A stretch of DNA of 64,000 nucleotides from Litchfieldia sinesaloumensis (GTDB taxonomy: Bacteria > Bacillota > Bacilli > Bacillales > Bacillaceae_L). Location of the stretch: the NCBI RefSeq assembly GCF_900156865.1, contig NZ_LT732529.1, forward strand, positions 4,202,613 through 4,266,612. Direction: 5' to 3'. How positions within the stretch are numbered: the stretch's first letter is position 1; each line of letters starts with the position of its first letter. This document shows positions 1 through 64,000 of this stretch, piece after piece. Under the pieces are notes generated by a model. It saw only the letters and a list, made by a program, of their open reading frames with translations. It searched no databases and had not been told where the DNA came from. The position numbers and the translations under genes were made by a program.

Positions 1-260
1 CAAAGAACATGTCATCATCGAAAGGATGAAGACATGAATAGAAGTGTAGGAGCAAAGAACATGTCATCATCGAGCGGATGAAGACACGAATAGAGGTGTC
101 TGAGCAAAGAACATGTCATCATCGAAAGGATGAAGACACGAATAGAGGTGTAGGAGCAAAGAACATGTCATCATCGAAAGGATGAAGACATGAATAGAAG
201 TGTAGGAGCAAAGAACATGTCGTCATCGAAAGGATGAAGACATGAATAAAGACGTGAGAG
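1..260. repeat. Five tandem 52-bp hairpin repeat units
   Basis: Five copies start at 1, 53, 105, 157 and 209, an exact 52-bp period; the array probably continues left of the window. Each unit begins CAAAGAACATGTCATCATCG and contains GTC(A/T)TCATC, a 5-base loop (GAAAG or GAGCG), then GATGAAGAC, so each can fold into a hairpin. Copies differ at a few bases. The unit is not a multiple of three and carries no long ORF, so it is non-coding. There are no unique spacers, so it is not CRISPR. Function unknown. Confidence 0.85.
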
Positions 261-269
261 CCAAAATAG

Positions 270-294
270 GGTCTTCATCAACTTGATGAAGACC
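270..294. terminator. Perfect hairpin capping the repeat array
   Basis: GGTCTTCATC and GATGAAGACC form a perfect 10-bp stem around an AACTT loop, 20 bp beyond the arsR stop codon. The stem is the same GTCTTCATC/GATGAAGAC dyad found in the 52-bp units, so the array looks derived from this hairpin or the reverse. The U-tract on the minus strand is poor, so termination is plausible but not certain. Confidence 0.5.
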
Positions 295-313
295 TTCTCT
301 CAAATAAACGAAA

Positions 314-682
314 CTACTTGTCATTAGGTTCAGATAACTTAACCGTTTTAAGCTCATCACCTGAGCCGTTCTCAGCAATATACTTCAACACTGAAAGCTT
401 GTTGTTCCAGAACTGATCGAAATATGAGAGCCATTCGTGCAACTCTGAAAAGGACTCTGGTTGTAGACGATAGCGTTTTTCTCTCCCCACTTTTTTGCCA
501 CTAATTAATTTCGCTTCTGCAAGGATTTGAAGATGCTTCGCCACAGCTGTACGACTCATGGGAAATTGTTTCGATATTTCCGAAATAGGTAATTCCTCTT
601 TTGATAACAGCCGAAGCAATTCTCTGCGCGTCGGGTCAGCAATTGCCTGAAAGACATCATACTTCTGAGCAGGATTTGCCAC
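314..682 (-). CDS. ArsR-family winged-helix transcriptional regulator
   Basis: A 122-residue ArsR/SmtB-type repressor. The N-terminal half shows the family pattern: DPTRRELLRLL, then SEISKQFPMSRTAVAKHLQIL as the DNA-recognition helix-turn-helix, then a wing with GREKRYRL. I see no Cys-rich metal site, which fits the non-metal subgroup that is typically paired with SRPBCC (AHSA1-like) proteins. The start is GTG at 682; its G is the last base of the upstream gene's TAG stop, so the two genes are translationally coupled. The likely target is its own operon through the inverted repeat at 1131-1172. The ligand is unknown. Confidence 0.85.
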   Translation of the reverse strand: MANPAQKYDVFQAIADPTRRELLRLLSKEELPISEISKQFPMSRTAVAKHLQILAEAKLISGKKVGREKRYRLQPESFSELHEWLSYFDQFWNNKLSVLKYIAENGSGDELKTVKLSEPNDK

Positions 683-1098
683 TAGCTGACTGCCACCTGA
701 CTAAGTTTCTCAATGATGCTTGTCCAACCGTTATTCATTGTTTCACGAATCTCTGCAGCTGTACGATTTGCTTTTCCGATGATTTCCTCCGAATCCTTCC
801 AACCACCATGAATGAGTGTGAATTCTGTTTTTCCATCAATTTCTTTTAATAGGAACTCAACGATCCATCCATCTGTATCCCAAGAAAACGTTAGGCGGTG
901 GGGCGGGTCAACCTCGAGCACTCTACAAGGTGAAGGTCCGAATGGGGACTGGATATGGAACTCGTGTCCTTCTGAAGGGACGAGATTATTTGGCATGAAC
1001 CAAGAACCTATACCCTCCCCGGTTGATACAAGGTCCCAAACCTTTTGGATGGGTGCTTCGATTAATATAGTTTGTTTTATATCTGGTACATTTGCCAT
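682..1098 (-). CDS. SRPBCC (AHSA1-like) domain protein
   Basis: A 138-residue START/Bet v1-like protein. It starts IKQTILIEAPIQKVWDLVSTGEG, the usual first strand of AHSA1-type domains, and contains PHRLTFSWD and the C-terminal helix GWTSIIEKLSQ. These proteins form a hydrophobic cavity; the bacterial ArsR-linked ones have no firm substrate. An ATG at 1098 is preferred because AAGGAG lies just upstream; the open frame extends to 1167, but that would read through the promoter. First gene of a two-gene operon with arsR. Confidence 0.8.
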   Translation of the reverse strand: MANVPDIKQTILIEAPIQKVWDLVSTGEGIGSWFMPNNLVPSEGHEFHIQSPFGPSPCRVLEVDPPHRLTFSWDTDGWIVEFLLKEIDGKTEFTLIHGGWKDSEEIIGKANRTAAEIRETMNNGWTSIIEKLSQVAVS

Positions 1099-1130
1099 GA
1101 CATCAATCTCCTTTTTATTTTTAAAATAAA

Positions 1131-1182
1131 ACCATTTGGTTTCACTTTCGTTATTATATGAAACCAAAAGGTGTTATGTCAA
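1131..1182 (-). promoter_or_regulatory. Promoter and ArsR operator of the SRPBCC-arsR operon
   Basis: On the minus strand TTGACA (1182-1177) and TATAAT (1158-1153) are separated by 18 bp, a near-consensus SigA promoter. A large inverted repeat, ACCATTTGGTTTCA (1131-1144) and TGAAACCAAAAGGT (1159-1172), covers the -10 and spacer. I infer autorepression by the operon's ArsR protein. Confidence 0.7.
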
Positions 1183-1349
1183 CGAATAACATTCGTAGTA
1201 TTAACTTGATACTGCTGGTTAATTCTGGCTAAGTTTCATAAAAGATTCATGGAGCAAATATTGAATATGAAAAAAAATAGGAGTATGCTAATTTATGAGA
1301 TGAAAAATTTACTATATTAATATACTTTTATTCGAGGGGGAATTCCCAT

Positions 1350-2072
1350 ATGGATATGTTAACGATTCTTGGATTAGCGATATCTTCGGGGGCAACACTT
1401 GCTTTATTAAAAATCGTTGCGATTGATATTATTCTATCTGGTGATAATGCTGTCGTGATTGCGATGGCAACTAGAAATCTACCAAAAGAACAACAAAATA
1501 AGGCAATCTTTTGGGGCACAGGTGGAGCTGTTATATTACGTATCTTATTCGCAGCGATCATTGTGTACTTATTAAAAATTCCTTTTGTGAACCTTATCGG
1601 TGGTGCTTTGCTTCTTTACATTGCTTACAAGGTATTGGTTCAGGGGGAAGAAGAAGGACATGTTAAGTCTTCAACCGGTTTTATGGCAGCGATTGGTACA
1701 ATTATCATGGCAGATGTGGTGATGAGTCTTGATAATGTTGTTGCAGTGGCTGGGGCAGCAGATGGTCATATAGGTATGGTGGCACTGGGTGTCGCGATTA
1801 GTATCCCAATTATGATTTTTGGTTCTAAGTTTATTGTAAAAGCTATGAATAGATATTCTTGGATAGCTTACGTTGGTGCTGGTATCCTCGCGTGGACAGC
1901 TGGAGAAATGTTAATGAAGGACAAAGGATTAACAAATTTTCTACACCTTGAACATGGTCCAGTAACGTACTTAATCACTATTGTTTTAGTAATTCTTGTA
2001 TTAGGATTAGGTTACATGCAAAACAAAAAAACGACAACGGTAAAAGAAACTCAACAACAAAAATCAGCATAA
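1350..2072 (+). CDS. TerC-family integral membrane protein, likely Mn export
   Basis: A 240-residue membrane protein with about seven hydrophobic segments. It has the two TerC signature repeats carrying conserved acids, DIILSGDNAVVIAMATR near residues 25-41 and DVVMSLDNVVAVAG near 121-134. TerC proteins of Bacillus (MeeF/MeeY) export manganese and support metalation of secreted enzymes; which paralogue this is cannot be told. RBS GAGGGGG sits 9 bp before the ATG. I looked for a yybP-ykoY Mn riboswitch in the 180-bp leader and saw none. Convergent with mreBH, sharing a terminator. Confidence 0.85.
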   Translation: MDMLTILGLAISSGATLALLKIVAIDIILSGDNAVVIAMATRNLPKEQQNKAIFWGTGGAVILRILFAAIIVYLLKIPFVNLIGGALLLYIAYKVLVQGEEEGHVKSSTGFMAAIGTIIMADVVMSLDNVVAVAGAADGHIGMVALGVAISIPIMIFGSKFIVKAMNRYSWIAYVGAGILAWTAGEMLMKDKGLTNFLHLEHGPVTYLITIVLVILVLGLGYMQNKKTTTVKETQQQKSA

Positions 2073-2075
2073 AAG

Positions 2076-2109
2076 ATGGCCAAATCGAAACTCGATTTGG
2101 CCTTTTTTC
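2076..2109. terminator. Bidirectional terminator between terC and mreBH
   Basis: GGCCAAATCG (2078-2087) pairs with CGATTTGGCC (2093-2102) around a 5-base loop. It is followed by TTTTTT on the plus strand and flanked by an A-rich stretch on the other side. Confidence 0.85.
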
Positions 2110-3116
2110 TACTTAGCGATTTTATGCAATTTATTAATAATACTTAAAGAGCGTCCTGTTCCTATTGCAACTGCTTCAAGTGGGTTAGGGGCAAGATGAA
2201 CCGGAACAAAAATCTCCTCGCTTAACCAATCTTGCATGCCATTTAATAGAGCTCCACCACCTGTTAAGATAACCCCGCGGTCAACAATATCACCACTTAG
2301 TTCAGGAGGGCAGTCCTCTAAGGTAGCGCGAATTGCTTCTAAAATATGAAGAAGAGACTCTTTTAATGTTTCTTGAACTTCAATTGAACGTAAGGTAATC
2401 GTCTTTGGAAGTCCAGTGACAAGGTCACGCCCACGAATCTCCATGGTTTTTACGTCATGCTTAATAAGGGCATATCCAATTTCTATTTTAACTTGCTCAG
2501 CGGTGTGCTCACCAATCAGCACATTATATTTTTTACGAACATATTGAATGATGTCCTCGTCGAACTGGTCCCCGCCAATTCGAACGGAGTTGCATGTTAC
2601 AACGCCGCCAAAGGAAATAATCGCAACTTCGGTATTACCCCCGCCGATATCAACAACAACGTTTGCGACAGGTTCGTCAACAGGTAAATCAGAGCCGACA
2701 GCGGCAGCAACTGGTTCTTCTATTAAATAAACCTGTTTTGCGCCACAATTTCTAACAGCATCCTGAATTGCACGACGTTCTACCGAGGTCGAACCTGTAG
2801 GTGTACAAACAACGACATTCGGTTTTCGTAACGAATACCCAAGCTTTTGGCTAACCTTCTTCATGATATAGCGAAGCATATCGGAAGTAACGTTAAAGTC
2901 CGCGATGACTCCTTTATGAAGAGGTCGGATTGCAACTATTTTTCCAGGTGTTTTCCCAATCATTCTTTTTGCATCCGATCCAACAGCCACGACTTTATTT
3001 GTCTCAGTATCAATGGCAACAACTGATGGCTCATTAATAATAATCCCTTTATTCTTACTGTATACTAATATATTTGCAGTTCCTAGATCGATTCCGATTT
3101 CTACATTTGAAAACAT
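2109..3116 (-). CDS. mreBH: MreB-family actin-like cell-shape protein, MreBH type
   Basis: A 335-residue bacterial actin. It shows the phosphate-1 loop [13 protein letters not shown] at the N-terminus, the connect motif with [14 protein letters not shown], the phosphate-2 motif [12 protein letters not shown], and the adenosine motif [10 protein letters not shown] near the C-terminus. MreB homologues polymerise under the membrane and guide cell-wall synthesis; MreBH directs the lytic enzyme LytE. Length, the [12 protein letters not shown]-terminus and the isolated single-gene setting (not with mreCD) favour MreBH over MreB or Mbl. Confidence 0.8.
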
Positions 3117-3391
3117 TGTATCTCCATCCTTCTCAGAGTTTGATGTTATATGTCTAATAGCCTAATAATGCTTGTCCAGAACATTTTTCATTACTAACTA
3201 TCGCGTAGTAAGAGTAGTCAATTTACCCCACTTCACCCTATAGTCATTCACGATTGCATGTCGATTTTTGGGGGTTGTTGTCAGATTGTAAAAAATGAAA
3301 TATAGGAGAAATATATGAGGAGAATGGAAATAAGTTCAAAAAACACGTAAAATAGTAATAGAAGGTACACTCCAAAAGGGAGGGCGTTATT

Positions 3392-3763
3392 ATGGATTTT
3401 TCTAGTATTGTTTCTGAGGATAAGATTCGCAAAGCCTATAGGGATGGAGAGTTTGATAATTTACCAGGATACGGGAAACCACTTAAACTCGATGATGATT
3501 CTTCAATTCCAGAGGATCTTCGGATGGCGTATCGTGTGATGAAGAATTCCGGTTTTATTAATGAAGAAACTGAAATTAAAAAAGAATTACTCACAATTGA
3601 GAATTTGCTGGATCAATGTGAGAACGAAGAACAACGCGTCATATACCAGCAAAAACTAAATGAAAAACAATTTCGTCTAAACCAAATCCTAAAAAATAGA
3701 AAGACATCACATTCAGCGGTATTTAAGGATTATCAAATGCAATTGTACAACAAATTTAAATAA
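3392..3763 (+). CDS. DnaJ-homologue C-terminal domain (DUF1992) protein
   Basis: A 123-residue soluble protein that fits the DUF1992 family (DnaJ homologue subfamily C member 28-like, conserved domain). The pattern is SEDKIRKAYRDGEFDNLPGYGKPL near residues 7-30, then a charged helical region. The true J-domain HPD motif is absent, so DnaK stimulation is not implied. RBS GGGAGG lies just before the ATG. No operon partner; a hairpin follows. Cellular role unknown. Confidence 0.75.
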   Translation: MDFSSIVSEDKIRKAYRDGEFDNLPGYGKPLKLDDDSSIPEDLRMAYRVMKNSGFINEETEIKKELLTIENLLDQCENEEQRVIYQQKLNEKQFRLNQILKNRKTSHSAVFKDYQMQLYNKFK

Positions 3764-3775
3764 AACGGTGTAAGG

Positions 3776-3806
3776 GGACAAAACACTTCTGTTTTTGTCC
3801 TTTTCT
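3776..3806 (+). terminator. Terminator-like hairpin after the DUF1992 gene
   Basis: GGACAAAAC (3776-3784) can pair with GTTTTTGTCC (3791-3800), followed by TTTTCT. It lies just upstream of the next gene's RBS. Confidence 0.65.
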
Positions 3807-3824
3807 ATTGGAGGAAAGAGAGAA

Positions 3825-4208
3825 ATGATTGAGAATTTGGTGTTGAAACGTATTTATGAAGAAGTAGATGCGAATGATGGCAACCGAATATTAGTTGATC
3901 GGATTTGGCCACGAGGTATTTCAAAGGATGTAGCACGGCTGGATTTGTGGATGAAGGAAATCGCCCCAAGCACGGCGCTACGTAAAGAATTTAATCACAG
4001 ACCTGAAAGGTTTGAAGAATTTAAAGGGCTTTACATAAATGAATTAATGGTAGATGAAGAGAAGATGGCTGCGATTGAGGAGCTACTGGGAAAAATAGAG
4101 ATAGGGAAAGTTACGCTTCTATACGGTGCAAGGGACGAGGTGCATAACCATGCTGTGGTTTTAATGGAAGTGTTAAAGAGGGAATTGGACAAGCGCCAAA
4201 ACGACTAG
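3825..4208 (+). CDS. DUF488 (YeaO-like) family protein
   Basis: A 127-residue DUF488 protein with the family motifs ILVDRIWPRGISKD near residues 22-35 and VTLLYGARDEVHNHAVVL near residues 95-112. The biochemical role of the family is not settled. The ATG at 3825 is chosen because GGAGG lies upstream; the open frame begins 30 bp earlier inside the terminator hairpin. Followed by a repeat-rich intergenic region. Confidence 0.75.
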   Translation: MIENLVLKRIYEEVDANDGNRILVDRIWPRGISKDVARLDLWMKEIAPSTALRKEFNHRPERFEEFKGLYINELMVDEEKMAAIEELLGKIEIGKVTLLYGARDEVHNHAVVLMEVLKRELDKRQND

Positions 4209-4229
4209 TGATAGTAGTTATTAAAAAAT

Positions 4230-4347
4230 AGTGACGTAAATTTGGTTAGTGACAGTATTTTTGATATAGCGATAGTATTTTTAGAATAGTGACAGTATTT
4301 CCGATTTAGTGACAGTATTTCCAAATTAGCGACAGTATTTCAGAAAA
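4230..4347. repeat. Imperfect tandem repeats with a 20-bp period
   Basis: AGTGACAGTATTT or a one- or two-base variant starts at 4248, 4268, 4288, 4308 and 4328, exactly 20 bp apart; a weaker copy begins at 4230. The intervening seven bases are A/T-rich and variable. The array is between the DUF488 gene and the treA promoter. Function unknown. Confidence 0.8.
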
Positions 4348-4423
4348 AGCACCGATCTTATTGGACATTTTCGATACACCACAACAAGGAGATTCTACTC
4401 ACCGATTCAGCAGGGGCAATCAT

Positions 4424-4452
4424 TTGACTAACTTGTATATACAAGTTAAACT
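4424..4452 (+). promoter_or_regulatory. TreR-type operator and promoter of treA
   Basis: AACTTGTATATACAAGTT (4430-4447) is a perfect 18-bp palindrome matching the TreR operator core TTGTATATACAA known from the Bacillus tre operon. It directly follows a TTGACT -35-like element (4424-4429) and so would sit between -35 and -10. No treR gene is in this window. Confidence 0.75.
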
Positions 4453-4522
4453 ACAACTACAAATAAGTTTGTTTTACTTAAGAAATACTACAAACATAAT
4501 GACATAAATGGTGGTGTAGCAG

Positions 4523-6214
4523 TTGAAGAAACAGCCTTGGTGGAAAAAGTCTGTCGTTTATCAAATTTATCCGAAGAGTTTTAATGATACAACTGGAAAT
4601 GGTGTAGGTGATATACAAGGTATTATCGAGAAGCTGGATTACTTAAAGACATTAGGTGTCGATGTTATATGGTTAACACCTATCTACAAATCTCCGCAGC
4701 GCGATAATGGATACGATATTAGTGATTATTTTTCAATTCAAGAAGAATACGGTACGATGGAGGATTTTGACCGCTTGCTTGAAGAAGCCCATACCCGCGG
4801 CATCAAAATCATTATGGATATCGTAGTCAATCACACCTCTACTGAAAATGAATGGTTTAAGCAATCGAGACAATCTAAGGACAATCCTTACCGAGATTTT
4901 TATATCTGGAAAGATCCAAAAAATGGTCATGAGCCAACGAATTGGGAATCAAAATTTGGCGGGAATGCCTGGGAGTATGATGAAAAAACTGGTCAGTACT
5001 ACCTTCACCTTTTTGATGTGACCCAAGCAGACCTCAATTGGGAAAATGAAGAAGTTCGTAAAAAGGTCTACGACATGATGACATTTTGGTTCGAAAAAGG
5101 GGTAGACGGTTTCCGTTTAGATGTTATCAATCTTATCTCAAAAGACCAGCGCTTTCCTGATGATGACGGATCAGTCCCTCCGGGGGATGGCCGTAAATTT
5201 TATACAGATGGCCCAAGAGTCCATGAGTTCATGCACGAAATGAATCAAAATGTCTTTTCAAAATACGACAGTATGACGGTTGGGGAAATGTCATCTACAA
5301 CAATTGAGGATTGTATCAAATATTCAAATCCTGATCGTGAAGAACTTAGTATGACGTTCAACTTTCATCATTTAAAGGTTGATTATCCGAACGGCGATAA
5401 GTGGACGGTGGCTGATTTTGATTTCCAAGAGTTAAAAAGGATCCTCTCAACCTGGCAGGTGAAAATGCATGAGGGTGGAGGCTGGAATGCGTTGTTCTGG
5501 TGTAACCATGACCAACCGCGTATTGTTTCTAGGTATGGTGACGATGAAAAATATCCAATTGAATCCGCGAAAATGCTAGCAACTACGATTCATATGATGC
5601 AAGGCACGCCTTATATCTACCAAGGTGAAGAGTTTGGAATGACCAATCCGAAGTTTGATGATATCTCTGAATACCGTGATGTCGAATCACTGAATATCTA
5701 TAAAATAAAAAAAGAGCAGGGTATGAGTAACGACGAAATTATTGAGATTTTAAAACATAAATCACGTGATAATTCCCGTACTCCTGTGCAGTGGGACGAT
5801 AGTGAACATGCAGGTTTCACAAGTGGAACCCCGTGGATTAATGTCGCTCGTAACTACCCAACAATAAATGCAGAACGTGCATTAAAAGAGAAAGACTCAG
5901 TTTTTTATCATTATCAAAAGTTAATTAAGCTTCGTAAGGAATACGATATTATTACGTATGGTGATTACGAGCTATTACTTGAGGAAGACCCTCAACTTTT
6001 TGCATATGTTCGAAATGGTGATAATGAGAAACTACTTGTCGTTAATAACTTTTATGGGAAGGAAGCTAGCTTTGAAGTTCCTACAACTGTTGGGATTGAA
6101 AACTACACTTCGGATTTACTTATTTCAAACTATGGTGATGCTGAAACGGATCTTTCGAAAGAGGTCAAGTTACGACCTTATGAATCGGTTGTGTATCATT
6201 TAACCAAAAAATAA
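4523..6214 (+). CDS. treA: Trehalose-6-phosphate hydrolase (GH13)
   Basis: A 563-residue GH13 alpha-glucosidase that splits imported trehalose 6-phosphate into glucose and glucose 6-phosphate in the cytoplasm. Catalytic residues are visible: Asp200 in GFRLDVINL, Glu255 in VGEMSS and Asp330 in NHDQPR, with GH13 region I VVNHTS near 101-106. Closely resembles B. subtilis TreA across its length. The start is TTG at 4523 with GGTGGTG upstream. Unlike the usual treP-treA-treR operon, treA stands alone here, so the PTS permease and regulator must lie elsewhere. A terminator follows. Confidence 0.92.
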   Translation: MKKQPWWKKSVVYQIYPKSFNDTTGNGVGDIQGIIEKLDYLKTLGVDVIWLTPIYKSPQRDNGYDISDYFSIQEEYGTMEDFDRLLEEAHTRGIKIIMDIVVNHTSTENEWFKQSRQSKDNPYRDFYIWKDPKNGHEPTNWESKFGGNAWEYDEKTGQYYLHLFDVTQADLNWENEEVRKKVYDMMTFWFEKGVDGFRLDVINLISKDQRFPDDDGSVPPGDGRKFYTDGPRVHEFMHEMNQNVFSKYDSMTVGEMSSTTIEDCIKYSNPDREELSMTFNFHHLKVDYPNGDKWTVADFDFQELKRILSTWQVKMHEGGGWNALFWCNHDQPRIVSRYGDDEKYPIESAKMLATTIHMMQGTPYIYQGEEFGMTNPKFDDISEYRDVESLNIYKIKKEQGMSNDEIIEILKHKSRDNSRTPVQWDDSEHAGFTSGTPWINVARNYPTINAERALKEKDSVFYHYQKLIKLRKEYDIITYGDYELLLEEDPQLFAYVRNGDNEKLLVVNNFYGKEASFEVPTTVGIENYTSDLLISNYGDAETDLSKEVKLRPYESVVYHLTKK

Positions 6215-6245
6215 AAAAGTGCAGGCATTGAGCCTACACTGTCTG

Positions 6246-6276
6246 AGCCATACCTGTATAGGGTGTGGCTTTTTAA
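6246..6276 (+). terminator. Terminator after treA
   Basis: AGCCATACC and GGGTGTGGCT form a stem with one or two wobble pairs around TGTATA, followed by TTTTT. Confidence 0.75.
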
Positions 6277-6299
6277 TCTTATGTTTCAATAAATTTGAG

Positions 6300-6440
6300 T
6301 TAGTCTCGATCTGTGGGTAGCGGGTCAATTTTTTTGGAATCGTCGTTGTCCATTGCTGTTTTGACAAAATAAAACCAGAATCCAGTGGAGATAAAATATA
6401 AGACAGAAATACCAATTAGCGTCAGCCATAGTCCTAGCAA
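6300..6440 (-). CDS. Small single-span membrane protein (46 aa)
   Basis: A short frame reads MLGLWLTLIGISVLYFISTG and ends in the polar tail DDSKKIDPLPTDRD before TAA. Residues 2-28 are one hydrophobic span followed by a charged C-terminus. It starts at TTG (6440) preceded by AAGGGGGG at normal spacing. The composition and RBS support a real gene. Convergent to treA. I do not recognise a named family; small membrane proteins like this are common near stress genes. Confidence 0.55.
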   Translation of the reverse strand: MLGLWLTLIGISVLYFISTGFWFYFVKTAMDNDDSKKIDPLPTDRD

Positions 6441-6582
6441 CTGTATTCCCCCCTTAGATTGGGCATCGCACGAATAGGAATGAACAATGAAGTCCGCTGG
6501 GACAATGTACCTGTCCCTCTGTCTAAAAATTTGCCCTTTCTATACGTATATGCGAGGTGCAGGAGTTATTGACTGAATTTAC

Positions 6583-6611
6583 AAAAAAAGGTGACCGTAT
6601 TCGGCCACCTT
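6583..6611 (-). terminator. Terminator of yfkK
   Basis: On the minus strand AAGGTGGCC and GGTCACCTT form a stem around GAATAC and run into a T-tract (the plus-strand A-run at 6583-6589). Confidence 0.8.
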
Positions 6612-6626
6612 CAGGTTATTATGTAT

Positions 6627-6854
6627 TTATCTATTTTTGCGCAAACTCCCAAGCTCTTCAACAAGTGCTTGCATTTCGTTTGGGCTGAATGAATTCTTTT
6701 TCATGGTGAGGTCGTAGATGTCTTTTAATTCCTCGTACATTTCTTCATCGAAATGGGAAGGCTTGATAGCACCTAAGTTTAGAACCTTAAGTTTTTCTTT
6801 GATTTTTTCTATCATAAACTCAACATTCTCGACCGACTTTTGTGTGAGATCCAT
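6627..6854 (-). CDS. yfkK: UPF0435 family protein YfkK
   Basis: A 75-residue helical protein matching the UPF0435 family in length and motif order (NVEFMIEKIKEKLKVLNLGAI, then EELKDIYDLTMKKNSFSPNEM). Function unknown. It is divergent from the yfkJ-yfkI-yfkH operon, which is the same arrangement as in B. subtilis and supports the name. RBS AAAGGG lies upstream of the ATG. Confidence 0.85.
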   Translation of the reverse strand: MDLTQKSVENVEFMIEKIKEKLKVLNLGAIKPSHFDEEMYEELKDIYDLTMKKNSFSPNEMQALVEELGSLRKNR

Positions 6855-6950
6855 GTTTTCACCCTTTCGTTTTTCAGTGTATTCTTATTGTAACACGTTT
6901 CTGCTATTATTTAACTAATATGAAAAATTAACACTAAGGAGAACGTACAT

Positions 6951-7436
6951 ATGATAAAAGTTTTATTTGTTTGTTTAGGCAATATTTGCAGGTCACCTAT
7001 GGCAGAAGCCATTTTTCGTGACCTCGTAAAAAAGGAAGGTCTTGTTGATCAAATCGAGGTTGATTCTGCTGGAACGGGTGATTGGCATATTGGAAGACCG
7101 CCACACGAAGGTACCCAAAAAATTCTTACAAAAAATAATATATCATTTGAAGGAATGAAGGCACGCCAAGTAATTGCTAATGACCTTGAGAACTTTGATT
7201 ATATTATTGCAATGGATTCCAGTAACGTAGGGAATTTAAATAAGATATTTATGAATGAAAAAACGGGGAAAGTTCAAAGGCTACTTGATCTTGTTGATGG
7301 AAGCAAGATTTTGGATGTGCCCGACCCTTATTACACAGGGAATTTTGATGAAGTGTACGAGCTTGTGAGTAACGGTTGTCAACGTCTATTAGACGTCATA
7401 AAAAAGGAAAATCTACTTGTAAAGGGTGAGATTTAA
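6951..7436 (+). CDS. yfkJ: Low-molecular-weight protein-tyrosine phosphatase
   Basis: A 161-residue LMW-PTP. The catalytic P-loop C8-LGNIC-R14 is followed by SPMAEA, and the general-acid motif DPYYTG lies near residue 125. It removes phosphate from phosphotyrosine through a cysteinyl-phosphate intermediate; Bacillus YfkJ is one of the stress-linked LMW-PTPs. Starts at ATG with AAGGAG upstream. It overlaps the next gene at 7436, so it is first in an operon with yfkI and yfkH. Confidence 0.9.
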   Translation: MIKVLFVCLGNICRSPMAEAIFRDLVKKEGLVDQIEVDSAGTGDWHIGRPPHEGTQKILTKNNISFEGMKARQVIANDLENFDYIIAMDSSNVGNLNKIFMNEKTGKVQRLLDLVDGSKILDVPDPYYTGNFDEVYELVSNGCQRLLDVIKKENLLVKGEI

Positions 7437-7789
7437 TGGCAAAACGTAATAAGATGGTCGAAGGTATGGTTATAGGTGCTGTTGTTGGTGCAGCGATTTC
7501 TTTAATAGATAAGGAAACAAGAGAACAATTTTTACATACTAGTAAAAGAGTTAGTAAAAAAGCATTAGATGTGATGAAAAATCCACAGGGCTACACAGAA
7601 CTAGTAAAGGACCAGTTCAACGCGGTTCGTACAACTGTAGAGCAGGTGGCAGAAGACGTTCGCATTGTAACCTCGAAGGTGAATGAAATTGTTGAAACAA
7701 CCCCAGAAATCGTCGAAGCAGTTAAGGAAACAAAGGACGTAATTACTAATAAAACGAAAGGTTTAAGGGACGATAATATAGAGAGGTGA
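7436..7789 (+). CDS. YtxH-like small membrane-associated protein (yfkI position)
   Basis: A 117-residue protein. An N-terminal glycine/alanine-rich hydrophobic stretch (GMVIGAVVGAAISLID, near 10-25) is followed by a long amphipathic helix rich in Val, Glu and Lys, as in YtxH/gas-vesicle-like stress proteins. Its stop lies 4 bp before the next start and its start overlaps yfkJ, so the three genes form one operon. Occupies the position of B. subtilis yfkI; the function is unknown. Confidence 0.65.
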   Translation: MAKRNKMVEGMVIGAVVGAAISLIDKETREQFLHTSKRVSKKALDVMKNPQGYTELVKDQFNAVRTTVEQVAEDVRIVTSKVNEIVETTPEIVEAVKETKDVITNKTKGLRDDNIER

Positions 7790-7793
7790 AAAG

Positions 7794-8630
7794 ATGGTCC
7801 AAAATCGAACGCTTGATTTGCGGTTATTAAAGGAATTATTTTTACGATATAAGGAAGATGAAGTAGGTAGTCTCTCAGCAGAGCTTGCTTACTTTTTCTT
7901 ACTTTCTCTATTCCCATTTTTAATCTTCTTAGTAACCCTTATTGGGTATTTACCAATTTCCCAAATAGATGTGTTGGACTTCGTGAGACAGTACGCACCA
8001 GAAGGTACTGTTGATATGATTGAAACAAACCTGAATGTCATTGTTGGATCACAAAAAGGTGGTCTGTTATCAGTAGGTATTATTGGTACGATTTGGTCTG
8101 CTTCGAATGGAATTAATGCTGTTGTTCGTGCTTTTAACAAGGCATATGATGTGAAGGAAACCAGAAATTTCTTTATCACAAGAGGAATTTCAGTCCTATT
8201 AACATTTGGGATGATTTTCGTTATCATCATCGCGTTGTTATTACCTGTGTTTGGAAAGCAAATTGGGATTTTTATGTTTTCTTCCTTTGGCTTGTCTGAT
8301 GAATTTTTAGATATATGGAATGGGATTCGGTGGATATTAAGTGCTGCGATACTCTTTATCGTGTTTACCTTTTTATACTGGGTCGCACCAAACCGCCGGT
8401 TAAAGTTTAGAGAAATCATTTCTGGAGCATTTTTTGCGACATTTGGATGGATGTTCGTATCTCTTGCCTTTTCCTATTATGTAAATAGCTTTGGCCATTA
8501 TTCTACAACATATGGCAGTTTAGGGGCCATTATTGTTCTGATGATTTGGTTCTATTTATCAGCGATGATCATCATCATCGGTGGAGAAATTAATGCCATC
8601 TTAAATTGCAAACGGATAAGACAAAGGTGA
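7794..8630 (+). CDS. yfkH: YihY/BrkB-family membrane protein
   Basis: A 278-residue polytopic protein with about six membrane segments. It carries the family pattern LSAELAYFFLLSLFPFLIFLV near residue 27, GTIWSASNGINAVVRAFNKAYDVKE near 98-122, and YGSLGAIIVLMIWFYLSAMIIIIGGEINA near the C-terminus. The family was once misnamed RNase BN; its transport role is not settled. Third gene of the yfkJ-I-H operon. Confidence 0.85.
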   Translation: MVQNRTLDLRLLKELFLRYKEDEVGSLSAELAYFFLLSLFPFLIFLVTLIGYLPISQIDVLDFVRQYAPEGTVDMIETNLNVIVGSQKGGLLSVGIIGTIWSASNGINAVVRAFNKAYDVKETRNFFITRGISVLLTFGMIFVIIIALLLPVFGKQIGIFMFSSFGLSDEFLDIWNGIRWILSAAILFIVFTFLYWVAPNRRLKFREIISGAFFATFGWMFVSLAFSYYVNSFGHYSTTYGSLGAIIVLMIWFYLSAMIIIIGGEINAILNCKRIRQR

Positions 8631-8715
8631 ACTTTTACCGTAAGTTACCTTCATGGAAAGTCTTCTAGCGAGAAATAATAGTACATGTAAGTACAATCCA
8701 AGGAGGTTTATTTAT

Positions 8716-8814
8716 ATGTCTAAAAAAGACGGCGGTACAAAGCAAAAGGGAAAGAAAAATAGCCCGAAACAAAAAACGAGCGGTTCTGCAAACGGCAGTA
8801 ACGGCTATCATTAG
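8716..8814 (+). CDS. Small basic hydrophilic protein (32 aa)
   Basis: A 32-codon frame beginning MSKKDGGTKQKGKKNSPKQK and ending in a Gly/Ser/Asn-rich tail. A consensus AGGAGG (8701-8706) lies 9 bp before the ATG and a terminator follows at 8869. The Lys-rich, unstructured composition is like small spore-associated proteins of Bacillus, but I do not recognise a specific family. Confidence 0.55.
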   Translation: MSKKDGGTKQKGKKNSPKQKTSGSANGSNGYH

Positions 8815-8868
8815 AACCGATAAATTAGATTGGCTTGTGACATGAGCCTATAATTTCTTTATATTAAT

Positions 8869-8905
8869 AAAGGACTTGACCGATGGGGGTCAAGTCCTTT
8901 CCTTT
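8869..8905. terminator. Bidirectional terminator
   Basis: AAAGGACTTGACC and GGTCAAGTCCTTT form a perfect 13-bp stem around a short loop, with T-rich sequence on the plus side and A/T-rich sequence on the other. It separates the small basic gene from the convergent ATPase gene. Confidence 0.85.
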
Positions 8906-10839
8906 TATGACTTCAACAATCGAAGTCCGTTAAGTATAACAAGAATGGTGCTTCCTTCGTGGCCAATCACGCCAAATGGAAGGTCGATGATTTGAAAAAA
9001 GTTAGATAGAATCAACAGGGTAATCACACTGATTGAGAACACAATATTTTGTTTGATAATTCGATTCATGCGTCTTGAAAGCTTTACGGCCTCCGCGATG
9101 CGAGGTAGGTCATTTTTCATTAAAACAACATCAGCTGTTTCAAGCGCAACATCTGTGCCTTGCCCCATAGCAATACCAACATTTGCAGTAGCTAATGCAG
9201 GGGCATCATTAATTCCATCTCCGACCATAGCCACTGTCTCATATTTTGAAATGAGTCCTTTTATATGATTGACCTTCGTTTCTGGTAAGCATTCAGCAAT
9301 ATGCTGATCAATATGGCTTTCTTTTGCAATGGCCTCAGCGGTTTTCTCACCGTCTCCTGTTAACATAACGGTATAAATGCCTAGATTCTTGAGGTCAGAT
9401 ATAGCGGAAACTGTGTCTTCACGGACAACATCCATTAGAGCAAGAATCCCAACAATATCTTCATTTGCCTTCACATAAACAATCGTTTTTCCTTCAGAAG
9501 CCAATTGTTTCGCTACACCATTTTGAAAAGCAAGTGCCTCATCTTTTCCAACAAAATCAGATTTTCCAACTAACCATTGTACATCTCCAACTGTTGCTTT
9601 TACACCAAATCCAGGCTTATCCTCAATACCATCGATTGATATGAACTCCTGTCCATTTGATTTTGCATGTGCAACGATGGACTGTGCAAGTGGATGAGTA
9701 GATTGATTTTCAATTGACGCTACAACCTGTAAAAACTGTTGAATATCAATTGAATCTGTAACAATAACATCGGTCACTACAGGTTTTCCTTTCGTCAGGG
9801 TTCCCGTTTTATCAAAGGCAATCGCTTTTAAGTTTCCGAGTTGTTCTAAGTGCACGCCGCCTTTAAAAAGGATTCCTCGTCCCGCGCCATTTGAAATCGC
9901 TGATAAAGTTGCGGGCATAATTGAAGCAACCAGTGCGCAAGGGGAAGCAACAACTAATAAGATCATTGAACGGTAAAAGGTTTCAGTCCAAGACCACCCC
10001 AGTAAGAAGTGGGGAAGGAACATCATTAAGCCGACTGCAATTAAAACAAATTTAACATAACGACCTTCAAACTTTTCAATAAATAGCTGAGATGGTGACT
10101 TTTCACTTTGTGCAGATTGAACGAGATTGATGATTTTTTGGAACAATGTATCCTCATTTAGTTTTGTAACTTCAATCGTAATAGAACCACGTAGATTCAC
10201 AGTTCCGGCATAAACTTCATCGCCTAAAGTTTTATGAACAGGCATTGATTCGCCCGTAATAGCTGCTTGGTCAATGTTTGTATCACCTTTTAAAAGTTTT
10301 CCGTCTGCTGGAATTCGTTCTCCTGGTTTGACTAGGATGGTATCTCCAATTTGCAAGGAGGAAACATGGACAATTCTCTCAATCCCATGTTGGATAAGAG
10401 TTGCTTCTTCAGGTTGAAGACCCATAAGCGATGAGATTTCCTTGCGGCTTTTATTCATCGTATAGGTTTCAAGAGCTCCACTCAATGCAAAGATGAAGAT
10501 TAAAATGGCCCCTTCATTCCAGTAACCGATAATGGCTGACCCAATGGCTGCAAAGATCATAAGCATTTCAACATTTAACTCTTTTTCAGCGAGTGTATCC
10601 ATAATGCCTTCCTTCGCTTTTGCATATCCACCAATAATAAATGCAAGAAGGTACATCACGATGGAGGAGGTGCTGTATTCGAAGTGACCTAACCCCCACG
10701 CAACCAAAATTAATACCCCACTAGTTAAGGCTGCAATCAATTCTCCGTGTAGCTTGATTTTTTCAACGAATGGAGAAGGTTCGTTATCTTGCGTATATAC
10801 ATGCCGTGATTTTGGAACAGATTTAACTTCTGTACTCAT
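8905..10839 (-). CDS. P1B-4-type heavy-metal transporting ATPase (PfeT/ZosA-like)
   Basis: A 644-residue P-type ATPase. Visible motifs are actuator ITGESMPV, membrane SPC in VVASPCALVAS, phosphorylation DKTGTLT, MVGDGINDAPA, and a C-terminal HEGST. The SPC plus HEGST pair, and the lack of an N-terminal Cys metal-binding domain, place it in the P1B-4 group. B. subtilis PfeT (formerly ZosA/YkvW) in this group exports Fe(II) under PerR control. ATG at 10839 is chosen because GGAGG sits just upstream. Three operator-like repeats precede it, so metal- or peroxide-responsive control is likely. Confidence 0.85.
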   Translation of the reverse strand: MSTEVKSVPKSRHVYTQDNEPSPFVEKIKLHGELIAALTSGVLILVAWGLGHFEYSTSSIVMYLLAFIIGGYAKAKEGIMDTLAEKELNVEMLMIFAAIGSAIIGYWNEGAILIFIFALSGALETYTMNKSRKEISSLMGLQPEEATLIQHGIERIVHVSSLQIGDTILVKPGERIPADGKLLKGDTNIDQAAITGESMPVHKTLGDEVYAGTVNLRGSITIEVTKLNEDTLFQKIINLVQSAQSEKSPSQLFIEKFEGRYVKFVLIAVGLMMFLPHFLLGWSWTETFYRSMILLVVASPCALVASIMPATLSAISNGAGRGILFKGGVHLEQLGNLKAIAFDKTGTLTKGKPVVTDVIVTDSIDIQQFLQVVASIENQSTHPLAQSIVAHAKSNGQEFISIDGIEDKPGFGVKATVGDVQWLVGKSDFVGKDEALAFQNGVAKQLASEGKTIVYVKANEDIVGILALMDVVREDTVSAISDLKNLGIYTVMLTGDGEKTAEAIAKESHIDQHIAECLPETKVNHIKGLISKYETVAMVGDGINDAPALATANVGIAMGQGTDVALETADVVLMKNDLPRIAEAVKLSRRMNRIIKQNIVFSISVITLLILSNFFQIIDLPFGVIGHEGSTILVILNGLRLLKS

Positions 10840-10857
10840 TTTATTCGCCTCCAATTT

Positions 10858-10950
10858 CTAATTGAGAAAAATAATCATTTTTAATGTCCTAATTGAGAAT
10901 CAAAATCAATGTTTATAATCTAATTGAGAAGGGTAATCACAATCAATAAG
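10858..10950 (-). promoter_or_regulatory. Three 31-bp tandem Fur/PerR-like operator repeats
   Basis: CTAATTGAGAA begins at 10858, 10889 and 10920, exactly 31 bp apart. Each is followed within five bases by AATCA, giving TGAGAA-N(4-5)-ATCA, which resembles the 7-1-7 Fur-family box TGATAAT-N-ATTATCA with about three to four mismatches per copy. The copies lie 19-100 bp upstream of the ATPase start codon. Confidence 0.6.
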
Positions 10951-11096
10951 CCATTTAAACAGAAAAACTGCAATCTTTTTGATAGCAGTAGTACGTTTTA
11001 TTAATTTTTACTTTATAATTATTATTAATTATAACATGTTTCCCGAAATTTAAAAGTGTTTTTTAGAATTATTTTAAATAAGCTGGATGAGGCCAT
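10951..11096. other. A/T-rich intergenic gap
   Basis: Very A/T-rich sequence upstream of the ATPase operator repeats and downstream of the small BH0509-type gene. I see no further ORF or structure. Confidence 0.5.
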
Positions 11097-11125
11097 AAAA
11101 AAACCCACCTTATAAAAAGGCGGGT
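11097..11125 (-). terminator. Terminator of the BH0509-type gene
   Basis: On the minus strand ACCCGCCTT and AAGGTGGGT pair around TTTAT, followed by TTTTTTT. Confidence 0.8.
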
Positions 11126-11133
11126 GTCCATTC

Positions 11134-11280
11134 CTATTCAACAGTCTCTACATAATGAAAGTAAGTGGTGTCATAGATATGCTCGATGTCTGCATCAGTC
11201 ATATACATTAGCTCCAATTTATCAATGCCTTTAACCTTTTCAATGAACTCCATCATGTTTTTACGTTCTTGTCTGCTCAC
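11134..11280 (-). CDS. BH0509-family small protein (48 aa)
   Basis: The frame begins MSRQERKNMMEFIEKV and continues through LMYMTDADIEHIYD. The start motif SRQER followed by a short helical pair with a TD(A/E)-(E/D)I element is typical of the BH0509 family of uncharacterised Bacillaceae proteins. GTG at 11280 is preferred because AGGGAG is 9 bp upstream; the ATG at 11289 would overlap the RBS. It has its own terminator, so it is monocistronic. Confidence 0.7.
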   Translation of the reverse strand: MSRQERKNMMEFIEKVKGIDKLELMYMTDADIEHIYDTTYFHYVETVE

Positions 11281-11401
11281 CTTACTCATCTCCCTATCAT
11301 TATTAAATTCATATTCTGTTTTAATACAGTTTATTTAAGTTATTTGTATTATATAACAGTTTTAGAAAATACGTCAACAAAATTCTGAAAAATAGGCCGA
11401 T

Positions 11402-11428
11402 AAAAAAAGACTTCCATCGGGGAAGTCA
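11402..11428 (-). terminator. Terminator overlapping the MFS stop codon
   Basis: On the minus strand GACTTCC and GGAAGTC pair around a 5-base loop, followed by a run of seven T. The hairpin begins at the stop codon of the MFS gene. Confidence 0.8.
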
Positions 11429-12589
11429 GTTTTCAGCGGTTTTGGGAGCTGTTCTCGTACCAAAAACGGAGATGACAAGAAGAATTACGAATAAAATTGT
11501 TCCGATGACATTAAAAAAACTAATGTTATCAACGTATTGGATAAACAAACCTCCGACAAATGGACCGATTAGACTTCCAATACTGAAGAAAATACCACAT
11601 AAAAGATTACCTGTTGGTAGTAAATTCTTTGGCATCAAGTCTGTCATATAAGAGATGCCAAGTGAAAATGTAGATCCAACAGCCATCCCTGCGAAAGTAA
11701 TACAGATCCATAGTCCTACATGAGAGTGTTCAAGGAAGCTTGCGATGCTAAAGCTTAAGAAACCTAAAAACAACACAATCATTAAGATATTTCGTCGTCC
11801 AAATTTATCACTCATGATTCCTAAAGGGAGCTGAGTGATGATACTTCCAAGTGCAAATGAAGTGAGTAAGATGGAGACGAACGTGACATCAAGGTCAATC
11901 CGTAATCCGTATACAGGGAAACTTCCGTTTAGCGATGATTCTAAAAATCCATAAGCAAGGGGTGGTAAAAATGCGACCCATGCATACTTCCATGCTTTTG
12001 AAAAACGATGTAGTGTCTCTCGAAACGAATTCACACCAAGCTCTTGTTCAGGGAATTCATTTTTTAACAAGAATAAAAAGAACCAGCCAATTAAACAAAG
12101 AACTGAGGATAGAATAAAAGGTAGTGCCTCATTGATATTTACTAACGGTGTCATCATAGGACCTGTTGCAAAGCCAAGTCCAAAGAACAATCCATATAAG
12201 GAGATGTTTCGACCGCGTTTGTTTTCTGGAGAAAAAGATGTAATCCATGTTTGTGTTCCGAAATGTAATGCATGATCTCCAATCCCAATTAAAAGCCGTA
12301 AGATAAACCAAAACCAAAACGTCTTCCATAAAGGAAATAACGCGAGTGATAGTACAACGAGTAGCCCACCAAACAGTATGACGGGTTTATAACCATATTT
12401 ACGCAACGGGTACTCCATAAATGGAGAAACAAATAAGATTCCAATATAGAGGGCGGTTGCATTAAGACCATTTAAGGTAGATGACAGTCCACTGTTTTCA
12501 AAGATAACAGCAATTAATGGTAACAGCATGCCTTGACTAAAACCTGATATCGAGACAATGCTTACTAAAATCCAAAAGCGCAATTTCAT
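11426..12589 (-). CDS. MFS transporter, drug-efflux type (yfkF position)
   Basis: A 387-residue, 12-span major facilitator. The cytoplasmic loop 2-3 motif (EYPLRKYGYKPVILFGG) and the loop 8-9 motif (DKFGRRNILMIVLF) are recognisable MFS A-motifs. ATG at 12589 is preferred because TGGGGGAA lies upstream. It sits among yfk genes where B. subtilis has yfkF, an MFS efflux protein, so orthology is possible but not shown. Substrate unknown. Confidence 0.75.
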   Translation of the reverse strand: MKLRFWILVSIVSISGFSQGMLLPLIAVIFENSGLSSTLNGLNATALYIGILFVSPFMEYPLRKYGYKPVILFGGLLVVLSLALFPLWKTFWFWFILRLLIGIGDHALHFGTQTWITSFSPENKRGRNISLYGLFFGLGFATGPMMTPLVNINEALPFILSSVLCLIGWFFLFLLKNEFPEQELGVNSFRETLHRFSKAWKYAWVAFLPPLAYGFLESSLNGSFPVYGLRIDLDVTFVSILLTSFALGSIITQLPLGIMSDKFGRRNILMIVLFLGFLSFSIASFLEHSHVGLWICITFAGMAVGSTFSLGISYMTDLMPKNLLPTGNLLCGIFFSIGSLIGPFVGGLFIQYVDNISFFNVIGTILFVILLVISVFGTRTAPKTAEN

Positions 12590-12729
12590 GTTGTTATTCC
12601 CCCACTTCAATTTCCTATCTAATCATACAAAATTACAGGTAGATTGAAAATGGAAAAGATCGAATCTCTTTTCATCTGGGGCGGAAAATGAGTAAACTAG
12701 AATTAATAATAGGAACTGGGGGAATTTCT

Positions 12730-13113
12730 GTGATTTTTAAAATGAAGGAAGTTGGATTTAGTACAGATTTGGAATTTGGAGAATTGCATGTTGCAGGGGA
12801 TGAGGCTTATGGATTTCGCCCTTATCAGCTTTTAGTGTCATCTATTGCAGCTTGTAGTGGAGGTACGCTTCGCAAAATTCTTGAAAAAAAGAGAATGACT
12901 ATCGAGGATATCACGATTAAAGCTGAAGTAGAGCGAAACGAGGCTCATGCGAATCGGGTCGAGAAAGTTTTGCTTCATTACGTAATCAAAGGCAATGATT
13001 TGGATGAGCAAAAAATTGAGCGTTCAATCGAAGTAGCTCATCGAAATTGTCCAATTGCGCAATCGGTGAAGGGGAGCATTGATATTATTGAAACGTTTGA
13101 AATCATAAAATAA
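12730..13113 (+). CDS. OsmC-family peroxide-reducing protein
   Basis: A 127-residue OsmC/Ohr-type protein. It carries both family cysteines, SSIAACSGGTL (near residue 44) and HRNCPIAQSV (near 109), which in this family reduce peroxides. GTG at 12730 follows CTGGGGGAA at good spacing and gives the usual short family N-terminus; an in-frame ATG at 12688 would add 14 residues and cannot be excluded. Divergent from the MFS gene. A terminator follows. Confidence 0.8.
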   Translation: MIFKMKEVGFSTDLEFGELHVAGDEAYGFRPYQLLVSSIAACSGGTLRKILEKKRMTIEDITIKAEVERNEAHANRVEKVLLHYVIKGNDLDEQKIERSIEVAHRNCPIAQSVKGSIDIIETFEIIK

Positions 13114-13143
13114 TGATGCCAAGATTTTGAGTTCAAGACAAAA

Positions 13144-13190
13144 AACAACTCTGTGCAGATGGTGATCCACACAGAGTTGTTTGTTTTTTC
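13144..13190 (+). terminator. Terminator after the osmC-like gene
   Basis: AACAACTCTGTG pairs perfectly with CACAGAGTTGTT, followed by TGTTTTTT. Confidence 0.85.
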
Positions 13191-13447
13191 TTCTAAGTAC
13201 TTGTTAAGGGATAATTTTCACAGGTGTACTCTCCGTCAGCCAATTCGATAGCATACCCCCTCATTTTAAAGGTATGGTCTCCTTATCCCTCCTTCAATTA
13301 AGGTATACTTTATATTATTTACCTAACATTAAAAATATTCAGGTAAATTTAAAAAATCTCGCTAATTTTTTAATAATTGATTATAATAAGCTACATTGTT
13401 TAACCTAATTGTAATAAAAATTTAGCTTGAGGGAGCTTGGGCACATC
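13191..13447. other. A/T-rich gap upstream of the YczE-like gene
   Basis: Presumed promoter region. I see A/T-rich sequence with TATACT (13306-13311) but no ORF, riboswitch or clear operator. Confidence 0.4.
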
Positions 13448-14068
13448 ATGATTGTACGACGGATACTATTTTTCTCGATAGGACTTTTTATTTTAGCACT
13501 AGGAATTAGTTTGATGATCATTGCGAATATAGGGGCCGGTGCTTGGGATGCACTCAATGTTGGACTTTCAGAGACAATCGGTTTAACGGTTGGAAATTGG
13601 GTCATACTTGTTGGGATTCTATTAATGTTTGTAAATGCATTTTTATTGAAGGAACGTCCAGCTTTTTTAGCGATTGGGACAATCATCGTAATTGGATTCT
13701 TCGTTGATTTTTGGTTATTAATTGCGTTGGATGAGTGGACCCCTAGTGGATTAATGATTAAGATTCTCGCATTAGTAGGAGGATTAGTGATTGCATCACT
13801 TGGAATTGCGATATACCTACAAGCAAAGTTTCCACTCTCCCCAATCGATAATCTGATGCTGGCAATCAGTAAGCGATTTAAACTAAGGTACGGGGTTTCA
13901 AAAACGATTGCGGAAGCAACGGGGCTGATTTTGGCGCTATTGTTCGGAGGACCAATTGGTATCGGGACATTGGTCGTTACATTTGCGATTGGACCGTTTG
14001 TACAACTTTTCTTTCCATATTTTGAAAGGTTGATGCAAAAAGGAACAGGGGGCTATTCAGAAACCTAA
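13448..14068 (+). CDS. YczE/YyaS/YitT-family integral membrane protein
   Basis: A 206-residue polytopic protein with about five membrane segments. The pattern IANIGAGAWDALNVGLSE near residues 28-45 and KFPLSPIDNLMLAIS near 128-142 is characteristic of the YczE/YyaS family. B. subtilis YczE is needed for surfactin production by an unknown route. The ATG at 13448 has GGG at short distance; the open frame from TTG at 13427 is less likely. Function unknown. Confidence 0.75.
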   Translation: MIVRRILFFSIGLFILALGISLMIIANIGAGAWDALNVGLSETIGLTVGNWVILVGILLMFVNAFLLKERPAFLAIGTIIVIGFFVDFWLLIALDEWTPSGLMIKILALVGGLVIASLGIAIYLQAKFPLSPIDNLMLAISKRFKLRYGVSKTIAEATGLILALLFGGPIGIGTLVVTFAIGPFVQLFFPYFERLMQKGTGGYSET

Positions 14069-14221
14069 ACAACTCAATTTTTTTAAAACGGAATTGCTGG
14101 TCCCATGCCGGCATTTCTTTTTTTATATGCAAATACCTAATAATTTCCTGCTCAAAGGATGGATATTCTCTAAAACCTTCGAAAACACTATACACAAAGC
14201 CAATGAAAGGAGTACCGACCT

Positions 14222-15040
14222 ATGAAACGGAATTTTCTTTTTATAGTTGCCGTCGTGTTTTTGCTTCATTTTGTAGCAGGAACCGCCATGGCGGAAGGTA
14301 CCGAAAAAACGAAGGGTGAAAAAGCAGATAAATTCAAAATTCCTAGTTCCGTTTTGGACATCTCGCAGGATAACACGTATCCGAACCCAACACAGGATTT
14401 GCCGTATCTCCAGCCAAGCAAACTTACACAAGAGCTAATTGATAGTGCTGAAGTGCCCATCGAAAATCCGAATCTCATTCGTATTTTAAATGAATCAGCC
14501 ATTCAAACAACACCACTTGCTGTTGGCTATCGAGCGACTATTTATTTGGGGCAATGGCCACTGAACTATGAATCATCTGAAACAAGTGCGAATTGGGAAT
14601 ATGAAAAAATCAATACGAATTATTATGACAATCGTGGTGGAAAAGCTCCATACAAAATCCATTACAAACAGGAAGTGCAAAAAATCGTCAGAGGTGGATT
14701 AACAGCTGAAATTCAAGATGCTGACGACGTAAAGAAAATGATGTTAATAGAAGCGGCAAATAAATCAAAGCTTCCTTTGTCATTTACAACGATTATAGGT
14801 GGAGGAACGAAAAAGGACCAAATCTATAATGTACCTCCCAAGAAGCTTGGATACTTGTATGCTTATGCGCCGGCTGTCAATGAAAAAGGGAAGGTTACAT
14901 ACGGTGAAGTCTACCTTGTGCTAAAAGGGAGCAAAAAATCCATCGTTGTAAAGAACGTAACTCACCAAGGTATCGGTGCTTGGATTCCAGTCCAAGACCA
15001 TGTATCTTACGGATTCCTCGTATCAGACACTCCGAGATAA
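14222..15040 (+). CDS. yfkD: YfkD-family secreted protein
   Basis: A 272-residue protein with an N-terminal signal peptide (KRNFLFIVAVVFLLHFVAG, cleavage probably after TAMA near residue 24). The mature part matches YfkD-like proteins in the KFKIPSSVLDIS opening and the PNLIRILNESAIQ segment. YfkD is uncharacterised; in B. subtilis it belongs to the general stress group. AAAGGAG precedes the ATG. Convergent with yfkAB. Confidence 0.85.
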   Translation: MKRNFLFIVAVVFLLHFVAGTAMAEGTEKTKGEKADKFKIPSSVLDISQDNTYPNPTQDLPYLQPSKLTQELIDSAEVPIENPNLIRILNESAIQTTPLAVGYRATIYLGQWPLNYESSETSANWEYEKINTNYYDNRGGKAPYKIHYKQEVQKIVRGGLTAEIQDADDVKKMMLIEAANKSKLPLSFTTIIGGGTKKDQIYNVPPKKLGYLYAYAPAVNEKGKVTYGEVYLVLKGSKKSIVVKNVTHQGIGAWIPVQDHVSYGFLVSDTPR

Positions 15041-15054
15041 TGATAGAAAAAAGA

Positions 15055-15085
15055 ATTCGGGCGCTAAAGGTACGCCCGATTTTTT
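15055..15085. terminator. Terminator between yfkD and yfkAB
   Basis: TCGGGCG and CGCCCGA pair around CTAAAGGTA, followed by TTTTTT on the plus strand. Serves yfkD and may also act on the convergent yfkAB transcript. Confidence 0.8.
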
Positions 15086-16205
15086 ATATATTTGCTTGCC
15101 GTTTTGTAAAGTCGTCTTCTTTATAATAGGCATCTTTTACGAGAATATTTGGACCAAGACATTTTACAGCTGGACAATGACAGCTAATTTCTTTTGCGAT
15201 TTTGGTTCCAGCCCAATTATCATAAGCATCCTGTAGCGATGTATCGAGAATATTACCAAGTGGGGGAGTATCGCCAAAATCGGTCACGATAATATCGCCA
15301 TTAAAAATGTTCACATTTAGTCTTGAACGCCCATCTGGGTCATTACGGACGGTCACATTTTTACTTTTATAAAGACGCTTTAATAAAGTAAGATCCTCAT
15401 CGTTGCTACTGCACGCATAAAATGGGAGTGTACCAAACAACATCCAGATATCTTCATTGCGAATATCAAGTAGATGATGAATGGCACCCCTGATGTCTTC
15501 TAGTGACAACACCTCAAGATTGCTTGCAAAATCACTTGGGTACATAGGATGCACCTCATGCCTTCCACATTCCATTTCTTCTACTATTTGTTTGTGAATT
15601 TTTTCTAAATACGGAAGCGTTCGTTTGTTCAACATGGTTTCCGCTGCAACCAAAACTCCAGCCCTTGAAAGAGCCTTACTATTTTCAATCATTCGGGTAA
15701 AATAACGTTCGCGCTGCTCGAATGTTGGCTTCTTCTCCATCATCGCAAAGCCACCCTCGACAAATTCGTCGACTGTTCCCCAGTTGTGTGAAATATGAAG
15801 CACATCCAAATAGGGAACGATTTTCTCATAACGAGCTAAATCAAGGGTGAGATTTGAGTTGATTTGAGTACGAACCCCTCTATCATGGGTATACTTAAGA
15901 AGAGGGACGACATAATTGTCAACCGATTTTGTGGAAAGCATAGGCTCGCCACCTGTAATACTTAACGAACGAAGCTTTGGGATTTCATCGAGGCGCTTAA
16001 GCAATAAATCGATTGGAAGGCCTTTAGGATCCTTTGGCTGAAGTGTGTAGCCAACTGCACAATGCTCGCATCTCATGTTACATAGATAGGTGGTTGTAAA
16101 TTCTATATTGGTAAGTTGCATTGAGCCATACTGCTCAACATCTAAATAAGCCTCCCACGGATCATGAGCGGGAGAAATTCGTATAGAAGATTGTAAATTT
16201 GTCAT
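15084..16205 (-). CDS. yfkAB: Radical SAM/CxCxxxxC motif protein YfkAB
   Basis: A 373-residue radical SAM enzyme. The cluster motif is CNMRCEHC near residues 50-57, a CX3CX2C spacing, followed by the SAM-binding GGEP in SITGGEPML. The C-terminal CHCPAVKC matches the YfkAB CxCx4C motif. The substrate is unknown. ATG at 16205 is chosen because AAGGAG lies 9 bp upstream, giving the exact length of B. subtilis YfkAB; the longer open frame lacks an RBS. Confidence 0.9.
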   Translation of the reverse strand: MTNLQSSIRISPAHDPWEAYLDVEQYGSMQLTNIEFTTTYLCNMRCEHCAVGYTLQPKDPKGLPIDLLLKRLDEIPKLRSLSITGGEPMLSTKSVDNYVVPLLKYTHDRGVRTQINSNLTLDLARYEKIVPYLDVLHISHNWGTVDEFVEGGFAMMEKKPTFEQRERYFTRMIENSKALSRAGVLVAAETMLNKRTLPYLEKIHKQIVEEMECGRHEVHPMYPSDFASNLEVLSLEDIRGAIHHLLDIRNEDIWMLFGTLPFYACSSNDEDLTLLKRLYKSKNVTVRNDPDGRSRLNVNIFNGDIIVTDFGDTPPLGNILDTSLQDAYDNWAGTKIAKEISCHCPAVKCLGPNILVKDAYYKEDDFTKRQANI

Positions 16206-16338
16206 TATGTAGCTCCTTTGTTGGATTTGGTGAACCACAAATCCCATAGGCATTGTATTGAAAAGAATAAAGGTTGTCAATGTATACAACATCAACTAAG
16301 ATAAAAAAAGAATTCGAATAGGAAAGGAACGTTGTCAT

Positions 16339-16527
16339 TTGGGAAACGCGATTCATGATAAGGACTTACAGATAACCTATTTAAAAAATCGCCTAAATAT
16401 GTTTTTAGAAGTGATTGATTCAATGGACCCTGAATCAACTGATCTTGAAGATATCGACCGTCTCATCGGAATGCTCGATGACCTAGAAGGAAAGTACGAA
16501 CGATTCAAGAAGGATTGGAAAGAGTAA
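16339..16527 (+). CDS. SE1561-family small protein (yfjT position)
   Basis: A 62-residue acidic coiled-coil-like protein (KDLQITYLKNRLNMFLEVIDSMDPE, then DIDRLIGMLDDLEGKYERFKKDW). It fits the SE1561 family of Bacillales. Starts at TTG with GGAAAGGAAC upstream. Divergent from yfkAB, as yfjT is in B. subtilis. Function unknown. Confidence 0.7.
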   Translation: MGNAIHDKDLQITYLKNRLNMFLEVIDSMDPESTDLEDIDRLIGMLDDLEGKYERFKKDWKE

Positions 16528-16599
16528 AAGATGTGGGACGCTCAGCTGCTGTTGGGCGTTTTAGTATAAGAGTTGCTAGGTCACAGCTCGAAAAACAAA

Positions 16600-16633
16600 A
16601 AAAACAGTGGATTTCAATGAATCCACTGTTTTG
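16600..16633 (-). terminator. Terminator of the DUF4317 gene
   Basis: AAAACAGTGGATT and AATCCACTGTTTT form a perfect stem around a short loop, with an A-run on the plus-strand left side giving a T-tract on the minus strand. Confidence 0.85.
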
Positions 16634-16635
16634 CT

Positions 16636-17835
16636 TTAAAAGGAACCAGTAGAACTGTCCCCGTTATCTCCTGGGTTCTTTGTCTCTAGGGTTAGTCCCT
16701 CAACAATGACGTCTTCATCGATTTCTAGTAGGAGGCAGCGCTTGCCTTGGTACATGATGTATTTGACGTGTCGTAGGTCTTTTGGGCCAAGTGTGAGCTT
16801 GGCAACTTTGGTGTTGATTTTGATTGATTTTGGAACAAGGTTTGTTGCTTTGAATTCATGTCGTTCATCATCAACTACACTTTTAAAAGCATGCTCAACC
16901 TTTACAGTATCCACATTTTCAACGCCACTTACTTTCAAGATACGCTCAACGTCTTGGTAGTTGATCATCGGTGGTTCGCTGTCTTCCTGCTCATCTTCTT
17001 CTTTTTCCTGAACAAAGCGGTCAATTTCTTCATAGACGTTTGAAATAACATCGGACTCTACCGTGTCCCCAATTACATTTTTCAGGATCATCTCGAAGCC
17101 AATCTTATCATCTTCTGCTGTCATGATATCTTCACAGTTTAATACATCGAGAATGAACGTATAGCTTGGCTCATTTGACTTTCCAGCTGAATAAAGAACA
17201 TGATTTACATCTGCCGCATTGTCATTAAAGGCTGGAAAAAGGAAACCAGTCAACGGAGCACTCAGATTTATCACTGGATCAAGTTCAGTGTTTGGTTTAA
17301 AGGTTCTTTCGATATAATCAAAAACCAACGTCTTCTTCGGTTGGTCAATTTTATTTAGGCTACAAAGAATGAGAGGACTATAATAAACCTCATCCGAGCC
17401 GCCCATTTCAGATTCAGGGTCACGTTTTCGTGTGGGTTTACGGTATTCAGCACGTATGAACGTTACCACTGTGTCAAACTCATAGACCTTAGTAGCATAC
17501 ATTTTCTCTACGATTTGAAGCATTTGCTCTAGCCAATCCTCGGTATCTTCCATTTGTAGCCCATCATAAAGTAGGTCTCGTGTGCTATTTTCAACGCCAT
17601 GTTGGAACTTTAATTCAAAAAGCTTTATATCTAGCTGACCAGTCAGAGTCTTCTTAAAGTTATCTAAAAATAACTCCTGTGCTTCTTGTTCAAGCAACTC
17701 AAATGGCTGACATATATGATGGTAAATCTCATTGGATTCTTTTTTCACATATACATTAAAAATCTCTTTAATTTTCAAGTATTGATTATCTAATTTAAAT
17801 TGTTTGCGGATGTTTGCGACGTCTTTTTTATTCAT
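16636..17835 (-). CDS. DUF4317 family protein
   Basis: A 399-residue cytoplasmic protein beginning MNKKDVANIRKQFKLDNQYLKI, the typical DUF4317 N-terminus. The middle is acidic (QEKEEDEQEDSEPPMI near residue 275). No catalytic motif is recognisable and the family role is unknown. ATG at 17835 follows GGGAG at 9 bp. Monocistronic, with its own terminator. Confidence 0.8.
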   Translation of the reverse strand: MNKKDVANIRKQFKLDNQYLKIKEIFNVYVKKESNEIYHHICQPFELLEQEAQELFLDNFKKTLTGQLDIKLFELKFQHGVENSTRDLLYDGLQMEDTEDWLEQMLQIVEKMYATKVYEFDTVVTFIRAEYRKPTRKRDPESEMGGSDEVYYSPLILCSLNKIDQPKKTLVFDYIERTFKPNTELDPVINLSAPLTGFLFPAFNDNAADVNHVLYSAGKSNEPSYTFILDVLNCEDIMTAEDDKIGFEMILKNVIGDTVESDVISNVYEEIDRFVQEKEEDEQEDSEPPMINYQDVERILKVSGVENVDTVKVEHAFKSVVDDERHEFKATNLVPKSIKINTKVAKLTLGPKDLRHVKYIMYQGKRCLLLEIDEDVIVEGLTLETKNPGDNGDSSTGSF

Positions 17836-17971
17836 TGATCTCAACTCCCATTGTTAGATTATACATGCTGTGATGAAAAATTGTAATGATTGATTTTTTA
17901 ACATATGTCTGAGCACTACTGCTGCAAAAATCCATATACATACTGTAAAAAGCAAACAGGAGTAGATAACA

Positions 17972-19210
17972 ATGAACAAACAAAATAGTTATTTCAGATG
18001 GGTTATTTTTGCTTCTGTTTTATTTACGTATGTAGTCATGTCAAGTCAACGCACTGCCCCTGGATTAATTACAGACCAATTGATGACGGACTTTCAAGTC
18101 ACTGCAACAACAATAGGACTACTAACTAGCATTCAATTTCTCGTGTATACAGGTTTGCAAATGCCGATGGGAATTTTGGCAGATCGATATGGACCTAATT
18201 TTTTTCTTATATTTGGCGCAATCCTAACGGGTGTCGGGACCATTATTTATAGCGTAGGAACCCATGAGTTCATCCTCTTTTTTGCACGGATTTTAACAGG
18301 AATAGGGGATGCGACCATTTGGGTGAATCTAGTCCTCATACTAAGTAGATGGTTTAACGAAAAGGAATTTACGCGTCTAATTGGTGTGGCAGGAATGACT
18401 GGAAGTCTCGGATTTCTATTGGCCACGGTTCCTTTTTCTGCATTAATCGTTCTTTTAGGTTGGCGAGGAGCATTCCTTTCAGGAGGAATCCTCTTATGTT
18501 TGTGTGGGACCTTTCTCTATTTTGTGCTAGTGAAAAAGCCTGGCCATTCTCTTATTGAGAGAAAAGAAGTTCAACGTGAAAAAACACAGGTTTTACTGCG
18601 TCGGACCTTTTCAAGTCGTCAAGCATGGGCCTTGTTTCTATGCCATTTTGGTCTTGTCGGTGGTTATTTAGGGTTTATCGGTTCATGGGCTGTGCCATAT
18701 GGAATCGAATTTTATGGGCTCACGCGTATGGAAGCAAGTCAGTTCATTATGATTAGTTTAATCGGGGCTCTAATTGGCGCTCCCTTGATTGGTTGGATTT
18801 CTAGTCGATTAGGAAAAATCAAACGACCTTATCTCTTTTTTCATATCGTAACAGTCCTATGTTGGTCAGCTTTTCTACTATTTGTTGAAGGACCACCATT
18901 ATTCTTGCTCATTTCTCTTTTCTTTATCATTGGATTTGCGTTTGGCTCTAACTCTTTAACCTTTGCTGTCGCTCGAAAAACCTTTCCAACAAGTGAAGCG
19001 GGCATGGTGACAGGGTTTGCGAATACGGGAGGATTTTTAAGCGCGGTTTTACTTCCCGCCTTTTTCGGATTCGTATTGGACCATTTCCATGCAGGCTACT
19101 ATTTTGGTTTCATCATTCCCCTCGTATTTTCCATCTTTGGATTGATTGGAGTGAATCTTATCAAAGAGAAAACCCAGGTCACGAACGTTACGTTACCATC
19201 AAATGAATAA
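17972..19210 (+). CDS. MFS transporter
   Basis: A 412-residue, 12-span major facilitator. Motif A is seen as GILADRYGPNFFLIFGA near residues 70-86 and a weaker copy as GWISSRLGKIKRPYLFF. Sequence style (SSQRTAPGLITDQLMTDF in loop 1) is like the anion/organic-acid or nitrate-type MFS members, so an organic anion is a possible substrate; this is a guess. Monocistronic; the next gene starts about 110 bp downstream. Confidence 0.75.
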   Translation: MNKQNSYFRWVIFASVLFTYVVMSSQRTAPGLITDQLMTDFQVTATTIGLLTSIQFLVYTGLQMPMGILADRYGPNFFLIFGAILTGVGTIIYSVGTHEFILFFARILTGIGDATIWVNLVLILSRWFNEKEFTRLIGVAGMTGSLGFLLATVPFSALIVLLGWRGAFLSGGILLCLCGTFLYFVLVKKPGHSLIERKEVQREKTQVLLRRTFSSRQAWALFLCHFGLVGGYLGFIGSWAVPYGIEFYGLTRMEASQFIMISLIGALIGAPLIGWISSRLGKIKRPYLFFHIVTVLCWSAFLLFVEGPPLFLLISLFFIIGFAFGSNSLTFAVARKTFPTSEAGMVTGFANTGGFLSAVLLPAFFGFVLDHFHAGYYFGFIIPLVFSIFGLIGVNLIKEKTQVTNVTLPSNE

Positions 19211-19318
19211 AATCTGGAATCGCTTGCAAATCCCTTTCCGAAAAAAATAGATAGGAGTATAATGAAAATTGTGATTACAATGTATAAAATCGGGGATATA
19301 AGGGAAAGGGGAATACAG

Positions 19319-20851
19319 ATGGAAAAACTACAGCAAAGTATGTACAAACTAATTGTAGAGACATCAACAAGACTTCCAAAGGATGTACGTAGAGCAGTTG
19401 CTCGCGCAAAAGCAAGTGAAAGTGCCGGTACGCGTGCTGCTATGTCTCTTTCAACCATCACCAACAATATTTCAATGGCAGATGTAAATGTATCTCCAAT
19501 CTGTCAGGATACAGGTTTACCAACCTTCAAAGTGAAAACTCCTGTTGGAGTGAACCAATTAAAAATCAAAGCGGCAATTCGTGAAGCAATTGTTGAAGCT
19601 ACTAAAGATGGAAAACTCCGTCCGAACTCAGTTGATTCATTGACTGGAAAAAACAGTGGGGACAACCTGGGTGAAGGAGTTCCTGTAATTAAATTTGAAC
19701 AATGGGAAAAAGATTACATCGATGTCCGCTTAATTTTAAAAGGTGGCGGATGTGAAAATAAAAACATTCAATATAGCTTACCGTGTGAGCTAGAGGGACT
19801 TGGTCGTGCGGGTCGTGACCTAGATGGAATTCGTAAGTGTATCATGCACTCTGTCTACCAAGCGCAAGGGCAAGGCTGTAGTGCTGGATTCATTGGCGTT
19901 GGAATCGGAGGAGACCGCACTTCTGGTTATGAGTTAGCAAAAGAACAGCTTTTCCGCTCTGTTGAAGATGAGAATCCAAACGAAGATCTTCGCAAACTTG
20001 AAGAATACGTAATGGAAAATGCGAACAAGCTTGGTATTGGTACGATGGGCTTTGGTGGTGAAACAACGCTACTTGGTTGTAAAGTTGGTGTGATGCACCG
20101 TATCCCTGCTAGCTTCTTTGTTTCTGTTGCCTACAACTGCTGGGCGTATCGCCGTCTAGGTGTCACTCTTGATGCAGAATCTGGTGACATCAAAGACTGG
20201 TTATACCAGGATGGGGAAGAAATCGACTTCTCTAAAGAACAAGAAGAGGTTGAAGTGAAATCTGAGACTCGTGAGGTTGTGCTACAAGCACCAATCACTG
20301 AAGAGCAGATTCGTGAACTAAAAGTTGGTGATGTGGTTAAAATCAACGGCCGTATGTTTACTGGCCGTGACGCAATCCACAAGCATCTTTCTGAAAATGA
20401 TGCACCGGTTGATTTAGACGGTCAAATTATTTATCACTGTGGTCCGGTTATGCTTAAGGATGAAGATGGAAACTGGCATGTGAAAGCTGCCGGCCCAACA
20501 ACAAGTATTCGTGAGGAGCCTTACCAAGGTGACATCATGAAAAAGTTCGGCATCCGCGCTGTAATCGGTAAAGGTGGAATGGGACCAAAAACACTTGCGG
20601 CACTTAAAGAGCATGGTGGCGTGTACCTAAATGCAATCGGTGGAGCTGCACAATACTATGCAGACTGCATCAAGTCAGTTGATGGTGTCGATCTCATGGA
20701 GTTTGGTATCCCTGAAGCAATGTGGCATCTATCCGTAGAAGGCTTCACAGCCGTTGTCACAATGGACTCTCACGGCAATAGCTTACACGAGGACGTCGAC
20801 AAATCATCACTAGAAAAATTAGAACAATTCAAAGAGCGAGTATTCGCTTAA
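19319..20851 (+). CDS. fumA: Class I (4Fe-4S) fumarate hydratase
   Basis: A 510-residue iron-sulfur fumarase, interconverting fumarate and malate in the TCA cycle. Both halves are fused: the alpha part (DVNVSPICQDTGLPTF, KGGGCENKN, GQGCSAGFIG, GCKVGVMHRIPAS) and the beta part (GDVVKINGRMFTGRD, then HCGPVM and GKGGM). The conserved cysteines bind the oxygen-sensitive cluster. ATG at 19319 is preferred because AAGGGG precedes it. B. subtilis relies on class II CitG, so the class I enzyme is typical of other Bacillaceae. Terminator follows. Confidence 0.92.
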   Translation: MEKLQQSMYKLIVETSTRLPKDVRRAVARAKASESAGTRAAMSLSTITNNISMADVNVSPICQDTGLPTFKVKTPVGVNQLKIKAAIREAIVEATKDGKLRPNSVDSLTGKNSGDNLGEGVPVIKFEQWEKDYIDVRLILKGGGCENKNIQYSLPCELEGLGRAGRDLDGIRKCIMHSVYQAQGQGCSAGFIGVGIGGDRTSGYELAKEQLFRSVEDENPNEDLRKLEEYVMENANKLGIGTMGFGGETTLLGCKVGVMHRIPASFFVSVAYNCWAYRRLGVTLDAESGDIKDWLYQDGEEIDFSKEQEEVEVKSETREVVLQAPITEEQIRELKVGDVVKINGRMFTGRDAIHKHLSENDAPVDLDGQIIYHCGPVMLKDEDGNWHVKAAGPTTSIREEPYQGDIMKKFGIRAVIGKGGMGPKTLAALKEHGGVYLNAIGGAAQYYADCIKSVDGVDLMEFGIPEAMWHLSVEGFTAVVTMDSHGNSLHEDVDKSSLEKLEQFKERVFA

Positions 20852-20867
20852 TATATAGTTTCGGTGA

Positions 20868-20897
20868 GCCCGTTACGGTTATGCGTAGCGGGTTTTT
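20868..20897 (+). terminator. Terminator of fumA
   Basis: CCCGTTACG and GCGTAGCGGG form a stem with wobble pairing, followed by TTTTTCTG. Confidence 0.8.
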
Positions 20898-20930
20898 CTG
20901 TTAATCGATTTTTAGCATATTTATAGGCCA

Positions 20931-21060
20931 GGGCATAAAAAATTTCGAGTACGGCGCAATTATTGAAAGATGGGGAACAATCAATTGGAGTTAGGGCACA
21001 ATTATTGAAATATATGGCACAATTAGTTTAAGGTAGGGCAGATAAAGTCGAGTTTAGGTA
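20931..21060. repeat. Imperfect tandem repeats with a 21-bp period
   Basis: GGC-core units (best copies GGGCACAATTATTGAAA and GGCACAATTAG) have their core at 20932, 20953, 20974, 20995, 21016 and 21037, exactly 21 bp apart, with a decayed seventh copy near 21057. The array lies between the fumA terminator and pdaA. No ORF. Function unknown. Confidence 0.75.
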
Positions 21061-21187
21061 CTAATCCCCACACCCCATTTATATACCTCCACCTCACAAA
21101 ATCTTTTTGGTAAACTATTCCCTGCATGAACTCCCTAAATGTGGTAAAAACTAACCCTACTACTAACGGAGTTTGGGAGGTTTTATT

Positions 21188-21997
21188 TTGAAAAGGCTTT
21201 GTGGCATACTTCTTCTTTTAACAGTTACCTTTTCATTCGCTGGTGCCCACCAAGCGGCAGCAGCCTATTCGAACGCACCTATACATTGGGGCTTCAAAAA
21301 GAGCAAAAATCATGAACCAGCCTCAGCAGGCGATGCGTATGAAAAACTACTCGCAAAATATGGATCATATTATATTGGAGACACAACAAAAAAAGATATC
21401 TACCTTACTTTTGACAACGGGTATGAAAATGGCTATACCGGACAAGTTCTTGATGTGTTAAAAGAAAAAAAGGTCCCTGCGACTTTCTTTGTAACGGGGC
21501 ACTATCTAAAAGACCAAGCCGACCTTGTTAAACGAATGGCAAAGGAAGGCCATATCGTTGGAAATCATTCATGGTATCATCCGGATTTAACACGAGTAAG
21601 TGACGAGCGTTTACGAAAAGAATTGGATTCAGTTCGCGAAGAAGTAAAGGAGCTGACCGGGCAAGACGTAACCTATCTTCGTCCACCACGTGGCATATTC
21701 AGTGAGCGAACATTAGCTCTATCGAACAACCTTGGCTATCAAAATGTGTTCTGGTCGCTAGCTTTTGTAGATTGGCATATCAACAATCAACTTGGATGGG
21801 AATATTCCTACAATAATATCATGAGGCAAATTCATCCTGGTGCGATACTCTTACTGCATACCGTTTCAAGAGATAATGCGGAAGCACTTGGAAAAGCGAT
21901 TGATGATTTACGGAAAGAAGGCTATACCTTCCGTAGCTTAGACCATCTCATGGCGGAAAAGTCGATCAAAGAAGGGCTGTTGTTTGACTTAGACTAA
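21188..21997 (+). CDS. pdaA: Delta-lactam-biosynthetic peptidoglycan deacetylase PdaA
   Basis: A 269-residue secreted polysaccharide deacetylase needed for muramic delta-lactam in the spore cortex, so that germination hydrolases can recognise it. Signal peptide at 1-27 (KRLCGILLLLTVTFSFAGA). NodB motifs: TFDNGYEN (PdaA variant of TFDDG) near residue 75, HSWYHPD zinc ligands near 121, RPPRG, and LLLHT near the end. TTG at 21188 is favoured over 21173 because GGGAGG lies 7 bp upstream. Supports a spore-forming host. Confidence 0.92.
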   Translation: MKRLCGILLLLTVTFSFAGAHQAAAAYSNAPIHWGFKKSKNHEPASAGDAYEKLLAKYGSYYIGDTTKKDIYLTFDNGYENGYTGQVLDVLKEKKVPATFFVTGHYLKDQADLVKRMAKEGHIVGNHSWYHPDLTRVSDERLRKELDSVREEVKELTGQDVTYLRPPRGIFSERTLALSNNLGYQNVFWSLAFVDWHINNQLGWEYSYNNIMRQIHPGAILLLHTVSRDNAEALGKAIDDLRKEGYTFRSLDHLMAEKSIKEGLLFDLD

Positions 21998-22004
21998 AAG
22001 AAAG

Positions 22005-22035
22005 AAGGACTTAGAATATACCTAAGTCCTTTTAT
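22005..22035. terminator. Bidirectional terminator after pdaA
   Basis: AAGGACTTAG and CTAAGTCCTT form a near-perfect stem around a short A/T loop, followed by TT; shared with the convergent lipoprotein gene. Confidence 0.8.
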
Positions 22036-22637
22036 CAATTCATATATTTTTCAACCAATTCATAGCATCGTTCCCTAGTGAACTCTGCTTGTGCACTTAT
22101 TTTAACTAAAGACTCCATTGTCCCGCCTTCATGCAGGGCAGCTTCTTCACTCGCCACTCGATATTTTTCTTTAATCCAACGGCGCTGTTCTTCCCGTAGC
22201 TTATCCATTTGTTCAGTAGGTAGCTGTTCTTCTAAAGTAGCAAAAATTTTATTTAATGCATCATCCCACGCTTTATAGGTTAATGATGCAATTTCATCCA
22301 TCTCAATTTGAGTCTCCCCTTGGGGTTGGTTTTCCAATTCTACTACAATTGCATCGAGTTCAGTAAGGAATTGTTCCTTAAGAGGGTTTTCTTCTGATGG
22401 AATCTCTTCTGAAGCCCCATTTTCATTGACTTCTTGTGTATTTTCTTCACTATCAACTGAAGCTGGTTCTTCATTCTTTTCTTCTGAAACCTCAACTTCA
22501 TTTGACTCGGCTGTTTCAGGTGATTCATCTTCAACGCTTTTAAAGGGTTCATCCTTAGGCAAACTTGCCTCCTGCTCGGCATTTCCGCAAGCGACCAAAC
22601 TTACCGATAAAACAGTAAATAATAAAAACTTTTTCAT
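22035..22637 (-). CDS. Lipoprotein with LprI-like (DUF1311) domain
   Basis: A 200-residue predicted lipoprotein. The lipobox is LVAC with Cys17 as acylation site. Residues about 20-85 are a disordered, very Glu/Ser-rich linker. The C-terminal part (TYKAWDDALNKIFATLEEQLPTEQ, then LREEQRRWIKEKYR) matches the LprI-like N-terminal / DUF1311 helical domain, which in some proteins inhibits lysozyme. Convergent with pdaA. A cell-envelope role is likely. Confidence 0.75.
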   Translation of the reverse strand: MKKFLLFTVLSVSLVACGNAEQEASLPKDEPFKSVEDESPETAESNEVEVSEEKNEEPASVDSEENTQEVNENGASEEIPSEENPLKEQFLTELDAIVVELENQPQGETQIEMDEIASLTYKAWDDALNKIFATLEEQLPTEQMDKLREEQRRWIKEKYRVASEEAALHEGGTMESLVKISAQAEFTRERCYELVEKYMN

Positions 22638-22794
22638 TGAAAAAAACTCCTTATGAATATATATTACATAGGAATCTATATGTAGTAGCTAGATCATTAT
22701 GTATGTTTCTCTAAGTATAAAAGTGGATAGTCGAAACATCAACAAAAAAGGTAAAATGGTAAAAGGTACTGTTTGAATGTAGGGAGGAATCATC

Positions 22795-23118
22795 ATGAAT
22801 GCATATACTCTTCTAATCCTTGCGATTATTAGTGAAGTATTCGGCAGCTCGATGTTAAAAGCAACAGAAGGTTTTAAACGATTTCTACCTACTTTTGGGG
22901 TAATCATTGGATATGGCCTAGCATTCTATGCGCTATCACTCTCATTAAACACCTTGCCACTTGGGCTAGCCTATGCCATTTGGGCAGGAGTTGGGACGGC
23001 ACTGACTGCGGTAGTAGGAATCATCGTCTATAAAGAGAGTGTCGATATGAAAAAAATTCTCGGATTCCTTTTAATTATCGGGGGAGTCGTTTTATTAAAT
23101 GTGGGAGGGGGTCACTAA
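22795..23118 (+). CDS. SMR-family efflux subunit (first of a pair)
   Basis: A 107-residue small multidrug resistance protein with four membrane segments. The conserved Glu14 is in AIISEVFGSSMLKATEGF and the family signature ALSLNTLPLGLAYAIWAGVGT is present. Stop and start overlap with the next SMR gene (TAATG), so they form a paired heteromeric pump like YkkCD or YvdRS. Substrates of paired SMRs range from cations to guanidinium. No guanidine riboswitch was seen in the 150-bp leader. Confidence 0.85.
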   Translation: MNAYTLLILAIISEVFGSSMLKATEGFKRFLPTFGVIIGYGLAFYALSLSLNTLPLGLAYAIWAGVGTALTAVVGIIVYKESVDMKKILGFLLIIGGVVLLNVGGGH

Positions 23119-23477
23119 TGAGAGGGTATTTGGCGTTATCCATTTCAATAGTAGGTGAAATTTTTGCAACAACCATGTTAAAAATGTCAGAAGGATTCAC
23201 AGTTCTGTATCCGTCCATTGGTGTCATTATTGGATATGGTCTAGCATTCTATTGCCTAGCCCTATGCTTAAAAACCCTGCCGCTGAGTTTGGCTTATGCG
23301 ATTTGGTCTGGTGTAGGAACAGCTCTAACTGCAGTCATTGGCGCACTTATGTGGGGCGAGGTGTTTGACATTCTTAAATTAGCAGGTATCGCCTTAATCA
23401 TTGGTGGCGTGATTTTATTAAATTCTTCGAAGAATGAAGATGTAGAAAAGGAGTCACCAAAAGCAAAGGCACTATGA
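23118..23477 (+). CDS. SMR-family efflux subunit (second of a pair)
   Basis: A 119-residue partner of the preceding protein, with the same four-span fold, conserved Glu14 (ISIVGEIFATTMLKMSEGF) and signature LPLSLAYAIWSGVGT. It has a longer C-terminal cytoplasmic tail (KNEDVEKESPKAKAL). The ATG overlaps the upstream stop, so translation is coupled and a 1:1 heteromer is expected. Confidence 0.85.
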   Translation: MRGYLALSISIVGEIFATTMLKMSEGFTVLYPSIGVIIGYGLAFYCLALCLKTLPLSLAYAIWSGVGTALTAVIGALMWGEVFDILKLAGIALIIGGVILLNSSKNEDVEKESPKAKAL

Positions 23478-23532
23478 TTAATACGTAAACCTTATTATAA
23501 TGAAAGGGAATACATAATAAGGGGGAGTAGAA

Positions 23533-23844
23533 ATGGTTGGAGAATGGGAAAATGCAGAACCAGGGGTAAAACGAAAAATATTCCCACCGGGTGAATCGGT
23601 GATGATGATGGAAGTTCACTTTGAAAAAGGTGCAGAAGGGTATCAACACAGTCACCCACATGAGCAACTCACGTACGTAATGAAGGGAAGCTTTCAGTTC
23701 ACAATTGAAGGGGAGCAAACAACGGTATCTCAAGGAGAAACCATTTTTATCCCAGGGAACCATAAACATGGCGTTTTTGCATTAGAAGAAGGTATCTTAC
23801 TCGATACGTTCACACCACTTCGTGAAGATCTACTAAAGAGGTAA
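23533..23844 (+). CDS. Single-domain cupin protein
   Basis: A 103-residue cupin. Motif 1 contributes His residues in YQHSHPHEQLTYVMKG (near 38-53) and motif 2 in IPGNHKHGVFALEEG (near 76-90), enough to bind a metal. The GGGGGAG RBS precedes the ATG. The small cupins have varied roles (isomerase, dioxygenase, sensor); none can be assigned. Confidence 0.75.
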   Translation: MVGEWENAEPGVKRKIFPPGESVMMMEVHFEKGAEGYQHSHPHEQLTYVMKGSFQFTIEGEQTTVSQGETIFIPGNHKHGVFALEEGILLDTFTPLREDLLKR

Positions 23845-23850
23845 ATTAAG

Positions 23851-23880
23851 GAATCCCCTTGCTTGCAGGGGGATTTTTTT
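23851..23880 (+). terminator. Terminator after the cupin gene
   Basis: AATCCCCTTG and CAGGGGGATT form a stem around CTTG, followed by TTTTTT. Confidence 0.85.
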
Positions 23881-23939
23881 ACTGTCCAAATGGTATAATG
23901 TGTACTAACACGTATGAATCGAATAGAAAGTTGTGTGTA

Positions 23940-25337
23940 ATGATGAAACAACAAAAAGAAAACCAAGCAAAGTTAGAGGTGGGACAAACATTCCCCCTTA
24001 CAATAAAACGACTCGGAATTAATGGAGAAGGCGTTGGATATTTTAAACGGCAGGTTGTCTTCGTACCGGGTGCACTTCCAGGTGAAGAGGTAGTGGTGGA
24101 AGCAACAAAGGTTCATCCGAAATTCTCTGAAGGTCGAGTTAAAAAGATTCGTAAAAAGTCAGAGCATCGTGTAAAACCACCATGTCCAATCTATGATCAG
24201 TGTGGCGGATGCCAACTTCAGCACTTGGATTACCGTCAGCAATTGAAAGAGAAGCGGGACATTGTTGTTCAAGCCTTTGAACGATACGGTAAGACACCAA
24301 TTGAAAAGCTCAATATAAAGGACACAATTGGAATGGACAATCCATGGAGCTACCGAAACAAAAGTCAGTTCCAAGTAGGACTAGATAAACAAAAAGTGAT
24401 TGCGGGACTTTACGGCTTAAATTCTCACAAGCTAATCGATATCGCTGATTGCATGATTCAGCATCCAGCAACGAGCAAGGTTACTCAAACTGTTAAAATG
24501 ATACTCCAGGATCTAAAAATATCCATTTACAACGAGCGAAAACGAAAAGGATTAGTGCGTACAATCGTTACTAGAGTAGGCGTTCAGACCGGAGAAGTAC
24601 AACTAGTCTTAATCACAGCCCAAAAAGAAATCCCAAGAAAAGCACTATTAATAGAAGAAATCACAAAAAGGTTACCAGAAGTAAAATCAATCATCCAAAA
24701 CATCAACGGACAAAAGACGTCCCTTATTTTTGGTGACGAGTCGATTCACTTACACGGAAACGAAGTCATTCAAGAAACACTTGGAGACCTTTCATTTGAG
24801 TTATCAGCTAGAGCCTTCTTCCAATTGAACCCAGAACAGACCGTCAAACTATACGATGAAGTAAAAAAAGCAGCACAATTAACCGGTAAGGAAAAAATCG
24901 TCGATGCGTACTGTGGAGTTGGAACAATCGGACTGTGGCTAGCAGATGGGGCAGCCGAAATCCGTGGAATTGAAATTATCCCAGAAGCCATTGAAGATGC
25001 GAAAAAAAATGCTAAAAAACACGGCTTCAAAAACGCTACCTATGCAGTAGGAAAAGCAGAAAACCTCCTGCCAAAATGGGTAAAAGAAGGCTGGCGACCA
25101 GACGTCATCGTCGTTGACCCACCACGTACCGGGTGTGACGATCAATTCCTACAAACGGTCTTAAAAGTAAAACCGAAGAAAATGGTGTACGTGTCTTGTA
25201 ATCCATCTACCTTGGCAAAGGATATTCAAGTTTTGTCGAAGCTTTATAAGGTGGAATATGTGCAGCCGGTGGATATGTTTCCGCATACGGCGCACGTTGA
25301 GTGCGTCTCGCAACTCATTTTAAGAGAAGGCAACTAA
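23940..25337 (+). CDS. rlmCD: 23S rRNA (uracil-5-)-methyltransferase RlmCD
   Basis: A 465-residue class I methyltransferase that makes m5U in 23S rRNA. A TRAM RNA-binding domain ([18 protein letters not shown]) opens the protein; [10 protein letters not shown] and a later ADC supply the iron-sulfur cysteines; VVDPPRTGC and [11 protein letters not shown] hold the SAM and catalytic-Cys motifs. A TATAAT at 23892-23897 puts transcription after the earlier open start at 23859, so ATG 23940 is chosen. The C-terminal [10 protein letters not shown] region appears to be the integration site of a mobile element. Confidence 0.92.
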
Positions 25338-25366
25338 CCTTATGGGGCGTTGCCTTTGCCTTTTTA
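25326..25366 (+). terminator. Terminator of rlmCD
   Basis: AAGGCAAC (25327-25334) pairs with GTTGCCTT (25349-25356) and is followed by TGCCTTTTT. It overlaps the rlmCD stop codon. Confidence 0.75.
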
Positions 25367-25708
25367 ATTCTCTTGAAGCGGATTAACAAAACTATAGTGA
25401 ATATGGACATCACCATTAGGGCTACAAGTTATTTTCTCAACTAATGAGTGCAAAATTTGTGGTGTTAATTCCTTAAGAGCTAACACATCTTTTAACTTAT
25501 TTCCTAAATGTATTGCATAATCTTCATTTTCGCAATCCTGCATTTTTTCATTAAGTTGACTTTTCTTTAACTGAAGGGACTTGATTTTGTTATCCGTTAA
25601 ATCTCGATACTCTACTAATTCGACTCTTGTAATGACTATGCTTTGCGATTTGGAAGTATGTATGATTAGCTTGCCTTGATGTAAAGAGATAGGGAACTGC
25701 TGAAAAGT
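25364..25708 (-). pseudogene. C-terminal remnant of a serine recombinase
   Basis: An open frame of 114 codons without a plausible start. It contains VELVEYRDLTDNKIKSLQLK, then KLKDVLALKELTPQILHSLV and ends EKITCSPNGDVHIHYSF. This is the layout of the C-terminal tail of large serine recombinases: a coiled-coil of charged residues, a TPQ-type helix, then a final V-x-KI-x(5-7)-G-x-(V/I)-x-I-x-Y strand. An in-frame TGA blocks it upstream and the catalytic domain is gone. It points toward rlmCD, as integrase genes do at the edge of integrated elements. Confidence 0.65.
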
Positions 25709-25739
25709 TCAGTTTTAGGTAATTACCGCCAAAATTAAA

Positions 25740-25785
25740 GCCCAAGAATGATAAAATTATACCATTCTTGGGTTTTTTTTATTAA
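25740..25785 (+). terminator. Isolated strong terminator hairpin
   Basis: CCCAAGAATG pairs with CATTCTTGGG and is followed by eight T. No intact gene ends upstream on this strand other than rlmCD, so it is probably left from a lost gene of the element. Confidence 0.7.
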
Positions 25786-26260
25786 AGTTTTTTTGCCTCT
25801 TAAATAACCACGGTGAACCGTATCATAAGTAAATGATGTTTTTAGACAAGTACCTCCCCTAAAGGTTGGGGAGGCTGGTTATTTCCCAACGGAAGTAAAA
25901 ATGATAAAAAAAGTATTGTCGAATTATAAAGAGAATGGAATTACAAATTTTAGAATTCTATTAAACTAAAAATGTTCTACCATCAAATTTTTTAGCTGCT
26001 GCTCTACCCCTCTTTAGTTGCTTTAATTTCTCCAATTTAAGCCTCCATTAAACTTCTTTTTTTACTCGCATTAATACTCACTTTATTGAACGATCTTTCT
26101 GAAGTACTAATTTAAGTGTCCAGTACATCCAGTAGGAAACCAGTGCGCTGAAGTTTTAGCGGTGCGGGGTTCAAGCACTGGCCAGAATTTTATCATAAAG
26201 GATTTCCATTAGTGAATAGAGAATTGTACTATTGTCATGAAAATTCAAGGAGTGAGGGTA
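25786..26260. other. Non-coding scar region with hairpins
   Basis: No intact ORF. It contains the hairpin CCTCCCC (25853-25859) / GGGGAGG (25868-25874), which is similar to end hairpins of IS200/IS605 elements, and a second dyad CCAGTGC (26140-26146) / GCACTGG (26175-26181). Both look like debris of mobile DNA, but neither can be assigned with certainty. Confidence 0.4.
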
Positions 26261-27424
26261 TTGAATCATTTACAAGAAAAGCTACAGTCTCTTTTGAGAA
26301 GCTTTGTTGAAAGAGGTCCTGTTGGATGTGCATTAGCGGTACATCGTGAAGGAGAAAGACTGTTTGAGGATTATGTCGGATATGCAGATCTTGAAACAAA
26401 GAAGGAAATTACATCCGATACAATTTACCGTATTTATTCGATGACAAAGGTTGTAACTTGTACAGCAGCACTCATGTTATATGAGAAAGGTCTGTTTTTA
26501 CTTAATGATCCACTAGAAGAATATTTGCCTGAATTCAAAAATCCACTCGTGTATAGGGAAACGGAGTCAGGAGAAATCTACACCACTAAAGCATCAAGGT
26601 CAATAACGGTAAAAGATTTATTTACAATGACTTCAGGGCTAACCTATCCTGGAGAAGGGAATGAAACCGAACGACAAGTAGCAAGAGTTCTAAAGGAAAT
26701 GGACCAAAGAGGAGAAAGAAGGACAACGCGTCAATTATCTCAGGCTTTAGCTAGCCTTCCATTAGCCTTTGATCCAGGAACGAGATGGCATTATGGATTA
26801 AGTCATGATGTACTAGGTGCATTAATTGAGGTTCTAACCGGTAAAAGCTTTGGGGGATTTTTACAGGAAGAGATTTTTGAACCTTTGAAGATGGAGGATA
26901 CCTTTTTCCGCATTCCGGAATCAAAAAAGGATCGTCTTTGCTCCTTCTATAATCGTGATGGTCAAGGGGATTTTATAAAGAACACAACAATGGATGGGAA
27001 TATTCAAGCCGATGCGAAATTTGAGAGTGGAGGCGGTGGTTTACTGTCTACACTTCATGATTACAGTCGCTTTGCTCAAATGCTGGCAAATGGCGGGACT
27101 CTTGATGGTGAGCGAATCATTGGTCGAAAGACAATCGATTTAATGGCAACCGATCATCTTCGCCAAGATAATCGAGAAAACTATAATTGGGACTACCTCT
27201 CAGGATACGGGTATGGCTTAGGTGTAAGAGTCATGGTTGATCAGGCATTAGGGGGAGCGAATAGTTCAGTTGGAGAATTTGGTTGGTCAGGTTTGTTAGG
27301 TACATGGGTGTCTATTGACCCAAAAGAAAAAATCTCAGCTGTCTATATGCAGCAAATGTTACCTAACCTAGAAAGCTATCACCAACCGAGATTGCGATCT
27401 ATCATTTATGGTGCACTTGATTAA
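26261..27424 (+). CDS. Serine hydrolase, beta-lactamase/class C-like
   Basis: A 387-residue serine beta-lactamase-like hydrolase. The nucleophile motif SxxK is SMTK in IYSMTKVVTCTAAL near residue 65, the second motif is the Tyr of HYGLSHDVLG near residue 180, and GWSGLLGTW near residue 345 is in the position of the KTG-like third motif. Such proteins act as esterases or D-amino-peptidases rather than resistance enzymes. No signal peptide. TTG at 26261 has AAGGAG upstream. It lies inside the relic element, so it may be cargo. Confidence 0.8.
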   Translation: MNHLQEKLQSLLRSFVERGPVGCALAVHREGERLFEDYVGYADLETKKEITSDTIYRIYSMTKVVTCTAALMLYEKGLFLLNDPLEEYLPEFKNPLVYRETESGEIYTTKASRSITVKDLFTMTSGLTYPGEGNETERQVARVLKEMDQRGERRTTRQLSQALASLPLAFDPGTRWHYGLSHDVLGALIEVLTGKSFGGFLQEEIFEPLKMEDTFFRIPESKKDRLCSFYNRDGQGDFIKNTTMDGNIQADAKFESGGGGLLSTLHDYSRFAQMLANGGTLDGERIIGRKTIDLMATDHLRQDNRENYNWDYLSGYGYGLGVRVMVDQALGGANSSVGEFGWSGLLGTWVSIDPKEKISAVYMQQMLPNLESYHQPRLRSIIYGALD

Positions 27425-27480
27425 TAATGTGGGAAAGGGTTGGGGTAGGACATCTAAGAAGTGTCCTTGTAAATCACCAG

Positions 27481-27564
27481 CACCCCATGTGTTGCCAATT
27501 ACACTCCACACACGTTGAAGCTGTCACGCAGATAATTTTTAAAGAAGAAGCAGGATCCCGATAA
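27481..27564 (+). pseudogene. Displaced 3' end of an rlmCD-type gene
   Basis: The frame reads through LHSTHVEAVTQIIFKEEAGSR to TAA. It aligns with the end of RlmCD in this window ([14 protein letters not shown]), and the nucleotide core CACGTTGA is identical (27511-27518 versus 25293-25300). It has its own terminator immediately downstream. There is no upstream coding sequence, so it is a fragment. I read it as the original rlmCD tail that was displaced when an element inserted and supplied a replacement tail. Confidence 0.65.
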
Positions 27565-27586
27565 GGGAAAAACCTGCTTCTATTTA
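27546..27586 (+). terminator. Terminator of the displaced rlmCD tail
   Basis: AGAAGCAGG (27546-27554) and CCTGCTTCT (27573-27581) form a 9-bp perfect stem, followed by ATTTACAT. It overlaps the tail's stop codon, as the terminator of a real gene does. Confidence 0.65.
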
Positions 27587-27997
27587 CATGTTCGGATATA
27601 AAGAAAAACACACAGCTTGAAACTATGTTTAAAGAAAGTGAAGAACAATACAAGGAAGGACTTGGAATGACCACAAATAGTTTCAAAGTCACCACTCAAA
27701 CCAAATTGGTGAAGTATCCACAGATGATTTCAATAATGTAAAACAATGAAATACACTCTTCCAAATAATAAACATTTCCGATTTCAATTCTGATTCACTA
27801 TCAACCCCGGTTTTTCCTCATTAGGAACCCGGGCCTTTTTCTGTTATAATTCTATAGGAAATTAATAAAACTTCAATGTTTTTATCTTAGTGAACACTTA
27901 CCAATCAGTCCTTAATCAATAATTTTGCTCGGCAATTTATTCACAAGGAGATACTTTCAATATATAAGTTAAATTCAATTACAGGAGGGAAACAGTA
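27587..27997. other. Intergenic region without intact genes
   Basis: A terminator-like hairpin at 27805-27840 is the only clear structure. A 37-codon plus-strand frame from about 27625 has no RBS and looks like decayed coding DNA. Confidence 0.4.
27805..27840 (+). terminator. Terminator-like hairpin
   Basis: CCCGGTT and AACCCGGG pair around a loop containing CCT/AGG, followed by CCTTTTT. Confidence 0.7.
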
Positions 27998-28234
27998 ATG
28001 CAAAACGTAAAAATGAAATCTAAAATTCTAGAAATTGTTGATAATCAAATTAAAATAAATGATCCAAAAAGCACAAAGGAAACGTTGGAACGTTTGGTGA
28101 CCTCAGGTCTCACTGAAATGGAGTCTAAAGAAATGATAGGTAGGGTACTTGTTGAAGAAATGTACGATATGCTAAAGAATCAGGTTCCATTTGATGAAAA
28201 GAGATACGATCAGAAATTGTCTATGCTTCCGTAG
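27998..28234 (+). CDS. Small conserved hypothetical protein (78 aa)
   Basis: A 78-residue soluble, helical protein (IVDNQIKINDPKSTKETLER, then GLTEMESKEMIGRVLVEEMYDML). A strong AGGAGG RBS precedes the ATG and a terminator follows, so it is real and monocistronic. The pattern NDPxxTKETLERL is one I have seen in short Bacillales proteins of unknown role; I cannot name a family. Confidence 0.7.
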   Translation: MQNVKMKSKILEIVDNQIKINDPKSTKETLERLVTSGLTEMESKEMIGRVLVEEMYDMLKNQVPFDEKRYDQKLSMLP

Positions 28235-28290
28235 TTCCCGACCTAAGAGTAAGGATAAGAATAAATCTGTACTAATCAGCTATATTCTTA

Positions 28291-28331
28291 AAAACCCATT
28301 TTCAAACAAACGTTTGTTTAATGGGTTTTTC
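28291..28331. terminator. Terminator with embedded palindrome
   Basis: AAAACCCATT (28291-28300) and AATGGGTTTT (28320-28329) enclose a perfect 16-bp palindrome, AAACAAACGTTTGTTT (28304-28319). The combined stem followed by TTTTT makes a terminator for the 78-aa gene. The palindrome is also operator-like. Confidence 0.7.
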
Positions 28332-28357
28332 CTGTTATACCAACGACTTGCAAATTT

Positions 28358-28373
28358 AATCAAACGTTTGATT
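28358..28373. promoter_or_regulatory. Palindromic operator upstream of the GGDEF gene
   Basis: AATCAAACGTTTGATT is a perfect 16-bp palindrome sharing the core CAAACGTTTG with the palindrome at 28304-28319; the two centres are 54 bp apart. The form is typical of TetR-family operators, but no such regulator is adjacent. Confidence 0.55.
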
Positions 28374-28526
28374 GAATAAAATGGGGCATAATGAAAGTGA
28401 GGAAAACGGGGCTGTACTAGTCCATTTTTGTTTATAGGCATGATCCCCTTAGGCTGTTTGCGAATCTAGTATGGATAAAAAATAACGATAGCTTGAATGT
28501 TTAAATATAGACCGAGGAGGGGAACT

Positions 28527-29570
28527 ATGAAATTACCATATGAAAATCTGTCGCAACTAAGAAGGGCAATCTACCTATGGATTTTGCCATTTTTTATTTT
28601 GACGATACTTATTAGTTTCCTTATTGGGCACCAATTGGATCAAGTAAATAAGGACTTTTTAGTCCTTACCGTCCCTCTGTTTGTCTGGTTTACAATATGT
28701 TGGTTCGCTATTTACAAGCGTTTTTTTATGCTACTATTTGAGTATATTAATTTGGTATTCACCGGTTTTTATCATTTAATGGTGTTTAACGGATCGATTG
28801 TGAGCCAAATGATACCAGGGTTTGATTATGACTTTGGTGTTTTTATTGTTTGGCTGCCATTATATATTATTATCATTTTTATTACCTTACAGAATTGGCA
28901 TCGTTTGTTTTTTTCAGCAGGGTTTATTGGAATTACAATTTGTATTGCACTTTACTATTGGGAGGAACTCCCGGCAGGAGCTTTCCCACCTATTATCCAA
29001 TATATTGTGGCACAAGTTGTGTATGTGATTGTCTTGTATTTTATTCAATACATTTTGAAGGCTTTTGTTGAAAGAGACATCCTTTATAAAAGTGCATACA
29101 CAGATGCGCTGACAGGAATCGCGAATCGCCTTCAATTCAACAGATGGCTTGAGAATCAAATGAAAAGGGCTGAACAACAAAATACTACCTCTTCTATTAT
29201 CTTTTTTGATATTGATCACTTTAAAAAGATTAATGATACCTTTGGTCATAAGGTTGGTGATTTAGTACTCATTGAACTTGCTGAATTGGTGAAAGAAAAT
29301 GTATCCGAGAGCGATTTCTTTGCACGCTGGGGTGGTGAAGAATTCATCATTCTGACAACACGTGCGGGTGAGGAGGCTTTCGGATTGGCTGAACAGATTA
29401 GAGAGAAGATTGAATACCATCAATTTACAACGGTCGTTCATGTAACAGCGAGCTTTGGTGTTACTGTATTTCGCAGAGGAGAAACCATGGATTCGGTGTT
29501 AATTCGTGCGGATAAAGGGCTTTACTTATCAAAACAAAAGGGAAGAAATCAAGTATACCTAATGGATTAA
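28527..29570 (+). CDS. Membrane-bound diguanylate cyclase (GGDEF)
   Basis: A 347-residue protein. The N-terminal 180 residues contain about six membrane spans; the C-terminal 165 are a GGDEF domain with DALTGIANR, FDIDHFKKINDTFGHKVGD and the active-site RWGGEEF. The intact GGEEF signature and metal-binding Asp predict synthesis of cyclic di-GMP from GTP, controlled by a membrane signal. I see no clear RxxD inhibitory site. ATG at 28527 is chosen because GAGGAGGGG lies just upstream. Two palindromes upstream may control it. Confidence 0.88.
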   Translation: MKLPYENLSQLRRAIYLWILPFFILTILISFLIGHQLDQVNKDFLVLTVPLFVWFTICWFAIYKRFFMLLFEYINLVFTGFYHLMVFNGSIVSQMIPGFDYDFGVFIVWLPLYIIIIFITLQNWHRLFFSAGFIGITICIALYYWEELPAGAFPPIIQYIVAQVVYVIVLYFIQYILKAFVERDILYKSAYTDALTGIANRLQFNRWLENQMKRAEQQNTTSSIIFFDIDHFKKINDTFGHKVGDLVLIELAELVKENVSESDFFARWGGEEFIILTTRAGEEAFGLAEQIREKIEYHQFTTVVHVTASFGVTVFRRGETMDSVLIRADKGLYLSKQKGRNQVYLMD

Positions 29571-29616
29571 TTTAATTGAATTATATTATATGGTCATACA
29601 GTTAGTTAAGTAAATG

Positions 29617-29642
29617 AAGCGCCTTGTCAAGGCGCTTTTATA
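29617..29642. terminator. Bidirectional terminator
   Basis: AAGCGCCTTG and CAAGGCGCTT form a stem (29617-29638 region) followed by TTA. The stop codon of the convergent AraC gene lies inside the hairpin loop. Confidence 0.75.
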
Positions 29643-30865
29643 TTTCTTTCCTTATATTGCTTCGGGGTAATCCCTTCAAATTTTTTAAATACCTTTGTAA
29701 AATAGCTTTGGTCGGTAAAATGGAGCAACGAACTTATTTCCGAAAGCGGTGTGTCCGTATACATAATGAGGTTTTTTGCTTCTTCAATTTTTATCTTGCT
29801 AATATAATCACTTACTGAAATTCCAACTTCCTTTTTAAACAAACTAGACAAATAACTTTGACTTAATTGCACTTTTATTGCTATATCCTCATGTGTTACT
29901 TTTTCATATCGATTGGTATAAATATAGTTTTTGCAGGTAGAAATTGTTTTGCTGTAGTTTTCTTCTTTTACTTCAGAAACCTTTTTTGTGAATGTAAATA
30001 GTGCTTCCGTTAGAAGGTTGTCGATATCCTTCGCAGTAGACAAGTCCTCTAGACGCTGTATGTAATTATCACTTAATGAAAAGGCGATTTCTGGATGTAA
30101 TCCACCATCAATGGCAGCCCTAGTTGCAATTGAAATTCCAATAATACCGATATTTTTCTTTGAACGAATATGACTTGATTTCGATAATACCCCTGTTACC
30201 TCCTCCTCTAACTTTGTGAATTTCTTCAACTCCTCGACACGTCCTTCTTTGATTATCATAAGTAGTTGTTTTTCAAGTAGAGGATCATGATGGGTTGTAT
30301 TCCATTGGTCCATTCTTGTAGTGACTAAATTAGTTGGTTCCATTTTTTCAGGCATATGGTTAAGAATGGTATTCTGATATGCGACCGCTTCAGTAGAAAG
30401 TAGAATTTGATTAATCATATAATAACTCGCCACGCTGATATCTAGTAACTTCTCTTTAGTGATTACAGGTACCGTTTGATAGTAATTAAAGACTTGTTCT
30501 CTATTGGCGAACGAATGAAAGTCATTGATAATCCCATGGATTTTCTGTTCGAATAAGACATATGGGAGAGTCGGCCCAATGATTACGGTGCCTATGAATG
30601 TATCATCGTGTAGTACGCTAATAAGAATATAATTTTCGAAAAAATAGGTCCTTTTAATAATGGGAATATGATATTGCGTATTTGGTTCGAGATCTAATAG
30701 AGAAAATAGATTCTCCTTATCATTTAGATAGAGAGGATTTAAAATCCGACCATCAATACACTCGAAGGCGATATCCCCAGATGTTGTGACAAAGAATATG
30801 GATACATCATGGATATCAGATAGTAGTTTACATAATTGCCTATATTTTTTCATATGTGCTGACAT
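29627..30865 (-). CDS. AraC-family transcriptional regulator (first)
   Basis: A 412-residue regulator. The N-terminal 250 residues are a ligand-sensing region with no named motif I can see. The C-terminal 100 carry two helix-turn-helix units: HEDIAIKVQLSQSYLSSLFKKEVG, then the signature LHFTDQSYFTKVFKKFEGITPKQY. AraC activators typically bind directly repeated half-sites next to -35. It is divergent from the GH78 promoter, whose operator (31008-31037) it probably binds. A paralogue of similar length and layout lies at 41390-42628. Confidence 0.85.
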   Translation of the reverse strand: MSAHMKKYRQLCKLLSDIHDVSIFFVTTSGDIAFECIDGRILNPLYLNDKENLFSLLDLEPNTQYHIPIIKRTYFFENYILISVLHDDTFIGTVIIGPTLPYVLFEQKIHGIINDFHSFANREQVFNYYQTVPVITKEKLLDISVASYYMINQILLSTEAVAYQNTILNHMPEKMEPTNLVTTRMDQWNTTHHDPLLEKQLLMIIKEGRVEELKKFTKLEEEVTGVLSKSSHIRSKKNIGIIGISIATRAAIDGGLHPEIAFSLSDNYIQRLEDLSTAKDIDNLLTEALFTFTKKVSEVKEENYSKTISTCKNYIYTNRYEKVTHEDIAIKVQLSQSYLSSLFKKEVGISVSDYISKIKIEEAKNLIMYTDTPLSEISSLLHFTDQSYFTKVFKKFEGITPKQYKERNIKAP

Positions 30866-30970
30866 AAATACACTGCCCCCCCCAACAAAATTCTAAATAT
30901 AAAACAATTTACCGTAGTACTAAGTTGAAAAAGACTGAGTAGGTTATCACAGAAAATTGATGACCTCTTT

Positions 30971-30984
30971 TGTAAACGCTTAAT
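30971..30984 (+). promoter_or_regulatory. Candidate cre (CcpA) site
   Basis: TGTAAACGCTTAAT matches the cre consensus TGWAANCGNTNWCA at 12 of 14 positions. It lies 24 bp upstream of the GH78 operator, in the divergent intergenic region. Confidence 0.55.
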
Positions 30985-31007
30985 TTTTTTGTTGTTAATA
31001 ATTAAAA

Positions 31008-31059
31008 TACCAAAAGTAATTTTAAAATACCAGAACTAAATATAAAAACGAGATAGAAT
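31008..31059 (+). promoter_or_regulatory. Regulon operator and promoter A (GH78 operon)
   Basis: Half-sites TACCA start at 31008 and 31028, 20 bp apart, each preceded by AAAA. The -10-like TAGAAT begins at 31054, 26 bp after the proximal half-site. There is no good -35, which fits an activator-dependent promoter. Same geometry as sites B-E. Confidence 0.75.
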
Positions 31060-31099
31060 GAGAACAACAAGAAAGACAATAAGGAAAGGACGGGACGAT

Positions 31100-33838
31100 A
31101 TGAAGGTAGCTGATTTACGAGTTGAATACGCAACCAATCCAGTAGGGATTGATTTGGAACAGCCACGATTTTCTTGGAAAATTGAGTCAAATGAGCAAAA
31201 TGTAAAGCAAACAGGTTACCAAATTGTAATAACTAACAAGGACGAATTGGTTTGGGATACTGGAAAAATAGAAAGTGATTCATCTGTTTTAATTGAGTAC
31301 GAAGGGGTAAATCTAAAACCTTGTTCTATATATAAGGTCCAAGTAAAAGTTTGGGATAACAAAGACAATCAGTCTACTATTGATGGAAGCTTTGAAACAG
31401 GGCTATTAAATGGGACGAATTTTCAAGGAGAATGGATCACACATCAACTTCCCGATGAAGAAACAGCCAGCCCAATTTTTGTAAGGGATTTTATTGTAAA
31501 GAAAGAGATTGAGAGAGTTCGAATCTACGCTACCTCATTAGGTGTATATGAGATAAAAATGAATGGAGAAAAAGTAGGAGATACTTTTTTTGCCCCAGGC
31601 TGGACCAATTATAAAAAGCGCCTCCAGTATCAAACATATCTTGTTGATGGATTGTACCAAGGTCAAAATAAAATTGAAATTTCAGTGGGGAATGGTTGGT
31701 ATAAAGGGATTTTTGGTTTTACATGCACACCAAATCATTATGGGGATAGGGTTGCAGCGCTTGCGGAGATTCATATTACCTATACTGACGGGACAAAGGA
31801 GATCATTGCAACAGATGAAAACTGGAAGGTAACAACAGGATCTATTCGTTACAGTGAAATCTATATGGGGGAAACGATTGATTCTACATTCGAGGAGAAG
31901 AATCTTTCAGATGTTGTGGTAACTTCCTTTGATAAAAATCGGTTAGTTGCACAGGAAAGTGAACCTGTTCGAATTACTCAAAAGCTGTCAGCAAAGGAAT
32001 TGATTGTTACTCCAAAAGGTGAAAAGGTAATCGACTTTGGCCAAAATCTCACTGGATTTGTGGAGATGAAAGTTCATGGTAAAGCGGGACAAAAAATAAT
32101 AATACGTCATGCAGAGGTCTTGGATAAAGACGGAAACTTTTATCCAGAGACATTAAGACAAGCAATCTCTGTTGATACTTTTATTTGTAATGGACAAGAA
32201 CAAACCTTCCTACCAAGTTTTACTTTCCATGGTTTTCGATATATCAGTATTGAAGGCCTTGAGGAGATTAATCTTGAAAATTTTACAGCGTGTGTACTAC
32301 ACACGCATATGGAGGAGACCGGAACTTTTACAACCTCTAATCCGTTAATAAACCAACTCCAAAGCAATATCCAGTGGAGCCAGCGAGGCAATTTCTTAGA
32401 CATTCCAACTGACTGTCCACAAAGAGATGAAAGGCTTGGCTGGACAGGGGATGCACAGGTGTTTGCAGGAACGGCAGCTTATAACCATCATGTAGCATTG
32501 TTCTTTAAGAAATGGTTAAGAGATTTAGCCTCTGAACAATCGAAAGAGTATGGAGTACCACACGTTGTTCCGAATATTTTAGGAGACCAGGATGGTGCTG
32601 CTGCATGGAGTGATGCCGCTGTCATTATTCCATGGGTGGTGTATCAGACATATGGGGATGTGAGAGTTTTAGAGGAGCAATATGAAAGTATGACAGGCTG
32701 GATTGAATATATATCATCACGTTGTGGTAGCAATGGTTTATGGCAAACGGGGTTTCAATATGGGGATTGGCTCGCATTAGACAAAGAAGAGGGTGCTGAT
32801 CGAACAGGAGCTACTGATAAGTACTTGGTTGCTAATGCTTACTATGCATACTCAACAGATATTGTAAGGAAAACAGCGGAAATCCTTAATAAAACGGCAG
32901 ATTTCGAAAAATATAATATGCTTTATGAAAAGGTAAAGAAAGCTTTTAATGAAGAGTATATCACCAAAACTGGAAGACTAGTGAGTGAAACACAGACAGG
33001 CTGTGTATTAGCCTTACACTTTGATTTGGCCGAAGAAAAATATAGAAATCGAATTCTAGATTCTTTAACGACTAATATTGCGAACCATAAAAACCACCTT
33101 ACGACTGGGTTCGTGGGTACACCCTATTTATGCCATACTTTGACAGATAATGATGAACATGACTTAGCAGGAACTCTATTATTAAAAGAAGATTATCCTT
33201 CTTGGTTATATGCTGTTAAGAAAGGAGCTACAACGATTTGGGAACGCTGGAACTCCATTTTACCTAACGGTGACTTCGATGAGTCAGGTATGAATTCGTT
33301 AAACCACTATGCATATGGTTCGATTGGAGAATGGATGTACAGAAAGCTAGCAGGTATCAATCAACTTGAACCAGGATATAAGAAAATTTTAATCAAACCA
33401 CAATTTATAAAAGGAATTACTTCTGTAGAGGCCAGCTATCAATCCGTTTATGGAGAGATTAAAAGTGCATGGTCATGTAAAGATGGAAAAATTGAGATAC
33501 AGGTTGTGGTTCCAGCTAATACAACTGCTGTTATTTACTTGCCTGAAAAAGAAGAGCAAATTGAAGTTGGGTCTGGTTCCTACTTCTTTGAATATGAATC
33601 AGAAACAAATTTAGACCATGAACGATTTTCAATGGACTCTACTTTAAAGGAAATTCTAGATGAACCAATAGCTTTAAAAATGTTTAATCAATATGCACCG
33701 GAAATAATGAACCATCCGATGATTGAGTTTGCTTATCAATTATCAATAAGTGAAATAGTAGCTAATGCACCAAAAGAAACAGAAGGCTTATTTAAAATGG
33801 TAATTGATCAGCTTAATCAAACCAAAATAACAGTTTAG
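31100..33838 (+). CDS. Alpha-L-rhamnosidase, GH78 family
   Basis: A 912-residue cytoplasmic enzyme that removes terminal alpha-L-rhamnose from glycosides. The N-terminus (DLRVEYATNPVGIDLEQPRF) and beta-sandwich parts are typical of GH78. The catalytic (alpha/alpha)6 barrel holds DCPQRDERLGWTGDAQVFAG near residue 435, with the acidic residues of the active site, and TTIWERWNS further on. The last 71 residues (from RFSMDSTLKEILDEP) form a helical tail related to that of the GH3 and GH2 enzymes here. No signal peptide. ATG at 31100 has AAAGGACGGG upstream. First gene of an operon. Confidence 0.88.
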   Translation: MKVADLRVEYATNPVGIDLEQPRFSWKIESNEQNVKQTGYQIVITNKDELVWDTGKIESDSSVLIEYEGVNLKPCSIYKVQVKVWDNKDNQSTIDGSFETGLLNGTNFQGEWITHQLPDEETASPIFVRDFIVKKEIERVRIYATSLGVYEIKMNGEKVGDTFFAPGWTNYKKRLQYQTYLVDGLYQGQNKIEISVGNGWYKGIFGFTCTPNHYGDRVAALAEIHITYTDGTKEIIATDENWKVTTGSIRYSEIYMGETIDSTFEEKNLSDVVVTSFDKNRLVAQESEPVRITQKLSAKELIVTPKGEKVIDFGQNLTGFVEMKVHGKAGQKIIIRHAEVLDKDGNFYPETLRQAISVDTFICNGQEQTFLPSFTFHGFRYISIEGLEEINLENFTACVLHTHMEETGTFTTSNPLINQLQSNIQWSQRGNFLDIPTDCPQRDERLGWTGDAQVFAGTAAYNHHVALFFKKWLRDLASEQSKEYGVPHVVPNILGDQDGAAAWSDAAVIIPWVVYQTYGDVRVLEEQYESMTGWIEYISSRCGSNGLWQTGFQYGDWLALDKEEGADRTGATDKYLVANAYYAYSTDIVRKTAEILNKTADFEKYNMLYEKVKKAFNEEYITKTGRLVSETQTGCVLALHFDLAEEKYRNRILDSLTTNIANHKNHLTTGFVGTPYLCHTLTDNDEHDLAGTLLLKEDYPSWLYAVKKGATTIWERWNSILPNGDFDESGMNSLNHYAYGSIGEWMYRKLAGINQLEPGYKKILIKPQFIKGITSVEASYQSVYGEIKSAWSCKDGKIEIQVVVPANTTAVIYLPEKEEQIEVGSGSYFFEYESETNLDHERFSMDSTLKEILDEPIALKMFNQYAPEIMNHPMIEFAYQLSISEIVANAPKETEGLFKMVIDQLNQTKITV

Positions 33839-33847
33839 AGGTATATA

Positions 33848-33876
33848 GGGACTAAAGGGATAAAGCTTTAGTTCCC
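33848..33876 (+). terminator. Intra-operon hairpin
   Basis: GGGACTAAAG (33848-33857) pairs with CTTTAGTTCCC (33866-33876) with one bulged base. There is no T-run, so it may act as an mRNA-processing or stability element between GH78 and the symporter. Confidence 0.5.
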
Positions 33877-33916
33877 TCCTAAATCTATTTTCTAGCATAA
33901 ATAAGGGGGAAGAAGA

Positions 33917-35353
33917 ATGAAGGTCGAGAATGAAATTGTAAACCAACACTTAAATGGTCCGCAGAAGAAAAAGAGAAAAGAGCTTGGCCTCGATGCTCAG
34001 GGGATTCAAAAAACAATGAGAATTCATCACTATCTTGGGGATGGAGCGGGTCAAATCGCATTAAATTCGATTACAGGTCTCGTCGGAATGCTAACATATT
34101 TTTATACTGACAAGGTAGGTTTAGCGGCAGGGACAGTTGGTACCATTTTGCTTTTATCGAGAATATTGGATGCGTTTACAGACCTCTATATGGGGAGATT
34201 GGTGGATGGGACAAAATCTAAATATGGTAAAGCACGTCCATGGTTATTATGGATGACTATACCTGCATTAGTAGCCATCGTTTTACTTTTTACCATTCCT
34301 GCAAACGCTTCACCTATGATTAAAAATATATATGCCTTCCTAACCGTAACGTTTGCAACAGGTATTGTATATACAGCGATTGTTATTCCTTATGGCAGTT
34401 TGATGGCAATGCGTACACGCAGCTCAGAAGAACGTGGAAAGATGGGTATTAGCCGTGCTGTTTTTGGATACGCGGTTGGTATGGTAATAGCCATATTAAT
34501 AATACCAATTACGAACATGTTAGGCGGCGATCAGAAAGCATGGATAATTGTAGGAGTAGTTCTAGCTGTTTTATCAAGTATTTCTTTATACTTAACATTC
34601 GTCGTATCTAAGGAAGATAATGATGTAGCTAAAAATGAGGTAGATGAAAAAGTTTCACTATTGGAAAGTCTGAAATTATTATTCAAAAACAAATACTGGG
34701 TCATTATGCTATTCGTTATGTTTATGTTAAATATAATGCTAACACTAAATGGTTCAACAGGGGTTTATTACACAAAGTATATATTAGGCGATGAAAATTT
34801 GGTTGCAATTATGGGTGGTGTAGGATTAATTCCAATTATTATTGGGTTTGCAGTAGTAGGGCCAATGATAAAAAAGTTTGGCCTTGCAAGGACAGCTCAA
34901 ATTGGATTATTTCTAGGAATAATTGCAACAGGAATCCGCCTTTTTATGCCTTATAGTTTTATGGCGGCATTAGTATTCGGAGGAATTGCAACATTTGCCA
35001 CGATCCCAATGATGGCAATCGGAGGAGTACTCGTAAACAATACAGTAGAATACGGTGAATGGCAGTCCGGAAAACGTCTCGTTGGGATGGTAAATAGTGC
35101 AAGTAGTTTTGGTATAAAAATAGGAAGTGGTCTTGGCGCGGCTATGATTGGGTGGACACTAGCCCTCGGAAACTATGATGGAACATTAGCTACGCAACCC
35201 GATTCAGCAATCACTAGTATTTTAGTTCTTACAGTATATTTGCCATTTGCTTTGTTCGTCGCATGCTATCTAATCCTTCGTAAATATGATTTAGACCAAA
35301 AGTATCCACAGATTGTCAAAGAATTAGAGAATCGAAAAAACATAAATAATTGA
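33917..35353 (+). CDS. GPH-family (MelB-like) glycoside:cation symporter
   Basis: A 478-residue, 12-span transporter of the glycoside-pentoside-hexuronide:cation family. Diagnostic parts are DAFTDLYMGRLVDGTKSKYGKARPWLLW near residues 95-122 (the Asp and Lys/Arg of the sugar/cation site) and VNNTVEYGEWQSGKRLVGMVNS. It should import oligosaccharides or glycosides with Na+ or H+. Second gene of the GH78 operon, so it most likely supplies that enzyme and the next one. Confidence 0.85.
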   Translation: MKVENEIVNQHLNGPQKKKRKELGLDAQGIQKTMRIHHYLGDGAGQIALNSITGLVGMLTYFYTDKVGLAAGTVGTILLLSRILDAFTDLYMGRLVDGTKSKYGKARPWLLWMTIPALVAIVLLFTIPANASPMIKNIYAFLTVTFATGIVYTAIVIPYGSLMAMRTRSSEERGKMGISRAVFGYAVGMVIAILIIPITNMLGGDQKAWIIVGVVLAVLSSISLYLTFVVSKEDNDVAKNEVDEKVSLLESLKLLFKNKYWVIMLFVMFMLNIMLTLNGSTGVYYTKYILGDENLVAIMGGVGLIPIIIGFAVVGPMIKKFGLARTAQIGLFLGIIATGIRLFMPYSFMAALVFGGIATFATIPMMAIGGVLVNNTVEYGEWQSGKRLVGMVNSASSFGIKIGSGLGAAMIGWTLALGNYDGTLATQPDSAITSILVLTVYLPFALFVACYLILRKYDLDQKYPQIVKELENRKNINN

Positions 35354-35388
35354 AACGTGATTTTTTAACTAGGTGAGGGAATAAAAAC

Positions 35389-37656
35389 ATGAGAAATATT
35401 AAAGATATTAAAGATTTAATTAATCAAATGACATTGGAAGAAAAAGCAGGTATTTGTTCGGGTCACGATTTTTGGAATACAAAATCAATTGAAAGACTTG
35501 GGATACCGTCTATCATGATGACAGATGGTCCCCATGGTCTTCGAAAACAAGCTGGTGAAACAGATCATCTTGGTATAAATAAAAGTGTGCCGTCAACTTG
35601 CTTTCCGTCAGCTGCAGGTCTTGCTTGCTCATGGGATAAAGATTTGGTGAATAAGATGGGAGTTGCGATTGGGGAAGAAGCACAAGCAAATGGCGTTTCG
35701 ATTGTACTAGGACCAGGTGCAAACATCAAACGATCTCCACTGTGCGGTCGAAACTTCGAGTATTTCTCAGAAGATCCATATTTATCAAGCCATTTGGCAG
35801 CCAGCTATATAAAAGGGGTTCAGAGCCAAGGAGTTGGTACATCCTTAAAGCACTTTGCTGTGAATAACCAAGAATATAAACGAATGTCGGTTGATGTTAT
35901 CGTTGATGAACGTACACTACGGGAAATCTATTTAGCTAGTTTTGAAGAGGCTGTAAGGGAAGCACAACCTTGGACAGTAATGGCAGCCTACAATAAGGTT
36001 AACGGAGATTTTTGTTCTGAAAATAAAAATCTATTGACGGAAATTCTTAAAGATGAATGGGGATTTGAGGGCTTCGTTGTGACTGATTGGGGAGCGGCGA
36101 ACGAACTCGATGATGGAATTGCTGCTGGGCTTGAACTTGAAATGCCTTCGAGTGGAGGTCAAGGTGAAAAGAAGATTGTCGAGGCAGTAAAAGCTGGTAA
36201 GCTATCAATTGAAACACTTGACCAAGCAGTAGAGAGAATCTTAAATGTGGTCTTTCAAGCTGTCAATAATAAGAAAAAAGACGCTCGTTATAGTAAAAAT
36301 GAACATCACAGGATAGCTAGAGAAGTAGCACAAGAAAGTATGGTATTACTGAAAAATGAGAAACAGATATTGCCGATAAAAGAGGTAGAATCAATTGCTG
36401 TAATTGGGGCATTTGCAAAAAATCCAAGATTCCAAGGTGGGGGTAGTTCTCATATTAATCCGACCATGGTTGATACTATTTTCGAAGAGATGGAAAAGGT
36501 TGCAGGACCTACTACTTCACTCCAATATGCTAAAGGGTATTCACTTGAAAGTGATGATGTAAATGAAGATTTAATTTTAGAGGCTGTTGAGGTTGCTAAG
36601 AAAGCAGAGGTTGCAGTTATCTTTGCAGGATTGCCGGAACGATATGAATCGGAGGGATTTGACCGCAAGCATTTAGGTATTCCAGAAAATCATATAGTAC
36701 TAATTGAAGAGATTGCTAAAGTGCAAAGTAATGTAATAGTTGTATTAAGCAACGGGGCACCTGTTGAGATGCCGTGGCTAAGTAAGGTCAAGGCTGTGCT
36801 AGAGACTTATCTTGGTGGTCAAGCGTTAGGTGGTGCAGTTTCTGATTTGCTATTTGGTCTTGCAAACCCGAGTGGTAAGTTAGCGGAGACGTTTCCTAAA
36901 AAACTTGCTCATAATCCTTCCTACTTAAACTTCCCAGGAGATGGGGAAACTGTTGAATATCGTGAAGGAGTATTTGTCGGTTATAGACATTATGATACAA
37001 GAGATGTCGATCCATTATTCCCATTTGGCTACGGGTTAAGCTATACCAGCTTTGAATATAGTGATATTCGTGTTAATCGTAAAGAAATACAGGATACTGA
37101 TACTGTTACTGTGTCGGTAAAAGTAAAAAATACGGGTAGCGTGGCAGGAAAAGAGATTGTACAGCTATATGTAAGGGATGTAGATAGTACGGTTCCTCGG
37201 CCAGAAAAGGAACTAAAAGGATTCGATAAGGTTTACTTGCAACCAGGTGAAGAAAAAACAGTGACCTTCGAGTTAGGAAAAAGAGCATTTGCTTACTATA
37301 ATGCAAAGCTAAAAGATTGGCATGTGGAGTCTGGTGCATTTGATATTCTAGTTGGTTCATCTTCTCGTGATATTTTACAAAGAGAGACAGTATATGTACA
37401 ATCTACTGTGAAAATCGAAAAAGTAATTACGAGATATTCTACCTTTGGTGAATTAATGGAGCATCCTGTCGGTGCGGAAATTTTGAAAGCCATGCAATTA
37501 CAAGTAGGTCAAAGTGATATAGATCATGGCCTAGGAGCAGGTATGCAGGAAATGATTTTGGGAACAACCTTGCATAACGCAAGTATGATGAGCAATGGGG
37601 CCTTTACGGAGGAAATGCTTCAGGGAATATTGCAGACTGTTAACAGCTCAAAATAA
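35389..37656 (+). CDS. Beta-glucosidase, GH3 family
   Basis: A 755-residue GH3 enzyme. It has [15 protein letters not shown], the nucleophile Asp in GFVVTDWGA near residue 234, the alpha/beta sandwich domain and the fibronectin-III-like domain ending in [17 protein letters not shown] final helical tail (682-755, [12 protein letters not shown] onward) is related to those of GH78 and GH2 here. No signal peptide, so it acts on imported glycosides, releasing glucose or a related sugar. Start ATG has GAGGGA upstream. Third gene of the operon; strong terminator follows. Confidence 0.88.
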
Positions 37657-37667
37657 ATAAGAAAAAA

Positions 37668-37718
37668 GAAGATTATAGCTGTTATTGAGACCTCATTAGC
37701 TATAATCTTCTTTTTTTG
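37668..37718 (+). terminator. Terminator of the GH78-symporter-GH3 operon
   Basis: AAGAAGATTATAGCT and AGCTATAATCTTCTT form a perfect 15-bp stem, followed by TTTTT. Confidence 0.9.
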
Positions 37719-38150
37719 AAAACGTAACCTTTAAACACAAGTAGCATTGATTTAATATGCAGATGCCATAATAATTAAATCTATGATTAATAGGTAATAA
37801 AAACCTATAGTGGTGGTTCTTCACTAAATAATTATGGATTTAATAGTGTTTAGCATAAAAACACCATTTGGGGGTGTTTTTTTATTTTGAACATCTATTG
37901 AATTAGAAACACAAAAACGTCCCTACAAATTATGTTCGGCCTGAGTCCCAACAAAAGTAGTAACCATCTCCCGTCACTATCTGAGGACCTGCACGCGATT
38001 CCATTCCCATATGTCCAGAGGGACACCACATTTTTAGGCTAATTTATTAAAAAATAAACAGATGGACTAGATAGATATTCTAATTTTCTGTATTATTATA
38101 AGATTAAGAGATAATCAGAAAAGGCCCTAATATATGGGAGGTACTTCACT
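37719..38150. other. Gap with a second terminator and the fbp promoter
   Basis: A second hairpin, AAAACACC/GGTGTTTT with a T-run, lies at about 37857-37885. The rest is A/T-rich and presumably holds the fbp promoter. No ORF. Confidence 0.5.
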
Positions 38151-40085
38151 TTGGATAAAAAATACTTAGATTTGCTGGCCGAAAAATATGATAGCGAAGA
38201 AAAAGTGGTTACGGAAATAATAAATTTGGAAGCGATTCTTAATCTACCAAAAGGAACAGAACATTTTGTAAGTGATTTACATGGTGAATACCAGTCTTTT
38301 CAACATGTACTAAGAAATGGGTCTGGGAGAGTAAAAGAGAAAGTAGAAGAACTTTTTAAGGATGTATTATCTGAGAAGGCTATCAATGAATTGACGACAT
38401 TGGTTTATTATCCTGAGGAAAAATTACAATTAATTAAGAACAGCTTTGAAAATAAGCGAGAATTAAACCGTTGGTATGCTGAAACCATAAATCAAATGAT
38501 TAAGCTTATTTCTTTTGCCTCTTCCAAATATACACGCTCTAAATTACGAAAAGCATTGCCTGAGCAATTTGTATATATTATAGAAGAATTGTTATACAAA
38601 ACGGAGGAAGAATCCACAAATAAAAAACCTTATTACACAAAAATTGTTCAGCAAATAATTTCTCTTAATCAAGCTGATAAGCTAATTATTGGCCTTGCAT
38701 ATTGTACGCAGAGATTAGTAGTGGATCATCTTCATGTGGTAGGGGACATTTATGACCGTGGACCTGAGCCTCATAAAATTATGGATACACTCATTAATTA
38801 CCACTCTGTTGATATACAATGGGGAAATCATGATGTGTTATGGCTAGGTGCGTATGCTGGTTCCAAGGTTTGTCTAGCTAATATACTCCGTATCTGTGCT
38901 CGGTATAATAATTTAGATATTATCGAAGATGTGTATGGAATCAATTTAAGACCTCTTCTAAATTTAGCAGAGAAATACTATAAAGATAATCCGGCTTTTA
39001 GACCGAAGAAAGCTTCTGGAAATAATCTATCAGAGGAAGAAGAATTACAAATTACAAAAATTCATCAAGCAATTGCCATGATTCAGTTCAAACTTGAAAT
39101 TCCTATTATTAAGAGACGACCATTCTTTAATATGTCGGGAAGGGTATTACTTGAGAAAATTAATTATGATAAAAACGAAATCGTGATTCATGGAAAGACA
39201 TATTCACTGGAAAATACTTGCTTTGCAACTGTGAATCCAAAAAAACCAAGTGAGTTGTTAGAGGAAGAACAACAGGTAATCGATAAATTATTATTTTCTG
39301 TGCAGCATTCGGAAAAGTTGGCTAGACATATGAACTTCCTTATGAAGAAAGGCAGCCTATATTTGAAATACAATGGTAACTTATTGATACATGGCTGTAT
39401 CCCTTTAGATGACCATGGAAAAATGGAAAAAATGGTGATCGAAAATACAACATATGAGGGACGAGATTTATTGGATGTTTTTGAACATCATTTACGATAC
39501 GCTTTTGCGCATCCAGAAAAAAATGATGATCTATCGACAGATATGGTCTGGTATTTATGGACAGGCGAATATTCATCACTTTTTGGTAAAAGGGCAATGA
39601 CAACCTTTGAAAGGTATTTTATTAAAGATAAAGAGACTCATAAAGAGAAAAAGAATCCCTATTACTATTTGCGAGAAAAAGAAGAAATCTGCCGTAAGAT
39701 TCTACTAGAATTTAATCTAGATCCCGATCATGGTCATATCATAAATGGGCATACCCCTGTTAAAGAAATTGAAGGGGAAGACCCAATTAAAGCAAATGGA
39801 AAAATGATTGTGATTGACGGTGGCTTCTCAAAGGCCTATCAATCAACTACTGGTATTGCTGGATATACTCTATTATATAATTCATTCGGGATGAAATTGG
39901 TTGCCCATAAACATTTTAATTCCAAAGAAAATGTCTTACATAATGGCATGGATGTATTATCCGTGAAAAGATTAGTAGACAAAGTGGTAGAAAGAAAAAT
40001 GGTACTGGAAACCAATGTAGGGGAGGAACTATTAGAGGAGGTTTCTGCTCTGAAGAGTTTGTTGGAGTATCGTTATATGAAGTAA
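38151..40085 (+). CDS. fbp: Fructose-1,6-bisphosphatase class III
   Basis: A 644-residue Firmicutes-type enzyme that hydrolyses fructose 1,6-bisphosphate in gluconeogenesis. Metallophosphatase motifs are [10 protein letters not shown] near residue 43, [13 protein letters not shown] near 198 and [10 protein letters not shown] near 225; [12 protein letters not shown] near 540 completes the site. TTG at 38151 is preceded by GGGAGG. It is not linked to other glycolytic genes; its presence in the island suggests growth on sugars that enter below fructose 1,6-bisphosphate, such as lactaldehyde and dihydroxyacetone phosphate from rhamnose. Confidence 0.9.
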
Positions 40086-40202
40086 ATTAGATGTCTTAAC
40101 TAAAATTCTATAAGATAATAGCAGAAAATGATGGAAAAATGAGGAGCTATATTCGTAATTTAGTATATTAAGGTTAATAAATATGATTATGGAGGGCTTA
40201 TA

Positions 40203-40805
40203 ATGGAATTATTGGTAATAAGACATGGACAATCAGAAGCGGATTTGTTGGGAGTTCATGAAGGAAGAGCTGATTTTCCTTTGACTGAACTAGGAGTGTT
40301 ACAAGCGAATAAGATGGCAACATTTGTAGCCGAAAATTTCCCTCCTAATCTTATATTATCAAGCCCGTTAAAAAGAGCTAATAGAACAGCCGAAATATTA
40401 CAGGAAGCAATAGGATGTGAGTTATTGCTGGAACATGATTTAATGGAATTTAATAATGGTGTTTTGGCAGGGGTATCAAGGGAAGAAGCATCTATTAAGT
40501 ATCCTCTACCTAAGAATGGGAGACCAGTTCATGAAGCAATACAAGATGGTGAATCAGAGCTAGAATTTCGATTCCGAGCTGAAAGAGTATTTCAAAAAAA
40601 TATTTTTGATTATCAAGATTACCAGAGAGTTGCAATAGTATCTCATGGGGGACTTATCTCGAATCTGATAAAATCATTTCTTAGTCAAGCTAATAATAAG
40701 GAATATGCATTTATAACAGGTGATACAGGAATTCATTTGCTTGAAATAAAAAATAATTTACGAATAATAAGGTTTCTAAATAAACAAGAACATCTCCTCA
40801 ATTAA
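40203..40805 (+). CDS. Histidine phosphatase (phosphoglycerate mutase-like)
   Basis: A 200-residue member of the phosphoglycerate mutase superfamily. Catalytic RHG is in VIRHGQSEAD at residues 6-13, then SSPLKRANRTAEI near 55 and the second His in VSHGGLIS near 150. The family includes mutases and broad phosphatases; it cannot be told which. RBS GGAGGG precedes the ATG. 117 bp after fbp with no clear terminator between, so it may be cotranscribed. Confidence 0.8.
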   Translation: MELLVIRHGQSEADLLGVHEGRADFPLTELGVLQANKMATFVAENFPPNLILSSPLKRANRTAEILQEAIGCELLLEHDLMEFNNGVLAGVSREEASIKYPLPKNGRPVHEAIQDGESELEFRFRAERVFQKNIFDYQDYQRVAIVSHGGLISNLIKSFLSQANNKEYAFITGDTGIHLLEIKNNLRIIRFLNKQEHLLN

Positions 40806-40810
40806 TTAGT

Positions 40811-40848
40811 CTGCCCCCATTGTACTAAAGTGTTAGCGCACTGGGGGT
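40811..40848. terminator. Terminator-like hairpin after the phosphatase gene
   Basis: CCCCCATTG and a distal CACTGGGGG pair across a loop; the T-tract is weak. Confidence 0.5.
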
Positions 40849-41389
40849 TGACCATGTGTTTTTTCACTATAAGCTGTTTATTTTTAGTAACGGCACCCTA
40901 TGCTACAGGCACCAAAGTCACTTGAGATTTGATAAAACAAGTGATTTTGGACATAACAAAAAGAACCTCCTGAGCGTTGCTTGTCCAATGGATGCTTTCA
41001 CCTGGGAGATTCCTTTTGCTTCTGAGAAAAGCGAGCGGCGGATTTTTCACTAATCCTCCCTTTTGTCCGTTTTCTACTATGAAGTTAACCTTTTCTTTCC
41101 GCCATCGTTAGTTGTCCAATCGACTTTCTCAGTGACCATTAGCACCACCGAGGAGAAATGGTAAAATATCTAATTGAATTATCCATTAATACAAATCTTA
41201 AATAAAATGGTTAACCACTATCCTTGCGGTTAACATATTTATTTTACCTGCTAATGATGGTTAAAAATCAAAATTATACTTTTTTTAGCAGAATATCTAT
41301 TTGAACCTAGAATTCTATGTACCTTAAATTGGTCCTCTATCTGTTATTGCGAAATCCTTATAGAATTTATTAACTAAGACTGTTTATAC
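40849..41389. other. Long intergenic region without a supported gene
   Basis: A 65-codon plus-strand frame (40856-41053) has no RBS and unusual composition, so it is not accepted. On the minus strand a stretch reads as conserved-looking, with AGGAGG (RC of 40971-40976 region) but no proper start. The middle is moderately GC-rich compared with its flanks, like a mobile-element remnant. The remainder is A/T-rich. Confidence 0.4.
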
Positions 41390-42628
41390 TTATTTCTCTA
41401 AAAGATGATGTCTTTCCCTATATAGTTTTGGTGTAACCCCAGCGACTTTTTTAAAAACTTTAGTAAAATAACTTTGGTCATTGAAGTTTAATAAAGTACA
41501 AATCTCAGAAATGGGGGTTTTACTATAAGCAAGTAACTTTTTAGCCTCATTAATTTTAGTTTCTTGAATATAGTCACTAACGGATTGACCAACTTCTTTT
41601 TTAAACAAAGCAGACAGATATTTAGGACTAAGTTCAACAGAATTAGCAATGTCTTCATGTCTAAGATCATCATAAATATGCTTATAAATATAGTCTTTAC
41701 AGGTTGTAATTGTTTTTGAATACTGCTCTCCTTTTGCCTGTTGTACTTTTCTACTAAATGTATAGATAACCTCTCTTGCTAATTCCCTAGTCTCATCAAT
41801 TCGATCCACTTCTTCTACTTGTTGGATAAACTGATCATGTAAACTAAATGCGATTTCATCATGCAATCCCCCTTCAATAGCAGCTCTAGATGCTAAGGTA
41901 ATGAGAGTTATAATATGATTTTTTACTGACCGAATAAAACTTGACTTTGATAAAATACTTGATTCTTCTTCCTCTTTATAGGGAAGATTTTTTATTTCTT
42001 CCACTCTTCCTTCTTTAACAATCTCCAACATCTTTCTTTCAAAGATGCGTTCATGAAACGTGTTCGTCTGTAAATTTTTCGAAACTGCCAAATTTACTTT
42101 TTCAATTTTTTCTTTTTGGTCAGTTATCTCACCATTTCTATCACTGACTGTTTTTGTAGAAAGTAATATATGGTTAAACAAATTAAAAGCTATCGTACTA
42201 ATATTAATTAGTTGTTTATTTTCTATAACAGGGAGAGATTTATAATATTGAAAAACTTTATCTCGATAAAAAAAAGCACGTGTATCATTAATAATTCCAT
42301 TGATTCTCTCGTCTGATAAGGGATAGGAAAGTGACGGACCAATTAACACAGTTCCTTCAAAAGATTTATTATTATAGACACTTAATAAGATAAACTTTTC
42401 TGAAAATGCCGATTTGCTAATGACCGGAAAGTCGTATTCTCTTCCAGGATCAAAGCGCAACGGATTAAAGAATTTTTGTTTATGATTCTCATAAAGTGGA
42501 TTTAGCACACGCTTTTTTAGACTTTCATACATAATGCTCCCCATGGGATCAATAAAGATGACAGGTAAAGTAAATGTCTCTGAAACGAGGTCAGAGATAT
42601 TCTGAATTGTTTCGATATACGGGCTCAT
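41390..42628 (-). CDS. AraC-family transcriptional regulator (second)
   Basis: A 412-residue paralogue of the regulator at 29627-30865: same length, shared N-terminal sensing region (NPLYENHKQKFFNPL, then GTVLIGPSLSYPL) and the C-terminal HTH pair (HEDIANSVELSPKYLSALFK and FNDQSYFTKVFKKVAGVTPK). ATG at 42628 has AAGGAG upstream; the longer GTG start has none. Divergent from the GH43 operon, whose promoter carries the same operator as the other units. The two regulators may compete for or share these sites. Confidence 0.85.
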   Translation of the reverse strand: MSPYIETIQNISDLVSETFTLPVIFIDPMGSIMYESLKKRVLNPLYENHKQKFFNPLRFDPGREYDFPVISKSAFSEKFILLSVYNNKSFEGTVLIGPSLSYPLSDERINGIINDTRAFFYRDKVFQYYKSLPVIENKQLINISTIAFNLFNHILLSTKTVSDRNGEITDQKEKIEKVNLAVSKNLQTNTFHERIFERKMLEIVKEGRVEEIKNLPYKEEEESSILSKSSFIRSVKNHIITLITLASRAAIEGGLHDEIAFSLHDQFIQQVEEVDRIDETRELAREVIYTFSRKVQQAKGEQYSKTITTCKDYIYKHIYDDLRHEDIANSVELSPKYLSALFKKEVGQSVSDYIQETKINEAKKLLAYSKTPISEICTLLNFNDQSYFTKVFKKVAGVTPKLYRERHHLLEK

Positions 42629-42688
42629 TTGCACACTCCTTTTTATCGCAATGAAAAATTTAGAAAATTATAATGATTAATCTTATAT

Positions 42689-42740
42689 TACAAAAAAAAG
42701 TACATAAACACCATAAAGATTTAATGCAGAGTGCTATGAT
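42689..42740 (+). promoter_or_regulatory. Regulon operator and promoter E (GH43 operon)
   Basis: Half-sites TACAA (42689) and CACCA (42709) start 20 bp apart; the -10-like TATGAT starts at 42735, 26 bp after the proximal half-site. Same geometry as A-D, though the cre-like motif is absent here. Confidence 0.7.
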
Positions 42741-43019
42741 TGATTTAATTAATAACAATAGAAGCATTCTAATCAAATGAAGGAAGCGATATGAATTGGT
42801 AAACAGTGCACCTAAGAGTTACAAAATAACTTGTACAAAGGAGCTTATTCCAGTAACTATTAGTAAATAGCTAACTTGGTCTTTTTATCATTCAATTGGT
42901 TGAAAAGTTAGAGTGATGTAATTGTAGGTGATGCATGCTTTTGGAACATATCAATTAATAGATAATTAATATACTGAACCAATAATAGTAAAAATTATTA
43001 GATATAGGAGGAACCAACT
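42741..43019 (+). other. Long leader of the GH43 mRNA
   Basis: About 270 nt between the predicted start of transcription and the GH43 start codon. A small hairpin (TTCAATTGGTTGAA) and an outer CTAACTT/AAGTTAG dyad are visible, but no riboswitch family is recognised. AGGAGGAACC is the RBS. Confidence 0.4.
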
Positions 43020-44816
43020 ATGAATTATGTATGTAATCCTATCAATATGGAGTATAAGTATCAGTTTCTTGCTCTTCAAGGTGGGGGCCTGACTGTTGCG
43101 AGAGAAGCAGCAGATCCTTCCCTGATTTTGTTTAAAGGGAAATATTATCTGTTTCCTTCAATGACTACAGGATTCCTTAGTAGTGATAATCTCATTGATT
43201 GGGAGTTTCACAAATTAATAGATCTACCGGTGTATGATTATGCTCCGGATGTTCGTGTGATTGGTGAGTATATTTATTTTTCTGCTTCAAAAAAAGATGA
43301 AAATTGTCCTTTCTATCGAACAAAGGACCCGATAAACGGTGATTTTGAGGAAATTGAGGGAACATTTCCGTTCTGGGATCCGAATCTATTCGTTGATGAT
43401 GATGGTAAAATCTATTTCTATTGGGGGTGTTCAAATGTAACCCCTATTTATGGTGTAGAACTGCAACCAGATAATATGAAACCAAAGACCAGTCCAGTTG
43501 AGCTAATATTTGGCAATCCAAAGGAGCTGGGCTTTGAGAGAGTTGGAGAAAATCATGTCACACCTAAAATTTCGGAAGAAGAACTAGAGGCAAAGGTGAA
43601 TTCCTATATTAGTAATATGCCAGGTATAACCGAAGAGCAGATTAGTACCCTCCGAATGTATTTGAGTAATGACAATCCTTATATTGAAGGCGCTTGGATG
43701 GATAAACATAACGGAAAATACTATCTGCAATATTCTTGTCCTGGAACACAGTATAATGTGTATGCAGATGGTGTATATGTTTCAGATCGTCCCCTTGGAC
43801 CATTTTACTTGGCAAAGAATAATCCATATTCCTATAAACCAGGCGGTTTTATACCGGGAGCGGGACATGGCTCAACAATGGCAGATAAACACGGTAACCT
43901 GTGGCACACAGCAACCATGAGAATTTCAGTAAATCATCCATTTGAAAGACGATTAGGCTTATGGCCAGCAGGGTTCGATGAAGATGGAGAATTATTCTGC
44001 AACCAACGATATGGTGATTGGCCTATGAAAATTGAACAGTTAAAAATGGATCCGTGGAGCAATCCTGAGTGGATGCTACTTTCCTATCGAAAACCTGTGA
44101 CAGTTTCATCTTTTGTAGAAAAAAATGATGCTTCAAATGCTACTGATGAAAACGTTCAAACTTGGTGGAAAGCAGCGACAAATAAATCTGGAGAATGGCT
44201 TGAAGTAGATCTCCAACAAATCTGTGATGTACGTGCAATTCAACTTAATTTTGCAGATGATAAATTAGAGTTGCTACTGCCTGATGGAGTAACTCCTAAA
44301 GATACGGGATCAATGTCACGCTATATTGAGGAACGCAAGTACTATACAAGATGGTTACTCGAAGGTTCCTTAGACGGCAAAGAATATTTCATAATTGAAA
44401 ATAAAGAGGAAGCGGATACCGATTTATCTCATGACCTTATTGTTAAAGAAGACGGAATGAAACTAAGGTATATTAGATGCACTGTAAAGGAGCTCCCTTA
44501 TGAGCAAAGTGCTTGTATTTCAGGTCTAAGAGTGTTTGGAAATGCAGAGTGTGAACTACCTCAGCAAGCAACTGATGTAACTTTTGAACTGAAAAGTGAA
44601 CATGACCTATTAGTAGAATGGGAAGATGTTGGTGCAGTTGGTTACAATGTCCTTTGGGGATTTGCACCTGATAAGTTATACCATAGTTATATGGTTTTAG
44701 GAAGAAATGACATAAATATTGGCGCATTAATCAAAGGACAGCCGTTATTTGTACGAGTTGATACCTTTAATGAAAAGGGGATAACAGAAGGAGAAGTATT
44801 GAAGGTGCTTGGTTAA
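43020..44816 (+). CDS. GH43-family glycosidase with C-terminal F5/8C and Fn3-like modules
   Basis: A 598-residue five-bladed propeller enzyme. Putative catalytic residues: Asp in REAADPSLILFKGKYYLFPS near residue 29, Asp in WDPNLFVDDDGKIYFYWG near 120 and Glu in YIEGAWMDKHNGKYYL near 222. A galactose-binding (F5/8 type C) module (VTVSSFVEKNDASNATDENV onward) and a final Fn3-like strand set follow. GH43 enzymes are usually arabinosidases or xylosidases; the specificity cannot be read. No signal peptide. First gene of an operon with an ABC exporter. Confidence 0.82.
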   Translation: MNYVCNPINMEYKYQFLALQGGGLTVAREAADPSLILFKGKYYLFPSMTTGFLSSDNLIDWEFHKLIDLPVYDYAPDVRVIGEYIYFSASKKDENCPFYRTKDPINGDFEEIEGTFPFWDPNLFVDDDGKIYFYWGCSNVTPIYGVELQPDNMKPKTSPVELIFGNPKELGFERVGENHVTPKISEEELEAKVNSYISNMPGITEEQISTLRMYLSNDNPYIEGAWMDKHNGKYYLQYSCPGTQYNVYADGVYVSDRPLGPFYLAKNNPYSYKPGGFIPGAGHGSTMADKHGNLWHTATMRISVNHPFERRLGLWPAGFDEDGELFCNQRYGDWPMKIEQLKMDPWSNPEWMLLSYRKPVTVSSFVEKNDASNATDENVQTWWKAATNKSGEWLEVDLQQICDVRAIQLNFADDKLELLLPDGVTPKDTGSMSRYIEERKYYTRWLLEGSLDGKEYFIIENKEEADTDLSHDLIVKEDGMKLRYIRCTVKELPYEQSACISGLRVFGNAECELPQQATDVTFELKSEHDLLVEWEDVGAVGYNVLWGFAPDKLYHSYMVLGRNDINIGALIKGQPLFVRVDTFNEKGITEGEVLKVLG

Positions 44817-44927
44817 TGTGAACACAAGAAAAAAACTATGAAACTTCAATGTGAAAATAGCTTAGAGGTTCTCAATAAACAAAAGGAAAGTTGTCTGAAA
44901 GTGCTAAGAAAAGAGTGGTTTTAAAGG

Positions 44928-46652
44928 ATGAAGACATTACTTATATTTATTAAACCTTACAGATGGCCGATTCTTGGAATACTTGGATTAACATTAGTTG
45001 GTATCATGTTTGAGTTATACATTCCGACACTCATGGCAAACGTTGTAGATATCGGTATTGTGAATTCAGACATTCCTTATATCATTAAAACAGGTATTTG
45101 GATGATCTTGCTAAGTTTAATGAGTATAGTTGTAGCGATTGGCGGTATTTATTTGACATCCAAAGTGGCTGCTGGTTTTGCAAGAGATGTTCGACTTAAA
45201 TTGTTTGTTAAGGTTGAAGGCTTCTCGTTGGAAGAACTGGATAGGGTTGGAACTGCTTCACTTATTACAAGAACAACGAATGATATTAAACAAATCCAAG
45301 AAGTCTTAAGTATAATCTTAGGGATGGCAACTAGGGCTCCCTTAATGCTTGTTGGGGGAATTTTCCTGGCTATCATGATGGAACCAAAATTAAGTTTAAT
45401 CTTTATTATTGCATTACCAGTACTTGTATTGGTAATTGTATTAATTATTAAAAAGGCAATCCCACTTTTTAGTACGATACAAAAAAAGACGGACCGGTTA
45501 AATCTAGTTATTCGAGAAAGTCTGACAGGGATACGAGTCATTCGAGCATTTAATCAGGTGAGTCATGAAAAGAAACGGTTTGATGTCGCAAATGAAGATT
45601 TTAGAGATACTGCAATTAGGGTAAATAAAATAATGGCCCTGCTCTTCCCATTTATGGGAATTATAATTAGTTTTTCGAATGTGGCAATTGTTTGGTTTGG
45701 AGCAATTCAAATTGAACAAGGAGTGTTGCAAGTTGGGAACATGATGGCATTTTTACAATATGCATTAATGATTTTTATGGCGTTCATCATGCTTTCCATT
45801 GCGTTTATGATGATACCTCGTGCACAAGCATCTGCAAAGAGGATTGGCGAGGTATTACAAATGGAGGCAACTATTAAGGATCCGCTCAAAACAAATGGTC
45901 ACGTAAATCAAGAAGGACGCATTCAATTAGAAAATGTTACATATCGATATGATGGAGCAGAAAAACCGGTGATTGAGAACATATCTTTTGAAGTGGAGCC
46001 AGGTCAAACAACAGCAATCCTTGGAAGCACCGGTGCTGGAAAAACAACTCTCATTCAGCTAATCCTCCGTTTTTATGATCCGGTAGATGGGAGAGTTCTT
46101 GTTGATGGAATCGATATACGTAAGATGTCGCAGAAAAAATTACGAGAGAAAATTGGTTATGTTCCGCAGAAAGTTTCTTTATTTACTGGAACAATCGAAG
46201 AGAATATAAGATTTGGTAAAACTGATGTAACCAAAGAGGAAATAATTCAAGCGCTTGAAGTTGCACATGCTATAGACTTTGTGCACGAAAAAGAAAATGG
46301 AATCAAGACGATGATAGATCAAGCAGGATCTAATTTATCTGGAGGCCAGAAGCAACGTCTATCGATAGCCCGAGCCATTGTTAGAAACCCGGGATTTTAT
46401 ATTTTTGATGATAGTTTTTCTGCTCTGGATTATAAAACCGAAGCGAGACTTAGGCAAATGCTGAAGGAAAAACTAAACGCGACTATAATCGTCGTTGGAC
46501 AACGAATTAGCTCGATTAAGGATGCCAATCAAATCATTGTGCTAGATGAAGGGAAAATGGTGGGAAAAGGTACACATGAGTTCCTGTTAGAAACCAATAA
46601 AGTATATCAAGAAATTGTGTATTCACAGAGTATGGAGGGAGAAGTATCATGA
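44928..46652 (+). CDS. ABC exporter subunit, degenerate-site type
   Basis: A 574-residue half-transporter with six membrane spans and an ATPase domain. Walker A is GSTGAGKTT, signature LSGGQKQR, Walker B FYIFDDSFSALD, in which Asp replaces the catalytic Glu, and the switch is VVGQRISS, in which Gln replaces His. These changes mark the inactive-site subunit of heterodimeric exporters such as BmrCD or TM287/288. The stop overlaps the next start (ATGA). Multidrug or aglycone export is likely; the substrate is unknown. Confidence 0.85.
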   Translation: MKTLLIFIKPYRWPILGILGLTLVGIMFELYIPTLMANVVDIGIVNSDIPYIIKTGIWMILLSLMSIVVAIGGIYLTSKVAAGFARDVRLKLFVKVEGFSLEELDRVGTASLITRTTNDIKQIQEVLSIILGMATRAPLMLVGGIFLAIMMEPKLSLIFIIALPVLVLVIVLIIKKAIPLFSTIQKKTDRLNLVIRESLTGIRVIRAFNQVSHEKKRFDVANEDFRDTAIRVNKIMALLFPFMGIIISFSNVAIVWFGAIQIEQGVLQVGNMMAFLQYALMIFMAFIMLSIAFMMIPRAQASAKRIGEVLQMEATIKDPLKTNGHVNQEGRIQLENVTYRYDGAEKPVIENISFEVEPGQTTAILGSTGAGKTTLIQLILRFYDPVDGRVLVDGIDIRKMSQKKLREKIGYVPQKVSLFTGTIEENIRFGKTDVTKEEIIQALEVAHAIDFVHEKENGIKTMIDQAGSNLSGGQKQRLSIARAIVRNPGFYIFDDSFSALDYKTEARLRQMLKEKLNATIIVVGQRISSIKDANQIIVLDEGKMVGKGTHEFLLETNKVYQEIVYSQSMEGEVS

Positions 46653-48469
46653 GTAAAGATAAAGTGAAAACTTCCTCCAAACAACCAAAAGTAATGGAGA
46701 AGCCTAAAGATGTAAAAGCAACAATGCTACGTTTAGCTAGTTTTTTAAAACCAGAACGTAAAATTTTGATCCTCGTATTTATATTTAGTGTTTTTTCAAC
46801 GCTATTTACTGTCTACAGTCCTAAAGTTTTAGGAGATGCAACAACTTCGATATTTGAAAGTGTAACATCTAATAGTCCTATTAACTTTGGATTTCTTGGA
46901 AAGTTAGCAATCTTTTTAATCGGACTTTATGTGCTCACTTCATTATTTTCATTTCTACAAATGTATTTAATGGCTGGAGTGTCTCAACGATCTGTTGCGA
47001 CCCTTCGAAAAGAGGTTAATGAAAAATTAACAAGATTACCAATTAAATATTTTGATAAACATTCGTATGGTGATCTGTTAAGTAGAGCAGTAAATGATAT
47101 TGATAATATAAATAATTCTTTTCAGCAGGCATTAACCCAAATCATATCGTCTGTTATTACTGTTGTAGGTATTATTGTGATGATGCTCGTTATTAGTCCA
47201 ATCTTAACAGTTATAATTGCCATTACCGTCCCTTTAAGTTTCTTAGTTGTTCGAATCACTTTTTCTCGATCACAGAAATTTTTCAAACAACAACAAGATA
47301 GACTTGGAGCTGTAAATGGGCATGTGGAAGAAATGTTCTCAGGCCACCATGTCGTCAAGGCATTTGGTTATGAAGAAAAATCAATTCAACGTTTTCGTGA
47401 TATGAACGAGAACTTATACAAGGTTAGTCAAAAAGCACAATTTATCTCAGGTATCATGAACCCAATGATGAGCTTTATCGGTAACTTAGGTTTTGTACTT
47501 GTAAGTATTATTGGGGGTATATTTGTTCTAAACGGAAGTTTGTTGATTGGAAATGTGCAAGCATTTCTTCAATACTCCAAGCAAATCACACAACCGATGA
47601 TGCAGGTAGCTGGAATTGCTACGATGATTCAGAACGCCCTTGCTTCTGCAGAACGCGTTTTTGAAATATTGGATGAAGAAGAACTTGTAAGAGAGGAACA
47701 TGCAAAGGTTGACCTAGATAAGTTAAACGCACGAGTGACATTTGAACATGTGAGTTTTGGTTATGAAGAAAACTCCATTTTAATGAAAGATATCAATCTG
47801 GACATAAAGGAAGGTCAAACCGTAGCTATTGTCGGACCAACTGGTGCGGGAAAATCAACCTTAATAAATTTACTTATGCGTTTCTATGGCCTAAATAGTG
47901 GCCGGATTCTAATAGATGGAGTAGATCTTAAGGTATTATCACGTGAGCAAGCTAGAAGTTTGTTTGCCATGGTACTTCAAGATACGTGGTTGTTCAGTGG
48001 AACAATTGCTGAAAATATCGCTTATGGTAAAAAAGGGGCAACTGATGAAGAAATTAAGGCAGCCGCTTATTCTGCCCACGCTGATGAATTTATTCGAAAA
48101 CTTCCGGAAGGCTACGATACGATGCTAAACCAAGACGCATCGAATATATCTCATGGGCAGAAGCAGCTTTTAACAATCGCAAGAGCTATAATATCCAATC
48201 CGAAAATTTTAATCCTGGATGAGGCAACAAGTAGTGTTGATACACGAACAGAATTGAAAATTCAAAAAGCCATGAAAACACTCATGCAAAATCGAACTAG
48301 TTTTATTATTGCACACCGCCTTTCAACTATAAAAGATGCAGATGTCATTTTAGTCATGAACCATGGAGATATTATAGAACAAGGTACTCATCAAGAGTTA
48401 CTTGTACAAGGAGGCTTCTATGCTGACCTGTATAATAGTCAATTTGAGATTGTTAGCCAAACATCTTAA
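46649..48469 (+). CDS. ABC exporter subunit, catalytic-site type
   Basis: A 606-residue partner of the preceding half-transporter. Walker A is GPTGAGKST, Walker B LILDEATSSVD with the catalytic Glu, and the switch AHRLST has its His, but the signature is ISHGQKQL instead of LSGGQ. In the heterodimer each site combines one subunit's Walker motifs with the other's signature, so one site is canonical and one degenerate, which is self-consistent. N-terminal cytoplasmic extension of about 25 residues. Terminator follows. Confidence 0.86.
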   Translation: MSKDKVKTSSKQPKVMEKPKDVKATMLRLASFLKPERKILILVFIFSVFSTLFTVYSPKVLGDATTSIFESVTSNSPINFGFLGKLAIFLIGLYVLTSLFSFLQMYLMAGVSQRSVATLRKEVNEKLTRLPIKYFDKHSYGDLLSRAVNDIDNINNSFQQALTQIISSVITVVGIIVMMLVISPILTVIIAITVPLSFLVVRITFSRSQKFFKQQQDRLGAVNGHVEEMFSGHHVVKAFGYEEKSIQRFRDMNENLYKVSQKAQFISGIMNPMMSFIGNLGFVLVSIIGGIFVLNGSLLIGNVQAFLQYSKQITQPMMQVAGIATMIQNALASAERVFEILDEEELVREEHAKVDLDKLNARVTFEHVSFGYEENSILMKDINLDIKEGQTVAIVGPTGAGKSTLINLLMRFYGLNSGRILIDGVDLKVLSREQARSLFAMVLQDTWLFSGTIAENIAYGKKGATDEEIKAAAYSAHADEFIRKLPEGYDTMLNQDASNISHGQKQLLTIARAIISNPKILILDEATSSVDTRTELKIQKAMKTLMQNRTSFIIAHRLSTIKDADVILVMNHGDIIEQGTHQELLVQGGFYADLYNSQFEIVSQTS

Positions 48470-48477
48470 TAATAGGG

Positions 48478-48518
48478 AGATATACATAGAACCTAATACT
48501 GTGTATATCTTTTTTTTA
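48478..48518 (+). terminator. Terminator of the GH43-ABC operon
   Basis: GATATACA and TGTATATC form a stem around an 18-base loop, followed by eight T. Confidence 0.8.
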
Positions 48519-48594
48519 CTTAAAAAGTATTACTAAGAAACATATTTACAAAAACCTTAACAATAAACAAAATTCTTCTTTTATAAGTGAATAT

Positions 48595-48646
48595 TACAAA
48601 AATACATACTAAAATACCATAATGTTAAATGTTGTAATGTTACTAT
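48595..48646 (+). promoter_or_regulatory. Regulon operator and promoter B (GH1 operon)
   Basis: Half-sites TACAA (48595) and TACCA (48615) start 20 bp apart; the -10-like TACTAT starts at 48641, 26 bp after the proximal half-site. Confidence 0.75.
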
Positions 48647-48651
48647 TATAT

Positions 48652-48665
48652 TGAAAGCGGATAAC
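48652..48665 (+). promoter_or_regulatory. cre-like site at promoter B start point
   Basis: TGAAAGCGGATAAC resembles the cre consensus at its left half. Its AAGCG begins 14 bp after the start of the -10 hexamer, over the likely transcription start, a position where CcpA represses. Confidence 0.5.
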
Positions 48666-48681
48666 CTAATTTTCTGGCTAT

Positions 48682-48761
48682 TTGTACTTTATATAAGATG
48701 GGATGTTTAACCGAAATGGTTTTAACAGCCTACAATCGAAATGATTGTGTATAAAGTACAA
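48682..48761 (+). ncRNA. Structured leader of GH1 mRNA (three-way junction)
   Basis: TTGTACTTTATA (48682-48693) pairs perfectly with TATAAAGTACAA (48750-48761). Inside, AACC GAAAT GGTT (48709-48721), extended by TGTT/AACA, and ACAATC GAAAT GATTGT (48732-48748) form two hairpins with the same pentaloop GAAAT. The fold is a three-way junction in the untranslated leader about 130 nt before the start codon. No known riboswitch class matches what I can see. Confidence 0.55.
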
Positions 48762-48891
48762 GACTACTAATTTGGAATCGACGTAAATCAATCCATTTCT
48801 TTGTAATGCCACCAAAGACTTTAATAACATCATGTATTTCTAAATCAAGCACTAGTAAATAAATTTAAATTAAATGAGGGGGAAGAATCAA

Positions 48892-50187
48892 ATGAAACAG
48901 TTTGCCAATGATTTTATGATGGGAGCTGCTACTGCTGCACACCAAGTAGAAGGAAATAATATATATAGTGATTTCTGGACAATGGAGCAAGTTCCATACT
49001 CAATGTACAAAGAACCATCGTTAGAAGCAGTTGATCACTACAACAGATTTAAAGAAGATATTCAGTTATTAGTAGATGCAGGATTAAACACGTATAGGTT
49101 CTCAATAGAATGGGCTAGGATAGAGCCTACTAAAGGTAATTTTGAAAAAAGAGAAATCGAACATTATAGAGAAGTTTTGGAATTCTGTCAACAAAGGAAT
49201 GTAACACCAATAGTTACATTACATCACTTTTCCTCACCAAAGTGGTTAATTACTGAGGGTGGATGGGAAAGTGAAGCAACAATTGATTACTTCAAAAACT
49301 ATACCCGATACGTAGTTACGGAATTGGGTGATTTAATTCCATATATTTGCACAATTAATGAAGCGAATATGGGTAAGCAAATAGCAAAAATTATGAAAAG
49401 AATGACTGGAGCTAATGAGAAAAATGAAGCAGGGAAAAAGGGAGATATTCAAGTTGGACTTACTATCGATGTTAAGGAGAAAATGGAGAACTATTATCGA
49501 GCTCTAGGAGAGGCTTTTGGCATGGACCCTAGAAACATACAGACGTTTCATAGTCCTCGAACAGATAATGGAGAACGTATCATCATGGAATGTCATGAAA
49601 AAGCAAGAAATGTAATCAAAGAAGTACAACCAAAGATTAAGGTTGGAATCACTTTTTCCCTGTATGATCACCAAGCATTACCTGGAGGAGAAAAATTTGT
49701 AGAAAAAGAATATTACGAGGATTTTCTAAACTACCTCCCTTATCTTCAAGAGGATGACTTTTTAGGTGTTCAGAATTACTCTCGGAAAATCCACGGACCT
49801 GATGGTTATGTGAAATCGGATGAAAATACTAGGTTAACGAAGATGGGGTATGAATTTTATCCTGAAGCTTTAGGAAATGTAATACGATTTGTATCAAAAC
49901 ATTGGGATAAGCCAATCATTGTGACAGAAAACGGTCTATCTACCGATCATGATGAGGAAAGAGTAGAGTATATCGAACGAGCATTAACAGGTGTTCATCA
50001 ATGTATAGAAGAAGGTATTAATGTACTTGGATATATGTACTGGTCATTATTAGATAATTTTGAATGGCAGTTGGGCTATGAACAAACCTTTGGACTGATT
50101 GCAGTTGAACGTACTACACAAACTAGATATCCAAAAGAAAGTTTATCTTTTTTAGGAAATATAAAAAAGGCTGGATTAAATGAGTAA
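48892..50187 (+). CDS. GH1-family beta-glycosidase
   Basis: A 431-residue GH1 enzyme, slightly shorter than usual (450-480). The acid/base Glu is in CTINEANMG, where the normal NEP has become NEA; the nucleophile is in IVTENGLST near residue 345. GMAATAAHQ-type N-terminus (MMGAATAAHQVEG) and YWSLLDNFEW are intact. It should cleave beta-linked glycosides in the cytoplasm. ATG at 48892 has GAGGGGGA upstream; the earlier ATG at 48874 overlaps that RBS. First gene of the GH1-SDR-SDR-GH106 operon. Confidence 0.85.
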   Translation: MKQFANDFMMGAATAAHQVEGNNIYSDFWTMEQVPYSMYKEPSLEAVDHYNRFKEDIQLLVDAGLNTYRFSIEWARIEPTKGNFEKREIEHYREVLEFCQQRNVTPIVTLHHFSSPKWLITEGGWESEATIDYFKNYTRYVVTELGDLIPYICTINEANMGKQIAKIMKRMTGANEKNEAGKKGDIQVGLTIDVKEKMENYYRALGEAFGMDPRNIQTFHSPRTDNGERIIMECHEKARNVIKEVQPKIKVGITFSLYDHQALPGGEKFVEKEYYEDFLNYLPYLQEDDFLGVQNYSRKIHGPDGYVKSDENTRLTKMGYEFYPEALGNVIRFVSKHWDKPIIVTENGLSTDHDEERVEYIERALTGVHQCIEEGINVLGYMYWSLLDNFEWQLGYEQTFGLIAVERTTQTRYPKESLSFLGNIKKAGLNE

Positions 50188-50250
50188 AACAAATGCCCGA
50201 AAATAAGAAGTAGGTCATCCTTGATAAGGCTGACATTGGAGGCGATTTAA

Positions 50251-51060
50251 ATAAAAGTTCTAGACAAAGTAATAGTTGTTACAGGAGCTGGGGGTGGAAT
50301 CGGACGTGAGTTAGTCCTTAACCTCCTTTCCAAGGGAGCTAGCGTAGCTGCAGTAGATATTAACAGGGATGCACTTGAGGAAACTGTCAAGCAAGCAGGA
50401 GAAAAAGTCGACAAGCTATCCATACACGTCGTGAATTTAACAGATAGAGAAGCTGTTGAGGTATTACCGGAACAAGTCATTTCTTATCATGGTTCAGTAG
50501 ATGGCATCATTAATAATGCTGGAATCATTCATGATTTTGTAAATATTCAAGACCTTGATTACGATAAAATCAAGTTAGTAATGGATATTAATTTTTACGG
50601 AACGCTGTATATGACAAAGTCGTTCCTTCCTTATTTATTGAAAAGACCCTTAGGGCATATTACAAACGTTTCTAGTATGGGGGGATTCCTGCCCGTCCCC
50701 GGTCAATCCATCTATGGAGCATCAAAGGCAGCTGTGAAACTTATGACTGAAGGACTGTACGCTGAGCTTCAGGGTACAAATGTTAGAGTAACGGTAGTAT
50801 TCCCGGGTGGAGTAGGAACGGATATAATGAAAAACTCTGGTGTTGCAGGTGCTGAAAAAGCTAATGCAAGCGAACAAAATATGTCACAATTATTAACTCC
50901 AACAGAAGCAGCGGAAATCATTATCAATGGTATGGAAACGGATCAGTACCGAGTTCTTGCTGGTAAAGACTCGAAAATGATGGATAAGTTATATCGGTTG
51001 AGTCCAAAACGAGCAGTTGGGATTATCTCTAAACAAATGAAAAAGCTAATCAACAAGTGA
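50251..51060 (+). CDS. Short-chain dehydrogenase with apparent ATA start
   Basis: A 269-residue SDR if started at ATA (50251). This start is placed 8 nt after GGAGG (50238-50242) and restores the Rossmann motif VTGAGGGIG at residues 11-19; a TAA lies just before it in frame and no ATG, GTG or TTG occurs until GTG 50431, which would remove the nucleotide-binding half. Later motifs are intact: NNAGI and Tyr-x3-Lys in IYGASKAA. A G-to-A change of an ATG, a rare ATA start, or a base-call error are the options. Likely oxidises a sugar or aglycone hydroxyl. Confidence 0.7.
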   Translation: MKVLDKVIVVTGAGGGIGRELVLNLLSKGASVAAVDINRDALEETVKQAGEKVDKLSIHVVNLTDREAVEVLPEQVISYHGSVDGIINNAGIIHDFVNIQDLDYDKIKLVMDINFYGTLYMTKSFLPYLLKRPLGHITNVSSMGGFLPVPGQSIYGASKAAVKLMTEGLYAELQGTNVRVTVVFPGGVGTDIMKNSGVAGAEKANASEQNMSQLLTPTEAAEIIINGMETDQYRVLAGKDSKMMDKLYRLSPKRAVGIISKQMKKLINK

Positions 51061-51138
51061 TAATCTTTTGAAAAAAACTTATTTAAATTTTATTCCAAAT
51101 AATACAAACCTTATTTCGAGAAAAATAGGAGGTTATCT

Positions 51139-51948
51139 ATGACTGATTTTCTAAGCGTGAAAGGAAAAGTTGTTATAATTACGGGTGCTGCAGATGGTTT
51201 AGGGAAAGCAATTGCTGAATGTTACAGTGAAAATGGAATGAAGGTTATTATATCAGATGTAAATGTTGAAAAAGGTATGCAAACTGTAGTTGAACTCCAA
51301 AATCAGGGAGGTTACGTAGAATTTTTTGCTGCAGATGTAAGTAAAGAGGAGCAAGTTAGGGAACTAATTGATTTTGCAATAATAACATATGGTCGACTAG
51401 ATGGAATAGTTAATAATGCGGGTATCTCGGCTCAAAATAGACCAATTCATGAATTTTCATTAGAAGAATATGAACACTTAATGAGTATAAATTTAAAAGG
51501 TGCCTTCTTAGGGATGAAATATGGTATTGAAACTATATTAAAATCCAAGTCACCTTCGGGTTTTGTAGTAAATATTGCATCGATGGCAGGTATTGAAGGA
51601 AACAGTGCAATGGGAACTTATGTTGCATCTAAACATGGCGTTGTAGGTCTTACAAAAACAGCAGCACTAGATTACGCTAAATATAATATAACAGTTAATG
51701 CTATTTGCCCTGGGACGTTCCGTACTTCTATTTGGGGGGGAGCGTCAGAAGAAGTAATCCAGCAATACGCAAGTATTTTCTCGCCAAATGGTAGATTGGG
51801 AGACCCTAAGGAAGTGGGGTATCTAGCTTTATTTCTTGCATCAGATTTAGCTAGATATATAAGCGGTGCTGTCATTCCAATTGATGCAGGATCAGGTGTA
51901 GGTAAAGTAACCCCTGTAAAATGGGAACATCCAGAAATTCTAGAATAA
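51139..51948 (+). CDS. Short-chain dehydrogenase/reductase
   Basis: A 269-residue classical SDR with TGAADGLGKAI near residues 15-25, NNAGIS near 94, Ser in VNIASMAG and Tyr-x3-Lys in TYVASKHGVVG. NAD(H)-linked oxidation of a hydroxyl to a ketone or the reverse. RBS AGGAGG is 8 bp upstream of the ATG. Third gene of the GH1 operon; its pairing with the preceding SDR suggests two steps on the same released sugar or aglycone. Confidence 0.85.
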   Translation: MTDFLSVKGKVVIITGAADGLGKAIAECYSENGMKVIISDVNVEKGMQTVVELQNQGGYVEFFAADVSKEEQVRELIDFAIITYGRLDGIVNNAGISAQNRPIHEFSLEEYEHLMSINLKGAFLGMKYGIETILKSKSPSGFVVNIASMAGIEGNSAMGTYVASKHGVVGLTKTAALDYAKYNITVNAICPGTFRTSIWGGASEEVIQQYASIFSPNGRLGDPKEVGYLALFLASDLARYISGAVIPIDAGSGVGKVTPVKWEHPEILE

Positions 51949-52021
51949 TAGATAAGAGAGATTATACTTTTTTACTTTTTCTGGTGCTAGGTTATCGGCA
52001 AAATAAAAACGAGGTGAAACA

Positions 52022-54658
52022 ATGACAACTAGATTAAATGATGTCTTACAAGGTAACGAGGATAATTATATATTACCTTTTTTTTGGCAACATGGAGAAG
52101 AGGAAGAAGTGCTTCGAGAGGAAATGGCTCGCATACATGAGTCGAATATAAAGGCAGTGTGTGTAGAGGCACGGCCACATCCTGATTTTTTGGGTCCTAA
52201 ATGGTGGAAAGACATGGATATTATTATGGAGGAAGCAAGAAAGCGTGACATGCGTGTATGGATACTTGATGATGATCATTTTCCCACTGGTCACGCAGCA
52301 GGTCAAATAAAGAATGCTCCTAAAGAGCTTCGTCGACTTTTTTTATCGGTCGATCATATTGATGCATTCGGACCACGACCAAATTCATCATTCATTGTCG
52401 AGCCTCCTCCGTACGTTCCAGGATATTACGACACTGGTGGAGGAACAATTATAGCTGTAATTGCTATTAAAAGGGATTCTGTAACAGGAGAGCTAACAGA
52501 AATAGCGGAGGATGTAACATCAAAAGTTGAGAACGGGAAGTTATACTGGGATGTTCCGGAAGGGTATTGGCGTATATTTACGTTAGTTGAAAATGAAAGA
52601 GGTGGGGATTTAAAGAAGAATGATTATTTAAATCCGATTGTTAAGGAATCGGTTAAAGTTCTTCTTGATACTGTACACGAGGCTTTTTATGAACGTTATC
52701 GTGAGGACTTCGGGAAAACTATCGCAGGTTTTTTTTCTGATGAGCCAGGATTCTATAATGACAGCGAAGGAGCTTATTACGATTCAAAACTCGGTAAACC
52801 AAAAGTTTCGCTTCCGTGGAGCCCAGAACTGTATCAAATATTTGAAAAGGACATGGGAATAGAATATAAAAAGTATTTACCACTTCTCTGGCATGAAGGC
52901 GGAAAGAGTATGTCGGAAATTCGCTATTATTATATGGACATAATTACTAAGTTGTATGCACGAAATTTTACAGATCAAATTGGTGATTGGTGTCGAGAGC
53001 GTGGTGTCGAGTACATTGGACATGTCCTAGAAGACAATAATGTGCATGCTCGACTCGGTAGTGGCGCAGGTCATTTTTTCAGAGCGCTAGGTGGACAGGA
53101 TATGTCGGGACTTGATGTTGTACTCTGGCAGCTCAATCCAGGATTTGATGGAATTCCTTCACGGATGTTTGCAGGTGAAGCTGATAACGAGTTCTTCAAT
53201 TACGGACTTGCTAAAATGGCAACGTCACTTGCGCATATTGATCCAAAAAAGAAAGGCCGTACTATGGCAGAAATCTTCGGGGCCTATGGCTGGGTTGAAG
53301 GGTTAAAATTAATGAAATGGATGACGGATCATATGCTAGTTCGCGGCGTGAATTATTTTGTACCGCATGCTTTTTCGCCAAAAGAATATCCGGATTACGA
53401 TTGTCCGCCACATATGTACGCGAGAGGTAAAAATCCACAATATCGTTATTATAAATATCTAAATCAATATACGAATCGGATGAGCCATCTCTTATCTGGA
53501 GGTACGCATGTTGCCTCTGTGGCTGTCTTATACCATGCAGAAGCAGAATGGGCAGCGGGCGATTATATGTATTTCCAAAAACCAGTAAAAGAACTGATGA
53601 GAAGTCAAATAGACTGCGATATTCTTCCATGTGATTTCATTATAGAGGATGTAGAAGTCCAAAATGGGAAACTAGTTAGTCATAAGGAGACATTTGACTG
53701 TCTAATTATCCCTTATTCTGAAGCATTGCCAGTTAAAGCGATAAACCGATTAGCTGACTTAGCGAAAAAAGGTTTACCAATATTTTTTATAGATGGACTT
53801 CCTAAACGGTCATGTGAAGGTGAGTCTATCGATATTGCACTTGACATTTTGGTTTCAACTGAAAGAGTGGAAACTATATCATTAGCTGACCTTACAGAGA
53901 CAATGAGAAGTGCTGGATACTTTGATATTCAAGTGAAAGAATATCAGCCATATTTACGCTATTATCATGTTAAGCAACAGGAAATGGATGTTTTCATGTT
54001 CTTCAATGAGCATCCATTGGATGAGATAGAGACGGAGGTTAAAATTCCGTTTACAGGGGAAATCTTCAACTATGATGCATATGAAAACAGGGTAAGGAAA
54101 GCTCGCGTGGTTCAAAAGGATGAGTATTCACTTGTTTCTATTAAGCTTGCTCCATTTGAAACTATAGTAGTTGTTGCTGGTCTAGAACATAGAGTATTTG
54201 AGCTTAGTCCTGTTGTTGAAAGGTTACAGCAGTCAGCAAATATAGAAGGACCTTGGTCACTTTCAACAGCAACCTCTGAGCAATATCCTGAATTTTCACC
54301 TTGGGGTGAACTTGAAGTATTAACTGATTTGAGTCGTATTGAGGGTCTACAAACGTTTTCCGGAACGATTAGGTATGAAAAAGAATTAACATGGATTCCA
54401 GATGGAAGGCGTGTGTTCATTGATCTAGGAGATGCATACGAAACAGTTGAGGTTTTTGTAAATGGCAAGTCTCTAGGAGTTCGGATTCAGGCTCCATACC
54501 AGTTTGAATTAAGTAACAATCTCCAGACGGGAGTAAATTCACTGCAGATTGAAGTTACTAATACCCTTGTGAAGGAAAACAATGACATGCTTTCACGCAT
54601 TGGACACCAGGAGCCAAGTGGTTTGCTAGGGCCGGTACGATTATTAATAGAAGCATAA
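52022..54658 (+). CDS. GH106-like alpha-L-rhamnosidase
   Basis: An 878-residue enzyme. The N-terminal catalytic region with FFWQHGEEEEVLREEMARI, VWILDDDHFPTGHAAGQI and FSDEPGFYND (acidic residues of the barrel) resembles GH106 alpha-L-rhamnosidases and related Glyco_hydro_106 proteins. The last 130 residues form a GH2-type sugar-binding beta-sandwich (FIDLGDAYETVEVFVNGKSLG). The rhamnosidase call is by resemblance and by the GH78 gene in the same regulon. No signal peptide. RBS GAGGTG upstream. Last gene of the operon. Confidence 0.7.
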   Translation: MTTRLNDVLQGNEDNYILPFFWQHGEEEEVLREEMARIHESNIKAVCVEARPHPDFLGPKWWKDMDIIMEEARKRDMRVWILDDDHFPTGHAAGQIKNAPKELRRLFLSVDHIDAFGPRPNSSFIVEPPPYVPGYYDTGGGTIIAVIAIKRDSVTGELTEIAEDVTSKVENGKLYWDVPEGYWRIFTLVENERGGDLKKNDYLNPIVKESVKVLLDTVHEAFYERYREDFGKTIAGFFSDEPGFYNDSEGAYYDSKLGKPKVSLPWSPELYQIFEKDMGIEYKKYLPLLWHEGGKSMSEIRYYYMDIITKLYARNFTDQIGDWCRERGVEYIGHVLEDNNVHARLGSGAGHFFRALGGQDMSGLDVVLWQLNPGFDGIPSRMFAGEADNEFFNYGLAKMATSLAHIDPKKKGRTMAEIFGAYGWVEGLKLMKWMTDHMLVRGVNYFVPHAFSPKEYPDYDCPPHMYARGKNPQYRYYKYLNQYTNRMSHLLSGGTHVASVAVLYHAEAEWAAGDYMYFQKPVKELMRSQIDCDILPCDFIIEDVEVQNGKLVSHKETFDCLIIPYSEALPVKAINRLADLAKKGLPIFFIDGLPKRSCEGESIDIALDILVSTERVETISLADLTETMRSAGYFDIQVKEYQPYLRYYHVKQQEMDVFMFFNEHPLDEIETEVKIPFTGEIFNYDAYENRVRKARVVQKDEYSLVSIKLAPFETIVVVAGLEHRVFELSPVVERLQQSANIEGPWSLSTATSEQYPEFSPWGELEVLTDLSRIEGLQTFSGTIRYEKELTWIPDGRRVFIDLGDAYETVEVFVNGKSLGVRIQAPYQFELSNNLQTGVNSLQIEVTNTLVKENNDMLSRIGHQEPSGLLGPVRLLIEA

Positions 54659-54669
54659 TGTAGGTTTGT

Positions 54670-54700
54670 AAAACAGGAATTACAATGTAATTCCTGTTTT
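54670..54700 (+). terminator. Terminator of the GH1 operon
   Basis: AAAACAGGAATTAC and GTAATTCCTGTTTT form a perfect stem around AAT. Confidence 0.88.
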
Positions 54701-54740
54701 ATGTTACTCTTTTTCTATTTCTAAATAACTTAATAAACAA

Positions 54741-54792
54741 CACCAAAAAAAGCACTAAAATACCATAAAGAAAAAGTGGTCTTTGTTAGTAT
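54741..54792 (+). promoter_or_regulatory. Regulon operator and promoter C (GH2 gene)
   Basis: Half-sites CACCA (54741) and TACCA (54761) start 20 bp apart; the -10-like TAGTAT starts at 54787, 26 bp after the proximal half-site. Confidence 0.75.
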
Positions 54793-54797
54793 GAGTG

Positions 54798-54811
54798 AGT
54801 AAGCGTATATC
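54798..54811 (+). promoter_or_regulatory. cre-like site at promoter C start point
   Basis: AGTAAGCGTATATC shows the AAGCG core beginning 14 bp after the start of the -10, the same offset as at promoters B and D. Confidence 0.45.
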
Positions 54812-54868
54812 GCTGCGTATTAACTAATTTACCTCGATAAGTTCTCATAAAAAATAGGAGGATATAGC

Positions 54869-57190
54869 ATGAGAAAAGTCTTAAATCTAAATCATTCTTG
54901 GAAATTTTCGAAGCAGCATGAAGAAATTATAAGTGAAGTTTCCTTTAATAATCAAAACTGGGAGGAAGTATCTTTACCACATACATGGAACGCAATTGAT
55001 GGGGCGAATGGCAATGAATTTTACCGTGGTGCATGTTGGTATCATAAAAATCTTATGTTGCCAATAGAAGAGCAAAGAAACCATGTATTTATTGAGTTTG
55101 AAGGTGCAAATAGTGTAACCGATGTGTTCCTAAATGGTAAGCATCTTGGTCAACACCGAGGAGGGTATTCCACATTCCGCTTTGATTTAACGGAGAATTT
55201 TATTTTTGGTAAACCAAATGTGTTAGCTGTAAGAGTAGACAATTCTGACTTTAAAGACGTATATCCATTGAGAGCAGATTTTACCTTCTATGGTGGTATT
55301 TATCGTGATGTTAATTTAGTCGTTGTCAACCCAGTTCATATAGATTTATTGGATCATGGATCACAAGGTATTTATGTGATACAAGAAGAAGTGACAAATG
55401 AGTTGGCTAAACTTCGTTTGCAAACACGAGTTACAAATAATTTGAAGATAGACACCAAGGTTAGACTGTGGGTTGATTTGTTTGATCAAGTGGGTAATCA
55501 AGTCAGTAATCGAGCGGCGGAGGTAAACCTCAAAAGTGGAGAAACAAAACCTGTTGATTTAGCTTTATTTATTAATAATCCAAAGTTATGGAATGGCATG
55601 GAAAATCCACATATGTACGAAGCGCGTGTTTCCTTACAGAACTACAATGATACACTAGATGAAGTTATTGTCCCATTTGGTGTTCGGTATTTCCATGTTG
55701 ACCCAAAACGCGGGTTATACCTAAATGGTAAGAATGTACGATTAAATGGTGTAGCTAGACATCAAGACCGAAAAGATATGGGATGGGCAATCACACATAA
55801 AGAGCATAAAGAAGATATGGAACTTATAAAAGAAATTGGAGCAACTTCTATTCGTCTAGCACACTACCAACATGATCAATATTTCTATGATTTATGTGAC
55901 CATGAAGGGATTATTGTTTGGGCGGAAATTCCTTTCATTACTGAAATGTCTGAAACGGATTTAACCGGTCAGAATGCTAAGTTGCAAATGATAGAATTAA
56001 TTCGTCAGAATTTTAATCATCCGTCTATTCTATTTTGGGGTATTCAAAATGAAATTCAAATTGGAAGCAAATATGAAAAAGAGGTTAGACAAGTTGTTCG
56101 TGAACTAAACCAATTGACAAAACAAGAAGATCCAACTCGCTTAACAACAATGGCCAATGTTTTCATGGTAGAGGATACAGATGAGTATAACTTTATGACA
56201 GACGTAATTGGATATAACAAGTATTACGGCTGGTACAATGGGAAAGCTGAGGACTTTGCTCCATGGTTAGATAGTTTTCATGAAATAAATTCTAATACGA
56301 GCCTTTGTATTTCTGAATACGGTGCCGAGGGAATTATAGAATACCATAGTGATGAACCAAAAGTGAAAGATTACACAGAGGAATACCACGCCCTTTATCA
56401 TGAAAAAGTCTGGAAAATATTTGAGGAACGCCCTTTTTTATGGGCTACCTATGTATGGAATATGTTTGACTTTGGTGCGAATATTCGTGATGAAGGTGGT
56501 GTAAAGGGGCGAAACAATAAAGGGCTTGTCACATACGATAGAAAAGTAAAAAAAGATGCTTTCTTCATGTACAAGGCGCATTGGTCTAACGATCTATTTG
56601 TTCACCTAACAGGTAAACGTTATGTAGAACGTGCAAATGAAAAATCAGATTTTAAGGTATATACAAACTGTGAACAAGTTACGTTGTTTGTTAATGGTGA
56701 AGAAATTGAAACACAGTCAGCAATTGATAGAATTGTTGTCTTTAAAGATATTATTTTAGCAGACGGGTCAAACTACATACAAGTCAAAGCCCAGACTGGT
56801 GATTTGGTATTTGATGATCACGCATGGTTTGAGAAGGTAGCAAATGCAAATCTTAGCTATAATGCACCTGTAGATGATACGGGTAGGGTTGCAAACTGGT
56901 TTGACATACCTGAGTTTGATGATGATGAACTAATCGGGGACATTGAAGTCCCAGAAGGCGTGTATTCTACAGGAGATACGCTACAGGAATTGTTTGAAAA
57001 TGATGAGACAAAAGATATTGTTTTAAGTATATTAGGGGATCTTACAAAAATTCCAATGTATGGCATGATGAAGGGATTTAAACTTGATGTACTTGCATCA
57101 ATGGCCAGTGCAGAAGAAGGAGAAAACTCACTATTTGACGAACGCAGGCTTAAACGATTAAACCGAGAGTTAGTTAAGATTAAAAAGTAG
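54869..57190 (+). CDS. GH2-family beta-galactosidase/glucuronidase-type enzyme
   Basis: A 773-residue GH2 enzyme: sugar-binding domain with SWKFSKQHEE and VFIEFEGANSVTDVFLNGKHLG, immunoglobulin-like domain, and barrel with the acid/base Glu in GIQNEIQ near residue 397 and the nucleophile in ISEYGAEG near 490. DKRHxDRKDMGWA-type motif (RHQDRKDMGWAI) is intact. The last 80 residues (VYSTGDTLQELFEND onward) are a helical tail related to those of GH78 and GH3 here. No signal peptide. Its own promoter (site C) drives it; no clear terminator after. Confidence 0.86.
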   Translation: MRKVLNLNHSWKFSKQHEEIISEVSFNNQNWEEVSLPHTWNAIDGANGNEFYRGACWYHKNLMLPIEEQRNHVFIEFEGANSVTDVFLNGKHLGQHRGGYSTFRFDLTENFIFGKPNVLAVRVDNSDFKDVYPLRADFTFYGGIYRDVNLVVVNPVHIDLLDHGSQGIYVIQEEVTNELAKLRLQTRVTNNLKIDTKVRLWVDLFDQVGNQVSNRAAEVNLKSGETKPVDLALFINNPKLWNGMENPHMYEARVSLQNYNDTLDEVIVPFGVRYFHVDPKRGLYLNGKNVRLNGVARHQDRKDMGWAITHKEHKEDMELIKEIGATSIRLAHYQHDQYFYDLCDHEGIIVWAEIPFITEMSETDLTGQNAKLQMIELIRQNFNHPSILFWGIQNEIQIGSKYEKEVRQVVRELNQLTKQEDPTRLTTMANVFMVEDTDEYNFMTDVIGYNKYYGWYNGKAEDFAPWLDSFHEINSNTSLCISEYGAEGIIEYHSDEPKVKDYTEEYHALYHEKVWKIFEERPFLWATYVWNMFDFGANIRDEGGVKGRNNKGLVTYDRKVKKDAFFMYKAHWSNDLFVHLTGKRYVERANEKSDFKVYTNCEQVTLFVNGEEIETQSAIDRIVVFKDIILADGSNYIQVKAQTGDLVFDDHAWFEKVANANLSYNAPVDDTGRVANWFDIPEFDDDELIGDIEVPEGVYSTGDTLQELFENDETKDIVLSILGDLTKIPMYGMMKGFKLDVLASMASAEEGENSLFDERRLKRLNRELVKIKK

Positions 57191-57509
57191 AAATCTTAGA
57201 TTGTTCTATTGAAAACGAAAATTAATTTTAGTAGTTTTAAAACAAGAAATTTACTACTGTTTCGGATATAGGAGGAATGAAATTAAGGTAACTTTAACAA
57301 ACTTGATTGGTTAATAGAGAGACACAACATAGTGATGTTCGAAGGTATGCTACACAGATTAAGAAAGACTAGTTTAACTTACTTAAGAAATCAAAGTATA
57401 GGTCAGTATTGATGCTGTCACTTCAACTTATTTTGAGGATCCTTGTTGTGTCTTCTTTATAATATTTTCTCTAAATTGAGTGCTGAAAAACAAATGTTTA
57501 GTACAAATG
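57191..57509. other. Gap with a long-range inverted repeat
   Basis: GACACAACA (57321-57329) pairs perfectly with TGTTGTGTC (57444-57452) across 114 nt, followed by T-rich DNA. An AGGAGG-like site followed by a four-codon frame lies near 57272-57290. This may be the 3' structure of the GH2 transcript. Confidence 0.4.
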
Positions 57510-57561
57510 TACCAAAAGTAATACTAAATTGCCATACTGATACCTATAGTTCTGCTAAGAT
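57510..57561 (+). promoter_or_regulatory. Regulon operator and promoter D (second symporter)
   Basis: Half-sites TACCA (57510) and TGCCA (57530) start 20 bp apart; the -10-like TAAGAT starts at 57556, 26 bp after the proximal half-site. Confidence 0.72.
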
Positions 57562-57566
57562 TTACT

Positions 57567-57580
57567 CGTAAGCGCTTTAT
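57567..57580 (+). promoter_or_regulatory. cre-like site at promoter D start point
   Basis: CGTAAGCGCTTTAT matches most of the cre consensus; AAGCG begins 14 bp after the start of the -10. Confidence 0.5.
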
Positions 57581-57644
57581 TATTTAAATTAATTTGAGGT
57601 ATTAAAGCTAATTTGTTTAAAGGAGGGAAGAGGGAAAGGTAAAT

Positions 57645-57677
57645 ATGAAGATTGAACTGGATTATTTAGGAGATTAA
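57645..57677 (+). CDS. Possible 10-residue leader peptide
   Basis: ATG at 57645 opens a 10-codon frame (MKIELDYLGD) ending in TAA, preceded by GGAAAGG. It lies in the untranslated leader of the symporter mRNA. It could be a regulatory uORF or a chance reading. Confidence 0.25.
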   Translation: MKIELDYLGD

Positions 57678-57771
57678 TTTTCTGAATAGTAAAACTATTT
57701 GGTCCAAAAGTATCATAATAAACGATTAGCTGTTAAATTTTAATTCTTTGAAAATTTGTGAGGGGGGAATT

Positions 57772-59280
57772 ATGATGGATAAAAAGAAAGAGAAAGCGTT
57801 AGTAAAAGATCAAGTTGGAGAACAAGAAAACAACATTAATCGTGCCCAGATGTGGCAATTAATATTATTCCCTGCTGGTGGTTTTTCACAAGGTGTATTT
57901 ATGGGACTAATGATGCTAGTTTCCTATTATGCAGCAGGTATAGTAGGACTCGGTACAGTGGTTGCCTCACTAGTTATAACAGGAACAAGGATATTCGATA
58001 GTATTACTGACCCTATTGTAGGTTTAGTTCTAGACAAAACTAAAGGAAAGTATGGTAAAGTGAGACCGTTTTTTCTGGCCGGATTCTTACTAATGTCTCT
58101 ATCTACTTTACTAATGTTTTTTACAGCTCACCTTGCTCCCGAGGGGATAAAACTTGTTTATTTTATTTTATTATATGGAATTTATATTCTAGGTTACACT
58201 TGTACTGGGGTTGCGAATCTTTCAGGTCAAGCAATTATTACTAGAGACCCCAAACAGCGCCCAATACTAGGTGGTTTTCAGACTACTTACACTACTGTTT
58301 ACTTTGCATTTTTCGGGATGTATCTGTCACTTTATTTAGTACCTAAACACCAAGGTTTTAATAATGCTTCTTTATTCCAAGAATTTGTTATTACTACAGT
58401 TATACTTTCAGGAATTTTAGTTACACTAGGTATACTTGCTATTTGGTCAAAGGATAGAGTTGAAAATTTTGGAATTGGGGAAGTAAATAATATTAAAGTT
58501 AAAGATATGTGGCAGGTTTTGAAAGGTAACCGTCCATTACAATTATTTGTATTATCAGCAACATCAGACAAACTTGCCCTACAAACCCAATCAAATCAGG
58601 TTATTGGAGTTATGTTGTATGGAATAATTATTGGAAATTACGCAATGAGTGGACAAATGGCAATACCTGGACTTGTAGTGAATTTATTAATGTTATTTTT
58701 GGGGATTAGATATGCTATGAAGTTTGGTACAAAAAAAGGCTATGTAACTGCGGTATGGGGCTGTATAATTGTATATTCTTCATTGTTTTTCCTTTTATGG
58801 CTAGGAGACCCTTCTCAAATAGGTTTCGATAATATCGGCTTTATGACAATTGCTTTTGTAATCCTAGCTCTTGCGGGTCCAGCTTTTATTTTGTTATCTT
58901 CTGGTCTCACATATCCGATGATACCTGATATTGTAGATTACGAAACTTCTAAAACTGGCCGCTTTGTGCCTGGAATAATATCAACTACTTATTCTTTTAT
59001 TGATAAAATGGTTTCTTCACTTTCTCAAACAATTGTTGGTGTAGTTTTAGCTGGTATTGGGTTCAAAGCTGCATTTCCTGATGTAAACACACCATATTCT
59101 GAAAGCGTTTTTTGGGCAGCAATGTTCTTAAATATTGGTATAGTACTGATTGGATGGATTATTTCCTTAATTGCTATGAAATTCTATCCTTTAACTAAAG
59201 ATAGAATGATAGAAATTCAAAAAGAATTAAATGCCAGACGAAAAGATAGTAAAATTGAAGAAGATAGAATGATAAACTAA
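57772..59280 (+). CDS. GPH-family glycoside:cation symporter (second)
   Basis: A 502-residue, 12-span GPH/MelB-type symporter. Signature DSITDPIVGLVLDKTKGKYGKVRPFFLAGF near residues 75-104 and PDIVDYETSKTGRFVPG near 390. The two GPH carriers of the island differ clearly, so they may carry different glycosides. ATG at 57772 has GAGGGGGGAATT upstream; the longer open frame lacks an RBS. Monocistronic under promoter D. Confidence 0.85.
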   Translation: MMDKKKEKALVKDQVGEQENNINRAQMWQLILFPAGGFSQGVFMGLMMLVSYYAAGIVGLGTVVASLVITGTRIFDSITDPIVGLVLDKTKGKYGKVRPFFLAGFLLMSLSTLLMFFTAHLAPEGIKLVYFILLYGIYILGYTCTGVANLSGQAIITRDPKQRPILGGFQTTYTTVYFAFFGMYLSLYLVPKHQGFNNASLFQEFVITTVILSGILVTLGILAIWSKDRVENFGIGEVNNIKVKDMWQVLKGNRPLQLFVLSATSDKLALQTQSNQVIGVMLYGIIIGNYAMSGQMAIPGLVVNLLMLFLGIRYAMKFGTKKGYVTAVWGCIIVYSSLFFLLWLGDPSQIGFDNIGFMTIAFVILALAGPAFILLSSGLTYPMIPDIVDYETSKTGRFVPGIISTTYSFIDKMVSSLSQTIVGVVLAGIGFKAAFPDVNTPYSESVFWAAMFLNIGIVLIGWIISLIAMKFYPLTKDRMIEIQKELNARRKDSKIEEDRMIN

Positions 59281-59298
59281 CAATTGAATGGAGTTTTA

Positions 59299-59460
59299 GT
59301 GAAAACTTGTGAAAACGGCTACAAATACGGATTGGAACTACTGAATGTAGGGAATCAGATAACTATAAAGGTAAACACCATTTCATCAATATGTTTTCGA
59401 TTACCACTATAGCCACGCGGAGGTAGTGTCACGATTCGTTTTAAAATGAAACTGAAATAA
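59299..59460 (+). pseudogene. Relic of the 3' end of a coding gene
   Basis: Reads VKTCENGYKYGLELLNVGNQ, continues, meets an in-frame TAG (59410-59412), then PRGGSVTIRFKMKLK to a TAA. The composition and final beta-strand pattern look like the C-terminus of a carbohydrate-active enzyme. There is no RBS or start. It suggests another enzyme gene of the island was lost after the symporter. Confidence 0.4.
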
Positions 59461-59721
59461 TAGAAGTTGTTAATAAAAGTGATGAATAGCAATTATCGAG
59501 TATTGTGAAAAAAGCCTTGAGAGTTAAGGATAGGATTGGAAGTTCTATGAATGTAGTTCAGGACTTTCAATCCTATTTTGTTATATGTAAATTCTACAGT
59601 TTGTTAATGAATGTAAGGGACGTACAATATACATATAGAAAGCCTATTTAAATATTAACCATTGTCGTAACTGGTGTTCTGATATGAAAGGTATTATTAC
59701 TGAAGAGAACGGGGTGTGTAA
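59461..59721. other. Gap with terminator-like hairpin
   Basis: AGGATTGGAAGT and a distal ACTTTCAATCCT form a stem at about 59531-59573, then ATTTTGTT. The rest is A/T-rich promoter DNA for the next gene. Confidence 0.5.
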
Positions 59722-60288
59722 ATGAGGAAGGTCATGCTGTTTCTAGCTTTTATGTTCAGTTGTACGATTCTGATAGGTTCTTTTCCTTCAATTACAAGTG
59801 CATGTTCGTGTGCACAACCACCAAGTGTGGAGGATGAATTAGAACGTTCAAAAGCGGTGTTCAGTGGAAAAGTTATTAATATCAGAGAGAAACGAAGCCT
59901 AAATGGATACACCTCAAAGTCCGTTCTCTTTGAAGTAAACAACACCTGGAAAGGTGTAAAGCAATCGCAAATTATTATTACCACTGGTCAAGGTGGTGGA
60001 GACTGTGGGTTCGATTTTATAGAAGATGAAGAGTATTTAGTCTATGCTTACGAGTCAACGATGTACGGAGAAGAAACACTCATAACAATCATTTGTGATC
60101 GAACAACTGAATTGGGTTCTGCGCAGGAAGATTTGGAAATACTCGGTGAAGGGCAGCCTCCGATTGAAAAAATAGATCTAACGGATAAGCATGAAGGAAA
60201 TCATCTATATATATGGGGTACAGTGATTTTAGCTACTGCGATAGTTTTGATCTTGATTATAAAAAGACGTAAAAAAACGATGGAATAA
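59722..60288 (+). CDS. TIMP/NTR-like membrane-anchored protein
   Basis: A 188-residue protein. Signal peptide (KVMLFLAFMFSCTILIGSF) ends near SITSA, exposing CSCAQPPSVEDELERSKAVF, a Cys-x-Cys start typical of TIMP-like (netrin-fold) proteins. Further Cys (GDCGFDF, TIICDR) could form disulfides. A C-terminal membrane span (GTVILATAIVLILIIKRRKK) anchors it facing outside. Bacterial members have no known role. RBS GGGGTG precedes the ATG. Confidence 0.75.
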   Translation: MRKVMLFLAFMFSCTILIGSFPSITSACSCAQPPSVEDELERSKAVFSGKVINIREKRSLNGYTSKSVLFEVNNTWKGVKQSQIIITTGQGGGDCGFDFIEDEEYLVYAYESTMYGEETLITIICDRTTELGSAQEDLEILGEGQPPIEKIDLTDKHEGNHLYIWGTVILATAIVLILIIKRRKKTME

Positions 60289-60304
60289 TTATTTAATACA
60301 AGTA

Positions 60305-60340
60305 GCACAACTAGAAATTCTCACTAGTTGTGCCTTTTTA
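60305..60340 (+). terminator. Terminator of the TIMP-like gene
   Basis: GCACAACTAG and CTAGTTGTGC form a perfect 10-bp stem around AAATTCTCA, followed by CTTTTTA. Confidence 0.88.
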
Positions 60341-60614
60341 ACGTTTCTTGTAAAGGATTTACAAGCCGTTATTGAATATAAATAGTTCCAACTATAGAAT
60401 GAATAACCTGCAGCGTCAATTCTGTTTAAATTTAGGACACTTAAAAATTCATACCAACATTAAGAATTTATTGAAAGTCTATTAATCTAGATTTTTCAAA
60501 ACGTCCTCAGGCCTTTCGTTGTGGAATTATAGATTATTTTTCAAACTCAAACAACATGATATAATACTATTGACTGAAAATTTAAATAAATAAATATTGG
60601 GCGGGGGAAATAGT
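60341..60614. other. Intergenic gap
   Basis: A/T-rich sequence with a TATAAT at about 60559-60564 as the probable -10 of the FAD gene. No ORF or other structure seen. Confidence 0.4.
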
Positions 60615-62270
60615 GTGGATTTTGATGTAATTGTTGTGGGAGCAGGACTCGCTGGTCTCGTAGCAACAGCAGAAATAGCTGATGCAGGGAAAAAGGTCTT
60701 GCTTTTGGATCAGGAGCCTGAAGCCTCAATGGGAGGGCAGGCATTCTGGTCGTTCGGCGGTTTGTTCCTGATTGACTCACCTGAACAGCGGCGGATGCGA
60801 ATCAAGGATTCCAAGGAACTGGCATGGCAGGATTGGATGGGAACTGCGGGGTTTGACAGGGAAGAGGATGAGGATTATTGGGGACGGAAATGGGCGGAAG
60901 CCTATGTGGATTTTGCTGCGGGAGAGAAGCGGGCTTGGTTATATAATATGGGAGTCCGGTTCTTTCCAGTAGTTGGTTGGGCGGAACGCGGCGGTTATCT
61001 TGCTGATGGACATGGCAACTCTGTCCCTCGCTTTCATATTGTTTGGGGAACAGGTCCTGCCATTGTTGCGCCTTTTGAACAACGGGTTCGTGAACACATG
61101 AAAAAAGGGCTAGTGGAGTTCCGTCCGCGGCATCGAGTTGATCAATTGGTAACCAATAATGGTGTGGTTGTTGGTGTAGGCGGTTCAATTCTTGTTCCTA
61201 GCTCTGCAGCCCGAGGTGAGGATAGCAGCCGAGAAGTGATCAGCAATTTTGAATATCGTGCCCAAGCGGTTTTGGTGTCGAGTGGCGGTATTGGTGGAAA
61301 CCTTGACCTAGTCCGAAAAAATTGGCCAAGCCGGCTTGGAGAGCCCCCAAAGCAAATGGTTACAGGTGTACCGGCATATGTTGATGGAAGGATGCTTTCC
61401 ATTACGGAGGAAGCTGGTGGACGAATTGTAAACCGGGATCGAATGTGGCACTACACAGAGGGACTTAAAAACTGGGATCCCATTTGGACTAATCATGGGA
61501 TTCGAATTCTTCCGGGACCATCCTCCATTTGGCTGGATGCAACCGGCAAGCGTTTCCCAGCCCCAAATTTTCCAGGTTTTGATACTCTAGGCACTCTCGA
61601 AGCCATTAAAAAAACCGGTTATGACTATTCCTGGTTTATATTGACACAAAAAATAATTGAAAAAGAATTCGCCCTCTCAGGGTCGGAACAAAACCCGGAC
61701 TTAACAGGGAAAAGTATTCGTAAAGTATTGGGACGGGCATTGCCCGGTCCATCTAATCCTGTAAAAGCGTTTATGGATCAAGGAGAGGATTTCGTGATTG
61801 CGAATAATCTGACCGACCTTGTTAAAGGCATGAATAAATTGACAGGAGAAAATTTACTGAATCTGTCTGATATTGAGCGGCAAATAAAAGCAAGAGACCG
61901 AGAAATCGATAATACCTTCACGAAGGATTTTCAGGTTACTGCGATACGAGGGGCCCGCAATTACCTTGGTGACAAATTGATTCGCGTGGTTTCACCACAC
62001 AAACTATTAGATCCGCAAAACGGTCCGTTGATTGCCGTCCGTCTGAATCTTTTGAGCCGCAAAACTTTGGGAGGACTGCAAACCGACTTGTCGAGCAGAG
62101 TCCTGAATTCTGAAGGAAAGCCGGTTCCAGGGCTATACGCTGCCGGAGAAGTTTCTGGTTTTGGTGGCGGCGGTATTCACGGTTATCGTGCCCTTGAAGG
62201 GACATTTGTTGGTGGTTGTCTATTTACAGGACGTGTAGCAGGACGGGCAATAGTCGCTGAATTATCGTAA
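60615..62270 (+). CDS. FAD-binding dehydrogenase (3-ketosteroid dehydrogenase-like)
   Basis: A 551-residue flavoprotein of the FAD_binding_2 group. The dinucleotide motif GAGLAGLVATAE at residues 11-22 and the C-terminal GEVSGFGGGGIHGYRALEG are intact; ASMGGQAFWSFGG lies near residue 40. Related enzymes oxidise steroids or reduce fumarate-type substrates; the actual substrate is unknown. GTG at 60615 is chosen because GGGCGGGGG is the RBS, which the TTG at 60597 would overlap. It is clearly more G+C-rich than its neighbours, suggesting recent transfer. Confidence 0.8.
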   Translation: MDFDVIVVGAGLAGLVATAEIADAGKKVLLLDQEPEASMGGQAFWSFGGLFLIDSPEQRRMRIKDSKELAWQDWMGTAGFDREEDEDYWGRKWAEAYVDFAAGEKRAWLYNMGVRFFPVVGWAERGGYLADGHGNSVPRFHIVWGTGPAIVAPFEQRVREHMKKGLVEFRPRHRVDQLVTNNGVVVGVGGSILVPSSAARGEDSSREVISNFEYRAQAVLVSSGGIGGNLDLVRKNWPSRLGEPPKQMVTGVPAYVDGRMLSITEEAGGRIVNRDRMWHYTEGLKNWDPIWTNHGIRILPGPSSIWLDATGKRFPAPNFPGFDTLGTLEAIKKTGYDYSWFILTQKIIEKEFALSGSEQNPDLTGKSIRKVLGRALPGPSNPVKAFMDQGEDFVIANNLTDLVKGMNKLTGENLLNLSDIERQIKARDREIDNTFTKDFQVTAIRGARNYLGDKLIRVVSPHKLLDPQNGPLIAVRLNLLSRKTLGGLQTDLSSRVLNSEGKPVPGLYAAGEVSGFGGGGIHGYRALEGTFVGGCLFTGRVAGRAIVAELS

Positions 62271-62485
62271 GGTACTTCTAAAATATACACATATGATAGT
62301 TTTTTCATTTTTAATGTTACTATGCGTACTCCAAGTGAAATCTTAATAGAATATAAGTGATAGGCTTAGAGGAGATTTTCCTTTAAGTCTTTTTAATTAC
62401 AAAATTTCCACAAAATATTTAAAAACAGATGCCCCTTTTTCACCACCGCTTCTCTATAACAATGATGAAAGGGTGGTGCATTCGT
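62271..62485. other. Intergenic gap
   Basis: A/T-rich, with no terminator of obvious strength and no ORF. Confidence 0.4.
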
Positions 62486-63352
62486 ATGAATTTAAAATCG
62501 GGCACAATTGATAGCTTTGAGTACTATTCAAAATTTGGAGACTTACCGGAGTTCAACAGACATATGGAGCTGTGGATGCTTAAATACAAGAATGACTTTT
62601 CAAAAGGCGAACTAGTAGGGTTAAAACGCCTTGTTCGTTATTCTGCAAAAATTCCGGGGATTTGCAATGCCAAGATTGGTACGATGCTGAAGTCCATCCA
62701 TGAGGAATACAATGGAAATGGTGTGTCTCGTTCGACTTTTAAACGGATGGTTCAAAAAGCAGCGGCTTTAGGTATTTTTACAGTTTATGAAACCGAGCGA
62801 AAGAATGGCTCACAATCTAGCAATCTTTACGTGTTTAATCGTTACCCAAAAATGACTACAACCCACAATGAACCACCTAAAAAGGAAATTTTGAACCACC
62901 CTAAAGAAACTAGTAATCCTTTTAAAACTAAACAAGATATAAAAGTACGTAAAGACGCTCCTCTAGATTTCACATTTACGAGTGATCGTGTTCCTGTTTC
63001 CTTTGTGGAAGTAGTAAAACCATTTTTTCCTGAAGCAAAAATAATTGAGGAGTATTGGAAAATGGCGACAATTGCATCTAGTAAACACAACCGTGATCAT
63101 GAGTGTGTAGATATAATTGAGCTATCTATTAAAGCCTTCAAACAAATGATTATCAAGCTAAAAAGAACTACGGTACACAATCCATTTGCCTATTTTTATG
63201 GGGTATTAACACGGAAGTTGGAAGAGTTATACTATCAGGAATTGGAAGAAGTAGAGGAATATTTCGCGGAAAGCATTAGCAAGCAGCGAAAAGAAGCATC
63301 AAAAAAATCAGAGCTATTTTTGTTACTTCAGGAGATATTGCCGCTTGCTTAG
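62486..63352 (+). CDS. Helix-turn-helix domain protein, replication-initiator-like
   Basis: A 288-residue soluble protein. The N-terminal 120 residues contain a helix-turn-helix (ELVGLKRLVRYSAKIPGICNAKI, then GVSRSTFKRMVQKAAALGIF); the remainder is a disordered linker and a helical region (EYFAESISKQRKEASKKSEL). It resembles the uncharacterised Bacillus HTH 'cytosolic' proteins that look like plasmid replication or DNA-binding accessory proteins. ATG at 62486 has GGGTGGTG upstream; the longer ORF from 62429 lacks one. Confidence 0.6.
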   Translation: MNLKSGTIDSFEYYSKFGDLPEFNRHMELWMLKYKNDFSKGELVGLKRLVRYSAKIPGICNAKIGTMLKSIHEEYNGNGVSRSTFKRMVQKAAALGIFTVYETERKNGSQSSNLYVFNRYPKMTTTHNEPPKKEILNHPKETSNPFKTKQDIKVRKDAPLDFTFTSDRVPVSFVEVVKPFFPEAKIIEEYWKMATIASSKHNRDHECVDIIELSIKAFKQMIIKLKRTTVHNPFAYFYGVLTRKLEELYYQELEEVEEYFAESISKQRKEASKKSELFLLLQEILPLA

Positions 63353-63389
63353 GTTGTAATCGTGCAAGTGTAACCCCGAATTAAGTGTG

Positions 63390-63986
63390 TTAAGTATCGA
63401 TTTCTTTTATAACAAACCCTCTTGCCATTGTATTAAAAATACGGATGAGGCGATCTGTCATTTCACCGGGTGTGACATCAAAGTCCTGAGCAATCCAGTC
63501 CATAATTAACCCGGCTGTACCATATGCCATATAACGCTTTTGGTGGTAATCATCAACAGAAGACACGCCGTATTGAATATCAAATTTATTTTTCAATAAA
63601 TTAAAGATCGCTTCAGGCAGTTGCTGGTGAATATGTGGCAAGGTATCTTTTAATAGTATTAATGTAAAGTAATCACGGTGATCGTAAATATAATACAACA
63701 AGTCGAAGGAGTTTGTTGTTAACTCTTTTACTTGTACCCGACTATCGCTTTGGTATTTAGACATGCTGTAATACTGAATGGCTTCAAACATTTCATCCAT
63801 TAACTCTTCAACAAGATCATGTATGTTTTGATAATACACATAATAGGTTGTTCGATTAAATTGTGCGTAATCAACGATGTCCTTTACAGTGACATGACTA
63901 TATCCCTTTTTATGTACCATTTCAATAAATGCCTTTTTTAAGAAATTCTTAGTCCTTATTGCTTGGGTGGAATTAGGTTTCATCAT
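63390..63986 (-). CDS. TetR/AcrR-family transcriptional regulator
   Basis: A 198-residue TetR-type repressor. The N-terminal HTH reads FIEMVHKKGYSHVTVKDIVDY, then FNRTTYYVYYQNIHDLVEEL; the C-terminal part is a TetR_C-type helical ligand domain. The ATG lies just upstream of 63986 with AGGAGAGG before it. Convergent with the HTH gene. The target is unknown; the palindromes at 28304 and 28358 are TetR-like but far away. Confidence 0.85.
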   Translation of the reverse strand: MMKPNSTQAIRTKNFLKKAFIEMVHKKGYSHVTVKDIVDYAQFNRTTYYVYYQNIHDLVEELMDEMFEAIQYYSMSKYQSDSRVQVKELTTNSFDLLYYIYDHRDYFTLILLKDTLPHIHQQLPEAIFNLLKNKFDIQYGVSSVDDYHQKRYMAYGTAGLIMDWIAQDFDVTPGEMTDRLIRIFNTMARGFVIKEIDT

Positions 63987-64000
63987 ATTCCTCTCCTATT

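Follow-up and report, generated by a model that had tools for sequence, protein, structure and literature searches.

The window analyzed here, a 64,000-nt stretch (37% G+C) of contig NZ_LT732529.1 from Litchfieldia sinesaloumensis (GCF_900156865.1), carries a plant-sugar degradation cluster that holds two AraC-type regulators and all five of the predicted operator-promoter sites considered below. For each site we give the distal half-site, the proximal half-site, any TGn element, and the -10 hexamer.

29627..30865, minus strand: AraC1 (P0001), AraC-type regulator, 412 aa
31008..31059, plus strand: site A; TACCA (31008), TACCA (31028), TAGAAT (31054-31059)
31100..33838, plus strand: GH78 alpha-L-rhamnosidase; start 31100 preferred to 31058 from the ribosome-binding site, by eye
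33917..35353, plus strand: GPH symporter 1
35389..37656, plus strand: GH3; top NCBIfam match, exo-alpha-(1->6)-L-arabinopyranosidase, lies under the cutoff (878 versus 1300 bits)
37857..37881, plus strand: terminator-like hairpin 3' of GH3
41390..42634, minus strand: AraC2 (P0002), AraC-type regulator, 414 aa
42689..42740, plus strand: site E; TACAA (42689), CACCA (42709), TGC, TATGAT (42735-42740)
43020..44816, plus strand: GH43 with an F5/8 type C domain
44928..48469, plus strand: two ABC exporter genes
48595..48646, plus strand: site B; TACAA (48595), TACCA (48615), TGT, TACTAT (48641-48646)
48874..50187, plus strand: GH1
50254..51948, plus strand: two short-chain dehydrogenases (SDR), the first of which seems to start at ATA
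52022..54658, plus strand: GH106 alpha-L-rhamnosidase
54667..54703, plus strand: 17-pair terminator-like hairpin in the GH106/GH2 gap
54741..54792, plus strand: site C; CACCA (54741), TACCA (54761), TGT, TAGTAT (54787-54792)
54869..57190, plus strand: GH2
57510..57561, plus strand: site D; TACCA (57510), TGCCA (57530), TGC, TAAGAT (57556-57561)
57772..59280, plus strand: GPH symporter 2, start by eye

Site A heads GH78-GPH-GH3, site E sits between AraC2 and GH43, site B heads GH1-SDR-SDR-GH106, and sites C and D head GH2 and the second GPH symporter, respectively. The ABC exporter pair is probably read from site E; no site scoring at least 15 with the matrix described below was found ahead of it in the window. 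The hairpin between GH106 and GH2 is the longest of the 7 recovered in the stretch scanned (7.3 in shuffles) and would set site C apart as a unit of its own; the scan that gave the hairpin 3' of GH3 returned 13 versus 10.8 in shuffles. A generic sigma-70 promoter scan of the stretch gave counts close to the shuffle mean and thus did not discriminate.

The original prediction was that the five sites share one operator geometry, and this was confirmed: all five lie at the positions claimed for them and precede the genes named (GH78, GH43, GH1, GH2, and the second GPH symporter), their half-sites start exactly 20 bp apart in 5/5 cases, each hexamer starts exactly 26 bp past the proximal half-site, and ACTAAA precedes the proximal half-site in three of the five (B, C, and D). 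Formalized as YRCMA-N15-YRCMA-N21-TANNNT, the pattern occurs five times on the plus strand of the window and not at all on the minus strand, against a mean of 0.05 and a maximum of 1 per strand in 60 order-2 Markov simulations. When half-site spacings of 8 to 39 and -10 distances of 8 to 44 were enumerated on both strands, the combination of 20 and 26 on the plus strand accounted for 5 matches, and no other combination exceeded 2. When the -10 hexamer is dropped, the half-site pair is found 9 times on the plus strand and 4 times on the minus strand (simulated mean of 3.8, standard deviation of 2.2 per strand); being only mildly raised on its own, it leaves the weight of the signal in the joint geometry. 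The upstream flanks are pairwise 26 to 37% identical, against 27% (standard deviation of 5) for random stretches of the window, indicating that the five sites are not copies of one duplicated promoter.

The -35 was also correctly predicted to be poor: with a 17-bp spacer, its place is occupied by CAGAAC (A), CATAAA (E), CATAAT (B), CATAAA (C), and CATACT (D), each with at most 2/6 matches to TTGACA when counted by eye. A feature on which the original prediction was silent is the TGn of an extended -10 immediately 5' of the hexamer in sites E, B, C, and D; site A has AGA at that place, as judged by eye. The first 13 bases of A and D are identical.

We searched with a matrix built solely from 14 relatives' sites (threshold score of 15) and R1, an AraC2-type model built from 21 relatives' sites, the window's own being left out of both; the relatives' sites were picked for matching, and their own scores are therefore not evidence. 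In the window, the only matrix matches scoring at least 15 are the five sites (A, 17.9; E, 52.7; B, 49.4; C, 37.2; D, 24.3), against a best score of 12.3 over both strands of a 1-Mb random sequence. Among the 150 of 7015 candidates scored genome-wide with R1, sites E (E value of 3.6e-11), B (8.2e-9), and C (1.3e-6) rank first to third and D (0.078) fifth; site A was missed both in this search and in one of the window alone. The rank 4 match, ahead of D, is unrelated and contains no site (ungapped matrix score of -2.4). A consensus of the five allowing at most one mismatch occurs nowhere else in the 4.56-Mb genome, and this search and the R1 ranking together lend no support to a genome-wide regulon extending past the cluster. 

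The geometry recurs in other soil bacteria, next to homologues of the two regulators. We collected AraC matches that scored 150 bits or more and had an open frame of 330 aa or longer, so that short or broken members fell out, merged those with identical last 250 residues, and excluded loci from L133 on. Of the resulting 70 distinct homologues, AraC1 and AraC2 included, 49 carry the 20/26 geometry in divergent orientation no more than 400 bp away (47/68 without the window's two), the next-best spacing pair being seen in 6; 21 lack the exact divergent pattern, and 3 of these carry it downstream. Clustering at 50% identity leaves 14 of 24 clusters with the geometry (next pair, 3). A second set of 26 loci, the best-scoring part of the match list, contributed 24 further members after 2 already counted were set aside; 13 have the geometry and 11 do not (next pair, 8), in a sample that is unclustered and includes near-identical sites, and since members are in general kin, they are not independent. 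The site typically lies 40 to 150 bp upstream of the AraC-subfamily gene, in divergent orientation. Among 29 distant, phylum-level homologues, the divergent geometry is found once, in a site identical to that of one locus already examined (L044), with one further match on the same strand and one downstream; it is absent from the 102.5 kb of 30 control loci that surround other AraC proteins. These last two results rule out a geometry common to the whole AraC family or phylum. The relatives' sites head orthologues of GH1 (several), GPH2, ABCa, GH106, and GH2, with a decayed form at GH43. Judged by sequence conservation, then, the 20/26 geometry tracks the regulator and is common in its subfamily rather than peculiar to this cluster.

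AraC1 and AraC2 are paralogues sharing 48% identity. Both have the C-terminal DNA-binding domain with two helix-turn-helix (HTH) motifs that defines the AraC/XylS family (HTH_18, 2.8e-19 and 3.3e-21), and the predicted regulator structure matches the AraT and AraC DNA-binding domains with TM-scores, by target, of 0.83 and 0.81. Toward the N terminus, residues 80 to 156 of AraC1 give a PocR sensory-domain match barely over the Pfam cutoff (25.6 versus 23.9 bits), besides which there is a weak GAF-like match. The recognition helix of HTH2 is identical in the two over DQSYFTKVFKK, and that of HTH1 differs at 3 of 14 residues, a likeness that makes cross-talk likely. Twelve of 14 loci with AraC1 relatives encode proteins 49 to 57% identical to AraC1 and adjoin GH3, most also GH78; T(A/G)CCA-N21-TANNNT is kept divergently at 11 loci, all within these 12. 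The exception, L226, has a truncated frame, so its promoter may have been misplaced; L216, L219, L221, and L222 represent the genes also found as L189, L193, L192, and L194. AraC1 orthologues elsewhere hold a related site ahead of GH78, the place to which site A corresponds, with the distal half-site weakened in most of those examined. In four genomes with AraC1 orthologues, where 4 candidates per genome were scored, there is one match only at an E value of at most 1e-60, suggesting that the AraC1 module can stand alone. On the basis of these patterns, site A fits AraC1, sites E, B, and C fit AraC2, and D probably does so too.

We accordingly read the five sites as predicted operators of a two-HTH AraC subfamily acting by class II activation, with AraC2 at E, B, C, and D and AraC1 at A, and give this reading a probability of about 0.78. 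Binding, activation, the ligand, the division of labor, and the role of CcpA are all what we infer from the arrangement. Most likely, an AraC dimer would sense a breakdown product of plant glycosides and then bind the direct repeat, whose half-sites lie 20 bp or about two helical turns apart at all five sites, as in class II operators. The proximal half-site overlies the poor -35 at every site, again as in that class, and the protein bound there would hold RNA polymerase on the -10 (extended in 4/5), so that promoters weak alone would be activated. AraC2 would probably drive GH43-ABC-ABC (E), GH1-SDR-SDR-GH106 (B), GH2 (C), and GPH2 (D), and AraC1 would probably drive GH78-GPH1-GH3 from A. CcpA might shut units off on better sugars at cre-like boxes by the predicted starts of B, C, and D, scored here against a 14-base consensus:

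30971..30984, plus strand: site A, upstream of it; 2 mismatches (as in ten boxes of the window's plus strand)
48652..48665, plus strand: site B, at its predicted start; 4 mismatches
54798..54811, plus strand: site C, at its predicted start; 4 mismatches
57567..57580, plus strand: site D, at its predicted start; 3 mismatches

Across 29 sites (the window's five and relatives' sites, partly related to one another), the best downstream box has at most 2 mismatches in 6, a level reached by 0.4% of mononucleotide shuffles, and at most 3 in 11, five of them at offset 57; it has 4 in B and C and 5 in A and E. Shuffles reach at most 4 in about 28% and at most 3 in about 5%.

The most serious competitor is a single regulon in which one AraC protein, probably AraC2, runs all five sites and its paralogue is redundant or runs something else. 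The identical HTH2 helices, the shared first 13 bases of A and D, and the presence of all five, and nothing else in the genome, within one mismatch of a consensus (albeit one drawn from these five) speak for it; the escape of site A from the AraC2-type model and the seemingly self-sufficient AraC1 module adjoining GH78 and GH3 elsewhere speak against it, and we consider it rather unlikely. A pair of overlapping sub-regulons that share the geometry is likelier, and the claim that five units respond together finds only partial support. Observations against our preferred reading include the absence of TGn from A, the escape of A from R1, the E value of only 0.078 for D, and the weakened distal half-site of most AraC1 orthologues examined.

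A repressor would also suit the overlap with the -35 place, and a non-AraC factor might have this geometry by chance; both are improbable given the site's presence beside AraC-subfamily genes in 49/70 homologues against 0/30 control AraC loci, and promoters without a usable -35 are in keeping with activation. The same conservation and controls give good support to the originally proposed AraC-type operators in a class II position. That the promoters are recent duplicates or coincidences in AT-rich DNA might be suggested by an A-rich motif in a window of 37% G+C, but the unrelated flanks rule out duplication, the simulations (0.05 expected per strand) and spacing grid rule out chance, and the geometry is kept in other genera, leaving this a negligible prospect.

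More speculatively, the Bacillales/Paenibacillaceae may possess an AraC subfamily with a near-invariant 20/26 ruler on which half-site letters, targets, and perhaps ligands change, with the local paralogues cross-binding each other's operators and a cre box at a constant position adding catabolite control; we consider this only a tentative reading. If true, target units would be legible from DNA alone. The ruler allows predictions of coregulation in soil bacteria among plant-glycoside enzymes (GH1, GH2, GH3, GH43, GH78, and GH106), dehydrogenases, and transporters. A pattern noticed by eye becomes an operator model open to testing, in an AraC subfamily with no published operator in the literature searched, most subscription journals being outside its scope, and two paralogues on one ruler offer a clean case of how duplicated regulators split operators.

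Escherichia coli AraC at araBAD, like other class II activators of the AraC/XylS family, uses direct repeats spaced by about 21 bp. The present system resembles them in its two-HTH domain, its direct repeat of about two turns, and a proximal half-site over the -35; it differs in its spacing of 20 bp, in the extended -10 of most sites, and in the PocR (AraC1) and weak GAF-like matches of the N-terminal part. The best NCBIfam match of both regulators is TIGR04094, the YSIRK-targeted surface antigen transcriptional regulator; at 165.3 and 149.7 bits, they fall below its curated cutoff of 200, and the present cluster encodes glycosidases and transporters. For the AraC-family regulators of L-rhamnose metabolism in Bacillales, Bacteroides, and Enterococcus, direct-repeat operators with a stated 21-bp periodicity have been predicted by comparative genomics (PMC3870299). 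Compared with the Bacillales members as described there, our regulators share the family and the direct repeats, with a spacing of 20 rather than 21 bp. The E. coli AraC-family proteins RhaS and RhaR, which that account describes as binding inverted repeats (PMC3870299), have the rhamnose context in common with the present cluster, whose repeat is direct.

Two paralogous AraC-type regulators (48% identity across 408 aligned positions) and five promoter sites are arranged along the forward strand as follows.

29627-30865, reverse strand: AraC1
31008, forward strand: site A, followed by GH78, the first GPH symporter (GPH1), GH3, and a terminator-like hairpin
38151-40805: fructose-1,6-bisphosphatase and histidine phosphatase genes, between GH3 and AraC2
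41390-42634, reverse strand: AraC2
42689, forward strand: site E, followed by GH43 and two ABC exporter genes
48595, forward strand: site B, followed by GH1, two short-chain dehydrogenases (the first at 50254-51060), GH106, and a 17-pair terminator-like hairpin
54741, forward strand: site C, followed by GH2
57510, forward strand: site D, followed by the second GPH symporter (GPH2)

Single terminator-like hairpins are weak evidence, since their count is near that of shuffled sequences. The first short-chain dehydrogenase has an apparent ATA start, immediately preceded by an in-frame TAA, versus ATG or TTG at the corresponding start in the four relatives examined.

The five sites lie where the original prediction had placed them, and the pattern YRCMA-N15-YRCMA-N21-TANNNT, i.e., half-sites starting 20 bp apart and a -10 hexamer starting 26 bp after the proximal one (20/26 geometry), has five matches on the forward strand of the window and none on the reverse; 60 Markov simulations averaged 0.05 per strand. 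No other combination of half-site spacing (8-39) and -10 distance (8-44) gave more than two matches on either strand of the window, and the half-site pair without the -10 showed just a slight excess (9 and 4 matches; mean 3.8, sd 2.2). The upstream flanks of the sites share 26-37% identity versus 27% in random stretches, which rules out copied promoters as their source.

The value of this finding lies in a spacing ruler that recurs across the AraC subfamily. The slightly relaxed pattern YRCHA-N15-YRCHA-N21-TANNNT occurs divergently within 400 bp of 49 of 70 distinct homologues (47/68 without the two window regulators), with the runner-up spacing pair at 6 of 70; no pair in the same-strand orientation exceeds 5. 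After clustering at 50% identity, it is present in 14 of 24 clusters (runner-up, 3), and no match turned up in 102.5 kb from 30 control loci with other AraC proteins. Three of the homologues that lack it divergently (L051, L057, and L075) have it downstream of the regulator instead. A second set, the best-scoring part of matches from 398 genomes of the class, has the pattern in 13 of 24 new members, with a runner-up of 8 for (11,26); this set includes near-identical pairs (L187/L190, L195/L196, and L204/L205), and the L183 site is that of L044. Several of its members have an extra TACAA 11 bp ahead of the proximal half, which would fit each monomer touching two boxes one helical turn apart. 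By eye, several of the misses still have a proximal half-site placed 26 bp from its -10, next to a weak distal half. At the phylum level, the divergent pattern was found in 1 of 29. The first genes behind subfamily sites, called from their first 60 residues by eye and by tblastn with window proteins rather than by family search, are mostly GH3, short-chain dehydrogenases, GH1, GH43-like proteins, or GPH transporters, with a few others. In a related 23-member cluster (L052-L070, L072-L074, L087, and L118), 22 share the geometry; here the AraC gene is mostly divergent from a short-chain dehydrogenase, and the sites are of the TACTATTA type.

The 20/26 pattern adjoins many AraC2-relative loci, drawn from named genomes and further relatives. 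A logo of 19 sites (5 from the window and 14 from relatives) reads YACMAAAAAnAnnAC(T/C)nAAATACCATAA, variable bases, and TGnTAnnAT, with T in 15/19 and G in 18/19 ahead of the hexamer; site A has AG there, and the sole site lacking the G is that of L045. When scored with a matrix trained only on the 14 sites from relatives, the window has exactly these five at 15 or more (E, 52.7; B, 49.4; C, 37.2; D, 24.3; A, 17.9), against a ceiling of 12.3 in 1 Mb of random sequence on both strands; no site in the window reaches threshold before the fructose-1,6-bisphosphatase and histidine phosphatase genes. Genome-wide, the consensus covering all five sites has no further match within one mismatch and four at two mismatches, versus two in a backward control. 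As far as these sequence searches see, the regulon appears limited to this cluster.

That the five units respond together, as had been claimed, is only partly supported: the shared geometry stands, but the sites seem to be divided between two overlapping sub-regulons. A sequence-only AraC2-type model from 21 relatives' sites, with 150 of 7,015 candidates in the 4.56-Mb genome scored, ranks sites E, B, and C 1 to 3 (E values 3.6e-11, 8.2e-9, and 1.3e-6) and site D fifth (0.078); site A is absent from its 20 genome-wide matches and from its 4 matches in the window alone. AraC1 orthologues (54.6-56.3%) adjoin GH78 (66-68%) and GH3 (63-68%) in five second-set loci, and a genus search found AraC1 matches with an E value of 1e-100 or better in 13 of 75 genomes. 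In these 13 loci plus L186, T(A/G)CCA-N21-TANNNT occurs divergently in 11 of 14, many of the 11 being close relatives within one genus; the three without it are L226 (57%, truncated frame), L227, and L228 (both 42%). L225 (49% to AraC1) has the full 20/26 pattern, counted by eye. On the basis of these loci and the failure of the AraC2-type model to find A, we provisionally assign A to AraC1 and E, B, and C to AraC2. We group D with AraC2 on account of the AraC2-type sites at the GPH2 orthologues of L041, L044, and L046, but its first 13 bases are those of A, and both regulators might use it.

Orthologues of window genes lie behind relatives' sites for GH1 (several loci), GPH2 (the above three and, weakly, L047), GH106 (L041, which L042 repeats), GH2 (L048), ABCa, an ABC exporter gene (L102 and L107), and GH43 (L102 only). 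In L102, the GH43 relative (14516-15391) is fragmented; at its site the spacing is 19 bp and the -10 is degraded. This single case looks like decay together with gene loss. In two relatives (L107, 8805; L102, 14415), a separate site precedes the two ABC exporter genes; in the window they have none at threshold with the relatives' matrix, so sites come and go. The window pair is probably read from site E.

The predicted class II layout is borne out: the proximal half-site covers a -35 place with at most 2/6 consensus bases by eye, and four of the five sites have an extended -10. A ligand-dependent regulator would be expected to bind and activate at these promoters. The predicted AraC2 structure (mean pLDDT, 80.8; pTM, 0.47, too low for the domain arrangement to be read) contains an AraC-type DNA-binding domain and has weak GAF-like matches (best CodY, E value 0.011); the PocR match of AraC1 barely exceeds the cutoff. 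At B, C, and D, a cre-like box begins 57 bases after the distal half-site, B and C being poor matches; A and E have none at this offset. Over 29 sites, cre-like boxes with at most two mismatches are overrepresented (6 sites, against 0.4% of shuffles), and catabolite control may operate through such boxes.

Direct-repeat operators of the AraC family are already known, and we rate the window operator as belonging to this kind; no published description of it was found in the literature searched. The AraC-type rhamnose regulators of Bacillales have a published 21-bp periodicity (PMC3870299), in contrast to the 20 bp of the window sites.
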